In this document: piece after piece, positions 1 through 64,000 of the stretch
Position numbering within the stretch: position 1 is the first letter of the stretch
Layout of the letters: each line of letters begins with the position of its first letter
Assembly (NCBI GenBank): GCA_014323545.1
Contig: CP058647.1
Location: forward strand, 2,396,001 to 2,460,000
Direction: 5' to 3'
DNA: 64,000 nt
DNA from: Hyphobacterium sp. CCMP332
Lineage (GTDB): Bacteria > Bacteroidota > Bacteroidia > Cytophagales > CCMP332
The notes under the pieces: generated by a model
What the model was told of the DNA's origin: nothing
Seen by the model: the letters and a program-made list of their open reading frames with translations, nothing else
The model's database searches: none
Position numbers and translations under genes: made by a program

Positions 1-553
1 ACATTCCATAGTTATAAAATTCGATTTTGTTTTGGAGATTTTTATTGAGTCCAATATTCAATTTTGCAATTTCAAATGTTGGCTTAAACGGCTCGTAGGC
101 ATATATTTTCCTGACAAATTCTTTTGTAGAAAAGAAGAGTGAAGCCATTCCAACGTTCATTCCCACATCCATTACAACACATTCATTTAATTGGAGGCTA
201 TCGAGATTATAAGTGCCGTCTATCCAAATTTCCTTTATTATAAATATTTCTTCGGCCGTGTAAACGTCAATTTTGAGTTCATCTATCAGGCAATAGATAT
301 GCCCTTCAGACACCAGGATTTTTATATTATCCTGTTCTGACAGTTTTTGAAATATATTTATATTTTGAAGGAGGAAAGCATGCTTATTGATATCAAATTT
401 ATTTGAATCGCCTTTGATTGAGAATGTTTCCTTGTCTAATAAAATTATTTCTTCATATCGATTTATGTCAGCGATTCGCTTTTCAATTTCATCGGATGAA
501 AAGTGATATTTTAATTTTTGTTTAATTCGATATTTAATACCCGATTTGCTCAA
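1..553 (-). CDS. FkbM-family methyltransferase, 3' end cut by window edge
   Basis: About 184 codons are visible on the minus strand and the frame runs off base 1. The likely start is a TTG at 553 whose last two bases overlap the TGA stop of the ABC ATPase gene (TTGA overlap), so the two are translationally coupled. A SAM-binding motif I (VVMDVGMNVGMASLFF) is followed about 25 residues later by an acidic loop (YAYEPF), the pattern of FkbM-type O-methyltransferases that act on sugars of surface polysaccharides. The first ~110 residues are a less conserved N-terminal region. Its place behind a polysaccharide ABC exporter supports a role in capping or decorating an exported glycan; the substrate cannot be read. 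It could be another class I methyltransferase. Confidence 0.72.
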   Translation of the reverse strand, partial: MSKSGIKYRIKQKLKYHFSSDEIEKRIADINRYEEIILLDKETFSIKGDSNKFDINKHAFLLQNINIFQKLSEQDNIKILVSEGHIYCLIDELKIDVYTAEEIFIIKEIWIDGTYNLDSLQLNECVVMDVGMNVGMASLFFSTKEFVRKIYAYEPFKPTFEIAKLNIGLNKNLQNKIEFYNYGM

Positions 554-1785
554 TTGGAAGAAATTTGATGTTCTGTATATATAAAGGTTTGAGTTTTGGG
601 AATGATTTTTCCGGTACCAAAAAAATCACCTTCCTCTACTTCAAAAGCAAAACCCTGATGGATATAATCGGCGAGTGCGCCATTCAATGTAGCGTAAAAA
701 GTTAAATAATAAGTACCTCTTCCAAACTGGAACTTTGGTATTTTAAGATAAATTCTATCAAATTCGGAATTAATAGAATTATTGATAGCTTGAGAACTAA
801 ACCAGGCTATACGCATATCCTGTTCTGTATCAATTGCAAAATCTATACGAAATGCCCCTTCGTTTTTATTGAGTTTGCGATTTAAAAACACCTCAAATAT
901 CACTTCTTCACCCGTTTTAACAATCTGAGCGTATTCCTTATCCTTATTCAGAATTTTAATTTGCTCAACTATAAAATGTCCTTCTCCCTTTCTATGATCC
1001 AGGTTAATTAGTTTGTCCTTATCAGTATTTGATCGATTGCGCGAAACATAGGTTCGAATAACATCGTTCACCTCGGCATCTTCGATTAACCTACCTTTTT
1101 CAAGCAACATACCCCTACTGCAAAGTGTGCTTACGGCTGCCAGATTATGACTTACAAAAAACACGGTTCTTCCGCCTTCTTTACTGACTTCATCCATTTT
1201 CCCAAGGCATTTCTTTTGAAATTCAGCATCACCAACTGCAAGAACTTCATCGACAATGAGTATTTCCGGTTCCAGGTGTGCGGCCACAGAAAAAGCCAGT
1301 CGCACTTTCATTCCACTGCTATAGTGTTTCACCGGTGTTTCAATAAATTTTTCAACCCCGCTGAAATCGATGATTTCATCAAATTTTGATTTAATTTCCG
1401 CCCTGGTCATTCCCAAAATCGTTCCGTTGAGAAAAATATTTTCTCTACCGCTTAGTTCCGGGTGAAATCCGGTACCCACTTCGAGCAATGAAGAAACTCT
1501 GCCATTAATTTCAAAACGACCCGTGCTCGGATCAGTAATCCGCGAGAGTAATTTTAATAAGGTACTTTTTCCTGCTCCGTTTCTTCCAACAATGCCAACA
1601 GCTTCACCTTGTTTTATATCAAATGAAATTTCTTTTAAGGCCCAGAATTCCTCTTTGCTGGAAGCATCCGGTTTTATCAAAGACCGCAGTTTATTTCCGA
1701 TACTATGGCGCAGTTCTCCGCTGCGACTGCTTCCAATAGAATAAGCTTTTCCAAGATTTTGTGCTTTAATTGCCAATTCTCCCAT
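550..1785 (-). CDS. Polysaccharide ABC exporter ATP-binding protein (Wzt/TagH type)
   Basis: Nucleotide-binding subunit of an ABC-2 exporter that moves a lipid-linked polysaccharide across the inner membrane. Walker A (GRNGAGKST), the signature YSSGMKVRLAFS and Walker B ILIVDEVLAVGD are all present in the first ~240 residues. A C-terminal ~150-residue beta-rich region resembles the glycan-binding domain of Wzt proteins that recognise the finished O-antigen. I take the ATG at 1785 (411 aa), which begins one base after the permease stop; an in-frame TTG at 1794 would add three residues and overlap the permease. It pairs with the permease directly upstream. The C-terminal domain suggests the exported glycan carries a terminal modification, fitting the methyltransferase that follows. 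Confidence 0.9.
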   Translation of the reverse strand: MGELAIKAQNLGKAYSIGSSRSGELRHSIGNKLRSLIKPDASSKEEFWALKEISFDIKQGEAVGIVGRNGAGKSTLLKLLSRITDPSTGRFEINGRVSSLLEVGTGFHPELSGRENIFLNGTILGMTRAEIKSKFDEIIDFSGVEKFIETPVKHYSSGMKVRLAFSVAAHLEPEILIVDEVLAVGDAEFQKKCLGKMDEVSKEGGRTVFFVSHNLAAVSTLCSRGMLLEKGRLIEDAEVNDVIRTYVSRNRSNTDKDKLINLDHRKGEGHFIVEQIKILNKDKEYAQIVKTGEEVIFEVFLNRKLNKNEGAFRIDFAIDTEQDMRIAWFSSQAINNSINSEFDRIYLKIPKFQFGRGTYYLTFYATLNGALADYIHQGFAFEVEEGDFFGTGKIIPKTQTFIYTEHQISSN

Positions 1786-1786
1786 A

Positions 1787-2611
1787 TCAAACAATATCTG
1801 CCATTACTTTTTCTACTGATTTGAAATAGTAGAGCCCGCTTATAAACATTACAATAACTACCGCAAATGATAAATACATAAAATCAGAAGGGGGATCACC
1901 GCCTAATAGCGCCCACCGAAAACCTTCAACTGCCCCTGCCATCGGGTTTAAAAAGAATATAAATGTGCCCCATTTTGGTAGGTTATCAATAATAAGTTCT
2001 GAAGGGTATCCAACCGGAGTAGCATAGAGTCCAAATTGTACTAAAAAAGGAACCACATGTTGAAAATCTCTGTACCTGATCGTTAAGGCACTTAACCAAA
2101 TTCCCACGGCCAGAGCCGATATTATAGTAATAAGCACAAAGAGCGGTAAAAAATATAAGGGGCCTGAAGGTAATATCTGATAGATAAAGAAAAGAGCCAC
2201 AAGGAAAAGCAATGCAATGGCAAAATCGACAAATCCTACCAGCGCTTTACTCAATGGAATCACCAATCTTGGGAAGTAAATTTTCTTAATCATTTCCTGG
2301 TTGGTAATAATCGAATTGCCTGCTTGATTTAATACGAATGAAAAATAAGCCCATGAAGCCATTCCACAAATGGCAAAAACGGGATAGGGAATATCTCCGG
2401 TGTCTACTTTAACGGCACGCCCAAAGACAATTGTAAAAATCAATAGAGTAGTTGCCGGCTGCAGAAAGGCCCAAATCAATCCCAAATAAGTCTGTGCATA
2501 TCGCACTCTTAAATCCCTGTATGCTAGGATCAAGAATAAATCTTTATAATGAAATAGTTCTTTTAAATCAAGGCTAAGACCTTTCTTTTCCGCATCAATT
2601 ACTAGCTTCAA
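1787..2611 (-). CDS. Polysaccharide ABC exporter permease (Wzm/TagG type)
   Basis: Inner-membrane subunit of the polysaccharide exporter, 274 aa with about six hydrophobic segments, typical of ABC-2 permeases. The N-terminal cytoplasmic part carries the family feature LAYRDLRVRYAQTYLGLIWA just before the first membrane helix. The start is a TTG at 2611, one base after the stop of the asparagine synthetase gene; I see no better ATG. The ATPase gene follows after one base, so permease and ATPase form a tight pair. Specificity for a given glycan cannot be read from this subunit. Confidence 0.9.
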   Translation of the reverse strand: MKLVIDAEKKGLSLDLKELFHYKDLFLILAYRDLRVRYAQTYLGLIWAFLQPATTLLIFTIVFGRAVKVDTGDIPYPVFAICGMASWAYFSFVLNQAGNSIITNQEMIKKIYFPRLVIPLSKALVGFVDFAIALLFLVALFFIYQILPSGPLYFLPLFVLITIISALAVGIWLSALTIRYRDFQHVVPFLVQFGLYATPVGYPSELIIDNLPKWGTFIFFLNPMAGAVEGFRWALLGGDPPSDFMYLSFAVVIVMFISGLYYFKSVEKVMADIV

Positions 2612-2612
2612 T

Positions 2613-4505
2613 TCAATTAATTTTTTTTACTAATAAATACATGGCCCATGCCCGGGCAGGGCTGTCTCCCGGATTGCTTGAATACAGGTTCTTTTCCAAT
2701 TGTGAAACAGCCGACCAATTTAGCAATCTGCCTTCTTCGATTCGCTCGCGATTGAATATTGTATTTTTCAATTCACTTTGTAATTCATTGCATAACCATT
2801 TCTGCAAAGGTACCTCAAATCCATGCTTTTTGCGTTCCAATATTTCTTTCGGAAGCATATCTTTAAAACTATCAACGAGTATTTGCTTTCTATTTATTGA
2901 ATTCGCTTTCCAATCTGAAGGTAATCCAATCACAAAGTTTACCAGCTCATGATCTAAAAACGGAACCCGGACCTCCAAACTATTGGCCATGGAAGCCTGA
3001 TCAACCTTCATTAGCATATCATTATTTAAGACTAGTTTTAAATCATTGCTGAGTGTTTCATTAAGATTTTTTGGAGATTTAATTAATCCTGTTTCCGATG
3101 AAATAAAATCATCTGCAGAAATATGAACTTCCGAATTTAAATCAGCGTGAATAAACTCAAGCGCTTTTTGCTCACTTGAGATTTTACACAGATTAAAATA
3201 CAGGTCTTTTGAATTTAAACCGGCATTTTCACCGAGTTTAATAATTCTTCGAATACTATTTCCAAAACTGTTTTTTCTGGATTGCGGCAAAGAGGACAGC
3301 AGTGGTTTAAGCCATCGGGATAAACCAACCTTCCAATGACCCTTTTCAATCATTTGCCAGGCCTGGTGTTTCATATAGCCTCCAAACAATTCGTCGGCGC
3401 CATCACCGGATAGCGCTACTTTCAAGTCAGTACCGGCTTTTTTGCACAAGGTGTTATAGGCTATAATGGATGAATCGGCAAATGGCTCACTCATGTATTC
3501 GACCGTGGAATACAAAGTGTCGACCAAATCTTTTTCTGAAATCGAAATCAGATGATGATTGGTTTTATAATGTTTTGCAACGAGCTCTGCGTATTTGCTT
3601 TCATCAAAATATTTATCATCAGAAAAACCGACTGAATAGGTATTCAAGTCTTTTTTTGTTTCGGATGCAAGGCCCGTAATTATGCTTGAATCTATCCCAC
3701 CGCTGAGAAATGAACCCAAAGGAACATCTGCCACCAACCGACGATTCACACTTTTTTCAAGTGTGCTTCTTATGATCCTTTTTGCATCCTCATAAGACCC
3801 TTCAAAATTTTCTTCGCTTTCACTTACCGGCAGCTTATAATAGGATGCAGATTGCAATTTTTCACCCTTTTTAATTTTTATCCATTTCCCCGGCAATACT
3901 TTTTGAATGTGTTTATAAATGCTCAAAGGAGCAGGTATATAATTGTACTGCAAATAAGCCTGGAGGGCCATAGGATTTATTGCGTTTCTGTCGGGCTGGT
4001 AGGACAAAACCGTTGAGAGTTCGGATCCAAATATGAATTTATCCTCATCGATAGTATAGTACAATGGCTTAATTCCATAGCGATCTCTGGCGAGTAATAA
4101 TTCATTGCTGGATTCATTGAATAGGGCAAAAGCAAAAAATCCATTGAGATCATTTATTCCATCAATTCCATTTTCTATGATATGATAAAGAAGTACCTCG
4201 GTATCGGTTTCACTTTCAAAAACGTAACCTTTATTGCGAAGCTCTTTTCGAAGTTCACGGTAATTATAAATTTCACCATTAAAAATTAAGTGATGTATGC
4301 CTTTCTTATCAGAAAAAGGTTGTTTTCCTTTAATTGAAGTATCGATGATTGATAACCTGGTATGACCCATGCACAGTCTTTCACGAACCAGGGTACCCCT
4401 TTGATCAGGGCCACGCTTCTTAAGCGTATTCATGGATTTTTGAAGGTTTATTGAAAAAACTCTCCCGATTTCATTGAAAGAATAAATACCTGTAATTCCG
4501 CACAT
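2613..4505 (-). CDS. asnB: Asparagine synthetase (glutamine-hydrolysing) family amidotransferase
   Basis: 630 aa. The protein begins MCGITGIYSF, so Cys2 is the glutaminase nucleophile after Met removal; the class II GATase domain fills roughly residues 1-220. The synthetase domain carries the PP-loop SGGIDSS and the downstream ALSGDGADELFGGY. This enzyme uses glutamine and ATP to amidate a carboxylate: aspartate in true AsnB, sometimes a uronic acid in polysaccharide clusters. Being co-directional and one base from a polysaccharide exporter, it may act on a glycan precursor; that is inference, and housekeeping asparagine synthesis is equally compatible. The gene symbol reflects family, not proven substrate. 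Confidence 0.88.
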   Translation of the reverse strand: MCGITGIYSFNEIGRVFSINLQKSMNTLKKRGPDQRGTLVRERLCMGHTRLSIIDTSIKGKQPFSDKKGIHHLIFNGEIYNYRELRKELRNKGYVFESETDTEVLLYHIIENGIDGINDLNGFFAFALFNESSNELLLARDRYGIKPLYYTIDEDKFIFGSELSTVLSYQPDRNAINPMALQAYLQYNYIPAPLSIYKHIQKVLPGKWIKIKKGEKLQSASYYKLPVSESEENFEGSYEDAKRIIRSTLEKSVNRRLVADVPLGSFLSGGIDSSIITGLASETKKDLNTYSVGFSDDKYFDESKYAELVAKHYKTNHHLISISEKDLVDTLYSTVEYMSEPFADSSIIAYNTLCKKAGTDLKVALSGDGADELFGGYMKHQAWQMIEKGHWKVGLSRWLKPLLSSLPQSRKNSFGNSIRRIIKLGENAGLNSKDLYFNLCKISSEQKALEFIHADLNSEVHISADDFISSETGLIKSPKNLNETLSNDLKLVLNNDMLMKVDQASMANSLEVRVPFLDHELVNFVIGLPSDWKANSINRKQILVDSFKDMLPKEILERKKHGFEVPLQKWLCNELQSELKNTIFNRERIEEGRLLNWSAVSQLEKNLYSSNPGDSPARAWAMYLLVKKIN

Positions 4506-4548
4506 AGCCTAATTATGCTGCCAAATTAATGGATTTAGTTTATTCTTC

Positions 4549-5499
4549 TTATTCGTGAATGCGATTTGGTATAATCAATACCGTACCTATAGAATCATCC
4601 GAAATTCCGGTGCTTGAATAATAAGGTAAATCCGGCTGACCTGCGTCAATCCAACAGCTGTACCAAATATTACCAATGAGGCGTATAGCACGTCTCATCT
4701 GTCTTTCCACCATGTTATTAAGGGCAGCATGATATTCATGACAGAATTTTTTAGAATAAACCTTTACATAAGATTTACCCTTGTTTTCAAAACTGTATTT
4801 GCTTTCCTCTCCGATATTTTCAGAAATGGCTTTTTCAAATTTTAAAACAGAATCGAGCGCCAAATGTGCATTTGTAATTGAAGTCCAAATTGAGGCAGCA
4901 CCATGTTTTAAATAGCTGGCTTTACCTACAAACAAATTATACTCATCAAAATACAATTCAGGCAATCTTGATTCCCACAAACCATGAATACCGTGCTGGC
5001 CTGTTAATTGGCCATTGTAATTTTCAGTAGTGTGCAAAGGAACATTGGAGTCGGCAATGTAATGTCCAATGTCAGTGGAAATACGTAAGGCAGCATCAAA
5101 ATCACCATCCATAAAAGCATCGGTGAGTAATTTTTTTAAAAGCAGGATGTGCCAGGGTACAATTCCGTATGCTTTTAAGGTATCTTCGCTGTACAATTCC
5201 ACTGCCCTGTACCAATTATGAGGCATTTTATAAATGGCAGAGTCACCAAAATGGTCTATGTCAATATAATGTCTGGGTGCTTCTGAAGGGTCAATGTAAC
5301 GTCGTTTATCGGGCTGAGTTGACTTTTCAATGATATAATTAATATTATTCTTATAAAAACCTATCATCTCAACCGGCAAGGTGTAAACAGCCAACTCATT
5401 GATTTTTTTATGTGCAAAAAAACCCCATGCCAAGAGCTCCGTTGAAAAAAATAAAGATGTGAGTATCAGTAAGCAGCAGATTTTAATATTATTCTTCAT
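4549..5499 (-). CDS. Secreted zinc-dependent phospholipase C / S1-P1 nuclease superfamily protein
   Basis: 316 aa from ATG 5499 (a TTG four codons earlier is less likely). A signal peptide ends ...STELLA before WGFFAHKKIN, so the mature protein would start with Trp. In PC-phospholipase C and P1 nuclease the N-terminal Trp amine and carbonyl bind zinc. Other candidate ligands are visible: the His in AHKK, the Asp/His cluster RHYIDIDHFGD, the run DIGHYIADSNVPLH and HGIHGLWESR. This supports a trinuclear zinc hydrolase acting outside the cytoplasm on phospholipids or single-stranded nucleic acid; the sequence does not decide which. It is divergent from rpsT and lies 43 bases upstream of asnB in the same direction, so it may be co-transcribed with it. 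Confidence 0.78.
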   Translation of the reverse strand: MKNNIKICCLLILTSLFFSTELLAWGFFAHKKINELAVYTLPVEMIGFYKNNINYIIEKSTQPDKRRYIDPSEAPRHYIDIDHFGDSAIYKMPHNWYRAVELYSEDTLKAYGIVPWHILLLKKLLTDAFMDGDFDAALRISTDIGHYIADSNVPLHTTENYNGQLTGQHGIHGLWESRLPELYFDEYNLFVGKASYLKHGAASIWTSITNAHLALDSVLKFEKAISENIGEESKYSFENKGKSYVKVYSKKFCHEYHAALNNMVERQMRRAIRLIGNIWYSCWIDAGQPDLPYYSSTGISDDSIGTVLIIPNRIHE

Positions 5500-5516
5500 T
5501 TCTGTTTGCAAGTATG

Positions 5517-5547
5517 TTGCGCAAATCCTCTGATTAGCTTATCTTTG
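5517..5547 (+). promoter_or_regulatory. Bacteroidota-type promoter for rpsT
   Basis: TTG at 5517-5519, 20 bases of spacer, then TATCTTTG at 5540-5547, an exact match to the TAnnTTTG -7 box of the Bacteroidota primary sigma factor. It lies 36 bases before the rpsT start, leaving room for a short leader. Confidence 0.75.
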
Positions 5548-5583
5548 CAGCCAATTTTTTTGCTTATAACAAAATTTTAATAG

Positions 5584-5835
5584 ATGGCTAACCATAAATC
5601 AGCTCTAAAAAGAATTCGCTCAAACAATGCCAAGAGGCTTAGAAATCGTTATCAGCTCAAGACAACGAGAACTTACATCAAAAGACTTCGTGACCTTAAA
5701 GATAAAAAGGAAGCTCAGGATTTATTGAAGACGGTGACGAGCATGATAGATAAATTAGCGAAGAGGAACATTATTCATGCGAATAATGCTGCCAACAAAA
5801 AATCTAAATTGATGAAACACGTGAATAGTTTATAA
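5584..5835 (+). CDS. rpsT: 30S ribosomal protein S20
   Basis: 83 aa, strongly basic, beginning MANHKSALKRIRSNNAKRLR, the hallmark of S20, and containing the helical rRNA-binding segment with the conserved ...IIHANNAANKKSKL near the C terminus. Length is normal for the family. S20 binds 16S rRNA early in 30S assembly. It stands as a single-gene unit with its own promoter and a strong terminator 20 bases after the stop. Confidence 0.98.
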   Translation: MANHKSALKRIRSNNAKRLRNRYQLKTTRTYIKRLRDLKDKKEAQDLLKTVTSMIDKLAKRNIIHANNAANKKSKLMKHVNSL

Positions 5836-5855
5836 TATTCACTCCTTCACGAAAT

Positions 5856-5885
5856 AGCCCCGCAAGAAATTGCGGGGCTTTTTTA
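5856..5885 (+). terminator. Rho-independent terminator after rpsT
   Basis: Perfect 10-bp stem AGCCCCGCAA / TTGCGGGGCT (5856-5865 with 5870-5879), GAAA tetraloop, followed by a T-rich tract. It ends about 12 bases before the radC start, so radC needs its own promoter or read-through. Confidence 0.92.
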
Positions 5886-5897
5886 TTTTAGGTCGAT

Positions 5898-6605
5898 ATG
5901 AAACTCGACGAAAAAAGAAATGGTATTCTCTCATGGGTAGAACATGACCGTCCGAGAGAAAAACTTTTATTAAAAGGTAAAAATGTACTTAGCGATGCGG
6001 AACTGCTCGCCATCTTAATTGGAACAGGCACCAAATCTCTTACTGCTGTAGATATTGCGAAATTGATTTTAAAGCGTTGTGATTATAATCTCAACGTATT
6101 GGCACAGATGACGGTCAAGGATTTACTCAACATTCGCGGAATAGGGGAGGCCAAAGCGATAAGCATCATATGTGCATTGGAGCTGAGCCGTAGACGCAGC
6201 GCTTCAGAACTGCCTGCAAAACCAAAAATGCAATCGTCTTACGATGTTTTTCAATTGATCACCCCATTTTTAATGGATTTAATGCATGAAGAATTTTATG
6301 CTGTTTTTCTCAATCGGGCCAATCAGGTTTTAAAGGTTCATCACGTTAGCAAAGGGGGAATTTCAGGCACTGTGGCAGATCCCAAAATTATTTTTGCCGA
6401 AGGCTTGTCGCATTGTGCAAGTGGAATCATCCTTGTTCATAATCATCCTTCGGGAAATTTGAAACCAAGCAAGGCTGATATTGATTTAACTAAAAGAATG
6501 ATAAGAGGTGGAATCATGCTGGACTTGCCGATATTGGATCATCTTATTTATTCTAACTCCGGTTATTTTAGTTTTGCCGATGAAGGATTGATGAATTATG
6601 AATAG
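5898..6605 (+). CDS. radC: RadC family protein (JAB/MPN domain)
   Basis: 235 aa. An N-terminal helix-hairpin-helix region (LLNIRGIGEAKAISI, around residue 80) is followed by a C-terminal JAMM/MPN metalloprotease-like domain with the signature HNHPSGNLKPSKADIDLT (HxH...S..D), which binds zinc. RadC proteins are widespread; a DNA-repair role was historically assigned but the molecular activity remains uncertain. The start ATG lies 12 bases past the rpsT terminator. The 3' end overlaps the next gene by 8 bases, so the two are probably co-translated. Confidence 0.92.
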   Translation: MKLDEKRNGILSWVEHDRPREKLLLKGKNVLSDAELLAILIGTGTKSLTAVDIAKLILKRCDYNLNVLAQMTVKDLLNIRGIGEAKAISIICALELSRRRSASELPAKPKMQSSYDVFQLITPFLMDLMHEEFYAVFLNRANQVLKVHHVSKGGISGTVADPKIIFAEGLSHCASGIILVHNHPSGNLKPSKADIDLTKRMIRGGIMLDLPILDHLIYSNSGYFSFADEGLMNYE

Positions 6606-7200
6606 AAAGTATATCTTATTTGCCCTGGTAGCAATTGTTTTTTTCATTGTTGTTTATTCACTCAACTCGGGTAATTCGGCCTATGTTGAAGGGATCAAAA
6701 AAATCCATGAAGAAAAAATTAACTTTTTAAGTCTGAGTCCTGAATCTCCGGTCAAGGAAAAAATCAACAGGTCGGCAATTGAATTTTTCGAACCTCAAAA
6801 AAAGTACAGAGTCAAAGCCAGAATTGCTCAAATTCCGGACGTAGGTAGGGTAGAACTTGCCACCAACGACGGCTCTATAAGGCCTTACATCAAATTTGCC
6901 ATGGCAATTTTTGAAATTGATGGAAAAAAAGATTCCTTGATTATATTTATTGAGCCTACTTTCAACGCGAATTACAAAAAGGCATTTATTCCATTTAAAG
7001 ACCAAACCAGTGGAAATGAAAGTTATGGTGCAGGAAGATACCTCGATGCCGAAATTAAAGACGATTCATCGGTAGAACTGGACTTTAACCTGGCGTACAA
7101 TCCCTTCTGTGCTTACGATGAAAAATTTAGTTGTCCTCTGCCTCCTGAGTCCAATTATATAGACTTTAAAATAGAAGCAGGCGAAAAAAATTATAAATAA
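6598..7200 (+). CDS. DUF1684 domain protein, membrane-anchored or exported
   Basis: 200 aa with one N-terminal hydrophobic segment (residues ~5-22) acting as signal anchor or uncleaved signal. The conserved end of DUF1684 is visible: YGAGRYLDAE, then YNPFCAYDEKFSCPLPP, then IEAGEKNY. DUF1684 proteins are common in Bacteroidota and Actinobacteria; no activity is established that I know of. The paired Cys in FCAYDEKFSC could form a disulfide outside the cytoplasm (inference). It overlaps radC by 8 bases. Confidence 0.82.
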   Translation: MNRKYILFALVAIVFFIVVYSLNSGNSAYVEGIKKIHEEKINFLSLSPESPVKEKINRSAIEFFEPQKKYRVKARIAQIPDVGRVELATNDGSIRPYIKFAMAIFEIDGKKDSLIIFIEPTFNANYKKAFIPFKDQTSGNESYGAGRYLDAEIKDDSSVELDFNLAYNPFCAYDEKFSCPLPPESNYIDFKIEAGEKNYK

Positions 7201-7223
7201 CTTTATTAGCCCTCTGAAACATA

Positions 7224-7231
7224 TACTTTTG
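7224..7231 (+). promoter_or_regulatory. Bacteroidota -7 box upstream of pheT
   Basis: TACTTTTG, an exact TAnnTTTG match, 22 bases before the pheT ATG. No clear -33 TTG is seen at the ideal distance. Confidence 0.5.
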
Positions 7232-7253
7232 CAGATTCGCTAAGAGCTATTTT

Positions 7254-9674
7254 ATGAAAGTATCGCTTAATTGGTTAAAAGAATTTATTGAAATACATGA
7301 CGAACCTGAAAAGTTAGCTGACAAACTGACTTTTGGTGGCCTCGAAGTAGAAGGGATTGATAAATTCGAATCCCTACCCGGTGGTTTAAAAGGGGTGGTA
7401 ATTGGCGAAGTTAAATCCTGTAAGAAACACCCAAATGCAGACCGGCTTTCACTGACAAGCGTAGATATAGGATCCGGAAAAGAATCTCCCATTGTTTGCG
7501 GTGCACCAAATGTAGCAGAAGGGCAAAAAGTCTTGGTCGCCACTCCCGGTGCTTTTATTTACCCCATAAATTCCGAAGCTTTTAAAATTAAGAAAGCAAA
7601 AATCAGAGGGGAAGTTTCAGAAGGAATGATATGTGCTGAGGATGAATTGGGCTTAGGTGAAAACCACGAAGGCATTATGGTTTTAGATACAGACTTGCCA
7701 AATGGGACGCCTGCATCTGAATATTTTAAGGCCTATTCTGATATTTCCATTGAAATAGGTCTAACACCAAACAGGGGAGATGCCGCAAGTCATTTAGGTG
7801 TGGCCAGGGATATTAAAGCGCTATATAGTAAAGAACTTAAATCCTTTGTGCCCAAAGACTGGCCGGCCAAAGGGGAAATGAAAAAATTAGAGGTAGAACT
7901 TCTACATCCGGAAGCCTGCCCGAGATATGCCGGTATTGTGATTAGTAATTTGAAAGTTGAGGATTCGCCATCCTGGCTTCAAAATAGACTAAAAGCCATT
8001 GGCCTGAGTCCTATAAATAATATAGTAGATACAACAAATTTCATTCTTCACGATCTTGGTCAGCCCTTACATGCTTTTGATTATGATAAAATTTCGGGAT
8101 CCAAAGTAATAGTAAAACACGGTCTTAAAGGCCAAAAGTTTAAGACCCTGGATGAAGTAGAAAGGATACTTCATGAAGAAGACCTCATGATATGCAATGG
8201 AAATGAGCCGATGTGTATTGGAGGTGTCTTTGGTGGAATAGATTCGGGTGTAAGTGAAACAACCACCAGTATATTTTTAGAAAGCGCTTGTTTTGACCCT
8301 GTATTCATTAGAAAATCCTCCCAAAGGCACGGCTTAAAGACGGATGCTGCCTTCCGTTTTGAAAGAGGGACTGATATTGACATGGTCATATCAGCATTAA
8401 AGAAAGCGGCAGTTCTATTGGCAGAAATTGCCGGTGGTAAAATTGCATCTGAGCTTTTTGATATTTATCCGGAGCAAGCCAAAGCCCGGGAAGTGGAATT
8501 AAAGAAATCTGAGATTAAGAGATTGATTGGCGTGGAAATCGATCATGAAGAAGTTATCAAAATCTTAAAAAATCTGGATATAAAGCTAATCTCTGATTCG
8601 GATAAAGCCTGGAAATTTGAAGTGCCCAATTATCGAACGGAAGTAAGCAGAGCTGCGGATCTTATTGAGGAAATATTAAGAATTTACGGATTCAACAATA
8701 TCCCATTAAGTAAAAATACCGGATCTGAGTATCTGGCGCCCGGAGATAAGGGAGATTATGGCCAATTCGAAGATATTATTAGCGATTATTTGATTGGAAG
8801 AAATTTCAATGAGATACAAAGTAACTCACTCAGTAATAGCGAATACGATCTAAGACAGGAGCATTTTGGCGAGGGTTACGAAAATGCAATAATCCTCAAC
8901 AAACTGAGTGAAGAACTCGGTGTGATGCGAAACAATTTACTGTATTCAATGCTCGAAGTGTTGCGCCACAATGTCAATCGGAAACAGAAAAATTTAAGGT
9001 TATTCGAATTGGGCTTCATTTATGCAAAAAAAGGAAAGGCCTATCATCAAAAAAGGGCCTTATCAATTGCCCTTAGCGGACAATCAAATGAGGAATCATG
9101 GCTATCTGAAAATAAAGCTCAAAATTTCTTTGACCTGAAATCTGTTCTCAATGGAATAGCTGAAAGGGTCGGCTTGCCAGTGCCGGGAATCAAACCCGGA
9201 AACTATAAATTTTTAAAAGCAGGCGGATTTCAAATTTATCATAAAAAAGATGTGATTGGCTGGGTGGGATCGATTGATGATAAAATGCTCAAAACCTTTG
9301 ACCTGGAACAGGATGCTATCATTGCCGGAATTGAATTGGATAAATTTATCGAATCCGGAAAAAAAGATATTTTGTTTAAAGAAATTCCTAAATTTCCAGA
9401 AGTGCGAAGAGATCTTTCATTGGTATTGGATGAGGCAATCAGTTATGATCAAATCATTGCAATAGCAGAAAAAGAAGGAGGATCATTAATCAACAGGATT
9501 GGGGTTTTCGATGTATTCAAAGGAAAACCATTGGAAAAAGGAAAAAAATCCTACGCGATGAGTTTTATTTTGATAGATCCTGAAAAAACACTGGAAGACA
9601 AAAGAATTGATAAGTTAATGAACAATCTCATCGATAAATACGAAAAAGAATTAGGCGCTGTCATCAGAAGATAA
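7254..9674 (+). CDS. pheT: Phenylalanine--tRNA ligase beta subunit
   Basis: 806 aa, full length for the bacterial beta chain of the alpha2-beta2 enzyme that charges tRNA-Phe. In order: N-terminal EMAP-like tRNA-binding domain (about 40-155, with GEVKSCKKHPNADRLSL), the B3/B4 editing region (about 210-390, with NIVDTTNFILHDLGQPLHAFD), the B5 domain (about 410-480), and a C-terminal ferredoxin-fold anticodon-binding domain (about 710-806, with FPEVRRDLSLV). It heads a tight cluster pheT - coiled-coil gene - zapA - rny. The pheS partner is not in the window. Confidence 0.97.
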   Translation: MKVSLNWLKEFIEIHDEPEKLADKLTFGGLEVEGIDKFESLPGGLKGVVIGEVKSCKKHPNADRLSLTSVDIGSGKESPIVCGAPNVAEGQKVLVATPGAFIYPINSEAFKIKKAKIRGEVSEGMICAEDELGLGENHEGIMVLDTDLPNGTPASEYFKAYSDISIEIGLTPNRGDAASHLGVARDIKALYSKELKSFVPKDWPAKGEMKKLEVELLHPEACPRYAGIVISNLKVEDSPSWLQNRLKAIGLSPINNIVDTTNFILHDLGQPLHAFDYDKISGSKVIVKHGLKGQKFKTLDEVERILHEEDLMICNGNEPMCIGGVFGGIDSGVSETTTSIFLESACFDPVFIRKSSQRHGLKTDAAFRFERGTDIDMVISALKKAAVLLAEIAGGKIASELFDIYPEQAKAREVELKKSEIKRLIGVEIDHEEVIKILKNLDIKLISDSDKAWKFEVPNYRTEVSRAADLIEEILRIYGFNNIPLSKNTGSEYLAPGDKGDYGQFEDIISDYLIGRNFNEIQSNSLSNSEYDLRQEHFGEGYENAIILNKLSEELGVMRNNLLYSMLEVLRHNVNRKQKNLRLFELGFIYAKKGKAYHQKRALSIALSGQSNEESWLSENKAQNFFDLKSVLNGIAERVGLPVPGIKPGNYKFLKAGGFQIYHKKDVIGWVGSIDDKMLKTFDLEQDAIIAGIELDKFIESGKKDILFKEIPKFPEVRRDLSLVLDEAISYDQIIAIAEKEGGSLINRIGVFDVFKGKPLEKGKKSYAMSFILIDPEKTLEDKRIDKLMNNLIDKYEKELGAVIRR

Positions 9675-9675
9675 A

Positions 9676-9972
9676 ATGAATGCTCTAGAACTTCAAAACA
9701 GGCTGGAAGGCTTAAATCTTAAACTTCAGGATTTCTTTAATTCTTACAGGGAAATTAAAATTGAAATGGAGAATTTGAAAAAAGAAAATTCTGAATTAAA
9801 AGTTGAATTGGAAAGTAAATCGAGAGACTTAGAGAACTTTCAAAATAACCATAAAATTGGTAAACTTGTAGACAAGATGGATAGTGGCGGAATGGATTCA
9901 ACAGAGTTAAAAAACTTATTGGATCGCTACATAGGGGAAATAGATCAATGTATAGACTTACTTAAAGAATAA
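9676..9972 (+). CDS. Small coiled-coil protein between pheT and zapA
   Basis: 98 aa, start ATG one base after the pheT stop. Residues ~1-60 are almost continuous heptads (ELQNRLEGLNLKLQDFF, IEMENLKKENSELKVEL), predicted as a coiled coil; the C-terminal ~30 residues form a second short amphipathic helix ending LDRYIGEIDQCIDLLKE. No catalytic motif. Its place five bases before zapA suggests a partner of ZapA in division, analogous in size and shape to ZapB, but homology to ZapB cannot be claimed from reading alone. Confidence 0.75.
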   Translation: MNALELQNRLEGLNLKLQDFFNSYREIKIEMENLKKENSELKVELESKSRDLENFQNNHKIGKLVDKMDSGGMDSTELKNLLDRYIGEIDQCIDLLKE

Positions 9973-9977
9973 TAGAT

Positions 9978-10262
9978 TTGGATACGCTCTCAATAAAATT
10001 AAAGATTGCTGATAGGGATTATCCTTTGAAGGTGGCATATGAGGAGGAAGAGCATATCAGAAAAACAGCGAGAATCCTAAACGAAAAGATTAAAGAATAC
10101 AGAGATAATTTTGGAATTGAAGATAAACAGGATCTTCTGGCCATGGTGGCCTTTGAAATATTGGTCGATAAGCTCAATCTCGATTCCGAACGTCAGGTGC
10201 TGTTTTCAAACCTTAACAAACAAGTACAATCTATTGAATCCAAAATAGCGGAATTTATCTGA
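9978..10262 (+). CDS. zapA: Cell division protein ZapA
   Basis: 94 aa, TTG start. The N-terminal segment (DTLSIKLKIADRDYPLKV) matches the beta-hairpin head of ZapA; the middle EEEHIRKTARILNEKIKEY and AMVAFEILVDKL lead into a C-terminal coiled coil. ZapA crosslinks FtsZ filaments at the division septum. It sits between a coiled-coil gene and rny. The 42 bases after it hold no clear terminator, so rny is probably co-transcribed. Confidence 0.85.
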   Translation: MDTLSIKLKIADRDYPLKVAYEEEEHIRKTARILNEKIKEYRDNFGIEDKQDLLAMVAFEILVDKLNLDSERQVLFSNLNKQVQSIESKIAEFI

Positions 10263-10304
10263 TTAAATAACCTGTTGCCCATATCGTCTTCCACATAAAT
10301 ATAG

Positions 10305-11867
10305 ATGGAAATGATAGGATTAATAATCACCGGATTCGTATGCCTTTTGACGGGTTTGGCAATAGGGCGTTACCTGCTCAAAACAATACTAAAGAGAGAA
10401 GAAGCTGATGCAAAAAACAAGGCCAGGCTTATAATATCTGAAGCCGAATCACAAGCTGAAAGCATTAAGAAAGATAAAATACTTGAAGCCAAGGAAAAGA
10501 TGATTTCAATGAAAAGCGAAATTGAAGAGGAATTCGCAAAGAAGAAATCGATCATTATTCAGAACGAGAATAAGATCCGAAATAAGGATGAAAATCTTCG
10601 CAAACTAATTGAAGAAAACTCCAGAAAAGAAGCAGAGCTGGAAAGCTTGAAAGAAAACTTGCAGGCGCAAATGGAGATCGTTTCCAAACGCAAAGCCGAA
10701 GCCGACCGTGTCAAAGCTTCGCAAGTGGAGCGGCTTGAAAAGATGGCAAATATGACTGCCGATGAAGCAAGGGAACAATTAGTTCAAACATTGAGAGATG
10801 AAGCCAAAACACATGCATCTTCCTATATCAAGGATATCGTCGATGATGCCAAAATGCGTGCTTCAAAAGAAGCCAAGCGAATTGTAATTAATACGATTCA
10901 AAGAATGGCGCCGGAATTTACAATTGAAAATTGCGTATCGGTTTTCAATCTTGAAAGCGATGATTTAAAAGGAAAAATAATAGGAAGAGAAGGAAGAAAT
11001 ATTCGTGCACTGGAAGCGGTAACCGGTGTGGAAATTATTGTTGATGATACACCTGAGGCAATTATTATTTCAGGGTTTGATCCTGTGAGGCGGGAAATAG
11101 CAAGATTGTCCTTACACAGACTGGTAGCTGACGGCAGAATCCACCCCGCGAGGATTGAAGAAATTGTAGCAAAGACAAGTAAGGATATAAACAATGAAAT
11201 TGTGGAGATTGGTGAAAGAACAGTCATTGATCTGGGAATTCACGGTTTACATCCCGAATTAATAAGATTAGTCGGTAGAATGCGATTCCGTTCTTCTTAT
11301 GGACAAAATCTACTTCAACACTCCAGGGAAGTGGCTAATCTATGTGCGACCATGGCGTCTGAACTGGGTTTGAATCCCAAAATTGCCAAACGCGCCGGAT
11401 TATTGCACGATATTGGGAAAGTAGTTCCCGAGGAATCCGAATTACCTCATGCATTATTGGGCATGGAACTGGCTAAGAAATACAAGGAAAAGCCTGTAGT
11501 ACTGAATGCCATTGGTGCCCATCACGATGAAATAGAAATGACTTCTTTGATATCCCCTATTATTCAGATTTGCGATGCAATTTCCGGTTCCAGACCCGGA
11601 GCAAGACGTGAAATCATGGAATCCTATATCCAGCGTTTAAAGGATCTGGAAGAATTGGCATTATCCTTCGATGGCGTGACAAAGTGTTATGCTATTCAGG
11701 CGGGAAGAGAATTACGTGTAATTGTTGATGCAGAATCCGTGGCGGATGAAAAAGCCGATGCTTTATCATTTGATATTTCACAAAAAATCGAAAAAGAAAT
11801 GCAGTATCCCGGTCAGATTAAAGTGACCGTGATCCGTGAGAAAAGAGCAATAGCTTATGCTAAATAA
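10305..11867 (+). CDS. rny: Ribonuclease Y
   Basis: 520 aa, normal for the family. An N-terminal transmembrane helix (residues ~3-23) anchors it at the membrane, followed by a long charged coiled coil (~25-190), a KH RNA-binding domain (~205-270, with [17 protein letters not shown]), and an HD domain with the metal ligands in [10 protein letters not shown] and IGAHHDE (~350-430). RNase Y is an endoribonuclease that starts mRNA decay. A bidirectional terminator follows immediately. Confidence 0.96.
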
Positions 11868-11869
11868 AA

Positions 11870-11897
11870 AAAGCCACAATTATTGTGGCTTTAAATA
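11870..11897. terminator. Bidirectional terminator between rny and sucD
   Basis: Stem AAAGCCACAA / TTGTGGCTTT (11870-11879 with 11883-11892), loop TTA, with A-rich and T-rich flanks so it can stop both rny (plus) and sucD (minus) transcripts. It sits between the two convergent stop codons. Confidence 0.85.
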
Positions 11898-11917
11898 ATT
11901 TCAAATTTTGTGGATGA

Positions 11918-12787
11918 TTAGCTGACTTTGGAAAGCGTCTTACCAATATCTGCGGGTGACTCTACAACATGCAGTCCGCACTCTCTCATGATCTTCATTT
12001 TAGCTTCTGCCGTATCATCAGCGCCACCGATGATGGCACCGGCATGCCCCATCCTTCTTCCCGGAGGTGCAGTTTGCCCTGCAATAAAGCCTATCACAGG
12101 TTTGGGATTGCCCTGAGCCTTAATCCATTTTGCAGCATCGGCTTCGTATTGACCGCCGATTTCACCGATCATCACAATGGCATCGGTTTCATCATCTGCC
12201 ATTAATAATTCAACGGCTTCTTTTGTTGAAGTACCGATGATAGGATCTCCGCCAATTCCAATAGCTGTAGAAATACCGAATCCGGCTTTTACAACCTGAT
12301 CGGCTGCTTCGTAGGTTAGAGTTCCTGATTTGGAAACGATCCCAACTCGACCTTTCTTAAATATAAAACCCGGCATGATGCCCACTTTGGCTTCTTCTGC
12401 TGTAATTACTCCCGGACAATTGGGGCCAACCATTCGAACATCGCGTTTCTTAATGTATTCTTTTACGGCTATCATATCTTTTACAGGAATGCCTTCCGTA
12501 ATTGTAATGATAACTTTAATTCCTCCATCTGCTGCTTCCATAATTGCATCGGCTGCAAAGGCCGGTGGAACGAATATAATCGTGACATCAGCACCCGTTT
12601 TGTCTACGGCCTCTTTAACCGTATTGAAAACAGGTTTGCCCAAATGCTCTTTTCCACCTTTTCCCGGAGTAACTCCCCCCACGACATTTGTGCCGTATTC
12701 AATCATTTGTTCTGCGTGAAATGTGCCCTCGGAACCGGTGAAGCCCTGCACTATAACTTTTGAATTTTTATTTACTAAAACGCTCAT
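11918..12787 (-). CDS. sucD: Succinate--CoA ligase [ADP-forming] alpha subunit
   Basis: 289 aa. TCA-cycle enzyme that interconverts succinyl-CoA and succinate with ATP formation. The N-terminal CoA-binding fold ([22 protein letters not shown]), the phosphohistidine segment (GHAGAIIGG, near residue 245) and the GPNCPGVI loop are all present, and length matches the family. It is monocistronic here with its own promoter; sucC is not adjacent, an arrangement common in Bacteroidota. Confidence 0.97.
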
Positions 12788-12808
12788 GGTTTTTATTTAA
12801 ATGCCTTG

Positions 12809-12838
12809 CAAAAATATGTGATTTTGTCCCTTATCCAA
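12809..12838 (-). promoter_or_regulatory. Bacteroidota-type promoter for sucD
   Basis: On the minus strand TTG (12836-12838), exactly 19 bases of spacer, then TATTTTTG (12809-12816), a full match to the TTG-N19-TAnnTTTG consensus. The -7 box is 21 bases before the sucD ATG. Confidence 0.8.
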
Positions 12839-12904
12839 ACCTTAATTTCTTATCTCAAAAAAACATTCATTAATTCTCTGTGGTTGATATTTAAGTATAT
12901 TCGC

Positions 12905-13603
12905 ATGCCAAATCTTATTCTTTTGAAAGATATAATAATTGCAATTGACGGACATTCGGGATGTGGGAAATCTACCACTGCAAAGGGTGTAGCCAGGGAA
13001 TTAGAATATGCCTATGTAGATTCAGGGGCCATGTACCGCGCTGTCACTCTTTATTTTATTGAAAATAATATTGATTTAGAAGATGATGAGGAGGTGAAAA
13101 AAGCATTGAAAAAAATAATTCTCAGCTTTTCATTTTCTAAGGAAAAAGGTTTTTCTGAAATCATTTTGAACGGGCAAAACGTCGAAGAACAAATTCGCAC
13201 GATGGATGTTTCTAAAAAGGTGTCTAAAGTCAGTAGCATTGTGGCTGTCAGACATCAAATGGTAGCCCAGCAAAGATTGATGGGAAAGCAGAAAAAAATT
13301 GTAATGGACGGTCGGGACATAGGATCTAATGTTTTTCCGAAGGCCGAGCTAAAGTTCTATTTTACTGCCAATATCGAAGTTCGCGTGGAAAGAAGGATGA
13401 AAGAATTAGAAGCGAAAGGAATAAATGCTAATTTTGAAGAAGTAAAAGCGAATCTGTTATCCAGAGACGAGCTCGATCAAAGTCGAAAGGAAAACCCTTT
13501 GATAAAGTCAATTGACGCAAAAGTCATGGATACCAGTTTTTTAAGCATAGAGGAACAAATCAGAATTGTCAAAAAGGAAGCATTACAAATAATCAATTCT
13601 TAA
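12905..13603 (+). CDS. cmk: Cytidylate kinase
   Basis: 232 aa from the ATG at 12905. The reading frame extends to 12806 but those codons lie across the intergenic region and carry no family similarity. P-loop IDGHSGCGKSTTAKG begins about residue 15; DSGAMYRA and VMDGRDIGSNVFPKAELKFY are the CMP-binding and LID-proximal motifs. It phosphorylates CMP/dCMP. The stop TAA shares its last A with the ispH ATG (TAATG), so the two are translationally coupled, a pairing seen in many Bacteroidota. Confidence 0.95.
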   Translation: MPNLILLKDIIIAIDGHSGCGKSTTAKGVARELEYAYVDSGAMYRAVTLYFIENNIDLEDDEEVKKALKKIILSFSFSKEKGFSEIILNGQNVEEQIRTMDVSKKVSKVSSIVAVRHQMVAQQRLMGKQKKIVMDGRDIGSNVFPKAELKFYFTANIEVRVERRMKELEAKGINANFEEVKANLLSRDELDQSRKENPLIKSIDAKVMDTSFLSIEEQIRIVKKEALQIINS

Positions 13604-14508
13604 TGATAAAAGTAGAGATAGATCAGAATTCGGGATATTGCTTTGGGGTGGAGTTTGCCATTCAAATGGCTGAAGACGAGCTGAAAGAATCGGGTAAACT
13701 TTACTGTTTGGGTGATATTGTCCATAACGATATGGAGGTTAAAAGACTAAATGCAAAAGGTCTGGAAATAATCGATAAGGATAAATTGAAAAGCATATCG
13801 GATTCCAAGGTGTTGATCAGGGCACACGGAGAACCACCGGAGACCTATAAAATAGCGCGGGAAAACAACCTGGAATTGATTGATGCATCTTGTCCGGTGG
13901 TTTTGAAATTGCAAAACAGGGTGAAGCACTCTTACGATAAATCAAAGGAAATAAATGGTCAGATTGTAATCTATGGTAAACCCGGTCATGCTGAAATTAT
14001 TGGACTCACCGGCCAAACCAAAGATGAAGCCATTATTGTTTCGGGAATTGATGATCTCGACAAAGTGGATTTTGACAAACCCATTACGCTTTACAGTCAG
14101 ACGACCAAGAGCACAAAAGGTTTTTACACCTTGAAAGAAGAAATTGAAAGACGAATTGAAGAATCCAAAGTCAGGAATAAATTAACTGAATTTGAATTTG
14201 ACGCCAATGATAGTATTTGCCGTCAGGTGTCCAACCGCGAGCCCCAATTGTATAAATTTTCTCAGGAACACGAGGTCATAGTTTTTGTGAGTGGCAAAAA
14301 AAGTTCAAATGGCAAAGCTTTGTATGCAGTTTGCAAAAATGTAAATGATCAGAGTTACTTTATTGAAAGTTCGGAGGAACTTGATGAAAAATGGTTCGAA
14401 ACAGCCAAATCAGTGGGAATTTGTGGCGCCACATCAACTCCAATGTGGTTAATGGAAAATGTAAAATCTGAAATAGAAAAATTAAGTTTACTCAAAGAGG
14501 AAGTTTAA
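13603..14508 (+). CDS. ispH: 4-hydroxy-3-methylbut-2-enyl diphosphate reductase
   Basis: 301 aa. Last step of the MEP isoprenoid pathway, producing IPP and DMAPP. The three [4Fe-4S] cluster Cys are visible in GYCFGV, DASCPVV and DSICRQVSNREPQL; the substrate-binding RAHGEPP, GKPGHAEIIG and CGATSTPMWLM motifs are present. Start overlaps the cmk stop by one base. Soluble cytoplasmic enzyme. Confidence 0.96.
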   Translation: MIKVEIDQNSGYCFGVEFAIQMAEDELKESGKLYCLGDIVHNDMEVKRLNAKGLEIIDKDKLKSISDSKVLIRAHGEPPETYKIARENNLELIDASCPVVLKLQNRVKHSYDKSKEINGQIVIYGKPGHAEIIGLTGQTKDEAIIVSGIDDLDKVDFDKPITLYSQTTKSTKGFYTLKEEIERRIEESKVRNKLTEFEFDANDSICRQVSNREPQLYKFSQEHEVIVFVSGKKSSNGKALYAVCKNVNDQSYFIESSEELDEKWFETAKSVGICGATSTPMWLMENVKSEIEKLSLLKEEV

Positions 14509-14554
14509 TCTGTTTAAGAATCAATTTCTGCGAATCCTATGTAAATTTTTTTAA

Positions 14555-14562
14555 TAAATTTG
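14555..14562 (+). promoter_or_regulatory. -7 box for the nqr operon
   Basis: TAAATTTG matches TAnnTTTG and lies 30 bases before the nqrA ATG at 14593. Its position overlaps a possible upstream start at 14560, which argues for the downstream start. Confidence 0.5.
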
Positions 14563-14592
14563 CCGAGAATTTTGAGAGCTGAGAAAAGCACT

Positions 14593-15969
14593 ATGTCGAA
14601 AATCGTAAGGTTAAAAAAAGGGTTTGATATCAATTTGGCGGGAAAAGCTGAAAAAACACTTGATAAATTAGATCGAACCGAAACATTCGCAATAATACCT
14701 TCTAATTATCCGGGCCTTCAAAGACCAAAACCTTCCATCGAAGAAGGGGATACAGTTAAAGCTGGATCTGAATTGTTCTTTGATAAAAAGAATGCTCATA
14801 TAAGAGCTACATCTCCTGTAAGTGGAGAAGTAGTGGAAATCAAGAGAGGGGACAAAAGGAAATTAGAATACATTAAAATTTTAGCTGATAAGGAAATTCA
14901 GTTTAAAAGTTTTAAGGAAAATTCGGTTTCTGATATTACCAATCTTGATCAGGAAGATATAAAAAAGCAATTGATCGAGTCAGGATTGTGGGTAAATCTG
15001 ATCCAGAGACCATTTGGAATTATTGCCAATCCGGAAGATCAACCAAAAGCCATTTTTATTTCTGGTTTTGATACACATCCACTGGCAGCAGATATAGGTT
15101 TTACTTTAAAGGGGCAGGAAAAATATTTTCAGGCCGGCATTTCAGTACTAAACAAATTTGCTTCGGGTACGGCCCATCTGGGTTTGAGTGCGGATAGCGA
15201 GGTTCCTTCAGTGTTTTCTCAAATTAAAGACATTCAGGTCACTAAATTTTCTGGCCCCCATCCGGCAGGAAACGTAGGTGTTCAGATTCACCATTTGGAT
15301 CCCATTAATAAAGGTGATGTAGTATGGACCATCAGGCCTATAGCCGTAGTGTGGATCGGTCGATTTTTTCTTGAAGGAAAAGTAGACCTTAGGCAAACCA
15401 TAGCATTAGCGGGCTCAGAAGTTAAAAATCCAAGATATTTTGAAACCATTGCCGGAGCATCGGTCAATAAATTTCTGCAAGGGAATCTTGAAAATGAGCA
15501 TGTTCGCATTATTTCAGGCAATCCATTGACAGGACAAAGAATTAATCAGGATGGATATCTTGGGTATTATGATAATTTAATTTCTGTTCTACCGGAAGGA
15601 GATAACTACAAATTCTTTTTGACGGAAGGCTGGTTTTCACCTCAGTTTAATCGATTAAGCGCTCACAGGGCTTTATTGCTTTTTTCATTTCTCAATGGCA
15701 AGAAGAAAGAATACAAGCTCGATACAAATATGAACGGTGAGGAAAGGGCATTTGTGCAGACGGGAATATTTGAAAAGGTTGTGCCTATGGATTTATTGCC
15801 GGTTTATTTGCTTAAAGCAATTATGGCGGAAGATTATGATGAAATGGAAGCCCTGGGGATTTATGAAGTTATTGAAGAAGATTTGGCACTTTGCGAATTT
15901 GTCGATGTATCCAAAATGGATGTTCAGCAAATTGTAAGAGATGGTATTAATTTAATGCTAGAAGCGTAA
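14593..15969 (+). CDS. nqrA: Na+-translocating NADH:quinone reductase subunit A
   Basis: 458 aa from ATG 14593 (MSKIVRLKKGFDINLAGKAE); an upstream in-frame extension would start inside the promoter. NqrA is the peripheral cytoplasmic, quinone-site subunit of the six-subunit sodium pump. The RnfC-like start GFDINLAGKAE, the GDTVKAGSELFFDK biotinyl-like region and the C-terminal MDLLPVYLLKAI are all visible. First gene of nqrABCDE. Confidence 0.95.
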   Translation: MSKIVRLKKGFDINLAGKAEKTLDKLDRTETFAIIPSNYPGLQRPKPSIEEGDTVKAGSELFFDKKNAHIRATSPVSGEVVEIKRGDKRKLEYIKILADKEIQFKSFKENSVSDITNLDQEDIKKQLIESGLWVNLIQRPFGIIANPEDQPKAIFISGFDTHPLAADIGFTLKGQEKYFQAGISVLNKFASGTAHLGLSADSEVPSVFSQIKDIQVTKFSGPHPAGNVGVQIHHLDPINKGDVVWTIRPIAVVWIGRFFLEGKVDLRQTIALAGSEVKNPRYFETIAGASVNKFLQGNLENEHVRIISGNPLTGQRINQDGYLGYYDNLISVLPEGDNYKFFLTEGWFSPQFNRLSAHRALLLFSFLNGKKKEYKLDTNMNGEERAFVQTGIFEKVVPMDLLPVYLLKAIMAEDYDEMEALGIYEVIEEDLALCEFVDVSKMDVQQIVRDGINLMLEA

Positions 15970-15974
15970 AATAA

Positions 15975-17174
15975 ATGAAGTTTTTAAGAGACATATTCGA
16001 TAAGGTAAAACCTAATTTTGAGAAAGGCGGGAAATACGAAAAATTGTATTATCCCTTTGAGGCGTTCGAAACTCTCATGTTTACGCCCAAAACCACGGCC
16101 CCACAAAAAGGAGCTCATATCAGAGATGCGGTTGATTTAAAGCGTCTTATGATGACCGTAATCGTGGCGCTTGTGCCATGTTTGATTTTTGGTATCTGGA
16201 ATACCGGGCATCAGCATTTTATCGCAATAGGCGAAGAGGCTGATTTCATGACTAAATTCTTATTTGGGTCAAAATATGTTCTTCCTATTGTTGTGGTGTC
16301 TTATGCATCCGGACTTGGTGTTGAGTTTCTGTTTGCAATTTTTAGAAAGCATCCTGTAAATGAAGGTTTTCTCGTTACAGGAATGCTTATTCCATTAATT
16401 ATGCCGGCAACTATTCCTTTATGGCAAGTGGCTGTAGCCACAATATTTAGTGTAGTTATGGTTAAGGAAGTATTTGGTGGTACGGGGATGAATATCTTAA
16501 ACCCGGCATTAACTGCCAGGGCATTTCTTTATTTTGCTTATCCCTCACAAATTTCCGGTGATGTATGGACCGTATTGGGAGATAATGCTCAAACAGTAGA
16601 AGGTTATTCAGGTGCAACTGCGCTTTCTATTGCCTATGAATCAGGAACGGGAGAAAATACCAGCAATTTGATTCAGGCCTACGGTAGTTTTTGGCAGCCC
16701 GATATGTTTTCAATAAAGAGTATGTTCATTGGTACCATACCCGGTTCTATTGGCGAAACATCTACATTAATGGTATTGATCGGTGCTGTAATTCTTTTGG
16801 CAACGGGAGTAGGAAGCTGGAGAATAATGCTGAGCATGGTTCTCGGTGTAGCAGCCATGGCCATTGGATTAAATATTATTGGTGCCAATGAGTATATGAA
16901 TTTGCCTTTTTACTACCATTTTGTAATTGGAGGTTTGGCATTTGCGATTGTCTTTATGGCAACCGATCCGGTATCTGCGGCGCAAACTTTTGCCGGAAAA
17001 TGGATATACGGATTTTTAGCTGGGGTTTTGACTGTTATTATAAGAGTATTGAACCCTGCTTATCCGGAAGGAGTAATGCTGGCTATTCTTTTAATGAATG
17101 TCTTTGCTCCTTTGATAGATTTTTATGTAGTTGATGCTAACAAAAAAAGAAGATTAAAACGTGCAACAGTCTAA
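15975..17174 (+). CDS. nqrB: Na+-translocating NADH:quinone reductase subunit B
   Basis: 399 aa integral membrane subunit with about ten hydrophobic segments. The covalent FMN site is GYSGATAL with Thr215. The usual flavinylation motif is DxxSGAT; here the acidic position is Glu209 rather than Asp, a conservative change worth noting. Starts five bases after nqrA; its last 14 bases overlap nqrC. Confidence 0.96.
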   Translation: MKFLRDIFDKVKPNFEKGGKYEKLYYPFEAFETLMFTPKTTAPQKGAHIRDAVDLKRLMMTVIVALVPCLIFGIWNTGHQHFIAIGEEADFMTKFLFGSKYVLPIVVVSYASGLGVEFLFAIFRKHPVNEGFLVTGMLIPLIMPATIPLWQVAVATIFSVVMVKEVFGGTGMNILNPALTARAFLYFAYPSQISGDVWTVLGDNAQTVEGYSGATALSIAYESGTGENTSNLIQAYGSFWQPDMFSIKSMFIGTIPGSIGETSTLMVLIGAVILLATGVGSWRIMLSMVLGVAAMAIGLNIIGANEYMNLPFYYHFVIGGLAFAIVFMATDPVSAAQTFAGKWIYGFLAGVLTVIIRVLNPAYPEGVMLAILLMNVFAPLIDFYVVDANKKRRLKRATV

Positions 17175-17901
17175 TATATACATCATAGTTTTTTCTGCAG
17201 TATTAACAGTCGTTCTCGGTGGACTTCTGGCATTGGCAGCAGTTGGTCTAAAACCCGAGCAAAAAAAACAGGAAGACCTTTTTAAAAAGAAATCAATTTT
17301 AGGAGCTGTAATGGAAATTGGCCCTGAGGATGATGTTTTGAAAATTTACGAAAAGGAAATTCAATCCTATGTGGTTGATGCGGAAGGTAAAAGGGTCGAT
17401 GAAGTAAATGGTGAAAAAGTAGAAGCGGAAAATATTGAAGTGGGGAAGGAATTTAAAAAAGCCCCTGAAGACAGATTATACCCGGTATTTGAAAAGCTAA
17501 ATGAATCGGGAAATATTCAATGTTATATTTTACCTGTTTATGGAAATGGCCTTTGGGATAAAATTTATGGATATATGGCAGTGGAGCAAGACGGGAATAC
17601 GTTGGCAGGAGCTGTTTTTGATCATATTTCCGAAACACCAGGTCTCGGAGCCAGAATTACTGAAAAAGAATTTCAAAAAAGGCTGGTAGGTAAAAAAATA
17701 AAAGATGAAAACGGTAAACTAGTTGGTATTACTGTTCTTAAGGGAGAAGGAAATAATCCGACCGATCCGCACAAAATTGATGGATTATCCGGAGCAACAA
17801 TTACTTCTAAGGGTGTACAGAAAATGATTTACAATTATATGGATCATTATTTGCCCTTTTTTGAAAAGAAAACAAGTGGTTCTAACATAAGCATGAACTA
17901 A
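17161..17901 (+). CDS. nqrC: Na+-translocating NADH:quinone reductase subunit C
   Basis: 246 aa, GTG start inside the last codons of nqrB (14-base overlap). One N-terminal transmembrane helix (residues ~7-29) is followed by a periplasmic domain with the flavinylation motif DGLSGATITSKG; Thr213 is the predicted FMN attachment site added by ApbE, whose gene is not in the window. SETPGLGARI is a second family motif. Confidence 0.95.
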   Translation: MQQSNIYIIVFSAVLTVVLGGLLALAAVGLKPEQKKQEDLFKKKSILGAVMEIGPEDDVLKIYEKEIQSYVVDAEGKRVDEVNGEKVEAENIEVGKEFKKAPEDRLYPVFEKLNESGNIQCYILPVYGNGLWDKIYGYMAVEQDGNTLAGAVFDHISETPGLGARITEKEFQKRLVGKKIKDENGKLVGITVLKGEGNNPTDPHKIDGLSGATITSKGVQKMIYNYMDHYLPFFEKKTSGSNISMN

Positions 17902-17907
17902 AAAAAT

Positions 17908-18594
17908 ATGAGTACTGAAACTTTAGAACAAGATCAAATTCAGGAGCAAGAAGTAGTAAAAGCTCCCAGTGAGGCACTTTTATCAAAGAGGCGAAAAAAG
18001 TTAATGTCGGATCCTCTAGATGAAGATAATCCAATTACTGTTCAGGTTTTGGGCATATGTTCTGCTTTGGCTGTGACTACCCAAATGAAGCCTACATTGG
18101 TTATGGCAATAGCAGTAATAGCCGTTATTGTTTTTTCAAATTTGATTATTTCCTTATTGCGAAATTTAATTCCAAACAGGGTCCGAATAATCGTTCAATT
18201 GTCGGTTATCGCTTCATTAGTTGTTTTGGTTGACCAGGTTTTAAAAGCCTATTTCTTCGATATCTCAAAGATATTATCGGTTTTTGTAGGTTTGATCATT
18301 ACAAATTGCATTGTAATGGGACGTTTAGAAGCCTTTGCCATGGGGAATAAACCCTATGATTCATTGTTGGATGGATTAGGTAGTGGATTGGGTTATGCCT
18401 GGATCATTCTGGCAGTAGCTTTTTTCAGAGAACTTTTAGGATCCGGATCAGTATTTGGATTTAAAGTTTTCGAAGTAGCCGGCATTCCTTATGCAAATAA
18501 TGGATTAATGGTGAATTCAATAGGTGCCTTCCTGATTATTGGAATTATAATCTGGGTACAAAGGGCGAGAAACGGATACGTAGAACACAATTAA
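17908..18594 (+). CDS. nqrD: Na+-translocating NADH:quinone reductase subunit D
   Basis: 228 aa integral membrane subunit. [18 protein letters not shown] and [15 protein letters not shown] are family signatures; the latter includes a Cys of the membrane iron site shared with NqrE. The protein carries an unusual charged N-terminal extension of about 24 residues ([19 protein letters not shown]) before the normal [13 protein letters not shown] start. Six bases after nqrC. Confidence 0.95.
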
Positions 18595-18601
18595 TATTCT
18601 T

Positions 18602-19213
18602 ATGGAATTATTTAATCTCGGTATTAAATCGATCTTTATTAACAATATGATTTTTGCATACTTTCTGGGTATGTGTTCATATTTGGCCGTTTCCAAGAAA
18701 GTATCAACTGCAATGGGCCTTGGTTTGGCTGTTGTTTTTGTATTGACAATAACAGTTCCGGCAAACTGGCTTTTGACAGAATTTGTATTGAAAGAAGGAG
18801 CGCTGACATGGTTGGGTGCTGATTTTGCAGAAGTTGATTTGAGCTTTTTAACCTTTATTATGTTTATCGCCGTCATAGCAGCGATGGTGCAACTGGTTGA
18901 AATGGTAATCGAAAAAGTATCACCTGCATTATACGGTTCCTTAGGTATTTTTCTTCCTTTAATTGCAGTAAACTGTGCCATTCTAGGATCGTCATTATTT
19001 ATGGTGACTTATGAATACAATTTGGCAGAAGCAACCGTATTTGGATTTTCTTCAGGTATCGGATGGCTTTTAGCTATTATTGCGATTGCGGCGATTAGAG
19101 AAAAATTAAAATATTCGAATGTACCTGATCCATTAAAAGGCTTGGGAATTACATTCATAATTACCGGATTGATGGGAATCGCTTTTATGTCATTTATGGG
19201 CATTTCCCTTTAA
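18602..19213 (+). CDS. nqrE: Na+-translocating NADH:quinone reductase subunit E
   Basis: 203 aa, six predicted membrane helices. [11 protein letters not shown]-like and [13 protein letters not shown] segments carry the paired Cys (NqrE side of the intramembrane [2Fe-2S] centre). Normal length. It is the last nqr gene here: a terminator follows and the next gene is an unrelated lipoprotein, so nqrF (the NADH-oxidising FAD/2Fe-2S subunit) must be encoded elsewhere. Confidence 0.95.
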
Positions 19214-19260
19214 TTATTAAATATTTCGCTTCGGTAATTGCCGAATTTATCCACTTATGT

Positions 19261-19292
19261 AAAAAGACAGACGATTTGTTTGTCTTTTTATA
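19261..19292 (+). terminator. Terminator after nqrE
   Basis: Stem AAAAAGACA / TGTCTTTTT (19261-19269 with 19281-19289) with a short loop and T-rich tail, about 50 bases after the nqrE stop. It marks the operon end. Confidence 0.75.
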
Positions 19293-19319
19293 TTTTTGGA
19301 CGTCAAATAAAATTAAAAA

Positions 19320-20414
19320 ATGCGCGTATTCGTAATTCTTATACTTTCAATTATTCTTTTTAATGCTTGCAGTACAGATCTGGATGTAAACGCAGATTTT
19401 AGGGAAACTCCTATTATGTTTGGCCTGATTAATCAAAGCGATTCGATAAATTATATCAGACTTCAAAAAGCATACAGCAATCAGGATGGAAATGCTTTGG
19501 AAATAGCCAAGAATTTTGATTCACTTTATTACGACACAACCAAGGTTAAATTAACGCTTTTGGAGCTAGACAGACAAAATGGGGATACAAGCGAAGTAGA
19601 TGTATTAGTACCAGAATACAATGAAAATAAAGCTCCTGGCGAATTTGCAGCACCCGGGCAGTACGTTTATAAAACCGATTTCAAAGATTTTAAAACCGAT
19701 GGATACGAGTATATTTTTAAATTTAAAAATACGGAATCTGGATTGGAAGCTACGGCAGCTACTGATATTATAGATTGTGAAAGAATTATAGCACCGATAC
19801 GATATTCCTGTAGAGATTTTGAATTCGAAGGTTCTTTAAGAAGAAATTTAGATTTTAATGAAGATGGCAGTATGAACCCGCTGTCTTTTCTAGAATTTGA
19901 AGGTCCTGAGAATGCTGCTTTTTTCTCTCTTGAAGCTGTTGTAGAATATACTGTTGAATATGAAGAAGAAGATCGAGACCGAGATACTTTTAGTACAAAA
20001 GATAATGTGTGGTCGGTAATCACACTTGATCTCGATGAAAATGTTCCGGGAAAATCATATGGGAGCAATGGTACCATTCCTATTGGTGAAACAGCATTTG
20101 GATCTTACTTGTCAAGAGTCATTGACACTGAAAATGATGAGGAAAATGGTGTTATTTCAAGAGCGCTTCTTAATATTCAGTTCACTTTTTATTACTACAA
20201 TGAATCGTATGAAAATTATCTGGAAGTGAATGGTAATTTTAACCCACTTTCGCAAACCAGGCCACTCTATACTAACGTAGACAATGGATTGGGTTTGATC
20301 GCATCACGCAATATTTTAGTTACTAATAAATTGCCAATTTCAGTTGTAAGTAACTTTAATAATACCAACTATTTTAGCAGTTGGCCTGACCTCAAGTTCT
20401 TTTTTGAGGAATAA
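19320..20414 (+). CDS. Outer-membrane or periplasmic lipoprotein, family not recognised
   Basis: 364 aa. Type II signal peptide with lipobox LFNAC (Cys17) followed by STDLDVNADF. The N-terminal part (PIMFGLINQSDSINYIRLQKAY) reads like a small beta-sandwich found in lipoproteins of Bacteroidota; the rest is beta-rich, acidic and soluble, with no catalytic motif I can name. It sits alone between the nqr terminator and dnaK. No function is proposed. Confidence 0.75.
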   Translation: MRVFVILILSIILFNACSTDLDVNADFRETPIMFGLINQSDSINYIRLQKAYSNQDGNALEIAKNFDSLYYDTTKVKLTLLELDRQNGDTSEVDVLVPEYNENKAPGEFAAPGQYVYKTDFKDFKTDGYEYIFKFKNTESGLEATAATDIIDCERIIAPIRYSCRDFEFEGSLRRNLDFNEDGSMNPLSFLEFEGPENAAFFSLEAVVEYTVEYEEEDRDRDTFSTKDNVWSVITLDLDENVPGKSYGSNGTIPIGETAFGSYLSRVIDTENDEENGVISRALLNIQFTFYYYNESYENYLEVNGNFNPLSQTRPLYTNVDNGLGLIASRNILVTNKLPISVVSNFNNTNYFSSWPDLKFFFEE

Positions 20415-20439
20415 TTATGTCAATATGACAGATAATTAT
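20411..20439. promoter_or_regulatory. Palindrome upstream of dnaK, possible activator or repressor site
   Basis: Core TGTCA-ATA-TGACA (20418-20430) is a perfect 5-bp inverted repeat, flanked on both sides by ATAATTAT (20411-20418 and 20432-20439). It begins at the stop codon of the preceding gene and ends 15 bases before the sigma-54-like promoter, the right side for an enhancer-binding protein or heat-shock regulator. Binding protein unknown. Confidence 0.55.
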
Positions 20440-20453
20440 ATCTGAATTCCACT

Positions 20454-20468
20454 TGGCATAATGCTTGT
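20454..20468 (+). promoter_or_regulatory. Sigma-54-like promoter for dnaK
   Basis: TGGCAT-N5-TTGT matches the sigma-54 consensus TGGCAC-N5-TTGC at all but two positions, with the correct 12-base spacing between the GG of the -24 element (20455-20456) and the GT of the -12 element (20467-20468). Transcription would start near 20480, about 27 bases before the dnaK ATG. No TAnnTTTG box is present in this gap. Confidence 0.5.
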
Positions 20469-20506
20469 CCGTCCCATGTAAAGAATAAAAATAACATTAA
20501 GAACGC

Positions 20507-22432
20507 ATGGGAAAAATAATAGGAATAGATTTAGGAACTACCAATTCCGTCGTAGCTGTAATGGAGGGAAATGAACCTGTCGTTATACCAAATAGCGAAG
20601 GGAAAAGAACCACACCTTCTGTTGTAGCATTTTTAGATGGAGGTAAAGGAGAGAGAAAAGTAGGTGATCCTGCAAAACGACAGGCCATAACAAATCCTGA
20701 AAATACGATTATGTCCATAAAAAGATTTATGGGTCGTACATTCAGCGATGCAAAGAAAGAAACAGAAAATATATCTTATAAGCTCGAAAAGGGTACTAAC
20801 GATACACCGAGAGTTAAAATAGGAGACAGAAATTATACTCCACAGGAAATTTCAGCTATGATTCTTCAAAAAATGAAGGCAACGGCTGAAGATTATCTGG
20901 GTACAACAGTTACCGAAGCGGTAATCACCGTACCGGCTTATTTTAATGATTCTCAAAGACAAGCTACGAAAGAGGCCGGTCAGATTGCAGGCCTGGAAGT
21001 AAAAAGAATTATTAACGAGCCTACGGCGGCGGCTTTGGCCTACGGTCTGGACAAGAAAAATCAGGATATAAAAATAGCTGTTTTTGATTTGGGTGGAGGT
21101 ACATTTGATATTTCCGTCCTTGAATTGGGAGACGGTGTATTTGAAGTAAAGTCTACCGATGGTGACACACACCTTGGTGGAGATGATTTTGACCAGGTTA
21201 TTATTGACTGGTTATCGGCTGAATTTAAAAAAGACGAAGGCATTGATTTAACAAAAGATCCAATGGCTCTTCAAAGATTAAAAGAAGCCGCCGAGAAAGC
21301 TAAGATTGAATTATCAAGCAGTACCAGTACTGAAATTAACCTGCCATATATTATGCCGGTTGATGGGATACCAAAACACCTTGTAAAAACGCTTACAAGA
21401 GCCAAATTTGAACAGCTTTCTGATACTTTGATAAAAAGAACGCTTGAGCCGGTGAAAAAGGCCGTTAAAAACTCAGGCTTTAGCACAAATGAAATCGACG
21501 AAGTCATCTTAGTCGGTGGATCTACAAGAATTCCTAAAATTCAGGAAGAGGTTGAAAAATTCTTTGGAAAGAAACCTTCTAAAGGCGTTAATCCTGACGA
21601 AGTTGTAGCCATAGGTGCTTCAATTCAAGGAGGAGTATTAACAGGAGAAGTTAAAGATGTTCTTTTGTTGGATGTTACTCCGCTTTCTTTGGGTATCGAA
21701 ACTGTTGGCGGTGTATTTACAAAATTAATCGAAGCTAACAGCACCATACCTACTAAGAAGTCAGAAGTATTCTCTACAGCAGCTGATAATCAGCCTTCTG
21801 TTGAGATTCACGTTCTTCAGGGTGAAAGATCGATGGCAAAAGACAATAGAACCATTGGTAAATTTCATTTGGATGGAATTCCACCGGCACCAAGAGGTGT
21901 GCCACAGGTAGAAGTATCATTTGATATTGATGCCAACGGAATTTTAAATGTTTCTGCAAAAGACAAAGGAACCGGTAAGGAGCAAAAAATTAGAATTGAA
22001 GCTTCTTCTGGCTTATCCGATGAAGAAATAGAAAAAATGAAGCAGGAAGCAGAAGCCAACGCTGAAACTGACAAGCAGGCGAAAGAGCAGGCAGATAAAG
22101 TCAATGCAGCTGATGCTATGATTTTCCAAACTGAGAAACAATTAAGTGAGTTTGGTGAAAAATTATCTGATGCCAATAAGTCGAGCATCGAATCTGCACT
22201 TGAAAAATTGAAAAAAGCTCATGAATCTAAAGATCTTGCTGCCATTGATACAGCAATGGAAGAGATCAATACAGCATGGCAAAATGCATCAAGTGAGATT
22301 TATCAGGCACAACAAGAGGCAGGCCAGACAGAAGGAGCGGAAAACTCCAATGAAGCAGGTACTGAATCGTCAGATGATCCTGATGTTACTGATGTAGATT
22401 ATGAAGAAGTAGATTCAGAAAATAAAAAGTAA
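20507..22432 (+). CDS. dnaK: Molecular chaperone DnaK (Hsp70)
   Basis: 641 aa. The ATPase domain begins [18 protein letters not shown] and contains the phosphate-2 loop [14 protein letters not shown]; the linker [18 protein letters not shown] leads into the substrate-binding domain, and the C terminus ends in an acidic tail ([18 protein letters not shown]), typical of full-length DnaK. It folds nascent and stress-damaged proteins with DnaJ/GrpE, which are not adjacent. Upstream are a palindrome and a sigma-54-like promoter; a terminator follows. Confidence 0.99.
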
Positions 22433-22453
22433 TCTGAATTTTAAAATTAAACG

Positions 22454-22483
22454 AAGCCCGCTTATTTTAGGCGGGCTTTTTTT
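22454..22483 (+). terminator. Terminator after dnaK
   Basis: Stem AAGCCCGC / GCGGGCTT (22454-22461 with 22471-22478), 9-base loop, then a run of T. The ATG of the next gene begins right after the T tract. Confidence 0.88.
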
Positions 22484-22822
22484 ATGGACAAATTTTCATT
22501 TTTCAGTAGTGTATTCGACGTAGTCAAACTTATCCCGGAAGGCCGTGTAACTTCCTATGGTGCAATTGCAAAATATCTTGGTGCTAAATCGGGTGCGCGT
22601 ATGGTCGGCTGGGCTTTGAATCAAAGTATAACAAACAAAGATCCTATTCCTGCACACAGGGTAGTAAACAGACAGGGATTACTCACTGGCAAAATTCACT
22701 TTCCAGGCGATTCCATGGAAAGGGAACTTAAAAAGGAAGGACTAATAATCGAAAATGATAAAATATTAAACTTTCGCGAGCGCTTTTGGGATCCGGAAAC
22801 AGAATTGGATGTATTAAACTAA
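22484..22822 (+). CDS. Alkyltransferase-like protein (ATL), MGMT family without the active-site Cys
   Basis: 112 aa, only the MGMT C-terminal DNA-binding domain. The helix-turn-helix region and Arg finger lie in SYGAIAKYLGAKSGARMVGWAL. The alkyl-acceptor motif PCHR of true methyltransferases is PAHR here (Ala57), so it cannot repair by alkyl transfer. ATL proteins flip O6-alkylguanine and hand lesions to nucleotide excision repair. The start ATG follows the dnaK terminator T tract directly, and no separate promoter is evident, so expression may come from read-through or a promoter inside dnaK. Confidence 0.88.
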   Translation: MDKFSFFSSVFDVVKLIPEGRVTSYGAIAKYLGAKSGARMVGWALNQSITNKDPIPAHRVVNRQGLLTGKIHFPGDSMERELKKEGLIIENDKILNFRERFWDPETELDVLN

Positions 22823-22915
22823 GACGATTTTGCATGATTTTCTTATTATTCACTTTTAATCCGGTTTAAAAAGAAAATGCTTTAAAAAATTTTAATTTAG
22901 CCCAAAATCTAAACT

Positions 22916-24115
22916 ATGAACCCTGAAATTCTTTCCTCCCGTATTAAAGCAATGAAACCTTCTGCCACCATTGCTATGGCTCAAAGGGCAAGAGAACTTT
23001 CCTCAAAAGGTGTGGATGTTATAAACCTGAGTTTGGGAGAACCAGATTTTCATACACCGGAACACATTAAGGAAGGAGGTATTAAAGGAATAAGAGAAAA
23101 CTACACTTCCTATCCACCGATTCCCGGCTATTTAGATTTAAGAGAAGCTATTGCAGCAAAACTAAAACGAGACAATAATCTAGACTATTCCGCAAAACAA
23201 ATTGTGGTTAGTACCGGGGCAAAGCAAAGTATTGCGAATGTCATGTTATGTCTTCTGGATCCAGGAGATGAAGTCATAGTATTTACACCCTATTGGGTAT
23301 CCTATGTTTCTCTGATTAAACTGGCCGAAGGAAAACCCGTTTTAGTGGAGGGATCACTCGAGAATAAATTTAAGGTCGATCCAAGGGATTTTGAAAAGGC
23401 AATTGGTCCAAAAACAAAAGCGGTCATTTTTTCTTCGCCCTCAAATCCAACCGGAACTGTTTATACTAAAAAAGAACTTGGTGAATTTGCCTCAGTTATT
23501 AAAAAATTTCCAAATCTGTTCGTCATTTCAGATGAGATATACGAGTACATTAATTTCCTTGGAGAACATTCGTCCATTGCTTCATTTCCGGAAATAAAAG
23601 ACCAGGTTGTGTTGGTAAATGGATTTTCTAAAGGTTTTGCAATGACCGGATGGAGAGTCGGGTACATTGCTGCTGCACAGGAATTGGCATCGGCTTGTGA
23701 TAAAATACAGGGACAGTTTACTTCTGCTACCTGTTCAATCGCCCAAAGAGCAGCACTTACCGCGGCAAGCTCAGATTTAAAGGAAACCTTTAAAATGCGC
23801 GATGCTTTTAGAAAACGCAGAGATATTGTTTTAGAACTGCTCAATCAAATACCCGGAATTAAAACATATGTACCTGATGGTGCATTTTATATTTTTCCCG
23901 AAATAGACCATTACTTTGGGAAATCAAAAGGTGATTTTACAATCAAAGATTCGGTTGATTTTTGCATGTATTTATTAAGCGACAGTCACGTGTCGACCGT
24001 GGCTGGATCGGCTTTTGGAGCACCAAAATGTTTTAGAATGTCCTTTGCCGCTTCCGAAGATCAATTGAAAGAAGCAGTGAGAAGAATTTCAAAAAGCTTG
24101 TCTGAACTATCTTAA
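22916..24115 (+). CDS. Pyridoxal-phosphate aminotransferase, aspartate aminotransferase type (class I)
   Basis: 399 aa. Fold-type I aminotransferase; NLSLGEPDFHTPEHI is the N-terminal substrate motif, SSPSNPTGTVY the PLP-contact loop, and GFSKGFAMTGWRVGY holds the Schiff-base Lys and the phosphate/carboxylate-binding Arg. The motifs fit the Igamma aspartate aminotransferase/prephenate aminotransferase group. Stop overlaps the next gene start (TAATG), so the two are coupled. The physiological amino donor is not certain from sequence. Confidence 0.9.
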   Translation: MNPEILSSRIKAMKPSATIAMAQRARELSSKGVDVINLSLGEPDFHTPEHIKEGGIKGIRENYTSYPPIPGYLDLREAIAAKLKRDNNLDYSAKQIVVSTGAKQSIANVMLCLLDPGDEVIVFTPYWVSYVSLIKLAEGKPVLVEGSLENKFKVDPRDFEKAIGPKTKAVIFSSPSNPTGTVYTKKELGEFASVIKKFPNLFVISDEIYEYINFLGEHSSIASFPEIKDQVVLVNGFSKGFAMTGWRVGYIAAAQELASACDKIQGQFTSATCSIAQRAALTAASSDLKETFKMRDAFRKRRDIVLELLNQIPGIKTYVPDGAFYIFPEIDHYFGKSKGDFTIKDSVDFCMYLLSDSHVSTVAGSAFGAPKCFRMSFAASEDQLKEAVRRISKSLSELS

Positions 24116-25119
24116 TGTCAGTTTTCACCAACATATTTAAAGAATTTGATAAGCTCAAGGTGATGGTGATAGGAGATGTAATGGTCGATTCCTATTTATG
24201 GGGGAAGGTCAGCAGGATTTCTCCCGAAGCACCCGTGCCAATCGTAAATGTGGTAAAAAGAGAGAAAAGATTGGGAGGTGCGGCAAATGTAGCATTGAAT
24301 CTTATGGCACTTGGAGCCACTCCTGTTTTAGTTTCTGTGATAGGGCAGGATTCAGATGGAGATGACTTCATGAATCTTCTAAAAGATCAAAACTTTTCCA
24401 CAGCAGGAATACATCGCAGTGAAAACAGACCAACTACCATTAAACACCGGGTTTTGGGTGGTACCCAACATTTGCTAAGAGTTGATGCAGAAAACACAGA
24501 ACTTCTGGATGAAAAAGAAAATGAGTCATTAAAAAGAAAAGTTGATAAGTTAATAAGCGATTGTGATGCGCTTATTTTTGAGGATTATGATAAAGGAGTG
24601 ATCAGTGAGGACTTAATAAGTTTTGTGGTCAAAAAATGCAGAGAAAGAAATATACCGGTTGCGGTGGATCCAAAGAAAAGAAATTTCCTTTCATATAAAG
24701 AGGTAGACTTGTTTAAACCAAATTTGAAAGAATTAAAGGAGGGCCTGAATATTGAAATAATACCAAACGATAAGCATAGTTTGAAAAGAGCTTCTGATTC
24801 TTTGAGAAATGAGCTCAATCATAAAATGACATTGTTAACGCTCTCCGAACACGGTATTTTTTACGATGCTAAAACTTCAGATTTAATTCCGGCACATAGA
24901 AGAGAGATTTCTGATGTGTCAGGTGCAGGTGACACTGTTATAAGCATCGCAACTTGTTGTAAGGCTTTGGATTTACCCGAATCACTTTTGGCTGAATTAT
25001 CCAATTTGGGAGGAGGACTCGTCTGCGAACATGTTGGCGTAGTGCCGATTGAAAAAGACACCCTGCTCGAAGAAGCCATACATAGCATCGATCCAGCAAG
25101 ACATGGCCTGGGCAGATAA
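24115..25119 (+). CDS. rfaE1: D-glycero-beta-D-manno-heptose-7-phosphate kinase (RfaE1 domain)
   Basis: 334 aa PfkB/ribokinase-fold kinase. VMVIGDVMVDSYLWGKVSRI, RLGGAANVALNLMALG and the catalytic/anion-hole motif SGAGDTVIS match the kinase half of HldE; the adenylyltransferase half is absent, so it is a single-domain enzyme. It phosphorylates heptose-7-phosphate in LPS-core precursor synthesis. The 3' end overlaps trkH by 17 bases. A generic PfkB sugar kinase is the alternative. Confidence 0.85.
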   Translation: MSVFTNIFKEFDKLKVMVIGDVMVDSYLWGKVSRISPEAPVPIVNVVKREKRLGGAANVALNLMALGATPVLVSVIGQDSDGDDFMNLLKDQNFSTAGIHRSENRPTTIKHRVLGGTQHLLRVDAENTELLDEKENESLKRKVDKLISDCDALIFEDYDKGVISEDLISFVVKKCRERNIPVAVDPKKRNFLSYKEVDLFKPNLKELKEGLNIEIIPNDKHSLKRASDSLRNELNHKMTLLTLSEHGIFYDAKTSDLIPAHRREISDVSGAGDTVISIATCCKALDLPESLLAELSNLGGGLVCEHVGVVPIEKDTLLEEAIHSIDPARHGLGR

Positions 25120-26905
25120 ATTTAATAGTTTTTTATACAACACCCGTGAAAGGGTACTGCGTTCCTATAGAAATGTATTGGGCCTGGCAACGCTTATTGC
25201 CATATCAATTCTCATTGTAATATATGGCTTTGAACTTAGCCAAAAAACAATTGAAATATTATTCAATGTATTGGATCTGATTTTTGGCCTGTTTGTTTTT
25301 AGTTTCTTGCTACGACTTTTATTTAATTTCCAAAGATGGCAGTTTATCAGGGAAAATATAACTGAAAGTTTAGCCATGCTGATAATTCTTCTGCATGGAA
25401 TTACCAATTTGCTTCTCCCATTTGTACCCATTGAAACCCTTTTAAAATCAATTGGCTTTATCAATTATCCCAATGTTTACAGAGTGCTTGTAACAATGTT
25501 TTTGCTCTTTATCATTGGAATTGACTTTGTAAAAACCGGAACAAGCAACATTTTTAAGAAGGTAAGCCCTCCAACATTTTTCATATTGAGTTTTTTGGCG
25601 CTTATCGTATTGGGTACTATCCTTCTCGTTTTACCCAAAATGTCGGTAGAAGAAGGAAGTATGGATCTTGTAGATGCCCTTTTTACCGCAGTAAGTGCTT
25701 CCTGCGTTACCGGCCTGATCGTGGTTGATACGGCGAGTTATTTTACCTTTCAGGGACAGATTGTTTTACTCTTTCTTATGCAATTGGGTGGACTGGGAAT
25801 AATTTCCTTTGCAACATTTTTTGCATTTTATATTGGTCAGGGCGTTGGTATTCGACAGCAGTCATTAATTCAGGACTTCATGAGCTCTGAAAGCATATTT
25901 TCAACACAAGGATTAATTCGACAAATCATCTTTTTTACCCTCTTTATTGAAATGTTTGGAGCCTTTTTATTATTCGCATCCTGGGACCCATCTGTGGAAT
26001 TTAAAGATCTTGGGGAAAGGCTTTTTTATTCGGTATTTCATTCCGTCTCTGCTTTTTGCAATGCAGGATTTGCCTTATTTCCCGAAGGGTATTATACAGA
26101 GCAATTGAGATTCGCCTATTTCCATCATTTGATTCTGGCTGCTTTAATTATAATGGGAGGTCTGGGATTTGGAACACTGCAGGATTTGTTTTCACCGCAT
26201 AAACTCAGGGAAAGAATGGAAAAACCCTGGGTTGATTGGAAACTGAGTACAAAAGTGGTTTTATATACCTCAGGGGCTTTAATCATCATTGGTATGATTA
26301 TGATTTTACTTTTGGAAAACGACAATACTTTAAAGGGTTTGCAGACCTCTGAGAAAATTATAGACTCATTCTTTTTGTCTGTGACCTCAAGAACCGCCGG
26401 CTTTAATACACTGGATACTGCAAGTCTGAAACTGCCGACCTTGATCTTTGTAATATTTTTAATGTTCATTGGGGCTTCTCCCGGTTCTACTGGAGGAGGA
26501 ATTAAAACCTCAACTTTTTTATTGATTTTTGTTTCTGTCATAGCTACAATAAAAGGCAAAGACAGCATTGATTTGGGTAAAAGATCAATCCCGAGTGCAC
26601 TGTTATATAAGGCACTTACCGTTTTTGCATTTGCAAGTACTTATAACTTACTGGGTGTATTTGTACTTAGCATTGCCGAACCGGAAATTGCAATTTTTGA
26701 TCTTGTGTTTGAACATGTATCTGCATTCGCAACTGTGGGATTGAGCACAGGTATTACTTCAGAACTATCCGATATGGGTAAATTAATTATTATGATTTCC
26801 ATGTTTCTTGGCAGAATCGGTACTTTAACTCTTGCTGTGGCACTGGCCGGATATAAGGAACAACCTTCTTTTAGATATCCAACAGCTCATTTGATGATTG
26901 GTTAA
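25103..26905 (+). CDS. trkH: TrkH/KtrB-family potassium uptake membrane protein
   Basis: 600 aa from ATG 25103; the frame extends to 25049 inside rfaE1 but without membrane character. Four selectivity-filter-like pore loops are readable: TAVSASCVTGL, HSVSAFCNAGFALF, SVTSRTAGFNT and EHVSAFATVGLSTG. About four extra N-terminal helices precede the first pore unit, longer than minimal KtrB. K+ or Na+/K+ uptake is expected with a cytosolic RCK partner (TrkA/KtrA), which is not encoded next to it: the starch locus begins instead. Confidence 0.92.
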   Translation: MAWADKFNSFLYNTRERVLRSYRNVLGLATLIAISILIVIYGFELSQKTIEILFNVLDLIFGLFVFSFLLRLLFNFQRWQFIRENITESLAMLIILLHGITNLLLPFVPIETLLKSIGFINYPNVYRVLVTMFLLFIIGIDFVKTGTSNIFKKVSPPTFFILSFLALIVLGTILLVLPKMSVEEGSMDLVDALFTAVSASCVTGLIVVDTASYFTFQGQIVLLFLMQLGGLGIISFATFFAFYIGQGVGIRQQSLIQDFMSSESIFSTQGLIRQIIFFTLFIEMFGAFLLFASWDPSVEFKDLGERLFYSVFHSVSAFCNAGFALFPEGYYTEQLRFAYFHHLILAALIIMGGLGFGTLQDLFSPHKLRERMEKPWVDWKLSTKVVLYTSGALIIIGMIMILLLENDNTLKGLQTSEKIIDSFFLSVTSRTAGFNTLDTASLKLPTLIFVIFLMFIGASPGSTGGGIKTSTFLLIFVSVIATIKGKDSIDLGKRSIPSALLYKALTVFAFASTYNLLGVFVLSIAEPEIAIFDLVFEHVSAFATVGLSTGITSELSDMGKLIIMISMFLGRIGTLTLAVALAGYKEQPSFRYPTAHLMIG

Positions 26906-26931
26906 AAGGAATATTTTCCAAATAATACTTG

Positions 26932-26946
26932 GTGTACTAAGTACAC
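26932..26946. promoter_or_regulatory. Operator-like palindrome upstream of the secreted amylase
   Basis: GTGTAC-TAA-GTACAC, a perfect 6-bp inverted repeat around TAA, 33 bases before the TTG start. It shares the form KTGTAM-N3-KTACAM, and the TAA spacer and following ACACTTT, with the palindrome at 49750-49764 beside the Nudix regulator. Five bases downstream TATTTTCG (26952-26959) resembles a -7 box with one mismatch. Confidence 0.65.
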
Positions 26947-26979
26947 TTTCTTATTTTCGTTCTTCAAATCATTATTAGA

Positions 26980-29832
26980 TTGCGATTAACTATACTGATT
27001 ATAGTTGTTTTTTTTGCGGTTGTTCAGGAAGTGTTAGCACAGGTTGTTACTCTTGATCCAACTTTTCCCAAACAAACAGATACGGTAACCATAACTTACG
27101 ATGCTACATTGGGCAATGGTGCATTAGAAGGTCAAAGTACTGTTTACGCTCATATGGGTGTAATTACCTCAGAAAGTAACTCACCAAGTGATTGGAAATA
27201 TGTGGTGGGTGAATGGGGCACAGCCGATTCTGATGTACTCATGACTTCAATTGGAAATAATAAATTCATTAAAACCTATGATATCGCCGATTTTCACGGA
27301 ATTCCGGCAGGCGAGATAGTTTTACAATTAGCTTTCGTTTTTAGAAATGCAGATGGCTCAATTGTTGGTCGCTCTGACAACGGAGGAGATATATTTGTAG
27401 ATCTTTTTCAGGGTTCTTATGCCGCGGCCATCATCAAGCCTACTCAGGATTACCTGGTAGTTGAAAATGGTGACACAATATCTATGAAGAGCAGTGCTTC
27501 TGCCATGTCTGAAATAAAAGTATTTGTTGATGGAAATCTTTTTGATAGCATTTCTAACGCTCAGGATTTGAATACGGAAATCCCTGTAGATGATTTTGGA
27601 GCCGGAAAATATTGGGTCAGCATGGAATCCAATTCGGGAACTGAAATAGCGAAGGATTCATTCTATTTCGTTTACCCGGGAACACCTTTTGTACAGGATC
27701 CGCCTGCGGGTATTGATGAAGGCATTAATTATATAGGTGATTCTTCTGTGACACTAAATCTGTATGCGCCATTTAAAGATTATGTTTTCGTATTGGGTGA
27801 TTTCTCCGATTGGGAACTGGATACACAATACTTAATGAATAAAAGTGAAGATGGCGATCATTTTTGGATCAGCTTGAATGGACTTGACCCAAATACGGAA
27901 TATCGATTTCAGTATCAGGTTGAAGAGCAATTGCGAATAGCTGATATTTATTCTGAGAAAATCCTCGATCCTTGGAATGATCCCGAAGTAATAAATGAAG
28001 GAGTTTATCCCAATTTAACCCCTTACCCGAGCGGTCAAACGAATGATCCGGTTTCTGTTTTTTATATAAATAAACCCGAGTATCAATGGGACACTACCAT
28101 AAATTATCAAAAACCCGAAAAAGAGAAACTAATAATTTATGAAACCCTTTTGAGGGATTTTTTAGATGATCACAGTTATAAAGGATTAAAAGATACGCTT
28201 GATTATTTACAAAAACTGGGAGTAAATGCCATACAGTTGATGCCCATTAATGAATTTGAAGGCAATGATTCCTGGGGATACAATCCATCCTTTTATTTTG
28301 CTCCTGATAAATACTACGGCCCCGATTATGAATTAAAAGCCCTCGTGGAAGAATGTCATAGAAGGGATATGGCGGTGATTTTGGATATTGCATTAAACCA
28401 TTCTTTTGGACAAAATCCCCAGGTTAGAATGTATTTTGACCCCGCTGCGGGCAGTTTTGGTCAGCCAACAGGCGAAAATCCCTGGTTTAATCCTATAGCT
28501 AAACACGATTTTAATGTAGGCTACGATTATAACCACGAAAGTCTTAAAACACAGGAATTTGTGGATAAAGTATTGGCCTACTGGGTAAATGAATATCAGA
28601 TAGATGGATACAGAATGGACCTGTCAAAAGGATTTACTCAGGTAAATTCTCTGGGCGATGTCGGATTTTGGGGTCAGCGGGATGCTTCTCGTATTGCCAT
28701 TTGGGAAAGAATAAGAGATGAATTATTGCAGGTAGATAGCAGCACCTATATCATTTTAGAGCATTTTGCAGATAATACAGAAGAGCAGGAATTATCCGCC
28801 AAGGGATTTATGCTTTGGGGCAATTGCAATCACGTATACAATGAAGCCACAATGGGTTTTAGTGGCAATTTATCCTGCATCAATTATCAGGATCGTTCAT
28901 GGTCCAGTCCGTATTTGGTCGGATATATGGAAAGTCACGATGAAGAAAGACTGATGTACAAAAATTTGAATTTTTCAAGGTTTAATGACGATTACACCAT
29001 CCGTGAATTGGACACTGCATTGAAACGTGTGGAATTAGCAGCCAATTTCTTTTTAACCCTTCCCGGTCCAAAAATGATCTGGCAATTTGGGGAATTGGGT
29101 TTTGATTATTCGATTAATAGATGCGTTGACGGTACCATAAGTAACGATTGCCGATTATCAAGAAAACCGATCGTTTGGGATTATTATGAAAATGAAAAAA
29201 GAAAGCGATTGTTCAATGTATTTTCAGAACTGAATCGATTGCGAAAAGAGTACGATGTTTTTCATACAAGTGATTATTCCATCGATGCGAATAGCGCAAT
29301 GAAAAAGATAATATTAAATGGGGAAAAAATGGATGTAGTGGTTTTGGGCAATTTTTCAATCGAAGAAGAGGAAATCATTCCAAAATTTACACAGACAGGG
29401 ACATGGTATGAATTTTACACACAGGATTCCATAATTGTTGAAGATGTTGATCAACCACTTTTAATGGCGAGAGGAGAGTATAGACTGTATTCTACCCAAA
29501 AAATAATTGGTATTTTTAATGATGAACCACCAAAAATTCAGCCACCGGAAGTGCCGGTTGAATTACCTGATTTTATTGTTTACCCCAATCCTTTTACTGA
29601 TGAAACAACGATACAGTTTAACAATGATACTGATCGGGAAGTGGATGTAGAAATTCTTGACCTACTCGGGAAAAAAATCCGAGACATAAGGGTCTCCAAG
29701 AGAGGAAAACAAGAAGTAGTTTGGGACGGTACCAATTCAAAAAAAGAAAGAATGCCGAATGGACAATACATAGTAAGAGTAGTAAAATTTAATAATGTAC
29801 AGGAATTTAAAATTTTGCTTGTAGATGAGTAG
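26980..29832 (+). CDS. Secreted GH13 alpha-amylase with T9SS sorting domain
   Basis: 950 aa, TTG start, signal peptide ending VLAQ. Order: N-terminal beta-sandwich (~20-140, possible starch-binding), a second module, an E-set/CBM48-like domain (~255-345, with NLYAPFKDYVFVLGDFSDW), the GH13 barrel (~365-740) and a C-terminal T9SS sorting domain (~860-950, beginning FIVYPNPFTDETTIQF). Catalytic residues are readable: nucleophile Asp547 in DGYRMDLSKG, acid/base Glu594 in ILEHFAD, Asp654 in ESHDEERL. Predicted to hydrolyse starch at the cell surface after passage through the type IX system. A palindromic operator precedes it; it is the first gene of the plus arm of the starch locus. Confidence 0.9.
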   Translation: MRLTILIIVVFFAVVQEVLAQVVTLDPTFPKQTDTVTITYDATLGNGALEGQSTVYAHMGVITSESNSPSDWKYVVGEWGTADSDVLMTSIGNNKFIKTYDIADFHGIPAGEIVLQLAFVFRNADGSIVGRSDNGGDIFVDLFQGSYAAAIIKPTQDYLVVENGDTISMKSSASAMSEIKVFVDGNLFDSISNAQDLNTEIPVDDFGAGKYWVSMESNSGTEIAKDSFYFVYPGTPFVQDPPAGIDEGINYIGDSSVTLNLYAPFKDYVFVLGDFSDWELDTQYLMNKSEDGDHFWISLNGLDPNTEYRFQYQVEEQLRIADIYSEKILDPWNDPEVINEGVYPNLTPYPSGQTNDPVSVFYINKPEYQWDTTINYQKPEKEKLIIYETLLRDFLDDHSYKGLKDTLDYLQKLGVNAIQLMPINEFEGNDSWGYNPSFYFAPDKYYGPDYELKALVEECHRRDMAVILDIALNHSFGQNPQVRMYFDPAAGSFGQPTGENPWFNPIAKHDFNVGYDYNHESLKTQEFVDKVLAYWVNEYQIDGYRMDLSKGFTQVNSLGDVGFWGQRDASRIAIWERIRDELLQVDSSTYIILEHFADNTEEQELSAKGFMLWGNCNHVYNEATMGFSGNLSCINYQDRSWSSPYLVGYMESHDEERLMYKNLNFSRFNDDYTIRELDTALKRVELAANFFLTLPGPKMIWQFGELGFDYSINRCVDGTISNDCRLSRKPIVWDYYENEKRKRLFNVFSELNRLRKEYDVFHTSDYSIDANSAMKKIILNGEKMDVVVLGNFSIEEEEIIPKFTQTGTWYEFYTQDSIIVEDVDQPLLMARGEYRLYSTQKIIGIFNDEPPKIQPPEVPVELPDFIVYPNPFTDETTIQFNNDTDREVDVEILDLLGKKIRDIRVSKRGKQEVVWDGTNSKKERMPNGQYIVRVVKFNNVQEFKILLVDE

Positions 29833-30008
29833 ATGCTAAATATTGCTTTTAGCTTTAACAATAAAATTAAGTTTAATTATTGATAAATATCATTTTAGGC
29901 TAAATTTTGAAGTTCGAAATTGTAAAGGAATTTGTAACTTTTACAATGCTTTTTAGGGTAAAAACAAGTTAGGAAATATTAAGAATGTTAAATCTAAATT
30001 TTAAAATC
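29833..30008 (+). promoter_or_regulatory. Leader and promoter region of the SusE/C/D genes
   Basis: AT-rich 176-base gap separating the amylase from the SusE-like gene. I see no gene or clear terminator. Its one structured element is the palindrome at 29932-29946 (listed separately) plus an outer inverted repeat ATTGTAAA / TTTACAAT at 29919-29926 and 29940-29947. No exact TAnnTTTG box was found. Confidence 0.4.
29932..29946. promoter_or_regulatory. Operator-like palindrome upstream of the SusE/C/D genes
   Basis: TTGTAA-CTT-TTACAA, a perfect 6-bp inverted repeat with 3-base centre, 62 bases before the SusE-like ATG. It fits the same KTGTAM-N3-KTACAM form as the sites at 26932 and 49750, although the centre and outer base differ. 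An extra TTGTAA half-site lies 12 bases upstream at 29920. Confidence 0.5.
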
Positions 30009-31460
30009 ATGATGAAAATTAAATCAATCGCGTATATCGCAATCCTTTTTGGAGCAGCGGTATTAACAAGTTGTGGGGGAGATGATGGCGGAGGCGCCGT
30101 AATTCCACCGCCAACAGGTGGCTCTGATGATGGTCTTTACATTACCGGAACGGCAACATCGGAAACACCAAGTTCAGCAATAGAAATGGATGATGCATAT
30201 GTAGATGCATTTGGATCCACACCTCCTTATTCTGAAAGACCGGGTTTATATGAAGCATATATTTACATGGAAGCCGGAGATTTCAATATTACTCAAATTG
30301 AAGAGGAAGTTGAAACTGTTTGGGGCGGTACTGTTACCGAAGAAGATCTCGGTAGTGGCAAGATGTGGGTAAGTGCAGATTTTGCCGTTGGCGGAGATGC
30401 ATTTAGCGTAACTGAATCTGGTTTATATCATGTTACTATTGATGTAACTTCCGGAACAGCATACATCGTAAAAATCAATACATATGGATTGATTGGAACA
30501 GCCGGACCGGGATGGAGCTCAGATGCCCCAATGGCACTAAAAAGTGCAGATGCAAATACTGTAGTTTTTGAAGGAACTAATATTGAATTGAAAGCGGGTG
30601 AATTTAAATTCCGTTACAATGAAAATTGGAATTCAGACAGAAGTGCAGCTACTCCTGCTGTTGATGGTTTGAACCTTCTTACAAACTTTGGAACAAATAC
30701 TGAAGGTGGTGATGAAAATGGAGGTTTCCAACCTGGAGGTTTCAATTTCAATTTTACAGGTAATCCGGGTGTTTATACCGTAACCTTAACTTTCTCTCCT
30801 GGAAAAGGATATAGTGCTGTTGCAGAGTTCGAAAGAACCGGAGACGGATCTGGTTTTGATCCAGCCGAGTACAACTGGGGTATAATAGGCGCAGCAACAG
30901 ATAGTGCCTGGGATGCTGATGTGAATTTCATTTACAAAGGTGAAGATGCAGGTACTCACAAATGGGTTGCATTTGTTTATCTTCAAGATGGAGAATTCAA
31001 ATACAGAACCAATGATGCCTGGGATTTCGAATTAAATCCTGGAAATGTTGATCATACCGGAGACGCTGCTTCTGAAGTTAGCGAAGGTGGCAATTTCATA
31101 TTAGATGCCGCTACTGATTCAGGATACTATTATATCACAATTACTACTGCTGATGAAGGCGCGACATGGGCCGTTCAATTTGATGCAGGTGTTTGGGGTA
31201 TAATTGGTGCTGCAACTCCAGGTGGTTGGGATAATTCTACTCCACTGGCTTACAATGGAGACAATTCCTGGTCTGCTGATGTTGTAATGTTGGCAGATGA
31301 GTACAAATTCAGAGCCAATGACTCTTGGGATCTTAACCTAGGTGGTGATCTCAATGCACTTACCCTTGATGGAGCCAATTTAGTTTCTACCGCAGGTACA
31401 TTTACAGTTACTGTAATGACAGCGGATCATGGAGCTACATATACGGCTACACTCCAATAA
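30009..31460 (+). CDS. SusE/SusF-like surface starch-binding lipoprotein
   Basis: 483 aa from ATG 30009 (a second ATG follows directly). Lipobox LTSC (Cys22) followed by GGDDGGG, an acidic signal of the type that directs Bacteroidota lipoproteins to the cell surface. Three to four repeated beta-sandwich units start with a shared motif: YGLIGTAGPGWSSDAPM, WGIIGAATDSAWDADVN and WGIIGAATPGGWDNSTP, each followed ~40 residues later by EFKFRYN/EFKYRTN/EYKFRAN and an Asn-Trp. This matches the tandem carbohydrate-binding modules of SusE/SusF. Unusually it precedes susC instead of following susD, and a terminator separates it from susC. Confidence 0.85.
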   Translation: MMKIKSIAYIAILFGAAVLTSCGGDDGGGAVIPPPTGGSDDGLYITGTATSETPSSAIEMDDAYVDAFGSTPPYSERPGLYEAYIYMEAGDFNITQIEEEVETVWGGTVTEEDLGSGKMWVSADFAVGGDAFSVTESGLYHVTIDVTSGTAYIVKINTYGLIGTAGPGWSSDAPMALKSADANTVVFEGTNIELKAGEFKFRYNENWNSDRSAATPAVDGLNLLTNFGTNTEGGDENGGFQPGGFNFNFTGNPGVYTVTLTFSPGKGYSAVAEFERTGDGSGFDPAEYNWGIIGAATDSAWDADVNFIYKGEDAGTHKWVAFVYLQDGEFKYRTNDAWDFELNPGNVDHTGDAASEVSEGGNFILDAATDSGYYYITITTADEGATWAVQFDAGVWGIIGAATPGGWDNSTPLAYNGDNSWSADVVMLADEYKFRANDSWDLNLGGDLNALTLDGANLVSTAGTFTVTVMTADHGATYTATLQ

Positions 31461-31467
31461 TCATATT

Positions 31468-31501
31468 AAACCCTGCAGGTGAATTCCTGCGGGGTTTTTT
31501 T
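31468..31501 (+). terminator. Terminator or attenuator between the SusE-like gene and susC
   Basis: Stem AACCCTGCAGG / CCTGCGGGGTT (one T-G wobble) with a 6-base loop and a run of seven T. It lies between the SusE-like stop and the susC ATG at 31520, and the 18 bases left before susC have room for no promoter, so partial read-through would set SusE:SusC ratios (inference). Confidence 0.85.
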
Positions 31502-31519
31502 CACTTTTATTGATGAACC

Positions 31520-34500
31520 ATGAGAAAACTATACGCACTTGCTGTGTTCGTACTTTTTTCCGCAACGAACATTTATGCACAAGACATTACAGTTACCGGT
31601 AAGGTAACAGACAGTGAAGATGGGACAGAACTTCCCGGTGTTAGTATCTTAATCAAAGGAACTGCTAAAGGTACTATCACCGATTTTGAAGGTAATTATT
31701 CAATTGATGCTCCATCTGAAGCAACCCTGGTCTTTAATTATCTGGGTTATGAACCGCAAGAAATTTCTGTATCTAATCAAACATCGATTGATGTACAAAT
31801 GAGTACAGAAACTGAAGTGTTGCAAGAAGTCGTTGTTGTTGGATATGGTGTAGTTGAAAAAGGCGATGTAACAGGAGTAATAAAAAAGGTGGACGAGGAA
31901 CAATTCAATAAAGGAATGATTTCTACGCCCCAAAATTTGATTTCAGGAAAAGTTGCCGGTGTTCAGGTCAGTGGATCCGGAGAACCCGGTGGAAATGCTA
32001 CGATAAGAATTAGAGGAGCTACTTCAATCAATGCAAGCAATGACCCTTTATATGTAATTGATGGTGTACCGATAGAAAATGAAGCCGTTACCGGGAGCCG
32101 AAATCCCTTAAACTTTCTAAATCCCAGCGAAATAGCGGATGTCACTGTACTAAAAGATGCTTCAGCCACTGCCATCTATGGAAGTAGAGGAGCAAACGGA
32201 GTAATAATGATTACAACAAAAGGTGGAGCGGTAAGGGAAGGAAAGGCTTCGGATAAACCAATTATCAATTACGATGGATCTTCTTCAGTCAGTACTTTCA
32301 GCGCAGAAACACCAATATTAAGTGCAGAGGAATTTAGGGCAGCCATTGCTGTTTTTGATGATGAAAGAGTAGATAATGAGGCGGTTATAGGACCGGCAGA
32401 TACAGATTGGCTTGATCAAGTCACACAAACAGCCTTTTCTCAACAGCATAATTTGTCGATAGGATCAAATATTCAGGATGGTAATTATCGTTTTTCTACG
32501 GGTTATCAACAAGTCAATGGCGTTTTAAATGATACCAGAACAGAGCGTTATAATGTCAATTTTAATATTTCCAAAGGTCTATTAGACAATCGATTGAATT
32601 TGCGATTTTCCACCAAAAATGCGGTTGTTAATGACAAATTCGGAAGCAATCAGGTTGGAGCCGCATTAAGCTATAATCCAACTCAACCGATTTACTTTGA
32701 CACAAGTTTGTACCAAAACGGACCTCCGGCTGGAATGACCGGTCGATTTGGTGGTTTTACAGAATATAATGATCCATTGGCTGTTGCAAACCCAGTAGCT
32801 CAAAGTAAACATCAAAAGGCTGTAGGTGAGTCCTTTAGAAGTATTAATAATTTCGAAGTCAACTATAAACTACCTTTTGTTCCGGGTTTAAGTATAAAGA
32901 ACAATATAGCTTTAGATCAAAAAGTAACAGATAATCTGAGTTTTTCACCAAATTTTATCAAATCAGAACTGAGAACTCAAGGTCAATACAGCTTCGAGCG
33001 ATCTTCGGTTCAGTCCTTTCTTTATGAAGGCTATTTGAATTATGAAAAAAGTATTGATGCCATCGATGCAAAAGTCACTGCGGTAGGAGGGTATTCATAT
33101 CAGTCATGGGATAAATCTTTTGGATTTTTCAGACATGATTCACTCAATACCAACGCATTTGGATTAGATGCGCCGGCACCAATTTCTAATTCTAATGTGG
33201 TGATAGGAAACAACGCCTTTCAAAACAGATTGATTTCATTCTATGGTCGTTTTAATTTTGACTGGAAAGATAAATATCTTGTTACAGGTACATTAAGACG
33301 TGACGGTTCAACCCGTTTCGGCCCTGAAAACCGATGGGCATTATTTCCGTCTTTTGCTGCCGCCTGGAGAATATCCAACGAAGACTTTTATGAAGGCCTG
33401 GATAGATACGTCAATTACTTAAAACTTCGCGTTGGTTATGGTATAACCGGTAATCAGGAGATCGCGGATTACAGGTATTTGACGACATATGAATTTTCAA
33501 CCCCCACTGGTTCTTATCAATTAGGAAATCAACTAATAAATACCCTGAGACCTACGGCTGTTGATCCCGATATAAAATGGGAAGAAACAACATCAATAAA
33601 TGTTGGATTGGATTGGGAGATTTTAAAAGGAAAATTGGCCGGTGCATTTGAGTATTATCAACAAAATACAGATGATTTAATATTCGAAGTGGCCATTCCG
33701 GTTGGAATACTTCCAACAGATAAAGTCATCACGAATATAGGTGAAATGAGAAACAGAGGATTTGAAATGGACATATCAAGTCCGATAATGACCAGAAGAG
33801 ATTTCATGTGGAATGTTTCTTTTAATGCGGCGTATAACAATAATGAAATATTGCGATTGGATAATACGGTAGCAGGTGCTGAAGAAACAATTTATCCAAG
33901 AGGAGGAATTGCCGGTGATGTTGGTCAAACCATACAGGTATTGAAAGTAGGAGAATCAATAAATTCATTCTACGCTTATGAGCAATTGTATGATGCCAAT
34001 GGCGACCCTATTTATGAACCGATTAACAGAACCTTGATGTACAAGGATCAAAATAATGACAGTATAATCAATGAAAAGGATTTACGTGTTGCAAAAAATG
34101 CCAACCCCGATTGGATATTTGGATTAACTTCTGTTATGAACTATAAAAAAATTGATTTTGCATTTACTTTCAGGGCTAACCTTGGAAACTATGCATACAA
34201 CAATTTTTCATCGAATTATGGAGAATTGAGAAGATTGCAAACTGCAGTACCTCAAAATATCCATACTTCAGCATTGGAAACGGGATTTGAACAAAAACAA
34301 ATATTATCTGATTATTATATAGAAAATGCATCGTTTTTAAGATTGGATAATGTGACGATCGGTTATTCCATTGACAGATTGGATTGGATGAAAGCGCGAA
34401 TCTATTTTACAGCACAAAATGTATTTGTTGTAACTAATTATTCTGGTTTTGATCCAGAGATTCAACCTTCAAACCCTAATGACCCTCCGGGTATTGATAA

Positions 34501-34555
34501 TAATTTGTATCCAAGAGCCAGAACATTTTTAGGTGGGATATCACTAACATTTTAA
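31520..34555 (+). CDS. susC: SusC/RagA-family TonB-dependent outer-membrane transporter
   Basis: 1011 aa. Signal peptide (to NIYAQ), a carboxypeptidase-regulatory-like beta domain (~22-105, with VTGKVTDSEDGTELPGVSI), the TonB-box-like EVVVVGYG (~110-117), a plug domain (~120-230 with IRIRGATSINASNDPLYVID) and a long beta-barrel ending in aromatic-rich FLGGISLTF. It imports oligosaccharides across the outer membrane with the SusD lid encoded next. Substrate maltodextrin is inferred from the surrounding GH13/GH65 genes. Confidence 0.95.
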   Translation: MRKLYALAVFVLFSATNIYAQDITVTGKVTDSEDGTELPGVSILIKGTAKGTITDFEGNYSIDAPSEATLVFNYLGYEPQEISVSNQTSIDVQMSTETEVLQEVVVVGYGVVEKGDVTGVIKKVDEEQFNKGMISTPQNLISGKVAGVQVSGSGEPGGNATIRIRGATSINASNDPLYVIDGVPIENEAVTGSRNPLNFLNPSEIADVTVLKDASATAIYGSRGANGVIMITTKGGAVREGKASDKPIINYDGSSSVSTFSAETPILSAEEFRAAIAVFDDERVDNEAVIGPADTDWLDQVTQTAFSQQHNLSIGSNIQDGNYRFSTGYQQVNGVLNDTRTERYNVNFNISKGLLDNRLNLRFSTKNAVVNDKFGSNQVGAALSYNPTQPIYFDTSLYQNGPPAGMTGRFGGFTEYNDPLAVANPVAQSKHQKAVGESFRSINNFEVNYKLPFVPGLSIKNNIALDQKVTDNLSFSPNFIKSELRTQGQYSFERSSVQSFLYEGYLNYEKSIDAIDAKVTAVGGYSYQSWDKSFGFFRHDSLNTNAFGLDAPAPISNSNVVIGNNAFQNRLISFYGRFNFDWKDKYLVTGTLRRDGSTRFGPENRWALFPSFAAAWRISNEDFYEGLDRYVNYLKLRVGYGITGNQEIADYRYLTTYEFSTPTGSYQLGNQLINTLRPTAVDPDIKWEETTSINVGLDWEILKGKLAGAFEYYQQNTDDLIFEVAIPVGILPTDKVITNIGEMRNRGFEMDISSPIMTRRDFMWNVSFNAAYNNNEILRLDNTVAGAEETIYPRGGIAGDVGQTIQVLKVGESINSFYAYEQLYDANGDPIYEPINRTLMYKDQNNDSIINEKDLRVAKNANPDWIFGLTSVMNYKKIDFAFTFRANLGNYAYNNFSSNYGELRRLQTAVPQNIHTSALETGFEQKQILSDYYIENASFLRLDNVTIGYSIDRLDWMKARIYFTAQNVFVVTNYSGFDPEIQPSNPNDPPGIDNNLYPRARTFLGGISLTF

Positions 34556-34561
34556 GAAATC

Positions 34562-36193
34562 ATGAAAAAGTTAATATATACACTATTTACAATTGTCTTT
34601 TTTGTTATAAGTGCTTGCACAGATTTGGATGTAGTGCCTAAAAACAGATTGACAGAAGATGTGGCCTTCCTTGAAGAAGGTTCTTATACCGCCTATCTGG
34701 CTAAACTCTATGCGAGTTTTATGTTGACAGGACAAGAAGGGCCTGCAGGGAATGCTGATATTACAATTATAAGTGATGAAGGATTCAGTTCATATATGAG
34801 GGCCTATTGGAAAGCTCAGGAATTGACAACCGATGAAGCGGTTATTAGATGGACAGATGCCGGTATTCAGGATTTGAATACACATACCTGGTCTTCGGAT
34901 AATCAATTTGTCAGGGTTCTTTATTATAGAATTTTTTTTACGACAGCATTGTGCAATGATTTCCTTAGGATTTCTGAACCATCACTGTTGGATGAAAGAA
35001 ATATCAGTCCTGATTTTCAAGATGAAGTTGCAACCTATCGGCTTGAAGCCAGATTTTTAAGAGCTCTGGCCTATTGGCATGCTTTGGATCTTTATAGAAA
35101 TGTAGCTTTGGTAACTACAATTACTGCAGAACTTCCATCGCAAGTGCCTCCTCAGCAAATTTATGATTTCATTATTGGTGAATTGGAAGCATGCGTTCAG
35201 GGTTTACCGAGTGCATCGGAAGCAGAATATGGAAGGGCAAGCAGTGAAGCTGCCAGAATGTTACGTGCTAAAGTAAGACTGAATGCACCAAACTATTTGA
35301 CTAACCCACCTCAGAGTATTTACAACGATGTGGTAAATGATGTGAGTGCAGTAATCAATAGTGGTAGCTTTAGTTTAAACCCCGTTTATCTTTACAATTT
35401 TAATGCGGATAATAACAGCTCTCCTGAAGTAATCTGGGCATTGTCTCAAGATGGTGTTGCCTCGCAAGGTTGGGGTGGGACAACCTTTATGGTTAGAGCC
35501 GTATTATTTGAAAACTCAATGTCTGCTACCGATTGGGGAGTAGTAAGTGGCTGGTCCGGAATTAGAACAACACCTGAATTCAACAGTTTATTTGAAATTT
35601 CTGATGGCGTTCTTGATAGTTTGGATTCCAGAAATGTTTTATGGACTGTAGATGATAATGATCAGGGCATCACTCCAAGACCCGAATCTACTCAAGCGGA
35701 TATTTTAGGGGAAGGATTGGGTTATTTAGCTCCAAAATTTTCAAATATTTCAAGCGACAGTACTGCCGGTGCTAATTCAGATTTTGTCGATACCGACTTT
35801 CCGTATTTCCGTTTAGCTGATGCGTATCTTATTTATGCGGAAGCCGTATTGAGAGGCGCTTCAAATGGTGATGTAGGTACGGCTCTTGGATATATCAACG
35901 AATTGAGAGAAAGGGCCTATGGGAACAGCAATAATAATATTTCAGGTGCCGAATTAACTCTTGATTTTATTCTGGATGAAAGAGGAAGAGAATTGTACTA
36001 CGAGGCCACCCGAAGAATTGATTTAATCCGGTTCAATAAATATTCCAGCCGTGCAGGAGCGGAAGAGTTAATTTGGGAATGGAAAGGTGCAGAGGCTGCC
36101 GGAAAGACTATTCCTCCATTTTTAGAAATTTTCCCTATTCCTGCATCAGACCTTGGAGTCAATGGAAATTTCCGTCAGAATAACGGATACTAA
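34562..36193 (+). CDS. susD: SusD/RagB-family nutrient-binding outer-membrane lipoprotein
   Basis: 543 aa. Lipobox ISAC (Cys19) followed by TDLDVVPKN. Helical SusD fold features: YRLEARFLRALAYWHALDLY (TPR-like helix conserved in RagB/SusD), and the C-terminal FILDERGRELYYEATRRIDLIRF. It caps the SusC barrel and binds glycan. Six bases after susC; the stop overlaps the next start (TAATG), so susC, susD and the GH13 gene form one operon. Confidence 0.95.
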   Translation: MKKLIYTLFTIVFFVISACTDLDVVPKNRLTEDVAFLEEGSYTAYLAKLYASFMLTGQEGPAGNADITIISDEGFSSYMRAYWKAQELTTDEAVIRWTDAGIQDLNTHTWSSDNQFVRVLYYRIFFTTALCNDFLRISEPSLLDERNISPDFQDEVATYRLEARFLRALAYWHALDLYRNVALVTTITAELPSQVPPQQIYDFIIGELEACVQGLPSASEAEYGRASSEAARMLRAKVRLNAPNYLTNPPQSIYNDVVNDVSAVINSGSFSLNPVYLYNFNADNNSSPEVIWALSQDGVASQGWGGTTFMVRAVLFENSMSATDWGVVSGWSGIRTTPEFNSLFEISDGVLDSLDSRNVLWTVDDNDQGITPRPESTQADILGEGLGYLAPKFSNISSDSTAGANSDFVDTDFPYFRLADAYLIYAEAVLRGASNGDVGTALGYINELRERAYGNSNNNISGAELTLDFILDERGRELYYEATRRIDLIRFNKYSSRAGAEELIWEWKGAEAAGKTIPPFLEIFPIPASDLGVNGNFRQNNGY

Positions 36194-38073
36194 TGATAAA
36201 TTTTAATCACAAACTAATTTGCTCAGCAGGTCTTTTCCTGCTGAGCATTTTTTATCTGAAGGCGCAGTCCATTGAACGCATCGAACCCCCGAATTGGTGG
36301 GCAGGAATGAACAGTCACAAATTGCAATTGATGGTACATGGAGAAAATGTAGCAGAACTTTCTGCGCGCATTAAAAGTGAGGGTATCAGCATTGAAAAAA
36401 CCAATAAACTTGATAATCCCAATTACCTCATTGTTGATCTTATTATTGATGAAAATGTAAAGCCCGGAAAATTTAAAATTGATTTCCTGAAGGGGAAAAA
36501 GAAATTTTTAACCAAAGAATACGAATTAAAAGCCAGAAGGGAAGGATCTGCAGAACGAAAGGGTTTTGGACCGGAGGATGTTTTGTACCTGATAACACCG
36601 GATCGATTTGCCAATGGGGATGAATCGAATGACAATATTGAATCTTATGTAGACAAAATCAACCGAGAAGATGATTATGCTCGTCACGGCGGTGATATAG
36701 CTGGAATTAACAATCACCTTGATTATATCAAAGATTTGGGTTTTACATCCATTTGGGTAAATCCGGTTCTTGAAAATGCTCAGCCAAAATATTCCTATCA
36801 CGGTTATGCCACTACAGATTTTTACAAGGTAGATCCACGCTTTGGCAGCAATGAAGACTACGCTCAACTGTCAAAAAAAGCAAGTCAAATGGGCATTGGT
36901 ATGATCATGGATATGATCGTGAATCATTGCGGTCATAAACACTGGTGGATGGATGATCTTCCTTCCAATGATTGGATTAACAATATTGGCATTTATTTGG
37001 AGAAGGACAGCTTTGTTAAAACAAATCACATGAAGAGTACGATTCAGGATCCTTATGTAGCGGAAAGGGATCTCGATCAATTTATTCACGGTTGGTTTGG
37101 GAAATCCATGCCTGATTTAAATGTTAGAAATCCTTATATGGCCAAATACCTGATTCAAAATTCCATTTGGTGGGTAGAATACGCCGATCTTCAGGGCATT
37201 CGAATGGATACCTATTCTTATCCCGATAAGGAGTTCATGACACAATGGACCTGCGAAGTCATGTATGAATATCCGAATTTCAATATTGTGGGTGAAGAGT
37301 GGAATACCGATCCGGCCATTGTTTCTTTTTGGCAAAGAGGAAAGAAAAACAGCAATGGATACACTTCTTGTCTGCCGAGTTTGATGGATTTTCCATTGCA
37401 ATCCAAATTAGTAAAAAGTTTAAATGCTGAGGAAGGCAAATGGGCTTCGGGCTGGAAAGATGTCTATGAAACAGTGGCTATGGATTTTCTATATGCCGAC
37501 CCTTATAATCTTGTGATATTTCCCGACAATCACGACATGGACCGTATATATACACAAGTAAAAAAGAACAAAGATTTATTTGATCTGGCCATAGCTTATT
37601 ACAGCACCATGCGAGGCGTACCGCAATTTTATTATGGAACGGAAATTCTCATGGCCAATGAAAAGCCCGGCGATCACGGAGAAATCAGGACTGATTTTCC
37701 CGGTGGCTGGAAAGGAGATACGATCAATGCATTTGAAGGAAAAGGCTTAACTGAGGTTGAGAAAAATGCCTTGAAAATGATTAAAAACGTTCTGAATTGG
37801 CGTAAAAAATCCGAGGCTGTTCACAACGGAAAATTACTTCACTTTGCACCGGATACAAGCTCGATATATGTTTTTTTCAGGTATACAGAAAATGATAAAG
37901 TCATGACCATTCTGAGTAAAAATTCCAATGAACTCGAGCTGGATATTTCCCTTTACAAAGAAATACTTAAAGGGAATGAAAAAGGTGTGGAAATCATTTC
38001 CGGAATGCAAATAGATTTAAGCAAAGGCCTCAGAGTTCCGGCAATGAAGGCCATGATCATTGATTTTGAATAG
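36193..38073 (+). CDS. susA: Periplasmic GH13 neopullulanase/cyclomaltodextrinase-type enzyme (SusA-like)
   Basis: 626 aa with a cleavable signal peptide (...YLKAQ) and no lipobox, so periplasmic. An N-terminal cyclomaltodextrinase-type domain (~25-115, with RIEPPNWWAGMN) precedes the GH13 barrel. Catalytic residues: Asp339 in GIRMDTYSY, Glu368 in VGEEWN, Asp448 in FPDNHDMDR. DVLYLITPDRFANGDESND is the usual barrel start. It would cut imported maltooligosaccharides or cyclodextrins to short sugars. Coupled to susD by a one-base overlap; its end overlaps the esterase gene by 14 bases. Confidence 0.9.
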   Translation: MINFNHKLICSAGLFLLSIFYLKAQSIERIEPPNWWAGMNSHKLQLMVHGENVAELSARIKSEGISIEKTNKLDNPNYLIVDLIIDENVKPGKFKIDFLKGKKKFLTKEYELKARREGSAERKGFGPEDVLYLITPDRFANGDESNDNIESYVDKINREDDYARHGGDIAGINNHLDYIKDLGFTSIWVNPVLENAQPKYSYHGYATTDFYKVDPRFGSNEDYAQLSKKASQMGIGMIMDMIVNHCGHKHWWMDDLPSNDWINNIGIYLEKDSFVKTNHMKSTIQDPYVAERDLDQFIHGWFGKSMPDLNVRNPYMAKYLIQNSIWWVEYADLQGIRMDTYSYPDKEFMTQWTCEVMYEYPNFNIVGEEWNTDPAIVSFWQRGKKNSNGYTSCLPSLMDFPLQSKLVKSLNAEEGKWASGWKDVYETVAMDFLYADPYNLVIFPDNHDMDRIYTQVKKNKDLFDLAIAYYSTMRGVPQFYYGTEILMANEKPGDHGEIRTDFPGGWKGDTINAFEGKGLTEVEKNALKMIKNVLNWRKKSEAVHNGKLLHFAPDTSSIYVFFRYTENDKVMTILSKNSNELELDISLYKEILKGNEKGVEIISGMQIDLSKGLRVPAMKAMIIDFE

Positions 38074-38989
38074 ATTAATTGTTTTATTTTTTGTTCTTAT
38101 TTTTTCACAAGCTATGGTGATTGGACAGGAAAAGAAGTCTTCATCAGGCAATTTTGATATTTACCAAAACTTTGAGACAAATCTGATAAGTCCCAGAACA
38201 GTGAGAGTTTGGAAACCGAAAGATTATTCTCCAGAAAAGAAATATGCGGTCTTGTACATGCATGATGCACAGAATATATTTGGTTTTTTAGATACCTGGA
38301 ATGGGCAAAATTGGAATGCAGAAGGTACAGCAGAAAAACTTATTGAAGAGGGTAAAACTCGTGATTTTATTATTGTAGGTATAGATAATGGGGGCATTTA
38401 CAGAAGAACCGATTATATGCCACAAAAAGTATTCGATAAAATCCCAAAAGACTATCAAGAATATATTTATGCAATAAAGGAAGAAAATGCTGAAAGCAAA
38501 TTCAACGGAGATGTTCGCTCTGATAATTATTTAAAATTTTTAGTCAGCGAACTGAAACCATTTATTGATAAAAAATATGCCACTTATACTGATAGGGAAA
38601 ATACTTTCATAGCGGGCTCGAGTTTTGGTGGCTTAATTTCTATTTATGCCATTAGCGAATACCCTGAAACTTTTGGTGGTGCGGCCTGCTTGAGCACGCA
38701 TTGGACGGTAACTTATGATCTGAAGGACAATCCTGTTCCGGCTTTATTTGCAGATTATTTATTAGAGAATTTGCCGGATCCTCAAATTCACAAAATATAT
38801 TTTGATTTCGGTACCGAGACGTTGGATTCATTGTACGAACCATGTCAATTGGAAATCGATAAAGTGATGGAACAAAAGGGCTATACTTCTGACAACTGGC
38901 TTACTAAAAAATTTCCCGGAGACAAGCACGACGAAAACTCCTGGAGCAAGCGGTTTTACATTCCTTTGGAGTTTTTGTTGGCAGAATAG
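38060..38989 (+). CDS. Secreted esterase, alpha/beta hydrolase (esterase D-like)
   Basis: 309 aa, TTG start, signal peptide ending MVIGQ. Nucleophile elbow AGSSFGGLIS (Ser in GxSxGG) and a likely catalytic His in PGDKHDENSW; the core VLYMHDAQNIF and FIIVGIDNGG match putative esterase/enterochelin-esterase-type hydrolases, which often remove acyl groups from carbohydrates. In this operon it may deacylate modified glucans (inference). Overlaps susA by 14 bases. Its stop lies one base from the stop of the convergent transporter gene. Confidence 0.82.
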   Translation: MILNRLIVLFFVLIFSQAMVIGQEKKSSSGNFDIYQNFETNLISPRTVRVWKPKDYSPEKKYAVLYMHDAQNIFGFLDTWNGQNWNAEGTAEKLIEEGKTRDFIIVGIDNGGIYRRTDYMPQKVFDKIPKDYQEYIYAIKEENAESKFNGDVRSDNYLKFLVSELKPFIDKKYATYTDRENTFIAGSSFGGLISIYAISEYPETFGGAACLSTHWTVTYDLKDNPVPALFADYLLENLPDPQIHKIYFDFGTETLDSLYEPCQLEIDKVMEQKGYTSDNWLTKKFPGDKHDENSWSKRFYIPLEFLLAE

Positions 38990-38990
38990 A

Positions 38991-40736
38991 TTATTGCGGC
39001 TCCTTCATTAGCACCTCATCTTTATCATCAACAATCAGGCTCAATAAACCGGCGAGGATCATGGATATCCCTCCTATGATTAACGCGAATATAAACTCAC
39101 TGCCAAATAAAGAGGTCACCAAAAAGGCCAATATACTGGCAGCCACCATTTGAGGTATCACAATAAAGAAATTGAAAATACCCATGTAATAGCCCATTTT
39201 ACTTGCGGGAAGTGAAGATGAAAGCATGGCATAGGGAATCGACAAAATACTCGCCCAGGCGATTCCCACACCTATCATTGATACAATCAAAACCATTGGA
39301 TCATTGATGAAATAAAAAGAGATCAATCCCAGGCCTCCAAGACATAAAGCGATAAGATGAGTCATACGCCGACTGGTTTTTTTTGCAAGCCAGGGTAACA
39401 TTAGTGCCGCAAGTGCTGCGATGCCATTATAGCCCCCAAACAATATACCAACCCAATCTGCACCTTCATCGTATTCCATTCTGACTCTTTTTAAATCGGA
39501 CTCCAATTCCTCATCGAGATTAAATCCTGATTCAGGAGCAACAAAATACTTGGCAAAATTAACAGATACCACGGCTAGCTGATTTTCTGAGTTTTTGAGT
39601 TTTGCAAGATATTCAGCAAGCTCATTTTCAATATTATTAAATTTCTCCAGTCGCTCACCCTGCAATACTGTTTTGTCAAAATTCTCCATTTCAGTATTCA
39701 ATGTATTTAATTCCTGAGCGGACAATTTCATATCATAGATATGACTTGTAATGCCTGAAGTGGTATAAATCCACATGGCAAAGAGTGCAAACCAGGAAAA
39801 AAACTGTACAAATGCCAGCTGTATCATGGTTTTAGGCATATTCTGAAAATCCCGGACAATATTTACAAAACCGTTTTTGTATTTATTCCTGTACATAGGA
39901 ATCGACGCCCCCAAATAAGAGAATCCAAAAAGTCCGAATATTCCCGACAAGACATAAAGTTGAGGGTCGAGGGAATTCCAATAAAAAACCAAAGTCAGCA
40001 AAGCCGAAATGAGCAACATACCTAAACCAATGGCGCTATAGGTTTTGGGTTTGTATTTAATCGGAGTAAAATGTTCCTTTTCCCGTTTTTCCTCATCTTC
40101 CTCGGGGGGATATTCTTTAGTTGAGAAAACCGTCCACATGACTGCCGTTAGAAAGGCAAATGCACCAAGGTAAAAAGACCATTTTACATTGGTAGGGATT
40201 TCATTCGCTCCGAGATTTTCATCTTGCACACCAATTATTTCGCTAAAAAACCAGGGAAGGGCAGAGGCAATCACGGAACCGACACCAATAAAGAAACTCT
40301 GCATGGCAAAACCCCTTGTTCGTTGATCTGGCGGTAATAAGTCGCCAACAAAAGCCCTGAAAGGCTCCATGCTGATATTGATAGAACCATCCATTATCCA
40401 TAGCATTCCTATGGCAATCCAGAGTGTTGGAGAATTGGGCATTATTATGAGTGCAATGGTCGCCAGTAAAGCGCCTATTGCAAAAAATGGCCGTCTTCTT
40501 CCCCAATAAGGATGCCAGGTTCTGTCGCTGTAATACCCGATAATTGGTTGAATCAATAAACCTGTGACAGGTGCAGCCAGCCAATAAATGGCAAGATTTT
40601 TAGTGTCGGCACCCAGGGTTTCAAAAATCCGGCTCGTATTGGCGTTTTGTAATGCAAAGCCAAATTGTATTCCGAGAAATCCAAAACTCATGTTCCAGAT
40701 TTCCCAAAACGATAGTCTTCTTTTTTCTACACCCAT
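38991..40736 (-). CDS. MFS sugar transporter of the SLC45 (maltose/sucrose:H+) type
   Basis: 581 aa, 12 predicted helices. YWLAAPVTGLLIQPIIGYYSD and the GRRRPFF loop are signatures of the SLC45/GPH-like sugar symporters used by Bacteroidota for maltose. An 85-residue soluble insertion (~335-420) rich in heptads lies between helices 7 and 8, on the periplasmic side by MFS topology. Last gene of the minus operon, four bases after a GH13 gene. Expected to carry maltose or short maltodextrins into the cytoplasm for GH65 phosphorolysis. Confidence 0.88.
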   Translation of the reverse strand: MGVEKRRLSFWEIWNMSFGFLGIQFGFALQNANTSRIFETLGADTKNLAIYWLAAPVTGLLIQPIIGYYSDRTWHPYWGRRRPFFAIGALLATIALIIMPNSPTLWIAIGMLWIMDGSINISMEPFRAFVGDLLPPDQRTRGFAMQSFFIGVGSVIASALPWFFSEIIGVQDENLGANEIPTNVKWSFYLGAFAFLTAVMWTVFSTKEYPPEEDEEKREKEHFTPIKYKPKTYSAIGLGMLLISALLTLVFYWNSLDPQLYVLSGIFGLFGFSYLGASIPMYRNKYKNGFVNIVRDFQNMPKTMIQLAFVQFFSWFALFAMWIYTTSGITSHIYDMKLSAQELNTLNTEMENFDKTVLQGERLEKFNNIENELAEYLAKLKNSENQLAVVSVNFAKYFVAPESGFNLDEELESDLKRVRMEYDEGADWVGILFGGYNGIAALAALMLPWLAKKTSRRMTHLIALCLGGLGLISFYFINDPMVLIVSMIGVGIAWASILSIPYAMLSSSLPASKMGYYMGIFNFFIVIPQMVAASILAFLVTSLFGSEFIFALIIGGISMILAGLLSLIVDDKDEVLMKEPQ

Positions 40737-40740
40737 TCGA

Positions 40741-42114
40741 TTATTTTTTTATAAAAATTCTGTAATCATTCGGCCCAAGACTTAATTCCGATCCCTCTTC
40801 TTCTACTTCTAATGTTTCCTCGCTATTATAACTCTTATAAACACCAATCGGCAAATTCGAAATCGAAAACTGACTTTCAAGACTGTCAAAATTTAAAGCA
40901 ACCAGCACGGTATTATCATTTTTTGAACGCGAATAAGTCAATACACTTTCAGGATTTGAATTAGAAATAAAAGCCCAATCTCCACCGAAATCACCATTCC
41001 AAATGGCTTCATTGCTGTCTTTTAATGTATATAATTCCGAATAAAAATCTTCAAGCGGATAGTCATTCCACACAATGGTATCTTTTTCAAAAAATTTCAA
41101 TCTTTCGTTCATTTTTGACTCTTGCCCGGAATACAATAGGGGCATGCCATCAATGGTGGCCATCACTACAGCCCAATTTTTATAATTTTCCCCATAGCGC
41201 TCGAAAACCGTTCCATTCCAGGAATTTTCATCGTGATTCGAGGTAAAATGCATCCTGTAATCTGTTGAATTAAAATTGCTGTCTTCTTTAATCATGTAAT
41301 AATGAAGACTGTCAAAATTCATTTTCCCTTTTGCGATTTCATTGCTTATATGATGCATTTCCCATCCATAAGTCATGTCAAAAGCGGGGTGAAGTTTTGG
41401 ATTTTCGGCTTCTGCCAACATGAAAATATCAGGATTTATGCTATCAAGCGCCGCTCTTGCTGCTGTCCAAAAGTCACTTGGCACCCAATCCGCCACATCA
41501 CAACGATAGCCGTTGATTTCACATTCCTGAACCCAAAATTGTAAGGCTTCTATCATCGCTGTCCGCATTTCAGGGTTATCGTAATTCAAATCAACCACGT
41601 CGGACCAATCCGTACCAATAGGAGGTATCATATTACCTGTACTGTCTTTTGTGTACCAATCGGGATGTGCTTCAACCCAGGGGTTATCCCAGGCAGTATG
41701 ATTCGCTACCCAGTCGATCAATACAAACATATCCCTTTTATGAATTTCATTGACCAGGTTCTTAAAATCAGAAAGTGTCCCGTAATCAGAATTAACAGCG
41801 GTATAATCTTTAACAGAATAATAGCTCCCCAGACCGCCTTTTCGATTTTTTTCTCCAATAGGATGCACCGGCATAAACCAAATGATATCAATTCCCATTG
41901 CCTTCAATCGGTCCAGATGCGGGATAACTGAATTGAAGTCTCCTTTTTCGCTAAACTGACGTATATTCAGTTCGTAAATTACAGCAGATTTGGACCAATC
42001 GTTGTGATGCGTATATTCTGAATTCGATTTTTCTTCAGTTTCTTTTTCAATCGTATGACAAGCCCCTACAAAAAATATTAATGAGATAAGCGCTAAAAAT
42101 AGTTTCATTTTCAT
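40741..42114 (-). CDS. GH13 alpha-amylase-family lipoprotein (457 aa)
   Basis: Lipobox FVGAC (Cys19 counting from the first ATG; a second ATG two codons on is possible), then an acidic stretch IEKETEEKSNSE. GH13 barrel with catalytic Asp206 (GYRCDVADW), Glu235 (MLAEAENPK) and Asp295 (TSNHDENSW). SAVIYELNIRQFSEKGDF is a typical barrel start. A compact enzyme without extra modules, tethered to a membrane, probably making maltose from maltodextrins. Its ATG overlaps the stop of the preceding GH13 gene (ATGA). Confidence 0.9.
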   Translation of the reverse strand: MKMKLFLALISLIFFVGACHTIEKETEEKSNSEYTHHNDWSKSAVIYELNIRQFSEKGDFNSVIPHLDRLKAMGIDIIWFMPVHPIGEKNRKGGLGSYYSVKDYTAVNSDYGTLSDFKNLVNEIHKRDMFVLIDWVANHTAWDNPWVEAHPDWYTKDSTGNMIPPIGTDWSDVVDLNYDNPEMRTAMIEALQFWVQECEINGYRCDVADWVPSDFWTAARAALDSINPDIFMLAEAENPKLHPAFDMTYGWEMHHISNEIAKGKMNFDSLHYYMIKEDSNFNSTDYRMHFTSNHDENSWNGTVFERYGENYKNWAVVMATIDGMPLLYSGQESKMNERLKFFEKDTIVWNDYPLEDFYSELYTLKDSNEAIWNGDFGGDWAFISNSNPESVLTYSRSKNDNTVLVALNFDSLESQFSISNLPIGVYKSYNSEETLEVEEEGSELSLGPNDYRIFIKK

Positions 42115-44462
42115 TTTGTTAAAATTTCAAAGCCATGTGCTTTTACACTTACTACGGCGTGGCCATTTCCTGTTTGCATATTACTGCCAAAATTGACCTT
42201 CAAATCTGATGCCCCCGGAATCGCAAAATTCTTGACTCTGGATACGTTATTGATGATCACAACCACATGGTCGTTGAAATACTTTCTTTCAAATGTCATT
42301 GTAAATTCATCAACATCGATCAACCTGAGGTCTCCGTAATTTAGAGCCATGTGATTTTTTCTAATCTCGGATAATTTGGCAACGGTACTGCGCATTTCTT
42401 TTTGATCATCACTCAAACTATCAAAAATCATCATGCGTCTGTTATCCGGATCATTTCCACCAGGCATACCGATTTCATCACCATAATATATCACCGGAAT
42501 TCCGGGTATGGTGAAATTTAAAGCATGCAATTGCGCCAGTCTTTGAAAGCCTATCTTTCCATTATTGTCTATTTCCCTGGTCCAACCGGCTAGCTTTGTG
42601 TCTTCTCCCGGGTCTAGGGAACCATCGGCCAGTGAAATAAAGCGGGGCCTATCCTGGTTTCCGGAAATGTACCCCATCAGGTTATGATAACCATAGAAAT
42701 CAAGACTTTCTGTAAGTGTTGAAGCCAGGTCATTCATAGAATTGTCTTCATTATTTAATATGGTTATGGCTTTATCGTAAAAATTAAAATCAAATTGAGC
42801 ATCCATTTGGCCTGAATTAACGTAACTGCCAATCAGCTCGGCATTGCCATAAGTTTCACCGATTTGATAAATTGATCTATCTTCAGGTAACATGACGCGT
42901 AGTTTTAACTTCCTTGTCAAAGTTCTCCAAAATACTTCCGGAATGTGTTTGGTAGCATCATGTCTGAAACCATCTATTTCAAAATTTTCAAACCAATACA
43001 AAGCAGAATCAGACATGGCCTCATAAACCACTGGATTTTCAAGGTCGAGTGTGGGCAAATGAGTATCAAACCAGGTTGTTAAACGGTATTCATCCCATTT
43101 TTCAGTGTTCAAAGAACTATCGGGAAGATAAAGGTCAGTTGCCCATTCCGGATGTTGCAGATAAACCGGATGTTCCAGATGCACATGATTGGCGACATAA
43201 TCGAGCAAAACATTTTTATTGTTTTCATGCGCAGTAGTTATCATTTTTCGCAAATCTTCATCCGTACCAAATCGATAATCTACAGCTTTTGATTGGGCGG
43301 GCCAATAGCCGTGGTAACCAGAAAATTTACTGACAACTCCGCCTTTATCCCACAAACCCCAGGCACCTTCAGGATTCAATCCTATCGGAGATAGCCAAAC
43401 GGTATTCATGTTTAATTGATCGAAAAAACCTTCTTCAATTTTTTGACTGACCCCTTCAATATCCCCACCCAGATAATTGGCTTGTGGCATAATCATAGGG
43501 TCATCCACCGGTTTGTCATTTTCCTTATCAGCATTATAAAAACGATCCACCATCAAAAAATACATTCTAAAACTGTGTTTGTCTTTCCTGTTAAGCTCAG
43601 CAGTGCTCTCAATTACATTTCCGTTTTTCAATGGCACAAGCATGTCATTGGAAAGCCCATTTTTGTTAAAAGCCCAAATTCTTAAATGTGATCTTTCTAT
43701 TGTTCCGGCTATTTCGGGAATTTTTATCTGAATAATTTCTTTTTTGTTTGAAACAAATTGATCGGGTAATTTATGATTCTCCCAGAATACAAGGATACCA
43801 TCGAGTTTCTGTTCGCTTTTTATTCGTATTGATCCATCAAGTACTTTTGAACCGTAGATAAAAGGCTTATCATCTTTAAGCTCTCCAACAATGATCCTTG
43901 AATTATAACCCCCTGTTCCGTTATCTATTGAATCTGAGTTAAAAGGATCCAGAATTTCCCGGCCATCGGCCACAACACGATATTGATATTCACCGGGGAA
44001 AAGGTATTTCTCATAGACCCAGTTATCCCCTTCGCGCTGCAATATTGAAGCCTTGTGATTCCATCCGTTGAAATTGCCCTTTAATGAAAGCGATGTGTAT
44101 TCATCGGCAAATGGCAGTGAGAATTTAAACTTAAGCTTGCGATTGGCTTTTATCGGAATCGATAAAACCGTATCGCCCAAATGGACTTTTATATCCGAAA
44201 TCGGATTTTGCAAATCGCCCTTAATCGTAAGAATATTATTTTCCCATTTTGCTATCTCAAGACTGTCAGGAGCGATGACCGAATTAATTTTTCCTGGATT
44301 GATAAAATAGTCTTCCAGGTAAAGCAAAGTACTATCAGGTTCCAGTTGTACAGGACTCGCCAATGTCGTGATAGCATTGCTGTATAAAATTTCCGGTTCT
44401 TTATTCTGCTGACATGAAAAAAACAAAACAGTTAATACCGAAATAGCGAAATACCTTTTCAT
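42111..44462 (-). CDS. Multidomain GH13 lipoprotein with CBM48/E-set domain (783 aa)
   Basis: Start taken at ATG 44462, four bases after the GH65 stop, because it gives a lipoprotein signal (LFFSC, Cys17); the frame extends upstream inside the GH65 gene. Domains: N-terminal region, CBM48/AMPK-type glycogen-binding domain (~113-195, with SLKGNFNGWNHKASILQ and GEYQYRVVADG), linker beta domain, GH13 barrel (~298-690), C-terminal beta domain. Catalytic Asp502 (DGFRHDATKH), Glu536 (QIGETYGN) and Asp604 in GNQDRPRF, where the usual NHD is NQD. Probably a pullulanase/neopullulanase-type or maltogenic enzyme; exact specificity is not readable. Confidence 0.88.
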   Translation of the reverse strand: MKRYFAISVLTVLFFSCQQNKEPEILYSNAITTLASPVQLEPDSTLLYLEDYFINPGKINSVIAPDSLEIAKWENNILTIKGDLQNPISDIKVHLGDTVLSIPIKANRKLKFKFSLPFADEYTSLSLKGNFNGWNHKASILQREGDNWVYEKYLFPGEYQYRVVADGREILDPFNSDSIDNGTGGYNSRIIVGELKDDKPFIYGSKVLDGSIRIKSEQKLDGILVFWENHKLPDQFVSNKKEIIQIKIPEIAGTIERSHLRIWAFNKNGLSNDMLVPLKNGNVIESTAELNRKDKHSFRMYFLMVDRFYNADKENDKPVDDPMIMPQANYLGGDIEGVSQKIEEGFFDQLNMNTVWLSPIGLNPEGAWGLWDKGGVVSKFSGYHGYWPAQSKAVDYRFGTDEDLRKMITTAHENNKNVLLDYVANHVHLEHPVYLQHPEWATDLYLPDSSLNTEKWDEYRLTTWFDTHLPTLDLENPVVYEAMSDSALYWFENFEIDGFRHDATKHIPEVFWRTLTRKLKLRVMLPEDRSIYQIGETYGNAELIGSYVNSGQMDAQFDFNFYDKAITILNNEDNSMNDLASTLTESLDFYGYHNLMGYISGNQDRPRFISLADGSLDPGEDTKLAGWTREIDNNGKIGFQRLAQLHALNFTIPGIPVIYYGDEIGMPGGNDPDNRRMMIFDSLSDDQKEMRSTVAKLSEIRKNHMALNYGDLRLIDVDEFTMTFERKYFNDHVVVIINNVSRVKNFAIPGASDLKVNFGSNMQTGNGHAVVSVKAHGFEILTK

Positions 44463-44466
44463 GATT

Positions 44467-46770
44467 TTAAAGCTTAATTTCAATTGTTTGCTGTCCATTA
44501 AGCTCATAGGAATTGGAATGAACCATAAAATGAATCTCATTATTTGAAAGATTCTCAACATTCAGACTCGTTGAACTTACCGTAATACCAAGTTCAGATT
44601 CCTTAAATCTGATTTTAAAACTAATGGACTCCCATTGTTCAGGAATTGATGGGTTTAAATGCAATTTTCCATTTAATACACGCATGCCTCCAAATCCTTC
44701 GATCATGGACATCCAGGTTCCTGCCATGCTGGTTATATGCAATCCTTCATCCACCTCACGGTTATAATCGTCTATATCAAGTCTTGATGTTCTGAGATAC
44801 ATCTCATAGGCTTTTTCCTTTTTACCCAGCTTGCAGGCTAAAATCGAGTGAATGCAAGGAGATAGTGAAGATTCATGTACTGTTCTAGGCTCATAAAAGT
44901 CAAAATTCCTTCTTAATGTATCTTCATCATATTCATCTTCAAAAACATAGAGTCCCTGAAGTGTGTCCGCTTGTTTAATAAAACATGAACGCAGTATTCT
45001 GTCCCATGACCAATGCTGATTAATAGGCCGTTCCGATTCGGGAAGATCATCTGCCATTATTTGTTCCTTATCTAAAAAACCGTCTTGTTGAAGAAATACT
45101 CCAAGTTCTTTTGATTCGGGAAAATGGAGATGGTCAATTATTTTTTGCCAGTCATTTATTTCCTCCTCTTTAAAATTAATACGTTTCAGCATCGGACTTA
45201 CTTCGGGATGATCCTTCCATTTATTGATCATTTCTACACAATATTTTAAAGTCCATTGTGCCATTTTATTTGTATACCAATTGTTGTTGATATTATTCTC
45301 GTATTCATTTGGACCGGTAACACCAAGCATCACATACTTTTGTTTGGCTTCAGACCAATTAATTCGCTGTTTCCAGAATCTGGAAATCCCGATTAAAACT
45401 TCGAGACCGTATTCTGCAATATATTCTTCTCCTCCGGTGTAATTAACATAATCGTAAATCGCCCTCGCAATAGCACCGTTTCTATGAATTTCTTCAAAGG
45501 TTATTTCCCATTCATTATGGCATTCTTCGCCATTCATGGTTACCATAGGATATAAAGCGGCACCATTTGTAAAGCCCAACTTCTTTGCATTTTCAATGGC
45601 TTTTTGAAGATGTTTGTAACGGTATATCAGTAACTGTCTCGCCACGGATTTATCTGCTGTACATAGATAAAAATGCAGGCAATAAGCTTCAGTATCCCAA
45701 TAGGTACTTCCACCGTACTTTTCACCTGTAAAGCCCTTTGGACCAATGTTTAATCTGTCGTCCTCGCCGGTATATGTTTGATTCAGATGAAAAATATTAA
45801 ATCGGATGCCTTGTTGTGCAGCGACATCGCCATTGACAATTATATCGCTGTGTTTCCATTTTTCTGCCCAGGCCTGGCTATGCTCCTTGAGCATTTGCTC
45901 AAATCCTTTCGATTTGCATTGCTCTAGATTGATATAACAATTTTTAGAAAGTTGTGCTTTGGGATGGTTTTCGGAACTCAGGTTGGCGGCAAACTTATGA
46001 ATACACAATTCATCACCTGCTTTGAGATCTATTTCAAATACGTTGGAGATGTATTTTTCGGCACTTTTCAGTTCAATTTCAGGTTCCTGGATTTCGTTGT
46101 TTTTAAAAACTGAAAAATTCATTCCCGAGCAAACTTGAAAGTCCAGCTTTTTGGTTTTAGCTGTACAAAAGCCCTTGCCTTTTAATGTTTCCTTCTCTAT
46201 TTCATCCCAGAATTTTTCATCGTAATTGGCATCGGTGTTTTTTACGTCAAAATCAATATATGGCTCCACTCTAAAAATACCGCCCTTATCGAGATTTTTA
46301 ATTTTGTACTGAATGGCAGCACATTCATCATCGACAAGGCTGCAAAAACGTGTAGATTCCACTTCAACCCTATGACCATTTGGGAATTGAGCTTTGAATT
46401 TTCTTATCAACAGACCTTGCTTCATGTCCAATTCTCTGTGAAAATTCAGAACTTTCATTTTAGCCAGGTCGAGACTTTGGCCATTGACTGATATTCGAAT
46501 GCCTATCCAGTTGGCGGCATTTAGCACTTTGGCAAAATATTCGGGATATCCATTTTTCCACCAGCCAACACGTGTTTTGTCCGGATAATAAACCCCGGCG
46601 ATATAACTTCCCCGTAGAGATTTACCGGAATATTCTTCTTCGAAATTGGCTCTTTGTCCCATTCTTCCATTTCCAATACTGAAAATGCTTTCAGAGCCCT
46701 CTTGACGATCCGGATTAAATTCTTTCTCAATAATTTTCCATGGATCGAGCTCGTAATATTGATCTCTCAC
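44467..46770 (-). CDS. mapA: GH65 maltose phosphorylase
   Basis: 767 aa, GTG start. Cytoplasmic (no signal). It cleaves maltose with phosphate to glucose and beta-glucose-1-phosphate. The GH65 catalytic motif MNGEECHNEWEITFEE (around residues 412-427) contains the general acid; TYWDTEAYC is another conserved site. The N-terminal beta-sandwich (EGSESIFSIGNGRMGQRANFEE) and (alpha/alpha)6 barrel are full length. Neighbouring beta-phosphoglucomutase uses the beta anomer this inverting enzyme makes, which supports maltose phosphorylase over trehalose or kojibiose phosphorylase, although those remain possible. Confidence 0.92.
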   Translation of the reverse strand: MRDQYYELDPWKIIEKEFNPDRQEGSESIFSIGNGRMGQRANFEEEYSGKSLRGSYIAGVYYPDKTRVGWWKNGYPEYFAKVLNAANWIGIRISVNGQSLDLAKMKVLNFHRELDMKQGLLIRKFKAQFPNGHRVEVESTRFCSLVDDECAAIQYKIKNLDKGGIFRVEPYIDFDVKNTDANYDEKFWDEIEKETLKGKGFCTAKTKKLDFQVCSGMNFSVFKNNEIQEPEIELKSAEKYISNVFEIDLKAGDELCIHKFAANLSSENHPKAQLSKNCYINLEQCKSKGFEQMLKEHSQAWAEKWKHSDIIVNGDVAAQQGIRFNIFHLNQTYTGEDDRLNIGPKGFTGEKYGGSTYWDTEAYCLHFYLCTADKSVARQLLIYRYKHLQKAIENAKKLGFTNGAALYPMVTMNGEECHNEWEITFEEIHRNGAIARAIYDYVNYTGGEEYIAEYGLEVLIGISRFWKQRINWSEAKQKYVMLGVTGPNEYENNINNNWYTNKMAQWTLKYCVEMINKWKDHPEVSPMLKRINFKEEEINDWQKIIDHLHFPESKELGVFLQQDGFLDKEQIMADDLPESERPINQHWSWDRILRSCFIKQADTLQGLYVFEDEYDEDTLRRNFDFYEPRTVHESSLSPCIHSILACKLGKKEKAYEMYLRTSRLDIDDYNREVDEGLHITSMAGTWMSMIEGFGGMRVLNGKLHLNPSIPEQWESISFKIRFKESELGITVSSTSLNVENLSNNEIHFMVHSNSYELNGQQTIEIKL

Positions 46771-46779
46771 GTCTTAATC

Positions 46780-47427
46780 TTAAAATTTCAAAATATCCAA
46801 ATTGGTGTTTTCAAAACCCGGAATCACTTTATCCGCCATACTGAGTACTTTTGCATCACCCACACCAATACATTTCATATTGGCATTTTTTGCAGCTTCA
46901 ACACCTGCGATCGCATCTTCGAAAACCACACATTCATCTGCTTCAAGTCCAAGCGCATCGGCTCCTTTAATAAATACCTCCGGATCGGGTTTCGAGTTTG
47001 AGATATGATTACCGTCAATGATGGCATCAAAAAAATCATATAATTCAATTCCTTTTAAAATGGTAGGGGCATTTTTACTTGAGGATCCTATGGCCATTTT
47101 AAAATTTTGACTTTTAGCATTTTCTAAAAAGTCTTTTACCCCTGGTAAAATTTCAGATGGATGCATCTGTTTGATCAGCGATTTGTAGTGTTCATTTTTT
47201 TCATTTAAGAGAATCTCTTTCTCATGTTCTGCAATATCAATATTGCCCCATTTCAGAATTCTTTTTAATGAGTCCTCTCTACCAACGCCTTTTAATTGCT
47301 CATTTTCTTCATGACTGAAGGGTACTTTAAGTTTATCTGCCAATGCTTTCCAGGCTGTAAAATGATACTTGGCCGTATCGACAATCACTCCATCTAAATC
47401 AAAAAGCAATCCTTTAATTTCGGACAT
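46780..47427 (-). CDS. pgmB: Beta-phosphoglucomutase
   Basis: 215 aa from ATG 47427 (MSEIKGLLFDLDGVIVDTA); upstream codons overlap the preceding gene without family similarity. HAD-superfamily phosphatase-like fold: DLDGVIVDTAKYHF with the nucleophile and acid/base Asp pair and the TAxxH signature that distinguishes beta-PGM, SSSKNA (motif II), KPDPEVF, and VFEDAIAGVEAA (motif III). Converts beta-glucose-1-phosphate to glucose-6-phosphate. It overlaps the methylglyoxal-synthase-like gene by 14 bases and lies nine bases upstream of the GH65 gene. Confidence 0.94.
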   Translation of the reverse strand: MSEIKGLLFDLDGVIVDTAKYHFTAWKALADKLKVPFSHEENEQLKGVGREDSLKRILKWGNIDIAEHEKEILLNEKNEHYKSLIKQMHPSEILPGVKDFLENAKSQNFKMAIGSSSKNAPTILKGIELYDFFDAIIDGNHISNSKPDPEVFIKGADALGLEADECVVFEDAIAGVEAAKNANMKCIGVGDAKVLSMADKVIPGFENTNLDILKF

Positions 47428-47833
47428 CCGGATTCGTTTTTTTGTTTGCTTTCTCCTTATGGAAAACACCTAAGATAAGTAATTCTGCGGAGGCCCGATT
47501 AGTGGCGAGGGGTATGTTCATGACATTGCAGGTTTTTAGAAGATTTTCAATATCCTCATGGTTGTTTTTAACCTCATGGTCTCTAAAGAAAAACACCACC
47601 GAAATTTCACCATTTTTAAGCATTTCGGTGATCTGCACGTATCCGCCTGATCTGCCACGACTTAAATGTTGGACCTTAACCTTTAAATCTTCACTTTCAA
47701 TAAATTCAGCAGTTCTGCCCGTGGCAATAATATTTCTCTGCCACAACCAATCCTCAATGTCTTTTAAAAATGCTCTGAGATCTGGTTTTTTTTTGTCATG
47801 GGCAATGACAGCAATATTTCTGTTAAACACCAT
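47414..47833 (-). CDS. Methylglyoxal synthase-like protein with altered active site
   Basis: 139 aa. Clear MGS fold: IAVIAHDKKK, IIATGRTAEFIE, SGGYVQITEMLKNGEI, VVFFFRDHEV, HEDIENLLKTCNVMNIPLATN and a C-terminal SAELLI. E. coli MgsA has catalytic Asp71 in GGDQQ; here that residue is Tyr (GGYVQ). The phosphate-binding TGTT is TGRT. The His and Asp of AHD and the His98/Asp101 equivalents (HEDI, with one residue deleted) remain. Loss of Asp71 suggests it no longer makes methylglyoxal from dihydroxyacetone phosphate, or does so poorly. It may bind a triose or sugar phosphate as a regulator. Embedded in an operon of maltose/hexose metabolism, seven bases after the sugar kinase. Confidence 0.8.
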   Translation of the reverse strand: MVFNRNIAVIAHDKKKPDLRAFLKDIEDWLWQRNIIATGRTAEFIESEDLKVKVQHLSRGRSGGYVQITEMLKNGEISVVFFFRDHEVKNNHEDIENLLKTCNVMNIPLATNRASAELLILGVFHKEKANKKTNPDVRN

Positions 47834-47839
47834 TATCTT

Positions 47840-48694
47840 TTAATCTAGTTTATATTTCAGATGGTATTCTATTAGGCCATCAATTGGCTTTTTTTCGATC
47901 TTACCAATAGTGAATTTATTCTCTTTTGCAACCTTTCGCAATATGTCTTCACAAAAATAACCTACTGATCCTACGAAATGTACCGGGACTTCCAGGTAAT
48001 TTTTGAAACATTTTATATGAATATCAATAAATTCATTGAGACCCTTTTCTATCATTTTTTTGATATAAGGATGGTCTTTAAAATTGGAAATAAAACTCAT
48101 ATAGCCAGCGAGGTAAACATTGGCATTGGGTTCTTTGTATACAGAGTGTATTACCTTGTCTTTGCTTGGCTCGTACTCTTTTACAAAAGGCTCGACAATT
48201 TCTTTGGGCAATCGTTTATAAAAGTAATCTCTTAAAAGTGCCCGACCAAAATAGCTTCCGCTACCTTCATCGCCAAGAATATATGCGAGAGATGGCACCT
48301 CTTCATAAATTTTTTTACCATCAAAAAAACAGGAATTGGAACCTGTGCCAAGAATACAGGAAATGGCAGGATTACCGTCGTAAGTGGCATAAGCTGCCCC
48401 AACAAGATCGTGATCTACCTCAACTTTGGCTTGTGGGAAAAAATAACTCAAGGCTTCATTCAAAACCTTATTGAGATGAGAAGCAGATGCGCCTGCTCCA
48501 TAAAAAAATACTTTTTCCACGCGCTTTAATGGCGGAAAATGCCCCCTGTTAAGATGTAATTCTTTTAAAATGAATTCTTTGGAATGAAAATATGGATTGA
48601 AACCAATTGTACTGAAAACGGAAATAATATTGCCGTCATTTTCTACAATTGCCCAATCGCATTTCGTCGAACCACTATCTGCTACAATAATCAT
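47840..48694 (-). CDS. BadF/BadG/BcrA/BcrD-family sugar kinase (N-acetylglucosamine kinase-like)
   Basis: 284 aa ASKHA-fold kinase. Phosphate-1 loop VADSGSTKCDWAI at the N terminus, phosphate-2 loop ILGTGSNSCFF, and LGDEGSGSYFGRALL matching the sugar-site region of GlcNAc-kinase-type BadF ATPases. Phosphorylates a hexose or amino sugar with ATP. In this operon the pathway releases free glucose from maltose phosphorolysis, so a glucokinase-like role is attractive; substrate is inference. Eleven bases after pfkA. Confidence 0.85.
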   Translation of the reverse strand: MIIVADSGSTKCDWAIVENDGNIISVFSTIGFNPYFHSKEFILKELHLNRGHFPPLKRVEKVFFYGAGASASHLNKVLNEALSYFFPQAKVEVDHDLVGAAYATYDGNPAISCILGTGSNSCFFDGKKIYEEVPSLAYILGDEGSGSYFGRALLRDYFYKRLPKEIVEPFVKEYEPSKDKVIHSVYKEPNANVYLAGYMSFISNFKDHPYIKKMIEKGLNEFIDIHIKCFKNYLEVPVHFVGSVGYFCEDILRKVAKENKFTIGKIEKKPIDGLIEYHLKYKLD

Positions 48695-48705
48695 TGCTTA
48701 ATTTT

Positions 48706-49692
48706 TTATGTTGATAAAATATCGGAAATCCTGTGAAGATTCTCATCCATTTTTGATGTTTTGGAAATAGCATCTTTGAGCGGTGTATAAACGATGTCTT
48801 TATGAATTTTTCCAACCATGCAATTGGATTTTCCTTCTATTAATCCTTCCACTGCTCCAACGCCTAATTTGCTGGCTAAAATCCTATCGTGAATGGAAGG
48901 TGCACCTCCTCTTTGAATATGACCTAGAATTGTCACTTTTGACTCATAATAGCTGAACCTTTTTTCCACTTCCCTTGCGATATCAACGGCTTTGCCTAAA
49001 TGCCCTCCTTCAGCTACAATGATAATACTGGAGACTTTTTTACTTTCCATTCCTCTGTTGAGCTTTGAGATCAGATCTTCAATAGACATTTTCCTTTCGG
49101 GTATAATTGCCGCAATTGCCCCTGAGGCCAGAGCACAACTGGTTGCAATATATCCGGCATCCCTACCCATCACTTCAACAAAGAATATTCTGTTATGGGA
49201 AAGAGCAGTATCTCTAATTTTATCGACAGCATCAATAACTGTATTACAGGCAGAATCGAAGCCTATAGTAAAATCAGATCCGAAAAGATCATTATCAATT
49301 GTTCCCGGTATACCCATGACGGATATGCCAAATTCTTCCTGAAATTTCATTGCACCTGTAAAAGTGCCATTGCCGCCAATTACAATTAAAGCTTCAATAC
49401 CTCTGGACTTCAAATTTTCAAAAGCTTTTTCACGTCCTTCTTTCTCTCTAAATGCCTCACTTCGGGCAGATTTTAATATAGTACCACCTTTTTGAAGAAT
49501 TTGCGAAACCGATCGCGGGTTTAGTGCACGAATATCATTTTCTATCAAACCTTCAAAGCCTCGGAATACACCGTAAACTTCAAGATTATAGAAAAGTGAG
49601 CTTCTTACAACTGACCTGATGGCTGCATTCATTCCCGGGGCATCACCACCTGAGGTGAGGACGGCCACCTTTTTTAAAGCATTGTTATTCAA
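48706..49692 (-). CDS. pfkA: ATP-dependent 6-phosphofructokinase
   Basis: 328 aa, TTG start (no in-frame ATG upstream). VLTSGGDAPGMNAAIRSVVR begins the ATP site; IPGTIDNDLFGSD carries the catalytic Asp, and EVMGRDAGYIA and GHIQRGGAPS contact fructose-6-phosphate. In IGGNGTFTGA the Mg-ATP residue that is Asp103 in E. coli (GGDGS) is Asn108; the following Gly109 matches ATP-using enzymes. It heads the minus operon of maltose use, so upper glycolysis is co-expressed with maltose breakdown. A canonical -7 box and operator lie upstream. Confidence 0.93.
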   Translation of the reverse strand: MNNNALKKVAVLTSGGDAPGMNAAIRSVVRSSLFYNLEVYGVFRGFEGLIENDIRALNPRSVSQILQKGGTILKSARSEAFREKEGREKAFENLKSRGIEALIVIGGNGTFTGAMKFQEEFGISVMGIPGTIDNDLFGSDFTIGFDSACNTVIDAVDKIRDTALSHNRIFFVEVMGRDAGYIATSCALASGAIAAIIPERKMSIEDLISKLNRGMESKKVSSIIIVAEGGHLGKAVDIAREVEKRFSYYESKVTILGHIQRGGAPSIHDRILASKLGVGAVEGLIEGKSNCMVGKIHKDIVYTPLKDAISKTSKMDENLHRISDILST

Positions 49693-49726
49693 TTGATTAT
49701 AAGACGTTTTAATTAGTTTTGGTACT

Positions 49727-49734
49727 CAAAGATA
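49727..49734 (-). promoter_or_regulatory. -7 box of the pfkA/maltose operon
   Basis: On the minus strand TATCTTTG, an exact TAnnTTTG match, 34 bases before the pfkA TTG. The 17-bp palindrome at 49749-49765 begins 14 bases upstream of it, overlapping the expected -33 region. Confidence 0.7.
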
Positions 49735-49748
49735 CAGTTTTCTTACAT

Positions 49749-49765
49749 AGTGTAATAATTACACT
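49749..49765. promoter_or_regulatory. 17-bp operator palindrome between the Nudix regulator and pfkA
   Basis: AGTGTAAT-A-ATTACACT, a perfect inverted repeat in the divergent promoter region. Its inner 15 bases (GTGTAA-TAA-TTACAC) match the form of palindromes upstream of the amylase (26932) and SusE/C/D genes (29932). It sits over the -33 region of the pfkA operon promoter and is well placed for autoregulation of the regulator. Confidence 0.7.
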
Positions 49766-49790
49766 TTTTAAAATTTTCATATTTTTATAT

Positions 49791-49821
49791 TTTGGCAAAA
49801 GGATCAATTTTTGATGCCAAA
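49791..49821 (+). promoter_or_regulatory. Nested inverted repeat in the leader of the Nudix regulator gene
   Basis: TTTGGCA (49791-49797) pairs with TGCCAAA (49815-49821), with an inner ATCAA-TTT-TTGAT. It ends 19 bases before the ATG. It could be a second operator or an mRNA hairpin; no T-run, so not a terminator. Confidence 0.4.
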
Positions 49822-49840
49822 TGACTTTGATTGATTAATT

Positions 49841-50554
49841 ATGACTTTGAAAGATGGGATTAAGACTGAAAACAGGATTCAAAATCCCAATATATCTGTC
49901 GATTGTGTTCTCTTTGGTTTTGATGGGGACAATTTAAAGGTTCTTCTCATCCGCCAGAAATCTGTAGGTAATGAAAATGAAGCCAAGCTCGCGCTTCCCG
50001 GGGATTTGGTATTTGATAATGAAGACCTGGACAAAGCAGCGGTACGGGTCTTAGAAGAATTGACCAGTCTGGATAATATTTCTATGTATCAGTTTCACAC
50101 TTTTGGAAATGTCAATCGCGTCAAGGAGGTAAAAGATCAGGAATGGTTGAGGACATTCAGGGCTAAACCCGAAGCCAGGGTTATTACTGTTGGGTATTAT
50201 AGTTTGGTTAATTTAAATGAGTACCAACCCAAACCAGCTTCATTTGCTGATAAAACCATTTGGCACGATGCATTTGACCTGCCCCATCTCGCTTTTGATC
50301 ATAATGAAATATTCAAAAAGGCCTTTCAGACCCTAAAAGCGGAATTTAGTACAAAGTCAAGGGGATTTGAATTGTTGCCTGAAAAATTCACCCTTACACA
50401 ACTGCAAACGCTTTATGAAATGATTCTGAATAAAAAACTCGACAAAAGAAATTTCAGAAAAAAATTCAAAAAAGAGGGCAAACTGATTGCTCTGGATGAA
50501 AAACAGGAGGGTGTTTTGCATAAACCGGCACAGCTGTATAAATATTCAAAATAG
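49841..50554 (+). CDS. Nudix-domain transcription regulator (NrtR/AraR-like)
   Basis: 237 aa. Nudix-fold N-terminal domain (~15-150: SVDCVLFGFDGDNLKVLLI, PGDLVFDNEDLDKAAVRVLEE) followed by a C-terminal winged helix (~165-235: FTLTQLQTLYEMILNKKLDKRNFRKKFKKEG), the layout of the NrtR/AraR group. The Nudix box lacks the full REUXEEXGU catalytic set (RVLEELTS), so it probably senses a ligand and does not hydrolyse it. Divergent from the maltose/glycolysis operon with a palindrome between. Ligand unknown: a sugar, sugar phosphate or nucleotide sugar is likely from context. Probably controls the starch locus and itself. Confidence 0.85.
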   Translation: MTLKDGIKTENRIQNPNISVDCVLFGFDGDNLKVLLIRQKSVGNENEAKLALPGDLVFDNEDLDKAAVRVLEELTSLDNISMYQFHTFGNVNRVKEVKDQEWLRTFRAKPEARVITVGYYSLVNLNEYQPKPASFADKTIWHDAFDLPHLAFDHNEIFKKAFQTLKAEFSTKSRGFELLPEKFTLTQLQTLYEMILNKKLDKRNFRKKFKKEGKLIALDEKQEGVLHKPAQLYKYSK

Positions 50555-50599
50555 CAGATAATTCTTATCTTAGTAAGGACAGATCAAGCTTCCAATTTA

Positions 50600-52528
50600 A
50601 TGAGAATTTTTGCTGTTCTTTTCTTTATTATTTTTTCTTTCAATGCTTATTCCCAGAATTATTTGGATGAGATTATTGATATTGAAAAAAAGCAATTTCT
50701 AGCATCAAATCGATCATTTCAATCGGGAGTCGGAAATGAATATGATTTAAAATATCACAGATTTTATTGGGAGATAGATCCTGCCGTAAATTTTATCAAG
50801 GGTTATGTTTATTCGGAATTTGAAGTCTTGGCTTCAACTGACCACATAAGGTTTGATTTCCGAGATAATATGTCCATCGATTCAATTTTGTTTCGCGCTT
50901 CTTCAATTCCTTATACACTAAGCAATGGAGTGCTCGACATTAATTTGAATGTCTTTTTAAACCCGGGCGAAAAAGATTCAATTAAGGTGTTTTATCAAGG
51001 CATTCCAATGAGCAGTGGTTTTGGATCCTGGCAATATGGATCACACAATACAGGCCCGATAATTTCCACACTTTCAGAACCCTATGGTGCCATGGATTGG
51101 TGGCCTTGTAAGCAAAGTTTGAATGATAAAATTGATTCTGTTGATGTATTTTTAGAAATACCTGATCAATATCTGGCGGCATCAAATGGGGTACTTAAAA
51201 GTACTGTTTTATTAGGTGGCAATAAAAAAGTTATGCATTGGTCACACCGTTATCCTATTGCGGCTTATTTAATTGCCATTTCAGTTTCAAATTATGTGGA
51301 GTTTTCAAATTATCTGCCAACCTCAAATAATGACAGCTTAGAAATATTGAATTATTGTTTTCCGCAATCACTGGGAAATTGGCAAAATTTATCTACTGAG
51401 ATCGTACCATTATTGCAATTATTCGACAGTTTGTTTGAACCTTATCCTTTTGCAAATGAAAAATACGGCCATGCAGAGTGGGAACTCGGTGGAGGCATGG
51501 AACATCAAACCATGAGCTTTATGGGTTCCCTGAATCTGGGGCTTATGGCACATGAGTTAGCCCATCAGTGGTTTGGTGATAAAATCACCTGTGCCTCCTG
51601 GAAAGACATATGGCTAAATGAAGGTTTTGCAACTTATTTGACGGGATTGGCTTTTGAAAACGGCTATGGGGTAGGGAATAATCTCTGGTACAATTGGAGG
51701 GTTTCAACCATTGGCAGTGCCACAAGTCAGGTGGATGGTTCTGTTTATGTGGATGATACAAGTTCTGTAAGCAGAATTTTCAGTGGTAGGCTCAGTTATA
51801 ATAAGGCTGCATTGCTTTTGCATATGCTTCGTTGGAAAATGGGCGATGATGACTTTTTTGGTGCAATTAGAACTTATCTGCAGGATTCTACTTTAGCTTT
51901 TTCTTATGCCAATACTGGTAATTTAAAGTACTATTTAGAACTGGAAAGTGGAATGAATCTGGATGAGTTTTTTAACGATTGGTTTTATGGAGAGGGTTAC
52001 CCAACTTACAATTTATTTCTCGAAAAAAATCAAAGTGGTGAATACGAACTGACCGTGAATCAGGATCAATCCCACAGCAGTGTATCGTTTTTTGAAATGC
52101 CAATTGCCGTTGAATTCAGAGGCTTAGGTTTTGATAGCACTATGGTATTTAATCATACGACAGATGGAGAGGTATTTACGTTTAGATTGCCATTTGAAGT
52201 ATGGGCCTATGAATTTGATCCCGACTTATGGATTTGCGCAAAATCGACAACAACTCTTGCTTTTGATGGTACGGTTTCAAACAATAAAATCGATGTATAT
52301 CCTAACCCGGCAGATGAGCTAATATTCATAGACTTGAAAAACTTTAACGAAAGGCTATCTCAGATAGAGCTATTAGATTATTCGGGTAAAGTGCAGAATA
52401 TCAATCCGATAAAATCTGAAACACATTTATGGAGAATCCCCATCTCTTATTTGCCTTCAGGGATGTATTATTTAAGAATTAGCCTCGATAACACTCTTAT
52501 TATTCACAGGTTTATCGTCGAAAAGTAA
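50600..52528 (+). CDS. Secreted M1-family metallopeptidase with T9SS sorting domain
   Basis: 642 aa. Signal peptide (NAYSQ). M1 features: GGGMEHQTM in place of the GAMEN exopeptidase motif, and HELAHQWFGD with zinc ligands His318, His322 and Glu341 in NEGFATYL (HEXXH-X18-E). C-terminal ~80 residues start IDVYPNPADELIFIDL and end with a basic-tailed strand, a T9SS sorting domain. An aminopeptidase-like enzyme at the surface or released. A weak -7-like TATCTTAG lies at 50566-50573. Independent of the starch locus by function. Confidence 0.9.
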   Translation: MRIFAVLFFIIFSFNAYSQNYLDEIIDIEKKQFLASNRSFQSGVGNEYDLKYHRFYWEIDPAVNFIKGYVYSEFEVLASTDHIRFDFRDNMSIDSILFRASSIPYTLSNGVLDINLNVFLNPGEKDSIKVFYQGIPMSSGFGSWQYGSHNTGPIISTLSEPYGAMDWWPCKQSLNDKIDSVDVFLEIPDQYLAASNGVLKSTVLLGGNKKVMHWSHRYPIAAYLIAISVSNYVEFSNYLPTSNNDSLEILNYCFPQSLGNWQNLSTEIVPLLQLFDSLFEPYPFANEKYGHAEWELGGGMEHQTMSFMGSLNLGLMAHELAHQWFGDKITCASWKDIWLNEGFATYLTGLAFENGYGVGNNLWYNWRVSTIGSATSQVDGSVYVDDTSSVSRIFSGRLSYNKAALLLHMLRWKMGDDDFFGAIRTYLQDSTLAFSYANTGNLKYYLELESGMNLDEFFNDWFYGEGYPTYNLFLEKNQSGEYELTVNQDQSHSSVSFFEMPIAVEFRGLGFDSTMVFNHTTDGEVFTFRLPFEVWAYEFDPDLWICAKSTTTLAFDGTVSNNKIDVYPNPADELIFIDLKNFNERLSQIELLDYSGKVQNINPIKSETHLWRIPISYLPSGMYYLRISLDNTLIIHRFIVEK

Positions 52529-52561
52529 ATTGTATTTTTTAAAGAAATTTACAAATAGGAC

Positions 52562-52579
52562 ATCTATTTATAAATAGAT
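52562..52579. repeat. 18-bp perfect palindrome in intergenic region
   Basis: ATCTATTTA-TAAATAGAT, perfectly self-complementary, in the 156-base gap between the M1 peptidase and the beta-helix gene. No T-run follows, so it is a possible operator or cruciform instead of a terminator. AATTTAC and GTAAATT flank it unevenly. Confidence 0.5.
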
Positions 52580-52684
52580 ACGTAAATTCAAAGGTAGTTT
52601 TTTGGGAATGGTCAGGTACCATTAATCGTAAATCTTATTGTGTTCTTCTCCTTTCCCCTTTATTAGGTCCAAGCCATAAATATT

Positions 52685-53695
52685 ATGAGAAATTTAATTT
52701 TACCTATCCTATGCCTGATTTTTACGGCATCTTATGCAGATATTATTAGAGTAAATAATAATTCAGGGATATCCGCAGATTATTCAAATCTTCAAACCGC
52801 AATTGATAGTGCCAATTCAGGGGATACTATATATTTAGAACCTTCAAGCGCAACTTATGGAAATGTTACTGTATCTAAGCAGGTGAGCATATACGGGCCA
52901 GGTTACTTTCTTGCAGAAAATACTGGGCAGCAAGCTAATCTTAACACGTGCAGGGTTAACATCATTACAATGGGTAGTGGATCTGCATTCAGTTCAGTAT
53001 CAGGAATAGTGATAGCAAATTATATGGAATTGTTTACAGGAAATATTGCAATTACCAGATGCTATTTTTCAAATAGCGGTACTAGTATATACTTTGCAGG
53101 AACGTCATCAAATACTAATGTTTTATTTGCGCAGAATTATATTATAGGCAGTATCAGTCACTCAGCAAACTCGCAAAATTACACTGTATATTGGCGAAAC
53201 AACTATATAGGTGGTACGACATTAAATACAGAAGGACCTGGGATTGTAAATGATTTTACGAATAATGTAATTAATTGTTATAGCTATGTCATTGAAAACT
53301 CCTCATTTACGAATAATATTTTCACCTCAACCAATAACTTCAATTTAAATGTAGTCGGATGGAATAATGGCTTTGAAAATAATATTTTCAGGACAACATC
53401 AACACCGGTGGATACAGCTCTTGGTAATATTGTAGGTGTTGCTACAAATACCGGTGTAATATTTACTGGTGGAACAACAGACGGCCGATTCCAAATTTTA
53501 CCAGGTAGCCTTGCTGATGATACTGGTAAAGAAATCCCATCAGGAACACCTACAGATATTGGCATGTACGGAGGCCCTAATCCCTATAAATTATCCGGTG
53601 TTCCGGCCATTCCTACCATTTATGATTTAGTAGTTCCTACGTCCAATACAACCGGTGGACTCAATGTAACGATCAAGGCTAAGTCACAAGACTAG
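52685..53695 (+). CDS. Secreted right-handed beta-helix-like protein, function unknown
   Basis: 336 aa with signal peptide (TASYA). The start IIRVNNNSGISADYSNLQTA and IDSANSGDTIYLEPSS is the usual opening of pectate-lyase-fold parallel beta-helix proteins of Bacteroidota; the middle is a ladder of short strands rich in Asn, Ser and Ile (FTNNVIN, FTNNIFTS, FENNIFRTT). No catalytic residues recognised and no T9SS sorting domain at the C terminus. The next gene starts 11 bases later, so the two are likely co-transcribed. Confidence 0.75.
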   Translation: MRNLILPILCLIFTASYADIIRVNNNSGISADYSNLQTAIDSANSGDTIYLEPSSATYGNVTVSKQVSIYGPGYFLAENTGQQANLNTCRVNIITMGSGSAFSSVSGIVIANYMELFTGNIAITRCYFSNSGTSIYFAGTSSNTNVLFAQNYIIGSISHSANSQNYTVYWRNNYIGGTTLNTEGPGIVNDFTNNVINCYSYVIENSSFTNNIFTSTNNFNLNVVGWNNGFENNIFRTTSTPVDTALGNIVGVATNTGVIFTGGTTDGRFQILPGSLADDTGKEIPSGTPTDIGMYGGPNPYKLSGVPAIPTIYDLVVPTSNTTGGLNVTIKAKSQD

Positions 53696-53706
53696 AAGTA
53701 TCAATC

Positions 53707-56700
53707 TTGAGAATTGCTTTAATATTAATATGGCTTCTATTGCTGAATTGCAGCATCTCTGCTCAGCCTCTCATAACAAATGGAGAATATTTCATTGATT
53801 ATGATCCGGGATTAGGCAATGGAGTCCCATTTACTTTTCCGGCAAGTCAGGATGTAATTCAAAATTTAGCCATTGATGTTGATACTTTAAGTAATAATCT
53901 TCATAACCTATATTTAAGAGTTCAGGATGCCAATGGCTTGTGGAGTTTAAACTCAGTACATCCATTTCTTAAGATCACACCTTCCAATACTGACATAGTC
54001 AAAGCAGAATACTTTTTTGATTCCGATCCCGGACTGGGAAATGGAACTGATATTCCGATTATAGCCGATACCAATTTAACAATTAATACCCCGGTAAATA
54101 TTGCTTCATTAAGTTCAGGCCTTCATATTTTTTATACTCGAGTACAAAATGGCCAGGGGTTTTGGAGCATGACAGAAATACGTCCATTTTTTAAAGTTGA
54201 AAATTCAAATACTCCAATCACAGATATAGAATATTTTTGGGATATTGATCCGGGAGAGGGAAATGCGACTTCGGTTACATTTACATCTTCAAATAACGTA
54301 ACGGTTGTATTTAGCCCTGCATATGCTGGTTTACCGGATGGTTTTCACAATTTCTATGTCCGCGTAAAAAACCAAAACAATTTTTGGAGTTTAACTAACA
54401 GTCAACCCTTTTATAAATTGACTGATCCAACTTCTGATATTTCTCAAATTGAATATTTCTGGGATAATGATCCGGGTGAGGGTTTAGGAACTCAAGTGCC
54501 ATTTTCCGCGGATTCAAATGTTACCGTAGTATTCCCTGCTGATTTAAATAGCATAGCAGATGGTTTTCATAATTTCTATATCAGGGTAAGAAATGCTCAG
54601 GGTTTTTGGAGCTTGACAAGTATTAGACCGGTATTTAAAGTTTCCGATGCCAATTCCAACATTGCGGCTATGGAGTATTTTATTGATATCGACCCCGGCT
54701 TTGGAAATGGAACCTCAATTGTTTTAGATTCTATCGTAAGAGACATCACTCAAAATACCCTGATCGATCTGACAGGAGTTCCTGGTGGAATTCATACTTT
54801 GTATGTGCGCGCTCAAAATGATGATGGATTATGGAGTTTAACACATAACCGTCCCTTCTTCAAGACTTCCGGAGGTGCTGATGTGGTTAAAATCGAATAC
54901 TTTTTTGATTCAGACCCGGGCCACGGAAACGGTTTTTCAATACCCTTAGGTTCAACACAGGATACCGCCTGGAATGGAGTAATTGACCTTACGGCGATCC
55001 CCCAGGGCTATCACAATTTATATGTAAGAACGCAATCATCAGATGGCTCATGGTCTTTAACGCATAACAGGAGATTTGCATGGTGCAACGGCCCTCAAAT
55101 TAATATTGGAACATTAACCGATACCATTTGTCTTGGAGCAACGATAAATGTCTGGGACTCAACTACTAATCTCGATGCAAGTACAAAATACGAATGGGAT
55201 TGGGAATCGGATGGCCTTGTTGATGATACCACGCTCGGACCGGTAAGCCATACTTATCTGGATACAGGTACGTACTTTTTAACATTGGTTGCCACAAGTT
55301 TTGATACCTGTTATGACAGTGCGGCATTTCGGGTAACTGTTTTGCCACCACCGGTAGCAAATTTTGTCGCCGATACAGCCTGTCGTACCTTTCTCACCAG
55401 TTTTTCAGACTCCAGTTTCACTGTACTACCAACGCAATATGCCTGGGACTTTGACAATGATTTTATAGGTGATTCTTCAACTGTTGGTAATGTTCAACAC
55501 ATTTTCCCTTCAGCCGGAATATTTTCGGTAAATCTACTCCTGGATATGGGCTATAATTGTCTGGATACATTTACAGCTAATGTGGAAGTAAAGGAGCAGC
55601 CTGTTCCTCTGTACATAGCACCGGGAAATTGCCTTGGAGAAATTACCAACCTCAATGATGTTAGCACTAACGTACTTCCGGCGGCGAAGTATTTCTGGGA
55701 TGTTCAGCCTGATGGTATAATTGATGATTCAACAGTTGGTTCAATTAACAGAATATATCCGGATACCGGTTTGTATTTTCCTCAACTGATAATTGATAAC
55801 CAAAATGGTTGTATCGATACTGCCAGCAGGGGTGTTAAAATTCATGGACTGCCATTACTCAATACAACACAAACTTCGCCAACCTGCTTTGGTGGATTCG
55901 ACGGTTCTGCTACCGTGAATGTTTTGGGAGATCCGACCAAATACACATATCGATGGACCGATGAAAATAACCAGAATACTCAGACGGCAGTCGGTTTATA
56001 TGCCCGACGCTATCTTGTCAGTGTTGTAGATAGCAACGGTTGTTTTAACAGAGATACAATAGATGTAATTAATCCACCGAAAATTGACTTGGTAATTACC
56101 TCATCCAATGATGCAACTTGTGGCTTAAGCAATGGAAATGCCACGCTCGCAATCAATAGCGGAGTTCCTCCTTTTGAATTAAATTGGACAAATGGCGATA
56201 CGACTTTATTTATAAGCAATCTAGATGCGGGTATTTACATAGCTACTGTTACCGATGCCCAGGGTTGCAGCAATATAGTTCCGGCTCTGATCAGCAATAC
56301 CAATGCGCCTTCAGTTACTGTTAATAGTGTCACTGATGTCACCTGTTTTGGCGATGAAGACGGGGCAGTCGATGTAAACGTAACCGGTGGTGCAACACCG
56401 TATTCCTTTAATTGGTCAAACGGAGATACAACAGAAGATATCACGAATTTATCTCCAGGACCTTATGAAATTATTGTTACCGGAAGTGACGGATGTCTTT
56501 CTATAGTGCAGGCGATTGTGGGAGAACCCGATAAAATTCTCGTAGATGTACAGGGATTTGAGTCTTATTGTGGACTACCGGCAGGGTCGGCACAGTCAAG
56601 TGTAATTGGAGGCCTGGGGCCAATATCCTATTTATGGTCCACCGGAGGTACAGGACCATCCATTTCTAATTTGGATGCCGGAGTTTACACGTTGAACGTC

Positions 56701-57840
56701 ACCGATACCAACAACTGTACAGAAGTGGGATATGTTGCAATTAGCGATACCGGATCTGCAACCATATTTATCGATTCTTTAATCGATGTGACCTGTGGAT
56801 TGGTCAATGGAGCAATGTATATCAAAGTATTAAAAGTTAGAGGTCAGCCTCAATTTTTATGGGAAAACGGGGATACAACCGAAGACCATATCAATGTAGA
56901 TGTGGGGTTGCATTATGTGCAAGTGGCCGATAGCAATAATTGTAAAGCCTTTGAATTTGGAGTTTTAGATTATATCGCACCTATTCCAAATCCAATTTGC
57001 ATGATTACTACAGATACTCTGGACTCGGTAGCCAATACAGAAGCCATATTTGTGGTATGGGAAAAGTTGAGTAACCCGGCAGTGGAGAGTTATAATGTGT
57101 ACAGAGAAAGTACGCAAAGTGGTGTTTATTATCGTGTAGGCAATATCAAGAAAACAGATCCGGGATTGTTTATCGATTCTACTTCGGATATTCAAAACAG
57201 GTGGTGGAGATATAAGATTACTGTTTTGGATAGTTGTGGCAATGAATCTGATATTAATGCAGTAGCCGCTTCCGCCCATAAAACAATCAATCTTAATTCC
57301 ACAATTAATGCAGCCAGAGATTCGGCATTCCTGATATGGGATCAGTACATAGGTTTTCAATTTACCGATTACCTAATTTACAGATATGATAATTTTACCA
57401 ATAGCTACACCTGGGTTGACACCGTTCCTTCGACTCAAAGAAAATACATAGATACATCCTTCCCTCAGAATGCCGACTCCATATACTATTTCATATTTGC
57501 AGAAAATGCATTTGAATGTGATCCAAATAAAGATTCAGATTACACAAAAACAAGATCGAACCCTTCCTTTGCAAGTCGGATATTTATAGGCATGGCAGAC
57601 ATTGATTTAAACAATAAGCTTAAAATATATCCGAATCCGGCAGGAGAGAAAGTCTATATTGATTATTCTGAAAATATTAATGAGATTCTTGTAACAAATT
57701 TGAATGGCGTGCTCATCAAAAAAATTAAAGGATTCAAACCTGAAAAAGGAATAAGTCTCAAAAACATACCCTCCGGAGTTTATTTTATAAAAATCGAAAC
57801 TGCCGACGGTCTCATGGTCAGAAAAATAATTAAGGACTAA
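53707..57840 (+). CDS. Giant secreted repeat protein (EYF-DPG repeats, PKD-like, SprB-like, T9SS)
   Basis: 1377 aa, TTG start, signal peptide (SISAQ). Residues ~27-458: six units of exactly 74 residues beginning EYFxDxDPGxGNG and ending YVRxQNxxGxWSLT. Residues ~460-720: PKD-like domains with Cys pairs (YEWDWESDGLVDDTT, SHTYLDTGTYFLTL). Residues ~718-1093: SprB-type repeats (CFGGFDGSATVNV, CFGDEDGAVDVNVTGG). Then a fibronectin-like pair (YNVYRESTQSGVYYRVG) and a T9SS C-terminal domain (KIYPNPAGEKVYIDY). Probably a surface adhesin or gliding-type filament. The region after ~1093 is closely related to that of the following gene. Confidence 0.85.
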   Translation: MRIALILIWLLLLNCSISAQPLITNGEYFIDYDPGLGNGVPFTFPASQDVIQNLAIDVDTLSNNLHNLYLRVQDANGLWSLNSVHPFLKITPSNTDIVKAEYFFDSDPGLGNGTDIPIIADTNLTINTPVNIASLSSGLHIFYTRVQNGQGFWSMTEIRPFFKVENSNTPITDIEYFWDIDPGEGNATSVTFTSSNNVTVVFSPAYAGLPDGFHNFYVRVKNQNNFWSLTNSQPFYKLTDPTSDISQIEYFWDNDPGEGLGTQVPFSADSNVTVVFPADLNSIADGFHNFYIRVRNAQGFWSLTSIRPVFKVSDANSNIAAMEYFIDIDPGFGNGTSIVLDSIVRDITQNTLIDLTGVPGGIHTLYVRAQNDDGLWSLTHNRPFFKTSGGADVVKIEYFFDSDPGHGNGFSIPLGSTQDTAWNGVIDLTAIPQGYHNLYVRTQSSDGSWSLTHNRRFAWCNGPQINIGTLTDTICLGATINVWDSTTNLDASTKYEWDWESDGLVDDTTLGPVSHTYLDTGTYFLTLVATSFDTCYDSAAFRVTVLPPPVANFVADTACRTFLTSFSDSSFTVLPTQYAWDFDNDFIGDSSTVGNVQHIFPSAGIFSVNLLLDMGYNCLDTFTANVEVKEQPVPLYIAPGNCLGEITNLNDVSTNVLPAAKYFWDVQPDGIIDDSTVGSINRIYPDTGLYFPQLIIDNQNGCIDTASRGVKIHGLPLLNTTQTSPTCFGGFDGSATVNVLGDPTKYTYRWTDENNQNTQTAVGLYARRYLVSVVDSNGCFNRDTIDVINPPKIDLVITSSNDATCGLSNGNATLAINSGVPPFELNWTNGDTTLFISNLDAGIYIATVTDAQGCSNIVPALISNTNAPSVTVNSVTDVTCFGDEDGAVDVNVTGGATPYSFNWSNGDTTEDITNLSPGPYEIIVTGSDGCLSIVQAIVGEPDKILVDVQGFESYCGLPAGSAQSSVIGGLGPISYLWSTGGTGPSISNLDAGVYTLNVTDTNNCTEVGYVAISDTGSATIFIDSLIDVTCGLVNGAMYIKVLKVRGQPQFLWENGDTTEDHINVDVGLHYVQVADSNNCKAFEFGVLDYIAPIPNPICMITTDTLDSVANTEAIFVVWEKLSNPAVESYNVYRESTQSGVYYRVGNIKKTDPGLFIDSTSDIQNRWWRYKITVLDSCGNESDINAVAASAHKTINLNSTINAARDSAFLIWDQYIGFQFTDYLIYRYDNFTNSYTWVDTVPSTQRKYIDTSFPQNADSIYYFIFAENAFECDPNKDSDYTKTRSNPSFASRIFIGMADIDLNNKLKIYPNPAGEKVYIDYSENINEILVTNLNGVLIKKIKGFKPEKGISLKNIPSGVYFIKIETADGLMVRKIIKD
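53785..55085 (+). repeat. Six tandem 222-bp coding repeats
   Basis: The Glu codon of EYF recurs at 53785, 54007, 54229, 54451, 54673 and 54895, an invariant 222-bp (74-codon) period. Nucleotide sequences have diverged while unit length is fixed, so the repeat is an old, structurally constrained domain array. The DxDPGxGNG loop resembles calcium-binding acidic turns. Confidence 0.9.
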
Positions 57841-57968
57841 ACCCTATTCCATAATTGGCGTATAATCTTTTCTCTGTATAGATAATTGTTAAAATATTTA
57901 CATATTTAAGGTTCAATCGTGTAAACTATTTAAATAATCGGCCATATAGGGCATAATCAGGCAATAAC

Positions 57969-60900
57969 ATGAAAAGATTTGCCAATACTATTTTTAGTCT
58001 TTTTGTTGTAATTATTTTAAATACCGGCTGCCTCTTTGCGCAGTGCAGTTTTTTATCTGGAAATAGCTCTGAAAATTTTTCTACATCGAGTTTGTGTGCT
58101 CCTGTCACTGTATCCTGGGATATAGAATATTCATTTATTGCTCCTGTTGACCCTTCAAAAGTATTTTTTCGTTTTGAATGGAATGATCCCGGAAGTACAA
58201 TTCAGGATGTTTCTGCCAATTGCACGGGATTGGATTGCATGCCTTCTAGTGGCACCCAGTTTTTTACTTATCCATCAACTGGAAGTGATTGCGAATATTT
58301 CCCCAAAGTTACATTGGCTTATGATGACAATGGAAATGGATCAATTGAATCAAATGAATTATGTCTATCTTCAGAGAGGAATAAATCAATCAGAAGCTGG
58401 GCTACAGATAATACCGGCACAGGATTATTGGGGGTAAACCCTTCCAATACTGAACAATGTGTGGGCGAAGCATTAAGCAATTTCCAAATTCAGGATATTA
58501 CCATCCCCAATTGTGGTTCTGTTTCACTTTCTAATCCAAATCAATTAACACGCTGGGTTCAATTTGTTTACGGCGATCAAAATGCTATCTCACCTCAAAT
58601 TCCCAATGTTAGCATAGACACAGGAGGTGGCATAGTTCAGCTAACCGATAATAGTGGAAATTTACTTGCCCCATTCTATGGGCCGATAATTGAAATTCCC
58701 CCGCTGGTTTCAATTGCCGACTTAAATGAAATTAGTTATCCACTGAGTTTTGGATCGAATACAACAATAGGAGAATCGTTTAAGATATTTTTAAGAAACT
58801 GGAATACCTGTAATCCGTATGATTCATTGCCTTTTAATGGTCTTCCACCCAATGATCCTTTAAATGGAGACTTTGCTCCCGAAACCACCGCTTCCGACAT
58901 CCAGATTATAGGCCCAACTGTGGCTCAGGCGGGTGCAGATCAGGAAATTTGCGGCAACAGTACTTTTTTAAATGCAAATTCCGCAATTGTAGGGATTGGG
59001 CAGTGGTCACAAATTTCAGGACCGGGGCCATTACTGATCAATGATATAAATGCACCCAATACGGCAGTTAATTTTTCCGGTTCTAATTATGGAGTATATG
59101 ATCTGGAATGGCGCATAGATTTTAACTCCTGTCTAAGTATGGACACCATTCAAATTATTTTTAATCCTTCTTCTACCGTACCTGTATGTGGTCCCGATCA
59201 AAATATTTGCGGTTTATCTACTAACCTAATGGCCAATACAATAAATGTTGGTTATGGCTATTGGACTCAGGTTGGCGGCCCTACGGGTCTTTCAATTGCT
59301 GATACCAGCGATCCACAGAGTCAAATTACAGCAGTCAATTATGGTACTTATGTACTCGAATGGAGATCTAAAAATGCAAATTGCCCCGAACTCTCCGATC
59401 AAATTGAAATTACCTTTGATGAAAGTCCTTCTAATGCAATTGCGGGTATTGATTTTTCAGCCTGTGGCAATACTACTACATTGAATGGGGCAATACCAAG
59501 CGTAGGTTCGGGAATTTGGACGGTGATATCATCTCCTCAAAATTCAAATCCGCTTTTTACCAATATTGGAAGTCCCACTTCTAATTTACAAATCGATTCC
59601 TTTGGAATTTACGATTTGGTGTGGACCGTTACCAATGGTGTCTGCAATGCAAGCAGCGATACCGTGCAAGTCACATTTATCCAAAACCCAAGTCTATCCA
59701 ATGCGGGCCCCAACCAGTACATTTGTGGCCTATCAGCAACACTTTCAGGAAATACACCTTCTGTTGGACAAGGAAACTGGACAAAACTATCTGGGCCGGG
59801 TGGAGCTATAACTTTTAATACTTCTTCAAATGACCCGCAAACTTCTATTACCGTTCCCGGATATGGCACCTATGTTCTTGAATGGACTATCAGCAATGCG
59901 AATTGTGCTGTTTCTTTCGATCAAGTTACCATTAACTTTTATGAACCTCCTTCAATCGCTGATGCAGGTATAGATCAACAGATTTGTGGAAATAATACAG
60001 TGCTGAATGCGGGAATCGTAAGCGTTGGAACAGGGATTTGGTCTTTGCTTAATTCTCCAACAGGTTCAAATCCTTTTATAGCTAACCCTTTAAATAGAAA
60101 TTCAGTTGTTCTTATTGATACATTTGGCACATATACACTGGCCTGGACAACCAGTAATGGGGTATGCAGTACAAACTCTGATACAGTTAATTTGGACTTT
60201 TATCAAAGCCCGGGTATACCTGTGGCAGGTCCAGATCAATTTGTTTGCGGGCAAAATACAGCTTTACAAGGTAACATGCCGGATGCCGGTATGGGAACGT
60301 GGGTTCAGGTAGCCGGTCCTTCCGGATTAACAATAAATGCAACTAATGATCCTTTTACATCAATAAGTTCTACGAACTATGGCACTTATGTACTTGAGTG
60401 GCGATTTTCGAATACCAGTTGCCCGACTCTGACCGATCAGGTACAAATAACATTTGATGCTTCTCCCACGACAGCAGACGCCGGTCCTGACAAATTGATT
60501 TGCGGAACGTCTACAAGCTTAGAGGCATTGCCTGTGAGCGTTGGAACCGGGCAATGGACGGTGCTTTCTTCACCAAGTGGTTCAAATGCGTCATTTTCAA
60601 ATATTGCTGCTAATAACTCCACATTAAACATCGACTCTTTTGGTGTCTATATCTTAAAATGGACGAGTTCAAATGGTATATGTCCTTCATCAGAGGACAA
60701 TGTGAAAATAAGCTTTGCCGAGATTCCTGATTATACAGTGAGTAGTCAAACAGCAACTCGATGTTTTGGAAATTGTGATGCCACCTTGAGTCTACAGGGT
60801 ATTAAAGGAACCGCCCCACATTTTTTTAATTTAACCGGGAAAGAAAATCTGGAAGGCAATTCATTTTCAAACCTTTGCGCCGGGAATTATCAAATTACGG

Positions 60901-62708
60901 TTACGGATAAAAATGGATGTCAAAATTCAGGAATCATAAATATTTCTGAAGCGGATAGCATTGAAGCCATACCTTCTGTTACAAATGCCACCTGTGGATT
61001 AAATGATGGTTCTATCAATTTATCTGCATTCGGAGGTACGGGAAATTTGAGCTTTCAATGGAACAATGGCGTTATTTCTCAGAACATCAATAATCTGGTC
61101 AGCGGCTTATATGTTGCCACCATCCGAGATCAAAATAATTGTATTGAATTGCTTTCTGTGGCTGTCAATGATATTGGTGGACCCACAGTCAATGTGAATA
61201 ACGTCACAAATGTGACATGTCATGGAAATGCAGATGGAGCCATTGATTTGGCAATAGGAGCTAACAGCACTTATTTATGGTCAAATGGAGAAACAACGGA
61301 AGACATTATCAACCTGCAAGCCGGGCCATATTTTGTTAGGGCTTTGGATACCTCCAGCAATTGTAAAACTTTTAGACTGGTTAATGTGTCTGAACCTGAT
61401 CCGATTAGTATTGCACTTTCCATAAATGAACCGGGTTGTGGTTTAATGGATGGTACTGCCTCTGTTATCGTAAGTGGAGGTAATGGAAGCAATACCATCA
61501 ATTGGAGCGGAGGTGGAATGGGAAGCTCGGTAAACGGTCTTTCAGCCGGTTTACACAATGTAACTGTGAGTGACTTTAAAGGGTGTATATTGAGCAAAAA
61601 CTTTACCGTTTCGGATGAAGGAGCGCCTTTAATTTTTACCGATTCAATTATAAATGTTAACTGTGGATCTAATTCCGGTGCGATTTATATCAGTACAACA
61701 GGAAATTCATTGGATCATAGTTATCTATGGTCAAACAATGATACGACAGAAGATTTAATTAACATACCAGTTGGGAACTATACATTAGAGGTAACTGATA
61801 CAGTGGGGTGCAAAGGTTTTTATAATCAGAATGTCATTCAGGAAACATCAGTCATACCTGAGATTTGTATGGTATCAGTGGGTGTTCAGGATTCAGGTGT
61901 ATACAATCGGAATAATACCGTATTATGGAGTAAATTGACTGATCCGGATGCTTTTGATCGCTTTAAAATATACAGAGAAACCACCAGCGCAGGCGTGTAT
62001 CAGCATATCGGAACTGTATCTGCCAAGGATCCGGGTATTTTTGTAGATTCAATTTCCAATCCGTTTTTAAAATCATACAGATACAAGATATCCGTTGTAG
62101 ATACCTGTGGAATTGAATCAGCACTTTCAGGTCATCACAAAACAATTCATCTGGTGCAAAGCATTGCCTTAGCCAGTAATACAGTCAATCTGTTATGGGA
62201 TGCTTACGAGGGATTTTCTTATAGCACATTTTATATTTACCGAAATTCAGATTCACTGGGTTGGGAATTATTGGATTCCGTAGCCTCTAATTCATTTAGT
62301 TATACAGATACACCTCCATTTTCAATAACTGATCCAAATCTATTCTATTCAATTGTGATAAATTCACCACAAGATTGTGACCCAAATAAAGATTCGGATT
62401 ATACCAAAACAAGATCAAATCCATCATCTGCAATTTATAGCCCACCTTTTGCTTCTTTAAATGATAATTCATTTTTAACACCCAAATTGGAAGTATTTCC
62501 GGTTCCGGCGAAGCACAAAGTCTTTCTAAGAAGCAATAACGCTATAGTGGGTCTGAAATATTCAATACTGACCATAAACGGGCTTGTTCTCAGAAGCTCA
62601 GAATACAGTTCAAATGGAATTGAAATTGGAGACCTTTCTGATGGAATTTATATTTTAAAACTTGAGGGTAAAAACAGGCTTCAGAACATCAGATTCATCA
62701 AAAATTAA
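57969..62708 (+). CDS. Giant secreted repeat protein (Ig/PKD-like array, SprB-like repeats, T9SS)
   Basis: 1579 aa. Signal peptide (CLFAQ). A unique ~300-residue N-terminal region is followed by seven ~86-residue Ig/PKD-like repeats (321-922) starting AGxDQxICG, alternating two subtypes: one with WxQVxGPxGL...YGTYVLEWR, the other with WTVxSSPxxSN...FGxYxLxWT. Then SprB-type repeats (~925-1290: CFGNCDATLSLQGI, CGLNDGSINLSAFGG, CHGNADGAIDLAI), a fibronectin-like pair (YRETTSAGVYQHIG) and a T9SS domain (EVFPVPAKHKVFLRS). Conserved Cys suggest one disulfide per unit. Surface adhesin role is inference. The 128-base gap before it shows no terminator or clear promoter. Confidence 0.85.
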   Translation: MKRFANTIFSLFVVIILNTGCLFAQCSFLSGNSSENFSTSSLCAPVTVSWDIEYSFIAPVDPSKVFFRFEWNDPGSTIQDVSANCTGLDCMPSSGTQFFTYPSTGSDCEYFPKVTLAYDDNGNGSIESNELCLSSERNKSIRSWATDNTGTGLLGVNPSNTEQCVGEALSNFQIQDITIPNCGSVSLSNPNQLTRWVQFVYGDQNAISPQIPNVSIDTGGGIVQLTDNSGNLLAPFYGPIIEIPPLVSIADLNEISYPLSFGSNTTIGESFKIFLRNWNTCNPYDSLPFNGLPPNDPLNGDFAPETTASDIQIIGPTVAQAGADQEICGNSTFLNANSAIVGIGQWSQISGPGPLLINDINAPNTAVNFSGSNYGVYDLEWRIDFNSCLSMDTIQIIFNPSSTVPVCGPDQNICGLSTNLMANTINVGYGYWTQVGGPTGLSIADTSDPQSQITAVNYGTYVLEWRSKNANCPELSDQIEITFDESPSNAIAGIDFSACGNTTTLNGAIPSVGSGIWTVISSPQNSNPLFTNIGSPTSNLQIDSFGIYDLVWTVTNGVCNASSDTVQVTFIQNPSLSNAGPNQYICGLSATLSGNTPSVGQGNWTKLSGPGGAITFNTSSNDPQTSITVPGYGTYVLEWTISNANCAVSFDQVTINFYEPPSIADAGIDQQICGNNTVLNAGIVSVGTGIWSLLNSPTGSNPFIANPLNRNSVVLIDTFGTYTLAWTTSNGVCSTNSDTVNLDFYQSPGIPVAGPDQFVCGQNTALQGNMPDAGMGTWVQVAGPSGLTINATNDPFTSISSTNYGTYVLEWRFSNTSCPTLTDQVQITFDASPTTADAGPDKLICGTSTSLEALPVSVGTGQWTVLSSPSGSNASFSNIAANNSTLNIDSFGVYILKWTSSNGICPSSEDNVKISFAEIPDYTVSSQTATRCFGNCDATLSLQGIKGTAPHFFNLTGKENLEGNSFSNLCAGNYQITVTDKNGCQNSGIINISEADSIEAIPSVTNATCGLNDGSINLSAFGGTGNLSFQWNNGVISQNINNLVSGLYVATIRDQNNCIELLSVAVNDIGGPTVNVNNVTNVTCHGNADGAIDLAIGANSTYLWSNGETTEDIINLQAGPYFVRALDTSSNCKTFRLVNVSEPDPISIALSINEPGCGLMDGTASVIVSGGNGSNTINWSGGGMGSSVNGLSAGLHNVTVSDFKGCILSKNFTVSDEGAPLIFTDSIINVNCGSNSGAIYISTTGNSLDHSYLWSNNDTTEDLINIPVGNYTLEVTDTVGCKGFYNQNVIQETSVIPEICMVSVGVQDSGVYNRNNTVLWSKLTDPDAFDRFKIYRETTSAGVYQHIGTVSAKDPGIFVDSISNPFLKSYRYKISVVDTCGIESALSGHHKTIHLVQSIALASNTVNLLWDAYEGFSYSTFYIYRNSDSLGWELLDSVASNSFSYTDTPPFSITDPNLFYSIVINSPQDCDPNKDSDYTKTRSNPSSAIYSPPFASLNDNSFLTPKLEVFPVPAKHKVFLRSNNAIVGLKYSILTINGLVLRSSEYSSNGIEIGDLSDGIYILKLEGKNRLQNIRFIKN
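58929..60735 (+). repeat. Seven ~258-bp coding repeats of two alternating subtypes
   Basis: Unit starts at 58929, 59187, 59442, 59703, 59964, 60225 and 60480 (spacings 258, 255, 261, 261, 261, 255). Even units (2, 4, 6) resemble each other and odd units (3, 5, 7) resemble each other, so the array probably grew by duplicating a two-domain block of about 519 bp. Confidence 0.85.
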
Positions 62709-62816
62709 ATGAGGAATAGCTTGCAAGTAGTTCTATAATAGACAATTAGACTTGTAGAAATCTATATATTTCAATAACTTAAAGGGATAAGATTATTTGA
62801 ATAACCCCTCTTTATT

Positions 62817-64000
62817 ATGTCTCACCCTAAGAAGTTCTCCCTTTTATTTGTCCTTTGCTTTTTTCTATTCAATGGAGCTGTAAAAGCACAGAGCCTTAAG
62901 TGGGCCAAATCTATGGGAGGGTCATTTAACGATGATGGTCTCTCTATTTTTGTTGATGGGGCAGGTAATGTCTATACCACCGGGTTTTACTGGGGTTCTG
63001 CAGACTTTGATCCGGGTCCGGGACTCTTCATCCTCACGTCTGTAGGGGGGCAGGATATATTCGTACAAAAACTGGACTCATCTGGTAATTTCTTATGGGC
63101 AAAATCCTTTGGTGGGACTTCAACGGATGAAGGATTGTCTATAGCGGTTGATGCATCGGGTAATGTCTATACTACCGGGTTTTTCCGTGGAACCGCAGAC
63201 TTTGATCCAGGTCCGGGAATCTTCAACCTTTCTTCCGCAGGAGATGATGATATTTTTATTTTAAAATTAGATGCTTCGGGTAATTTCCTTTGGGCTAAAT
63301 CCATCGGAGATTTTAGGTTCGATGCTGGTAACTCAATCACTGTCGATGCCGCCGGCAATGTGTATACCACAGGGTCATTTGAAAGGACAGTAGATTTTGA
63401 CCCGGGGCCCGGCATCACCAATCTTACCTCCAACGGAAATCCTTCTGATATTTTTGTTCTGAAACTGGATGCCTCAGGTAATTTCCTATGGGCCAAAGCC
63501 TTTGGAGGGACTGATTATGATGATGGCCGTTCTATCAAAGTAGATGCCTCCGGTAATGTCATTTCCATCGGAGAATATGAGGGAACGGTGGATTTTGATC
63601 CTGGTCCGGGTACATTTAACCTTACTTCTGTCGGAGATAAAGATATTTTTATACTGAATCTGGATTCTTCAGGGAACTTCAATTGGGCTAAATCTATTGG
63701 AGGGGCATCAGAAGAAAGGCGCAGTTCAATAAGTTTGGATATAGCCGGAAATATATATGCTACAGGAATTTTTACGGGAGTGGCAGATTTTAATCCGGGT
63801 GCTGGAATTTTCAACCTAACACCATCTGGGAATGAGGATGCCTTTGTCCTAAAGCTGAATGCCTCGGGCAATTTCCAATGGGCGAGATCAGTAGGTGGAC
63901 CCCAATTTGATGAAGGTAATTCCATCGATGTAGACGCTTCCGGAAATGTCTATACTGCGGGTTTTGCTGCGGGAACGGTGGATCTTGACCCGGGTCCTGG
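62817..64000 (+). CDS. Secreted SBBP-type beta-propeller repeat protein, 3' end cut by window edge
   Basis: At least 394 codons, open to the window edge. Start ATG 62817 (MSHPKKFSLLF), signal peptide ending VKAQ. Then tandem units of 65-66 residues, each WAKSxGG...SIxVDASGNVYTTGxFxGTxDFDPGPG...DIFxLKLDASGNFL, the pattern of SBBP/beta-propeller repeats in Bacteroidota. The C terminus, where a T9SS domain is expected, is outside the window. Composition looks richer in G and C than the neighbours, in part because of the Gly-Pro-Asp content. The 108-base gap before it shows no clear promoter. Confidence 0.85.
   Translation, partial: MSHPKKFSLLFVLCFFLFNGAVKAQSLKWAKSMGGSFNDDGLSIFVDGAGNVYTTGFYWGSADFDPGPGLFILTSVGGQDIFVQKLDSSGNFLWAKSFGGTSTDEGLSIAVDASGNVYTTGFFRGTADFDPGPGIFNLSSAGDDDIFILKLDASGNFLWAKSIGDFRFDAGNSITVDAAGNVYTTGSFERTVDFDPGPGITNLTSNGNPSDIFVLKLDASGNFLWAKAFGGTDYDDGRSIKVDASGNVISIGEYEGTVDFDPGPGTFNLTSVGDKDIFILNLDSSGNFNWAKSIGGASEERRSSISLDIAGNIYATGIFTGVADFNPGAGIFNLTPSGNEDAFVLKLNASGNFQWARSVGGPQFDEGNSIDVDASGNVYTAGFAAGTVDLDPGP
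62901..64000 (+). repeat. Tandem 195-198 bp propeller-blade repeats
   Basis: The Trp codon of WAK/WAR recurs at 62901, 63096, 63291, 63489, 63684 and 63879: spacings 195, 195, 198, 195, 195. Each blade has a DFDPGPG acidic loop. The array continues past the window end. The repeats also create long antisense open frames that are not genes. Confidence 0.9.

Follow-up and report, generated by a model that had tools for sequence, protein, structure and literature searches.

Predicted control of alpha-glucan, maltose and upper-glycolysis genes by a Nudix-type regulator in Hyphobacterium sp. CCMP332

In the window (the whole stretch of 64,000 nucleotides analyzed here), comparative evidence supports two sites, at 26932 and 49750, as operators with predicted binding. 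The best explanation as a whole, to which we assign a probability of about 0.8, is that a Nudix repressor of the NrtR/AraR kind acts on both sites and is released by an alpha-glucan product. The protein family, the conserved operator, its placement and its absence between the genes of maltose loci with no regulator nearby were established here. With predicted binding, effector and sign, this represents a new pathway for the known family NrtR/AraR/XylR. It provides a testable regulator for a group of Bacteroidota, which would tie the capture of starch outside the cell to maltose phosphorolysis and pfkA within a single circuit, here in a genome without a LacI match.

The regulator and its predicted regulon

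The features of the window are as follows (positions, strand, assignment).

26932..26946, no strand: predicted operator 1, GTGTACTAAGTACAC, upstream of secreted amylase; second-best matrix site, 20.7
26980..29832, plus: secreted amylase with sorting tail (Alpha-amylase, Por_Secre_tail); TTG start from the ORF list
29932..29946, no strand: palindrome TTGTAACTTTTACAA ahead of susE; at best a weak operator
29985..31460, plus: SusE-position protein, assigned by position only; no Pfam match
31520..34555, plus: SusC (TIGR04056 above cut-off)
34562..36193, plus: SusD (SusD_RagB)
36193..38073, plus: cyclomaltodextrinase-type GH13 (Cyc-maltodext_N and _C)
38991..40736, minus: MFS/GPH-type sugar transporter (TIGR01301, 5e-32, below cut-off)
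40741..42114, minus: GH13 enzyme (GH13-type NCBIfam models, below cut-offs)
42111..44561, minus: GH13 enzyme (GH13-type NCBIfam models, below cut-offs)
44467..46770, minus: GH65 maltose-phosphorylase-type enzyme, substrate putative (NF010380 above cut-off)
46780..47469, minus: beta-phosphoglucomutase (TIGR01990 above cut-off)
47414..47833, minus: MGS-domain protein (PF02142 above cut-off)
47840..48694, minus: BadF-type sugar kinase (weak Pfam BcrAD_BadFG and NCBIfam NagK matches, below cut-offs)
48706..49692, minus: pfkA, heading the predicted operon (TIGR02482 above cut-off)
49750..49764, no strand: predicted operator 2, GTGTAATAATTACAC, between the pfkA operon and the regulator gene; best matrix site, 25.5
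49841..50554, plus: Nudix (NrtR/AraR-like) regulator, 237 aa (Pfam NrtR_WHD, AraR_C and NUDIX above cut-offs; nearest solved structure BtAraR)

The initial annotation had taken the Nudix protein for a regulator of the NrtR/AraR type, and domains and structure agreed with this: PF00293 (30.2 bits) and PF21906 (88.7 bits) were both above cut-offs, and the structure model (pLDDT 90) had BtAraR as its best PDB match and matched the folds of 5bs6 and 3gz6. Compared with the Nudix signature of section 11 of PMC4666351, the Nudix box was broken; D55, V70, L74 and S76 occupied signature positions, with V70 and L74 replacing two glutamates and D55 a glycine. L74 was present in all 45 maltose-linked rows of an alignment that included the window and left out the second copies of L123 and L130. 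The regulator scored 103.7 bits against the NrtR equivalog NF050029 (NAD repressor), below its 400-bit cut-off, and its neighbors were maltose and glycolysis genes, not the NAD genes found beside the NrtR equivalog. The set of arabinose-binding residues of AraR (Arg34, Arg86, His131) was incomplete: Arg86 and His131 corresponded to R93 and H154 (both kept in 45/45 rows), and Arg34 to Gln39, a position with R in 28 and Q in 17 of the 45. Among the DNA contacts of BtAraR, K179, R180, N181 and K184 were retained as K202, R203, N204 and K207, and K204 and R205 corresponded to H227 and K228.

The predicted targets are the pfkA-kinase-mgsA-beta-phosphoglucomutase-maltose phosphorylase-GH13-GH13-transporter operon, in which the kinase is probably a glucokinase and the MGS-domain protein likely methylglyoxal synthase (mgsA), together with the regulator's own gene and that of the secreted amylase. 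A single starch and maltose regulon had been proposed; conserved sites upheld it for the amylase, the pfkA-maltose phosphorylase operon and the regulator gene, and did not support the site assigned to susE-C-D. Control of susE-C-D is predicted to occur by read-through or a weak site.

A conserved GTGT-N7-ACAC signal

A motif search of the regions upstream of maltose-linked Nudix-regulator genes in relatives, whose regulators were about 45-68% identical to that of the window, yielded (A)GTGT-N7-ACAC(T) as the conserved signal. GTGT-N7-ACAC was found in 36 of 46 regions (second regulator copies of L123 and L130 included; 10 had no exact site) and ranked top of all 4-base half-sites with spacers of 0-12. 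The runners-up were sub-frames of the same site (AGTG-N9, 25; TGTA-N5, 21), and the next unrelated pattern reached 9. The 5-base half-site AGTGT-N7 was present in 25/46 regions, versus at most 4 for any pattern in 200 mononucleotide shuffles. In the regulator loci, 69 of 75 copies were intergenic in DNA of 51 kb intergenic and 724 kb ORF (about 7% intergenic); one of the six ORF copies (L044:12154) is the pfkA site of G001 under an over-long ORF and was counted again as intergenic in L097. Three control palindromes summed over the same loci gave 1 intergenic copy and 22 in ORFs.

As the earlier reading required, the signal preceded orthologous genes in relatives, namely those for the regulator, PfkA, kinase, amylase, SusC and cyclomaltodextrinase. 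Per gene in the maltose-linked loci, the core was upstream of pfkA in 42/44, the regulator in 72/87, amyS in 8/11, cyclomaltodextrinase in 4/6, susC in 13/21 and other genes in 20/351; duplicates were removed from these counts where the last 120 bases of the upstream regions were identical, and near-copies remain. In G001, the site lay 33 bp upstream of the cyclomaltodextrinase homologue. A set of named genomes, overlapping in part with the initial relatives, had sites in 50 of 65 maltose-linked loci and no exact site in 15. Its loci came from a scan with alignment A1 (a scan with the single regulator protein had no matches), and L148, L216 and L227, where the ORF caller found no regulator ORF, were left out. 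Maltose loci without a nearby regulator had no intergenic GTGT-N7-ACAC (19 regions, 34 kb intergenic); these were from 18 of the 19 GH65-bearing genomes besides our own and G001 (G031 left out), some with Nudix paralogues elsewhere, plus one SusD region.

The core is not private to the maltose-linked branch. Because it also precedes 8/32 regulators not linked to maltose genes and the second Nudix regulator of the window genome (GTGTCATAATAACAC), the signal is attributed to one paralogue by position, and how paralogues in one cell are kept separate becomes a testable question.

The three palindromes of the window

All three palindromes named in the initial annotation (GTGTACTAAGTACAC, 26932-26946; TTGTAACTTTTACAA, 29932-29946; GTGTAATAATTACAC, 49750-49764) were present letter for letter, between ORFs and upstream of the genes given for them. 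They were exactly the three window matches to TGTA-N5-TACA (shuffle mean, 0.79; at least three in 2/100 shuffles). GTGTA-N5-TACAC and GTGT-N7-ACAC each matched twice, a number reached in 0/100 and 7/100 shuffles. Perfect 6-3-6 palindromes were as common (30) as those with other spacers (17-35), and the degenerate 15-mer occurred genome-wide at 13 places versus 17 for the reversed control. Ten of the 13 were inside ORFs, and the only three between ORFs were the window palindromes. The 6-3-6 palindrome was dropped as the motif and gave way to GTGT-N7-ACAC. Scanning the genome and its relatives thus sustained conservation at orthologous promoters for the signal of 26932 and 49750, and not a genome-wide enrichment of the 15-mer; in G001, too, the strict pattern was unenriched genome-wide (2 versus 4 control).

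The single-genome case for operators is suggestive. The comparative evidence is decisive and splits the set, supporting 26932 and 49750 as predicted operators and not 29932. A matrix trained without the window on sites with exact GTGT/ACAC (minimum training score, 11.7) ranked 49750 first and 26932 second in the window. At 26932, a -7-like TATTTTCG, which differs from TAnnTTTG at one base, begins 13 bp from the operator center, and the amylase orthologue of G001 shares the arms and spacing of the operator as well as the promoter block; at 49750, TATCTTTG starts 23 bp from the center on the pfkA side. Over 124 promoter directions, TAnnTTTG began 5-29 bp 3' of the operator center 30 times, versus 5 for two control words together, and distances of 8-18 bp from the center to the -7 box were frequent. 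Promoter words just 3' of the operator suggest repression.

That all three palindromes form one operator set, as first written, is unlikely. Within the susE gap, no sequence matches the matrix better than 29932, which keeps TGTAA-TTACA, and a few regulator-upstream sites of relatives likewise vary in the outer base, such as ATGTACAAAGTACAT of L135; moreover, since training demanded exact GTGT/ACAC, the matrix is biased against such sites. However, 29932 scored -2.2 against the training minimum, ranked 63 in the window, was matched by 30% of shuffles of its 152-bp gap and had no TAnnTTTG at the usual distance, and it was dropped as an operator. An RNA hairpin was likewise discarded (z -0.10, nothing notable). 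The susE-C-D part has no good site in the window genome; susC genes of relatives carry one in 13 of 21.

Mechanism, related systems and wider distribution

In the model proposed here, the gene at 49841-50554 encodes a Nudix-domain repressor of the NrtR/AraR kind that has lost catalysis and acts as a dimer. GTGT would be read by each winged helix, and (A)GTGT-N7-ACAC(T) by the dimer. Without inducer, the repressor would sit on 49750 and 26932, cover the -33/-7 region and block the pfkA-to-transporter operon, the regulator gene itself and the gene of the secreted amylase, from which read-through may extend into susE-susC-susD-cyclomaltodextrinase-esterase, all on the same strand. The putative inducer, a compound formed inside the cell when alpha-glucan is broken down (maltose, glucose or a glucose phosphate), would bind the Nudix pocket and shift the wHTH domains in the way that arabinose shifts those of BtAraR, releasing the genes.

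An activator or dual regulator would accord with operator centers further upstream (23 bp to the -7 box at the window pfkA) and with the pckA and gdhA targets of other genomes, but at the frequent distances of 8-18 bp, RNA polymerase and a bound dimer could not fit side by side. In addition, PMC4666351 describes other members of the NrtR family as repressors and arabinose as a negative effector of DNA binding by BtAraR; we consider an activating or dual role improbable. Less probable still is that a different regulator (LacI/MalR, SusR or CRP-like) binds the sites and the Nudix gene is a mere neighbor. In Marivirga sericea, a susC carrying such a site stands next to a LacI-family gene, and a CRP-like palindrome occurs in Bacteroides sugar promoters according to the sections of PMC3878776 used. 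Yet the consensus of the latter, TATGTTnTAnAACATA, is a different sequence, the core is identical to that of the DNA co-crystallized with BtAraR, which contains GTGTTACTTTTACAC (PMC4666351, section 15, Table 2), and no intergenic sites were found near GH65 or SusD genes that lack a Nudix gene in their vicinity. A search for the LacI HTH (PF00356) at E 1e-3 found none in the window genome, versus 9/14 control genomes positive; LacI was dropped as controller, in keeping with the proposal that a Nudix regulator takes the place of the usual LacI/MalR. Chance, for which the 30 perfect 6-3-6 palindromes and the 7/100 shuffles could be cited, is very unlikely for 26932 and 49750, to the point of being negligible, because both are conserved before the corresponding genes of relatives. 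The Nudix repressor remains the preferred reading.

Its closest counterpart is AraR of Bacteroides thetaiotaomicron (BT0354, NrtR family), which, in the sections of PMC4666351 used, shares the Nudix and wHTH architecture, the GTGT-N7-ACAC core, the recognition helix DKRNFRK, the broken Nudix box and a regulon joining SusCD and hydrolases with cytoplasmic sugar catabolism. One Nudix-regulator DNA core, known from arabinose control, is thus now found at maltose and glycolysis genes. AraR serves the arabinose pathway, whereas the window regulator is linked to alpha-glucan, maltose and upper glycolysis, has Gln39 and Asp55 for Arg34 and Gly48 of the AraR pocket and carries about 15 extra residues (94-108; conserved D99, W102, L103 and R107) next to the residue that corresponds to Arg86. 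XylR of B. thetaiotaomicron (BT0791) is of the same family and linked to a sugar operon, but for xylose, as described in parts of PMC4666351 and PMC3878776; xylose-linked rows of relatives (labeled from sequence starts, BT0791 not among them) fell elsewhere in the tree. NrtR of Shewanella oneidensis has the same fold (3gz6) and family profile but serves NAD metabolism, and NAD-linked rows of relatives (our own labels) grouped apart with, unlike the window regulator, an intact-looking Nudix box. SusR, the B. thetaiotaomicron starch regulator, also controls amylase and SusCD, but is, in the sections of PMC3878776 used, a membrane sensor with long-spaced direct repeats, in contrast to a Nudix protein with a short palindrome.

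In the window genome, GTGT-N7-ACAC occurred at 20 places, all inspected for ORF context. Besides the two window sites, 42081, 1712237 and 1998929 (upstream of the second Nudix regulator) were outside ORFs and 2062951 overlapped an ORF start; no recognized starch or maltose gene was downstream of these four, and they were dropped as regulon members. In other genomes, the signal also preceded pgi, gapA, zwf, pckA and gdhA. Because strict sites there also precede pckA, simple sugar de-repression is insufficient. Elsewhere, Cra, CggR or HexR hold the place of central-carbon regulator. Our tentative suggestion, for which the odds are somewhat below even, is that the regulator represents a central-carbon repressor, widespread among Bacteroidota and so far undescribed, that originally controlled alpha-glucan/maltose genes and in some lineages reaches pgi, gapA, zwf, pckA, isocitrate dehydrogenase, glutamate dehydrogenase and glutamate synthase; if so, the effector would be a hexose phosphate, sensed by the former Nudix pocket. 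Strict sites in other genomes also preceded genes with no evident sugar link (e.g., L288, L290 and L292). Where the context of strict sites outside regulator loci was examined, they lay between genes in 19/23, 11/21 and 14/22 cases in three batches, and several of the remainder overlie starts of over-long ORFs from our own ORF caller.

Palindromes of the window and the motif conserved in relatives

Three palindromes of one type, placed by the initial annotation at promoters of a single Nudix-regulator regulon, were confirmed letter for letter.

26932-26946, palindrome between a TrkH-type gene and the secreted amylase gene
29932-29946, palindrome inside the 152-bp gap from the amylase to the susE-position gene
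49750-49764, palindrome separating minus-strand pfkA from the plus-strand Nudix regulator gene

Perfect palindromes with 6-base arms and a 3-base spacer occurred 30 times in the window, as frequently as those with other spacers (17 to 35). The core common to the three is scarcer than this class: TGTA-N5-TACA occurred 3 times versus 0.79 expected (3 were reached by 2 of 100 shuffles), GTGTA-N5-TACAC twice (0 of 100) and GTGT-N7-ACAC twice (equalled by 7 of 100). Across the genome, a single contig of 3.33 Mb, a degenerate 15-mer was not above control (13 places versus 17); 10 places fell within open reading frames (ORFs), and the 3 intergenic ones were those of the window.

Searches with the regulator matched 85 of 148 genomes (E 1e-3) and 120 of 395 genomes of the class (E 1e-40), both sets including the window genome, and loci were taken around selected matches. 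In relatives, the regulator gene was often divergent from pfkA and/or genes for a kinase, beta-phosphoglucomutase (beta-PGM), GH65 and GH13 enzymes, and a transporter (loci termed maltose-linked here), in some cases with amylase-susC on its opposite side. When all palindromic 4-base half-sites with spacers of 0 to 12 were counted in 46 maltose-linked upstream regions, window excluded, GTGT-N7-ACAC came first (36 regions), followed by sub-frames of that site (25 and 21) and then by a count of 9; for 5-base half-sites the count was 25, whereas none of 200 shuffles gave more than 4. It is this signal, and not the 6-3-6 palindrome originally proposed, that is conserved. The same site preceded 8 of 32 non-maltose-linked regulators, and TGTA-N5-TACA was absent upstream of some close homologues without maltose neighbours (e.g., loci L106, L113, L119, and L120).

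In maltose loci, 69 copies of GTGT-N7-ACAC were intergenic and 6 lay in ORFs (controls, 1 and 22), with a consensus of roughly A/T-A-GTGT-A/C-N5-T/G-ACAC-T-A/T. A matrix made from the 69 copies, with the window kept out of training, gave 25.5 for 49750 and 20.7 for 26932; the third-ranked site of the window (10.9) was within an ORF. The palindrome at 29932 scored -2.2 (rank 63; matched by 30% of shuffles of its gap) with this matrix, whose training demanded exact GTGT and ACAC and which disfavours such variants. The proposed set of three operators is thus upheld for 49750 and 26932, and a separate susE operator found no support in the window genome. Comparative evidence argues strongly that these two palindromes act as operators within one regulon. 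The amylase, susE, susC, susD, cyclomaltodextrinase, and esterase genes share the plus strand and are spaced by 152, 59, 6, -1, and -14 bp, so the predicted amylase operator could govern the SUS genes by read-through.

Specificity for maltose-linked genes

Conservation at the corresponding promoters of relatives was borne out: across 112 maltose-linked loci the site preceded pfkA in 42/44 cases, the regulator in 72/87, amylase in 8/11, cyclomaltodextrinase in 4/6, susC in 13/21, the transporter in 2/7, the kinase in 29/57 (a gene often placed after pfkA), and other genes in 20/351. In a set of 80 named GTDB loci (regulator ORF in 78), which includes Marivirga sericea and several Mucilaginibacter strains, 50 of 65 maltose-linked loci carried it versus 2 of 13 others. 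Nineteen stretches surrounding GH65 or SusD genes (18 genomes, 34 kb of intergenic DNA), each without an annotated Nudix regulator, had no intergenic copy and 2 ORF-internal ones.

The strict pattern AGTGT-N7-ACACT was found 79 times in 14 genomes versus 27 for the reversed pattern, and 33 versus 7 times in six further genomes; enrichment was not seen in G001 (2 versus 4), and G233, G197, and G529 equalled control. G001 is the sole other same-family genome matching the regulator (G002 had no match), and has TGTA-N5-TACA in the regulator/pfkA gap, before amylase, before susC, and twice before cyclomaltodextrinase.

Regulator, paralogues, and promoter geometry

The regulator matches the Nudix, NrtR_WHD, and AraR_C domains, and its Nudix signature is broken. 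Its nearest solved protein and best fold match (model pLDDT, 90) is AraR of Bacteroides thetaiotaomicron, BtAraR (E 5e-34). For the BtAraR-DNA complex, the Table 2 duplex includes GTGTTACTTTTACAC, and a GTGT motif is defined by the contacts, according to its authors (PMC4666351). By alignment (our numbering), BtAraR K179, R180, N181, and K184 correspond to K202, R203, N204, and K207, and K204-R205 to H227-K228. Two of three sugar contacts are retained (R93 and H154), whereas the third is Q39; some 15 residues (94-108; helix 97-106 in the model) are missing from BtAraR, and D99, W102, L103, and R107 of this insertion recur in 40 of 45 rows. The Nudix sugar regulators found in the literature were AraR and XylR. 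Among the full-text matches listed, from a collection with few subscription journals, none dealt with Nudix control of maltose, starch, or glycolysis; an earlier computational prediction of this regulon may exist. The regulator is predicted to add a new pathway to the sugar-responsive NrtR family.

In a tree of 79 regulators, the window regulator paired with that of G001 (99/98) within a 19-member group (100/95; 17 maltose-linked, 2 unlabelled). Maltose linkage required 7 changes (shuffled mean, 25.4), so the maltose-linked regulators do not make up a single clean clade; a group linked to pfkA, with Mucilaginibacter-like genomes, stands apart. The genome's second Nudix regulator grouped with NAD-linked rows.

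G000:C1:1998179-1998814 (locus L062:9629-10318), second Nudix regulator; GTGTCATAATAACAC lies upstream of it, in the gap to the divergent gene of a guanylate/adenylate-cyclase-domain protein

TGTA-N5-TACA lay upstream of 1/3 xylose-, 1/5 NAD-, and 1/1 galactose-linked rows, labels being our reading of neighbours' sequence starts, and the code is therefore not private to the maltose branch. In G047 (L063:9492), a Nudix regulator lies by galactose-pathway-like genes (enzyme names read from sequence starts) with GTGTACATTTTACAT upstream. In genomes of family f31, a second, strongly diverged Nudix-regulator-like protein stands in tandem before the maltose regulator in three loci (L123:3051-3761, L130:1000-1710, and L134:10436-11146).

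The Bacteroidota consensus -7 word is TAnnTTTG. Among 124 promoter directions, many of them lacking the exact word, it started 5 to 29 bp 3' of the operator centre 30 times versus 5 for two control words together, and in the bins from -20 to -11, 5' of the centre, 11 times versus 0. In the window, TATTTTCG lies at +13 (amylase) and TATCTTTG at +23 (pfkA); a corresponding operator-promoter block precedes the G001 amylase. The predicted operator would thereby cover either the promoter from -33 to -7 or the transcription start, a repressor's place, so that the bound regulator would repress and would be released by an alpha-glucan catabolite, our guess as to the ligand.

Possible wider regulon and genes at the locus

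Strict sites were found before pgi and glutamate dehydrogenase (G207 and G429), pckA, encoding ATP-PEP carboxykinase (G207, G429, and Marivirga sericea; L347, L294, and L196, three genera), isocitrate dehydrogenase (G429), gapA (G265), zwf (G197 by Pfam; G233 and G501 by sequence start), and glutamate synthase and a GH97 enzyme (Marivirga); others lay upstream of genes without evident sugar link. In G429, 16 of the 17 strict sites, all inspected, were intergenic (reversed pattern, 1). All 6 strict sites of G305 beyond its maltose locus fall in ORFs, and regulon breadth therefore varies by lineage; no wider regulon was seen in the window genome, whose only other strict site, 2023039, is within an ORF. 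Plain induction by sugar would not account for pckA as a target, and its sign of regulation is puzzling. In Marivirga sericea a site (L345:2543) between a LacI-family gene and susC suggests dual control there.

Genes 3' of pfkA, all on the minus strand, are in order:

BadF-type kinase
MGS-domain protein (47414-47833)
beta-phosphoglucomutase
GH65 phosphorylase
two GH13 enzymes
MFS/GPH transporter

A secreted M1 peptidase gene (50600-52528, plus strand), with no known sugar link, starts 45 bp past the regulator and is possibly co-transcribed with it. The MGS-domain protein, likely a methylglyoxal synthase, is encoded within the maltose operon here and also in G001, G444, G429, G207, and G265, and could vent triose phosphate, freeing phosphate during phosphorolysis.
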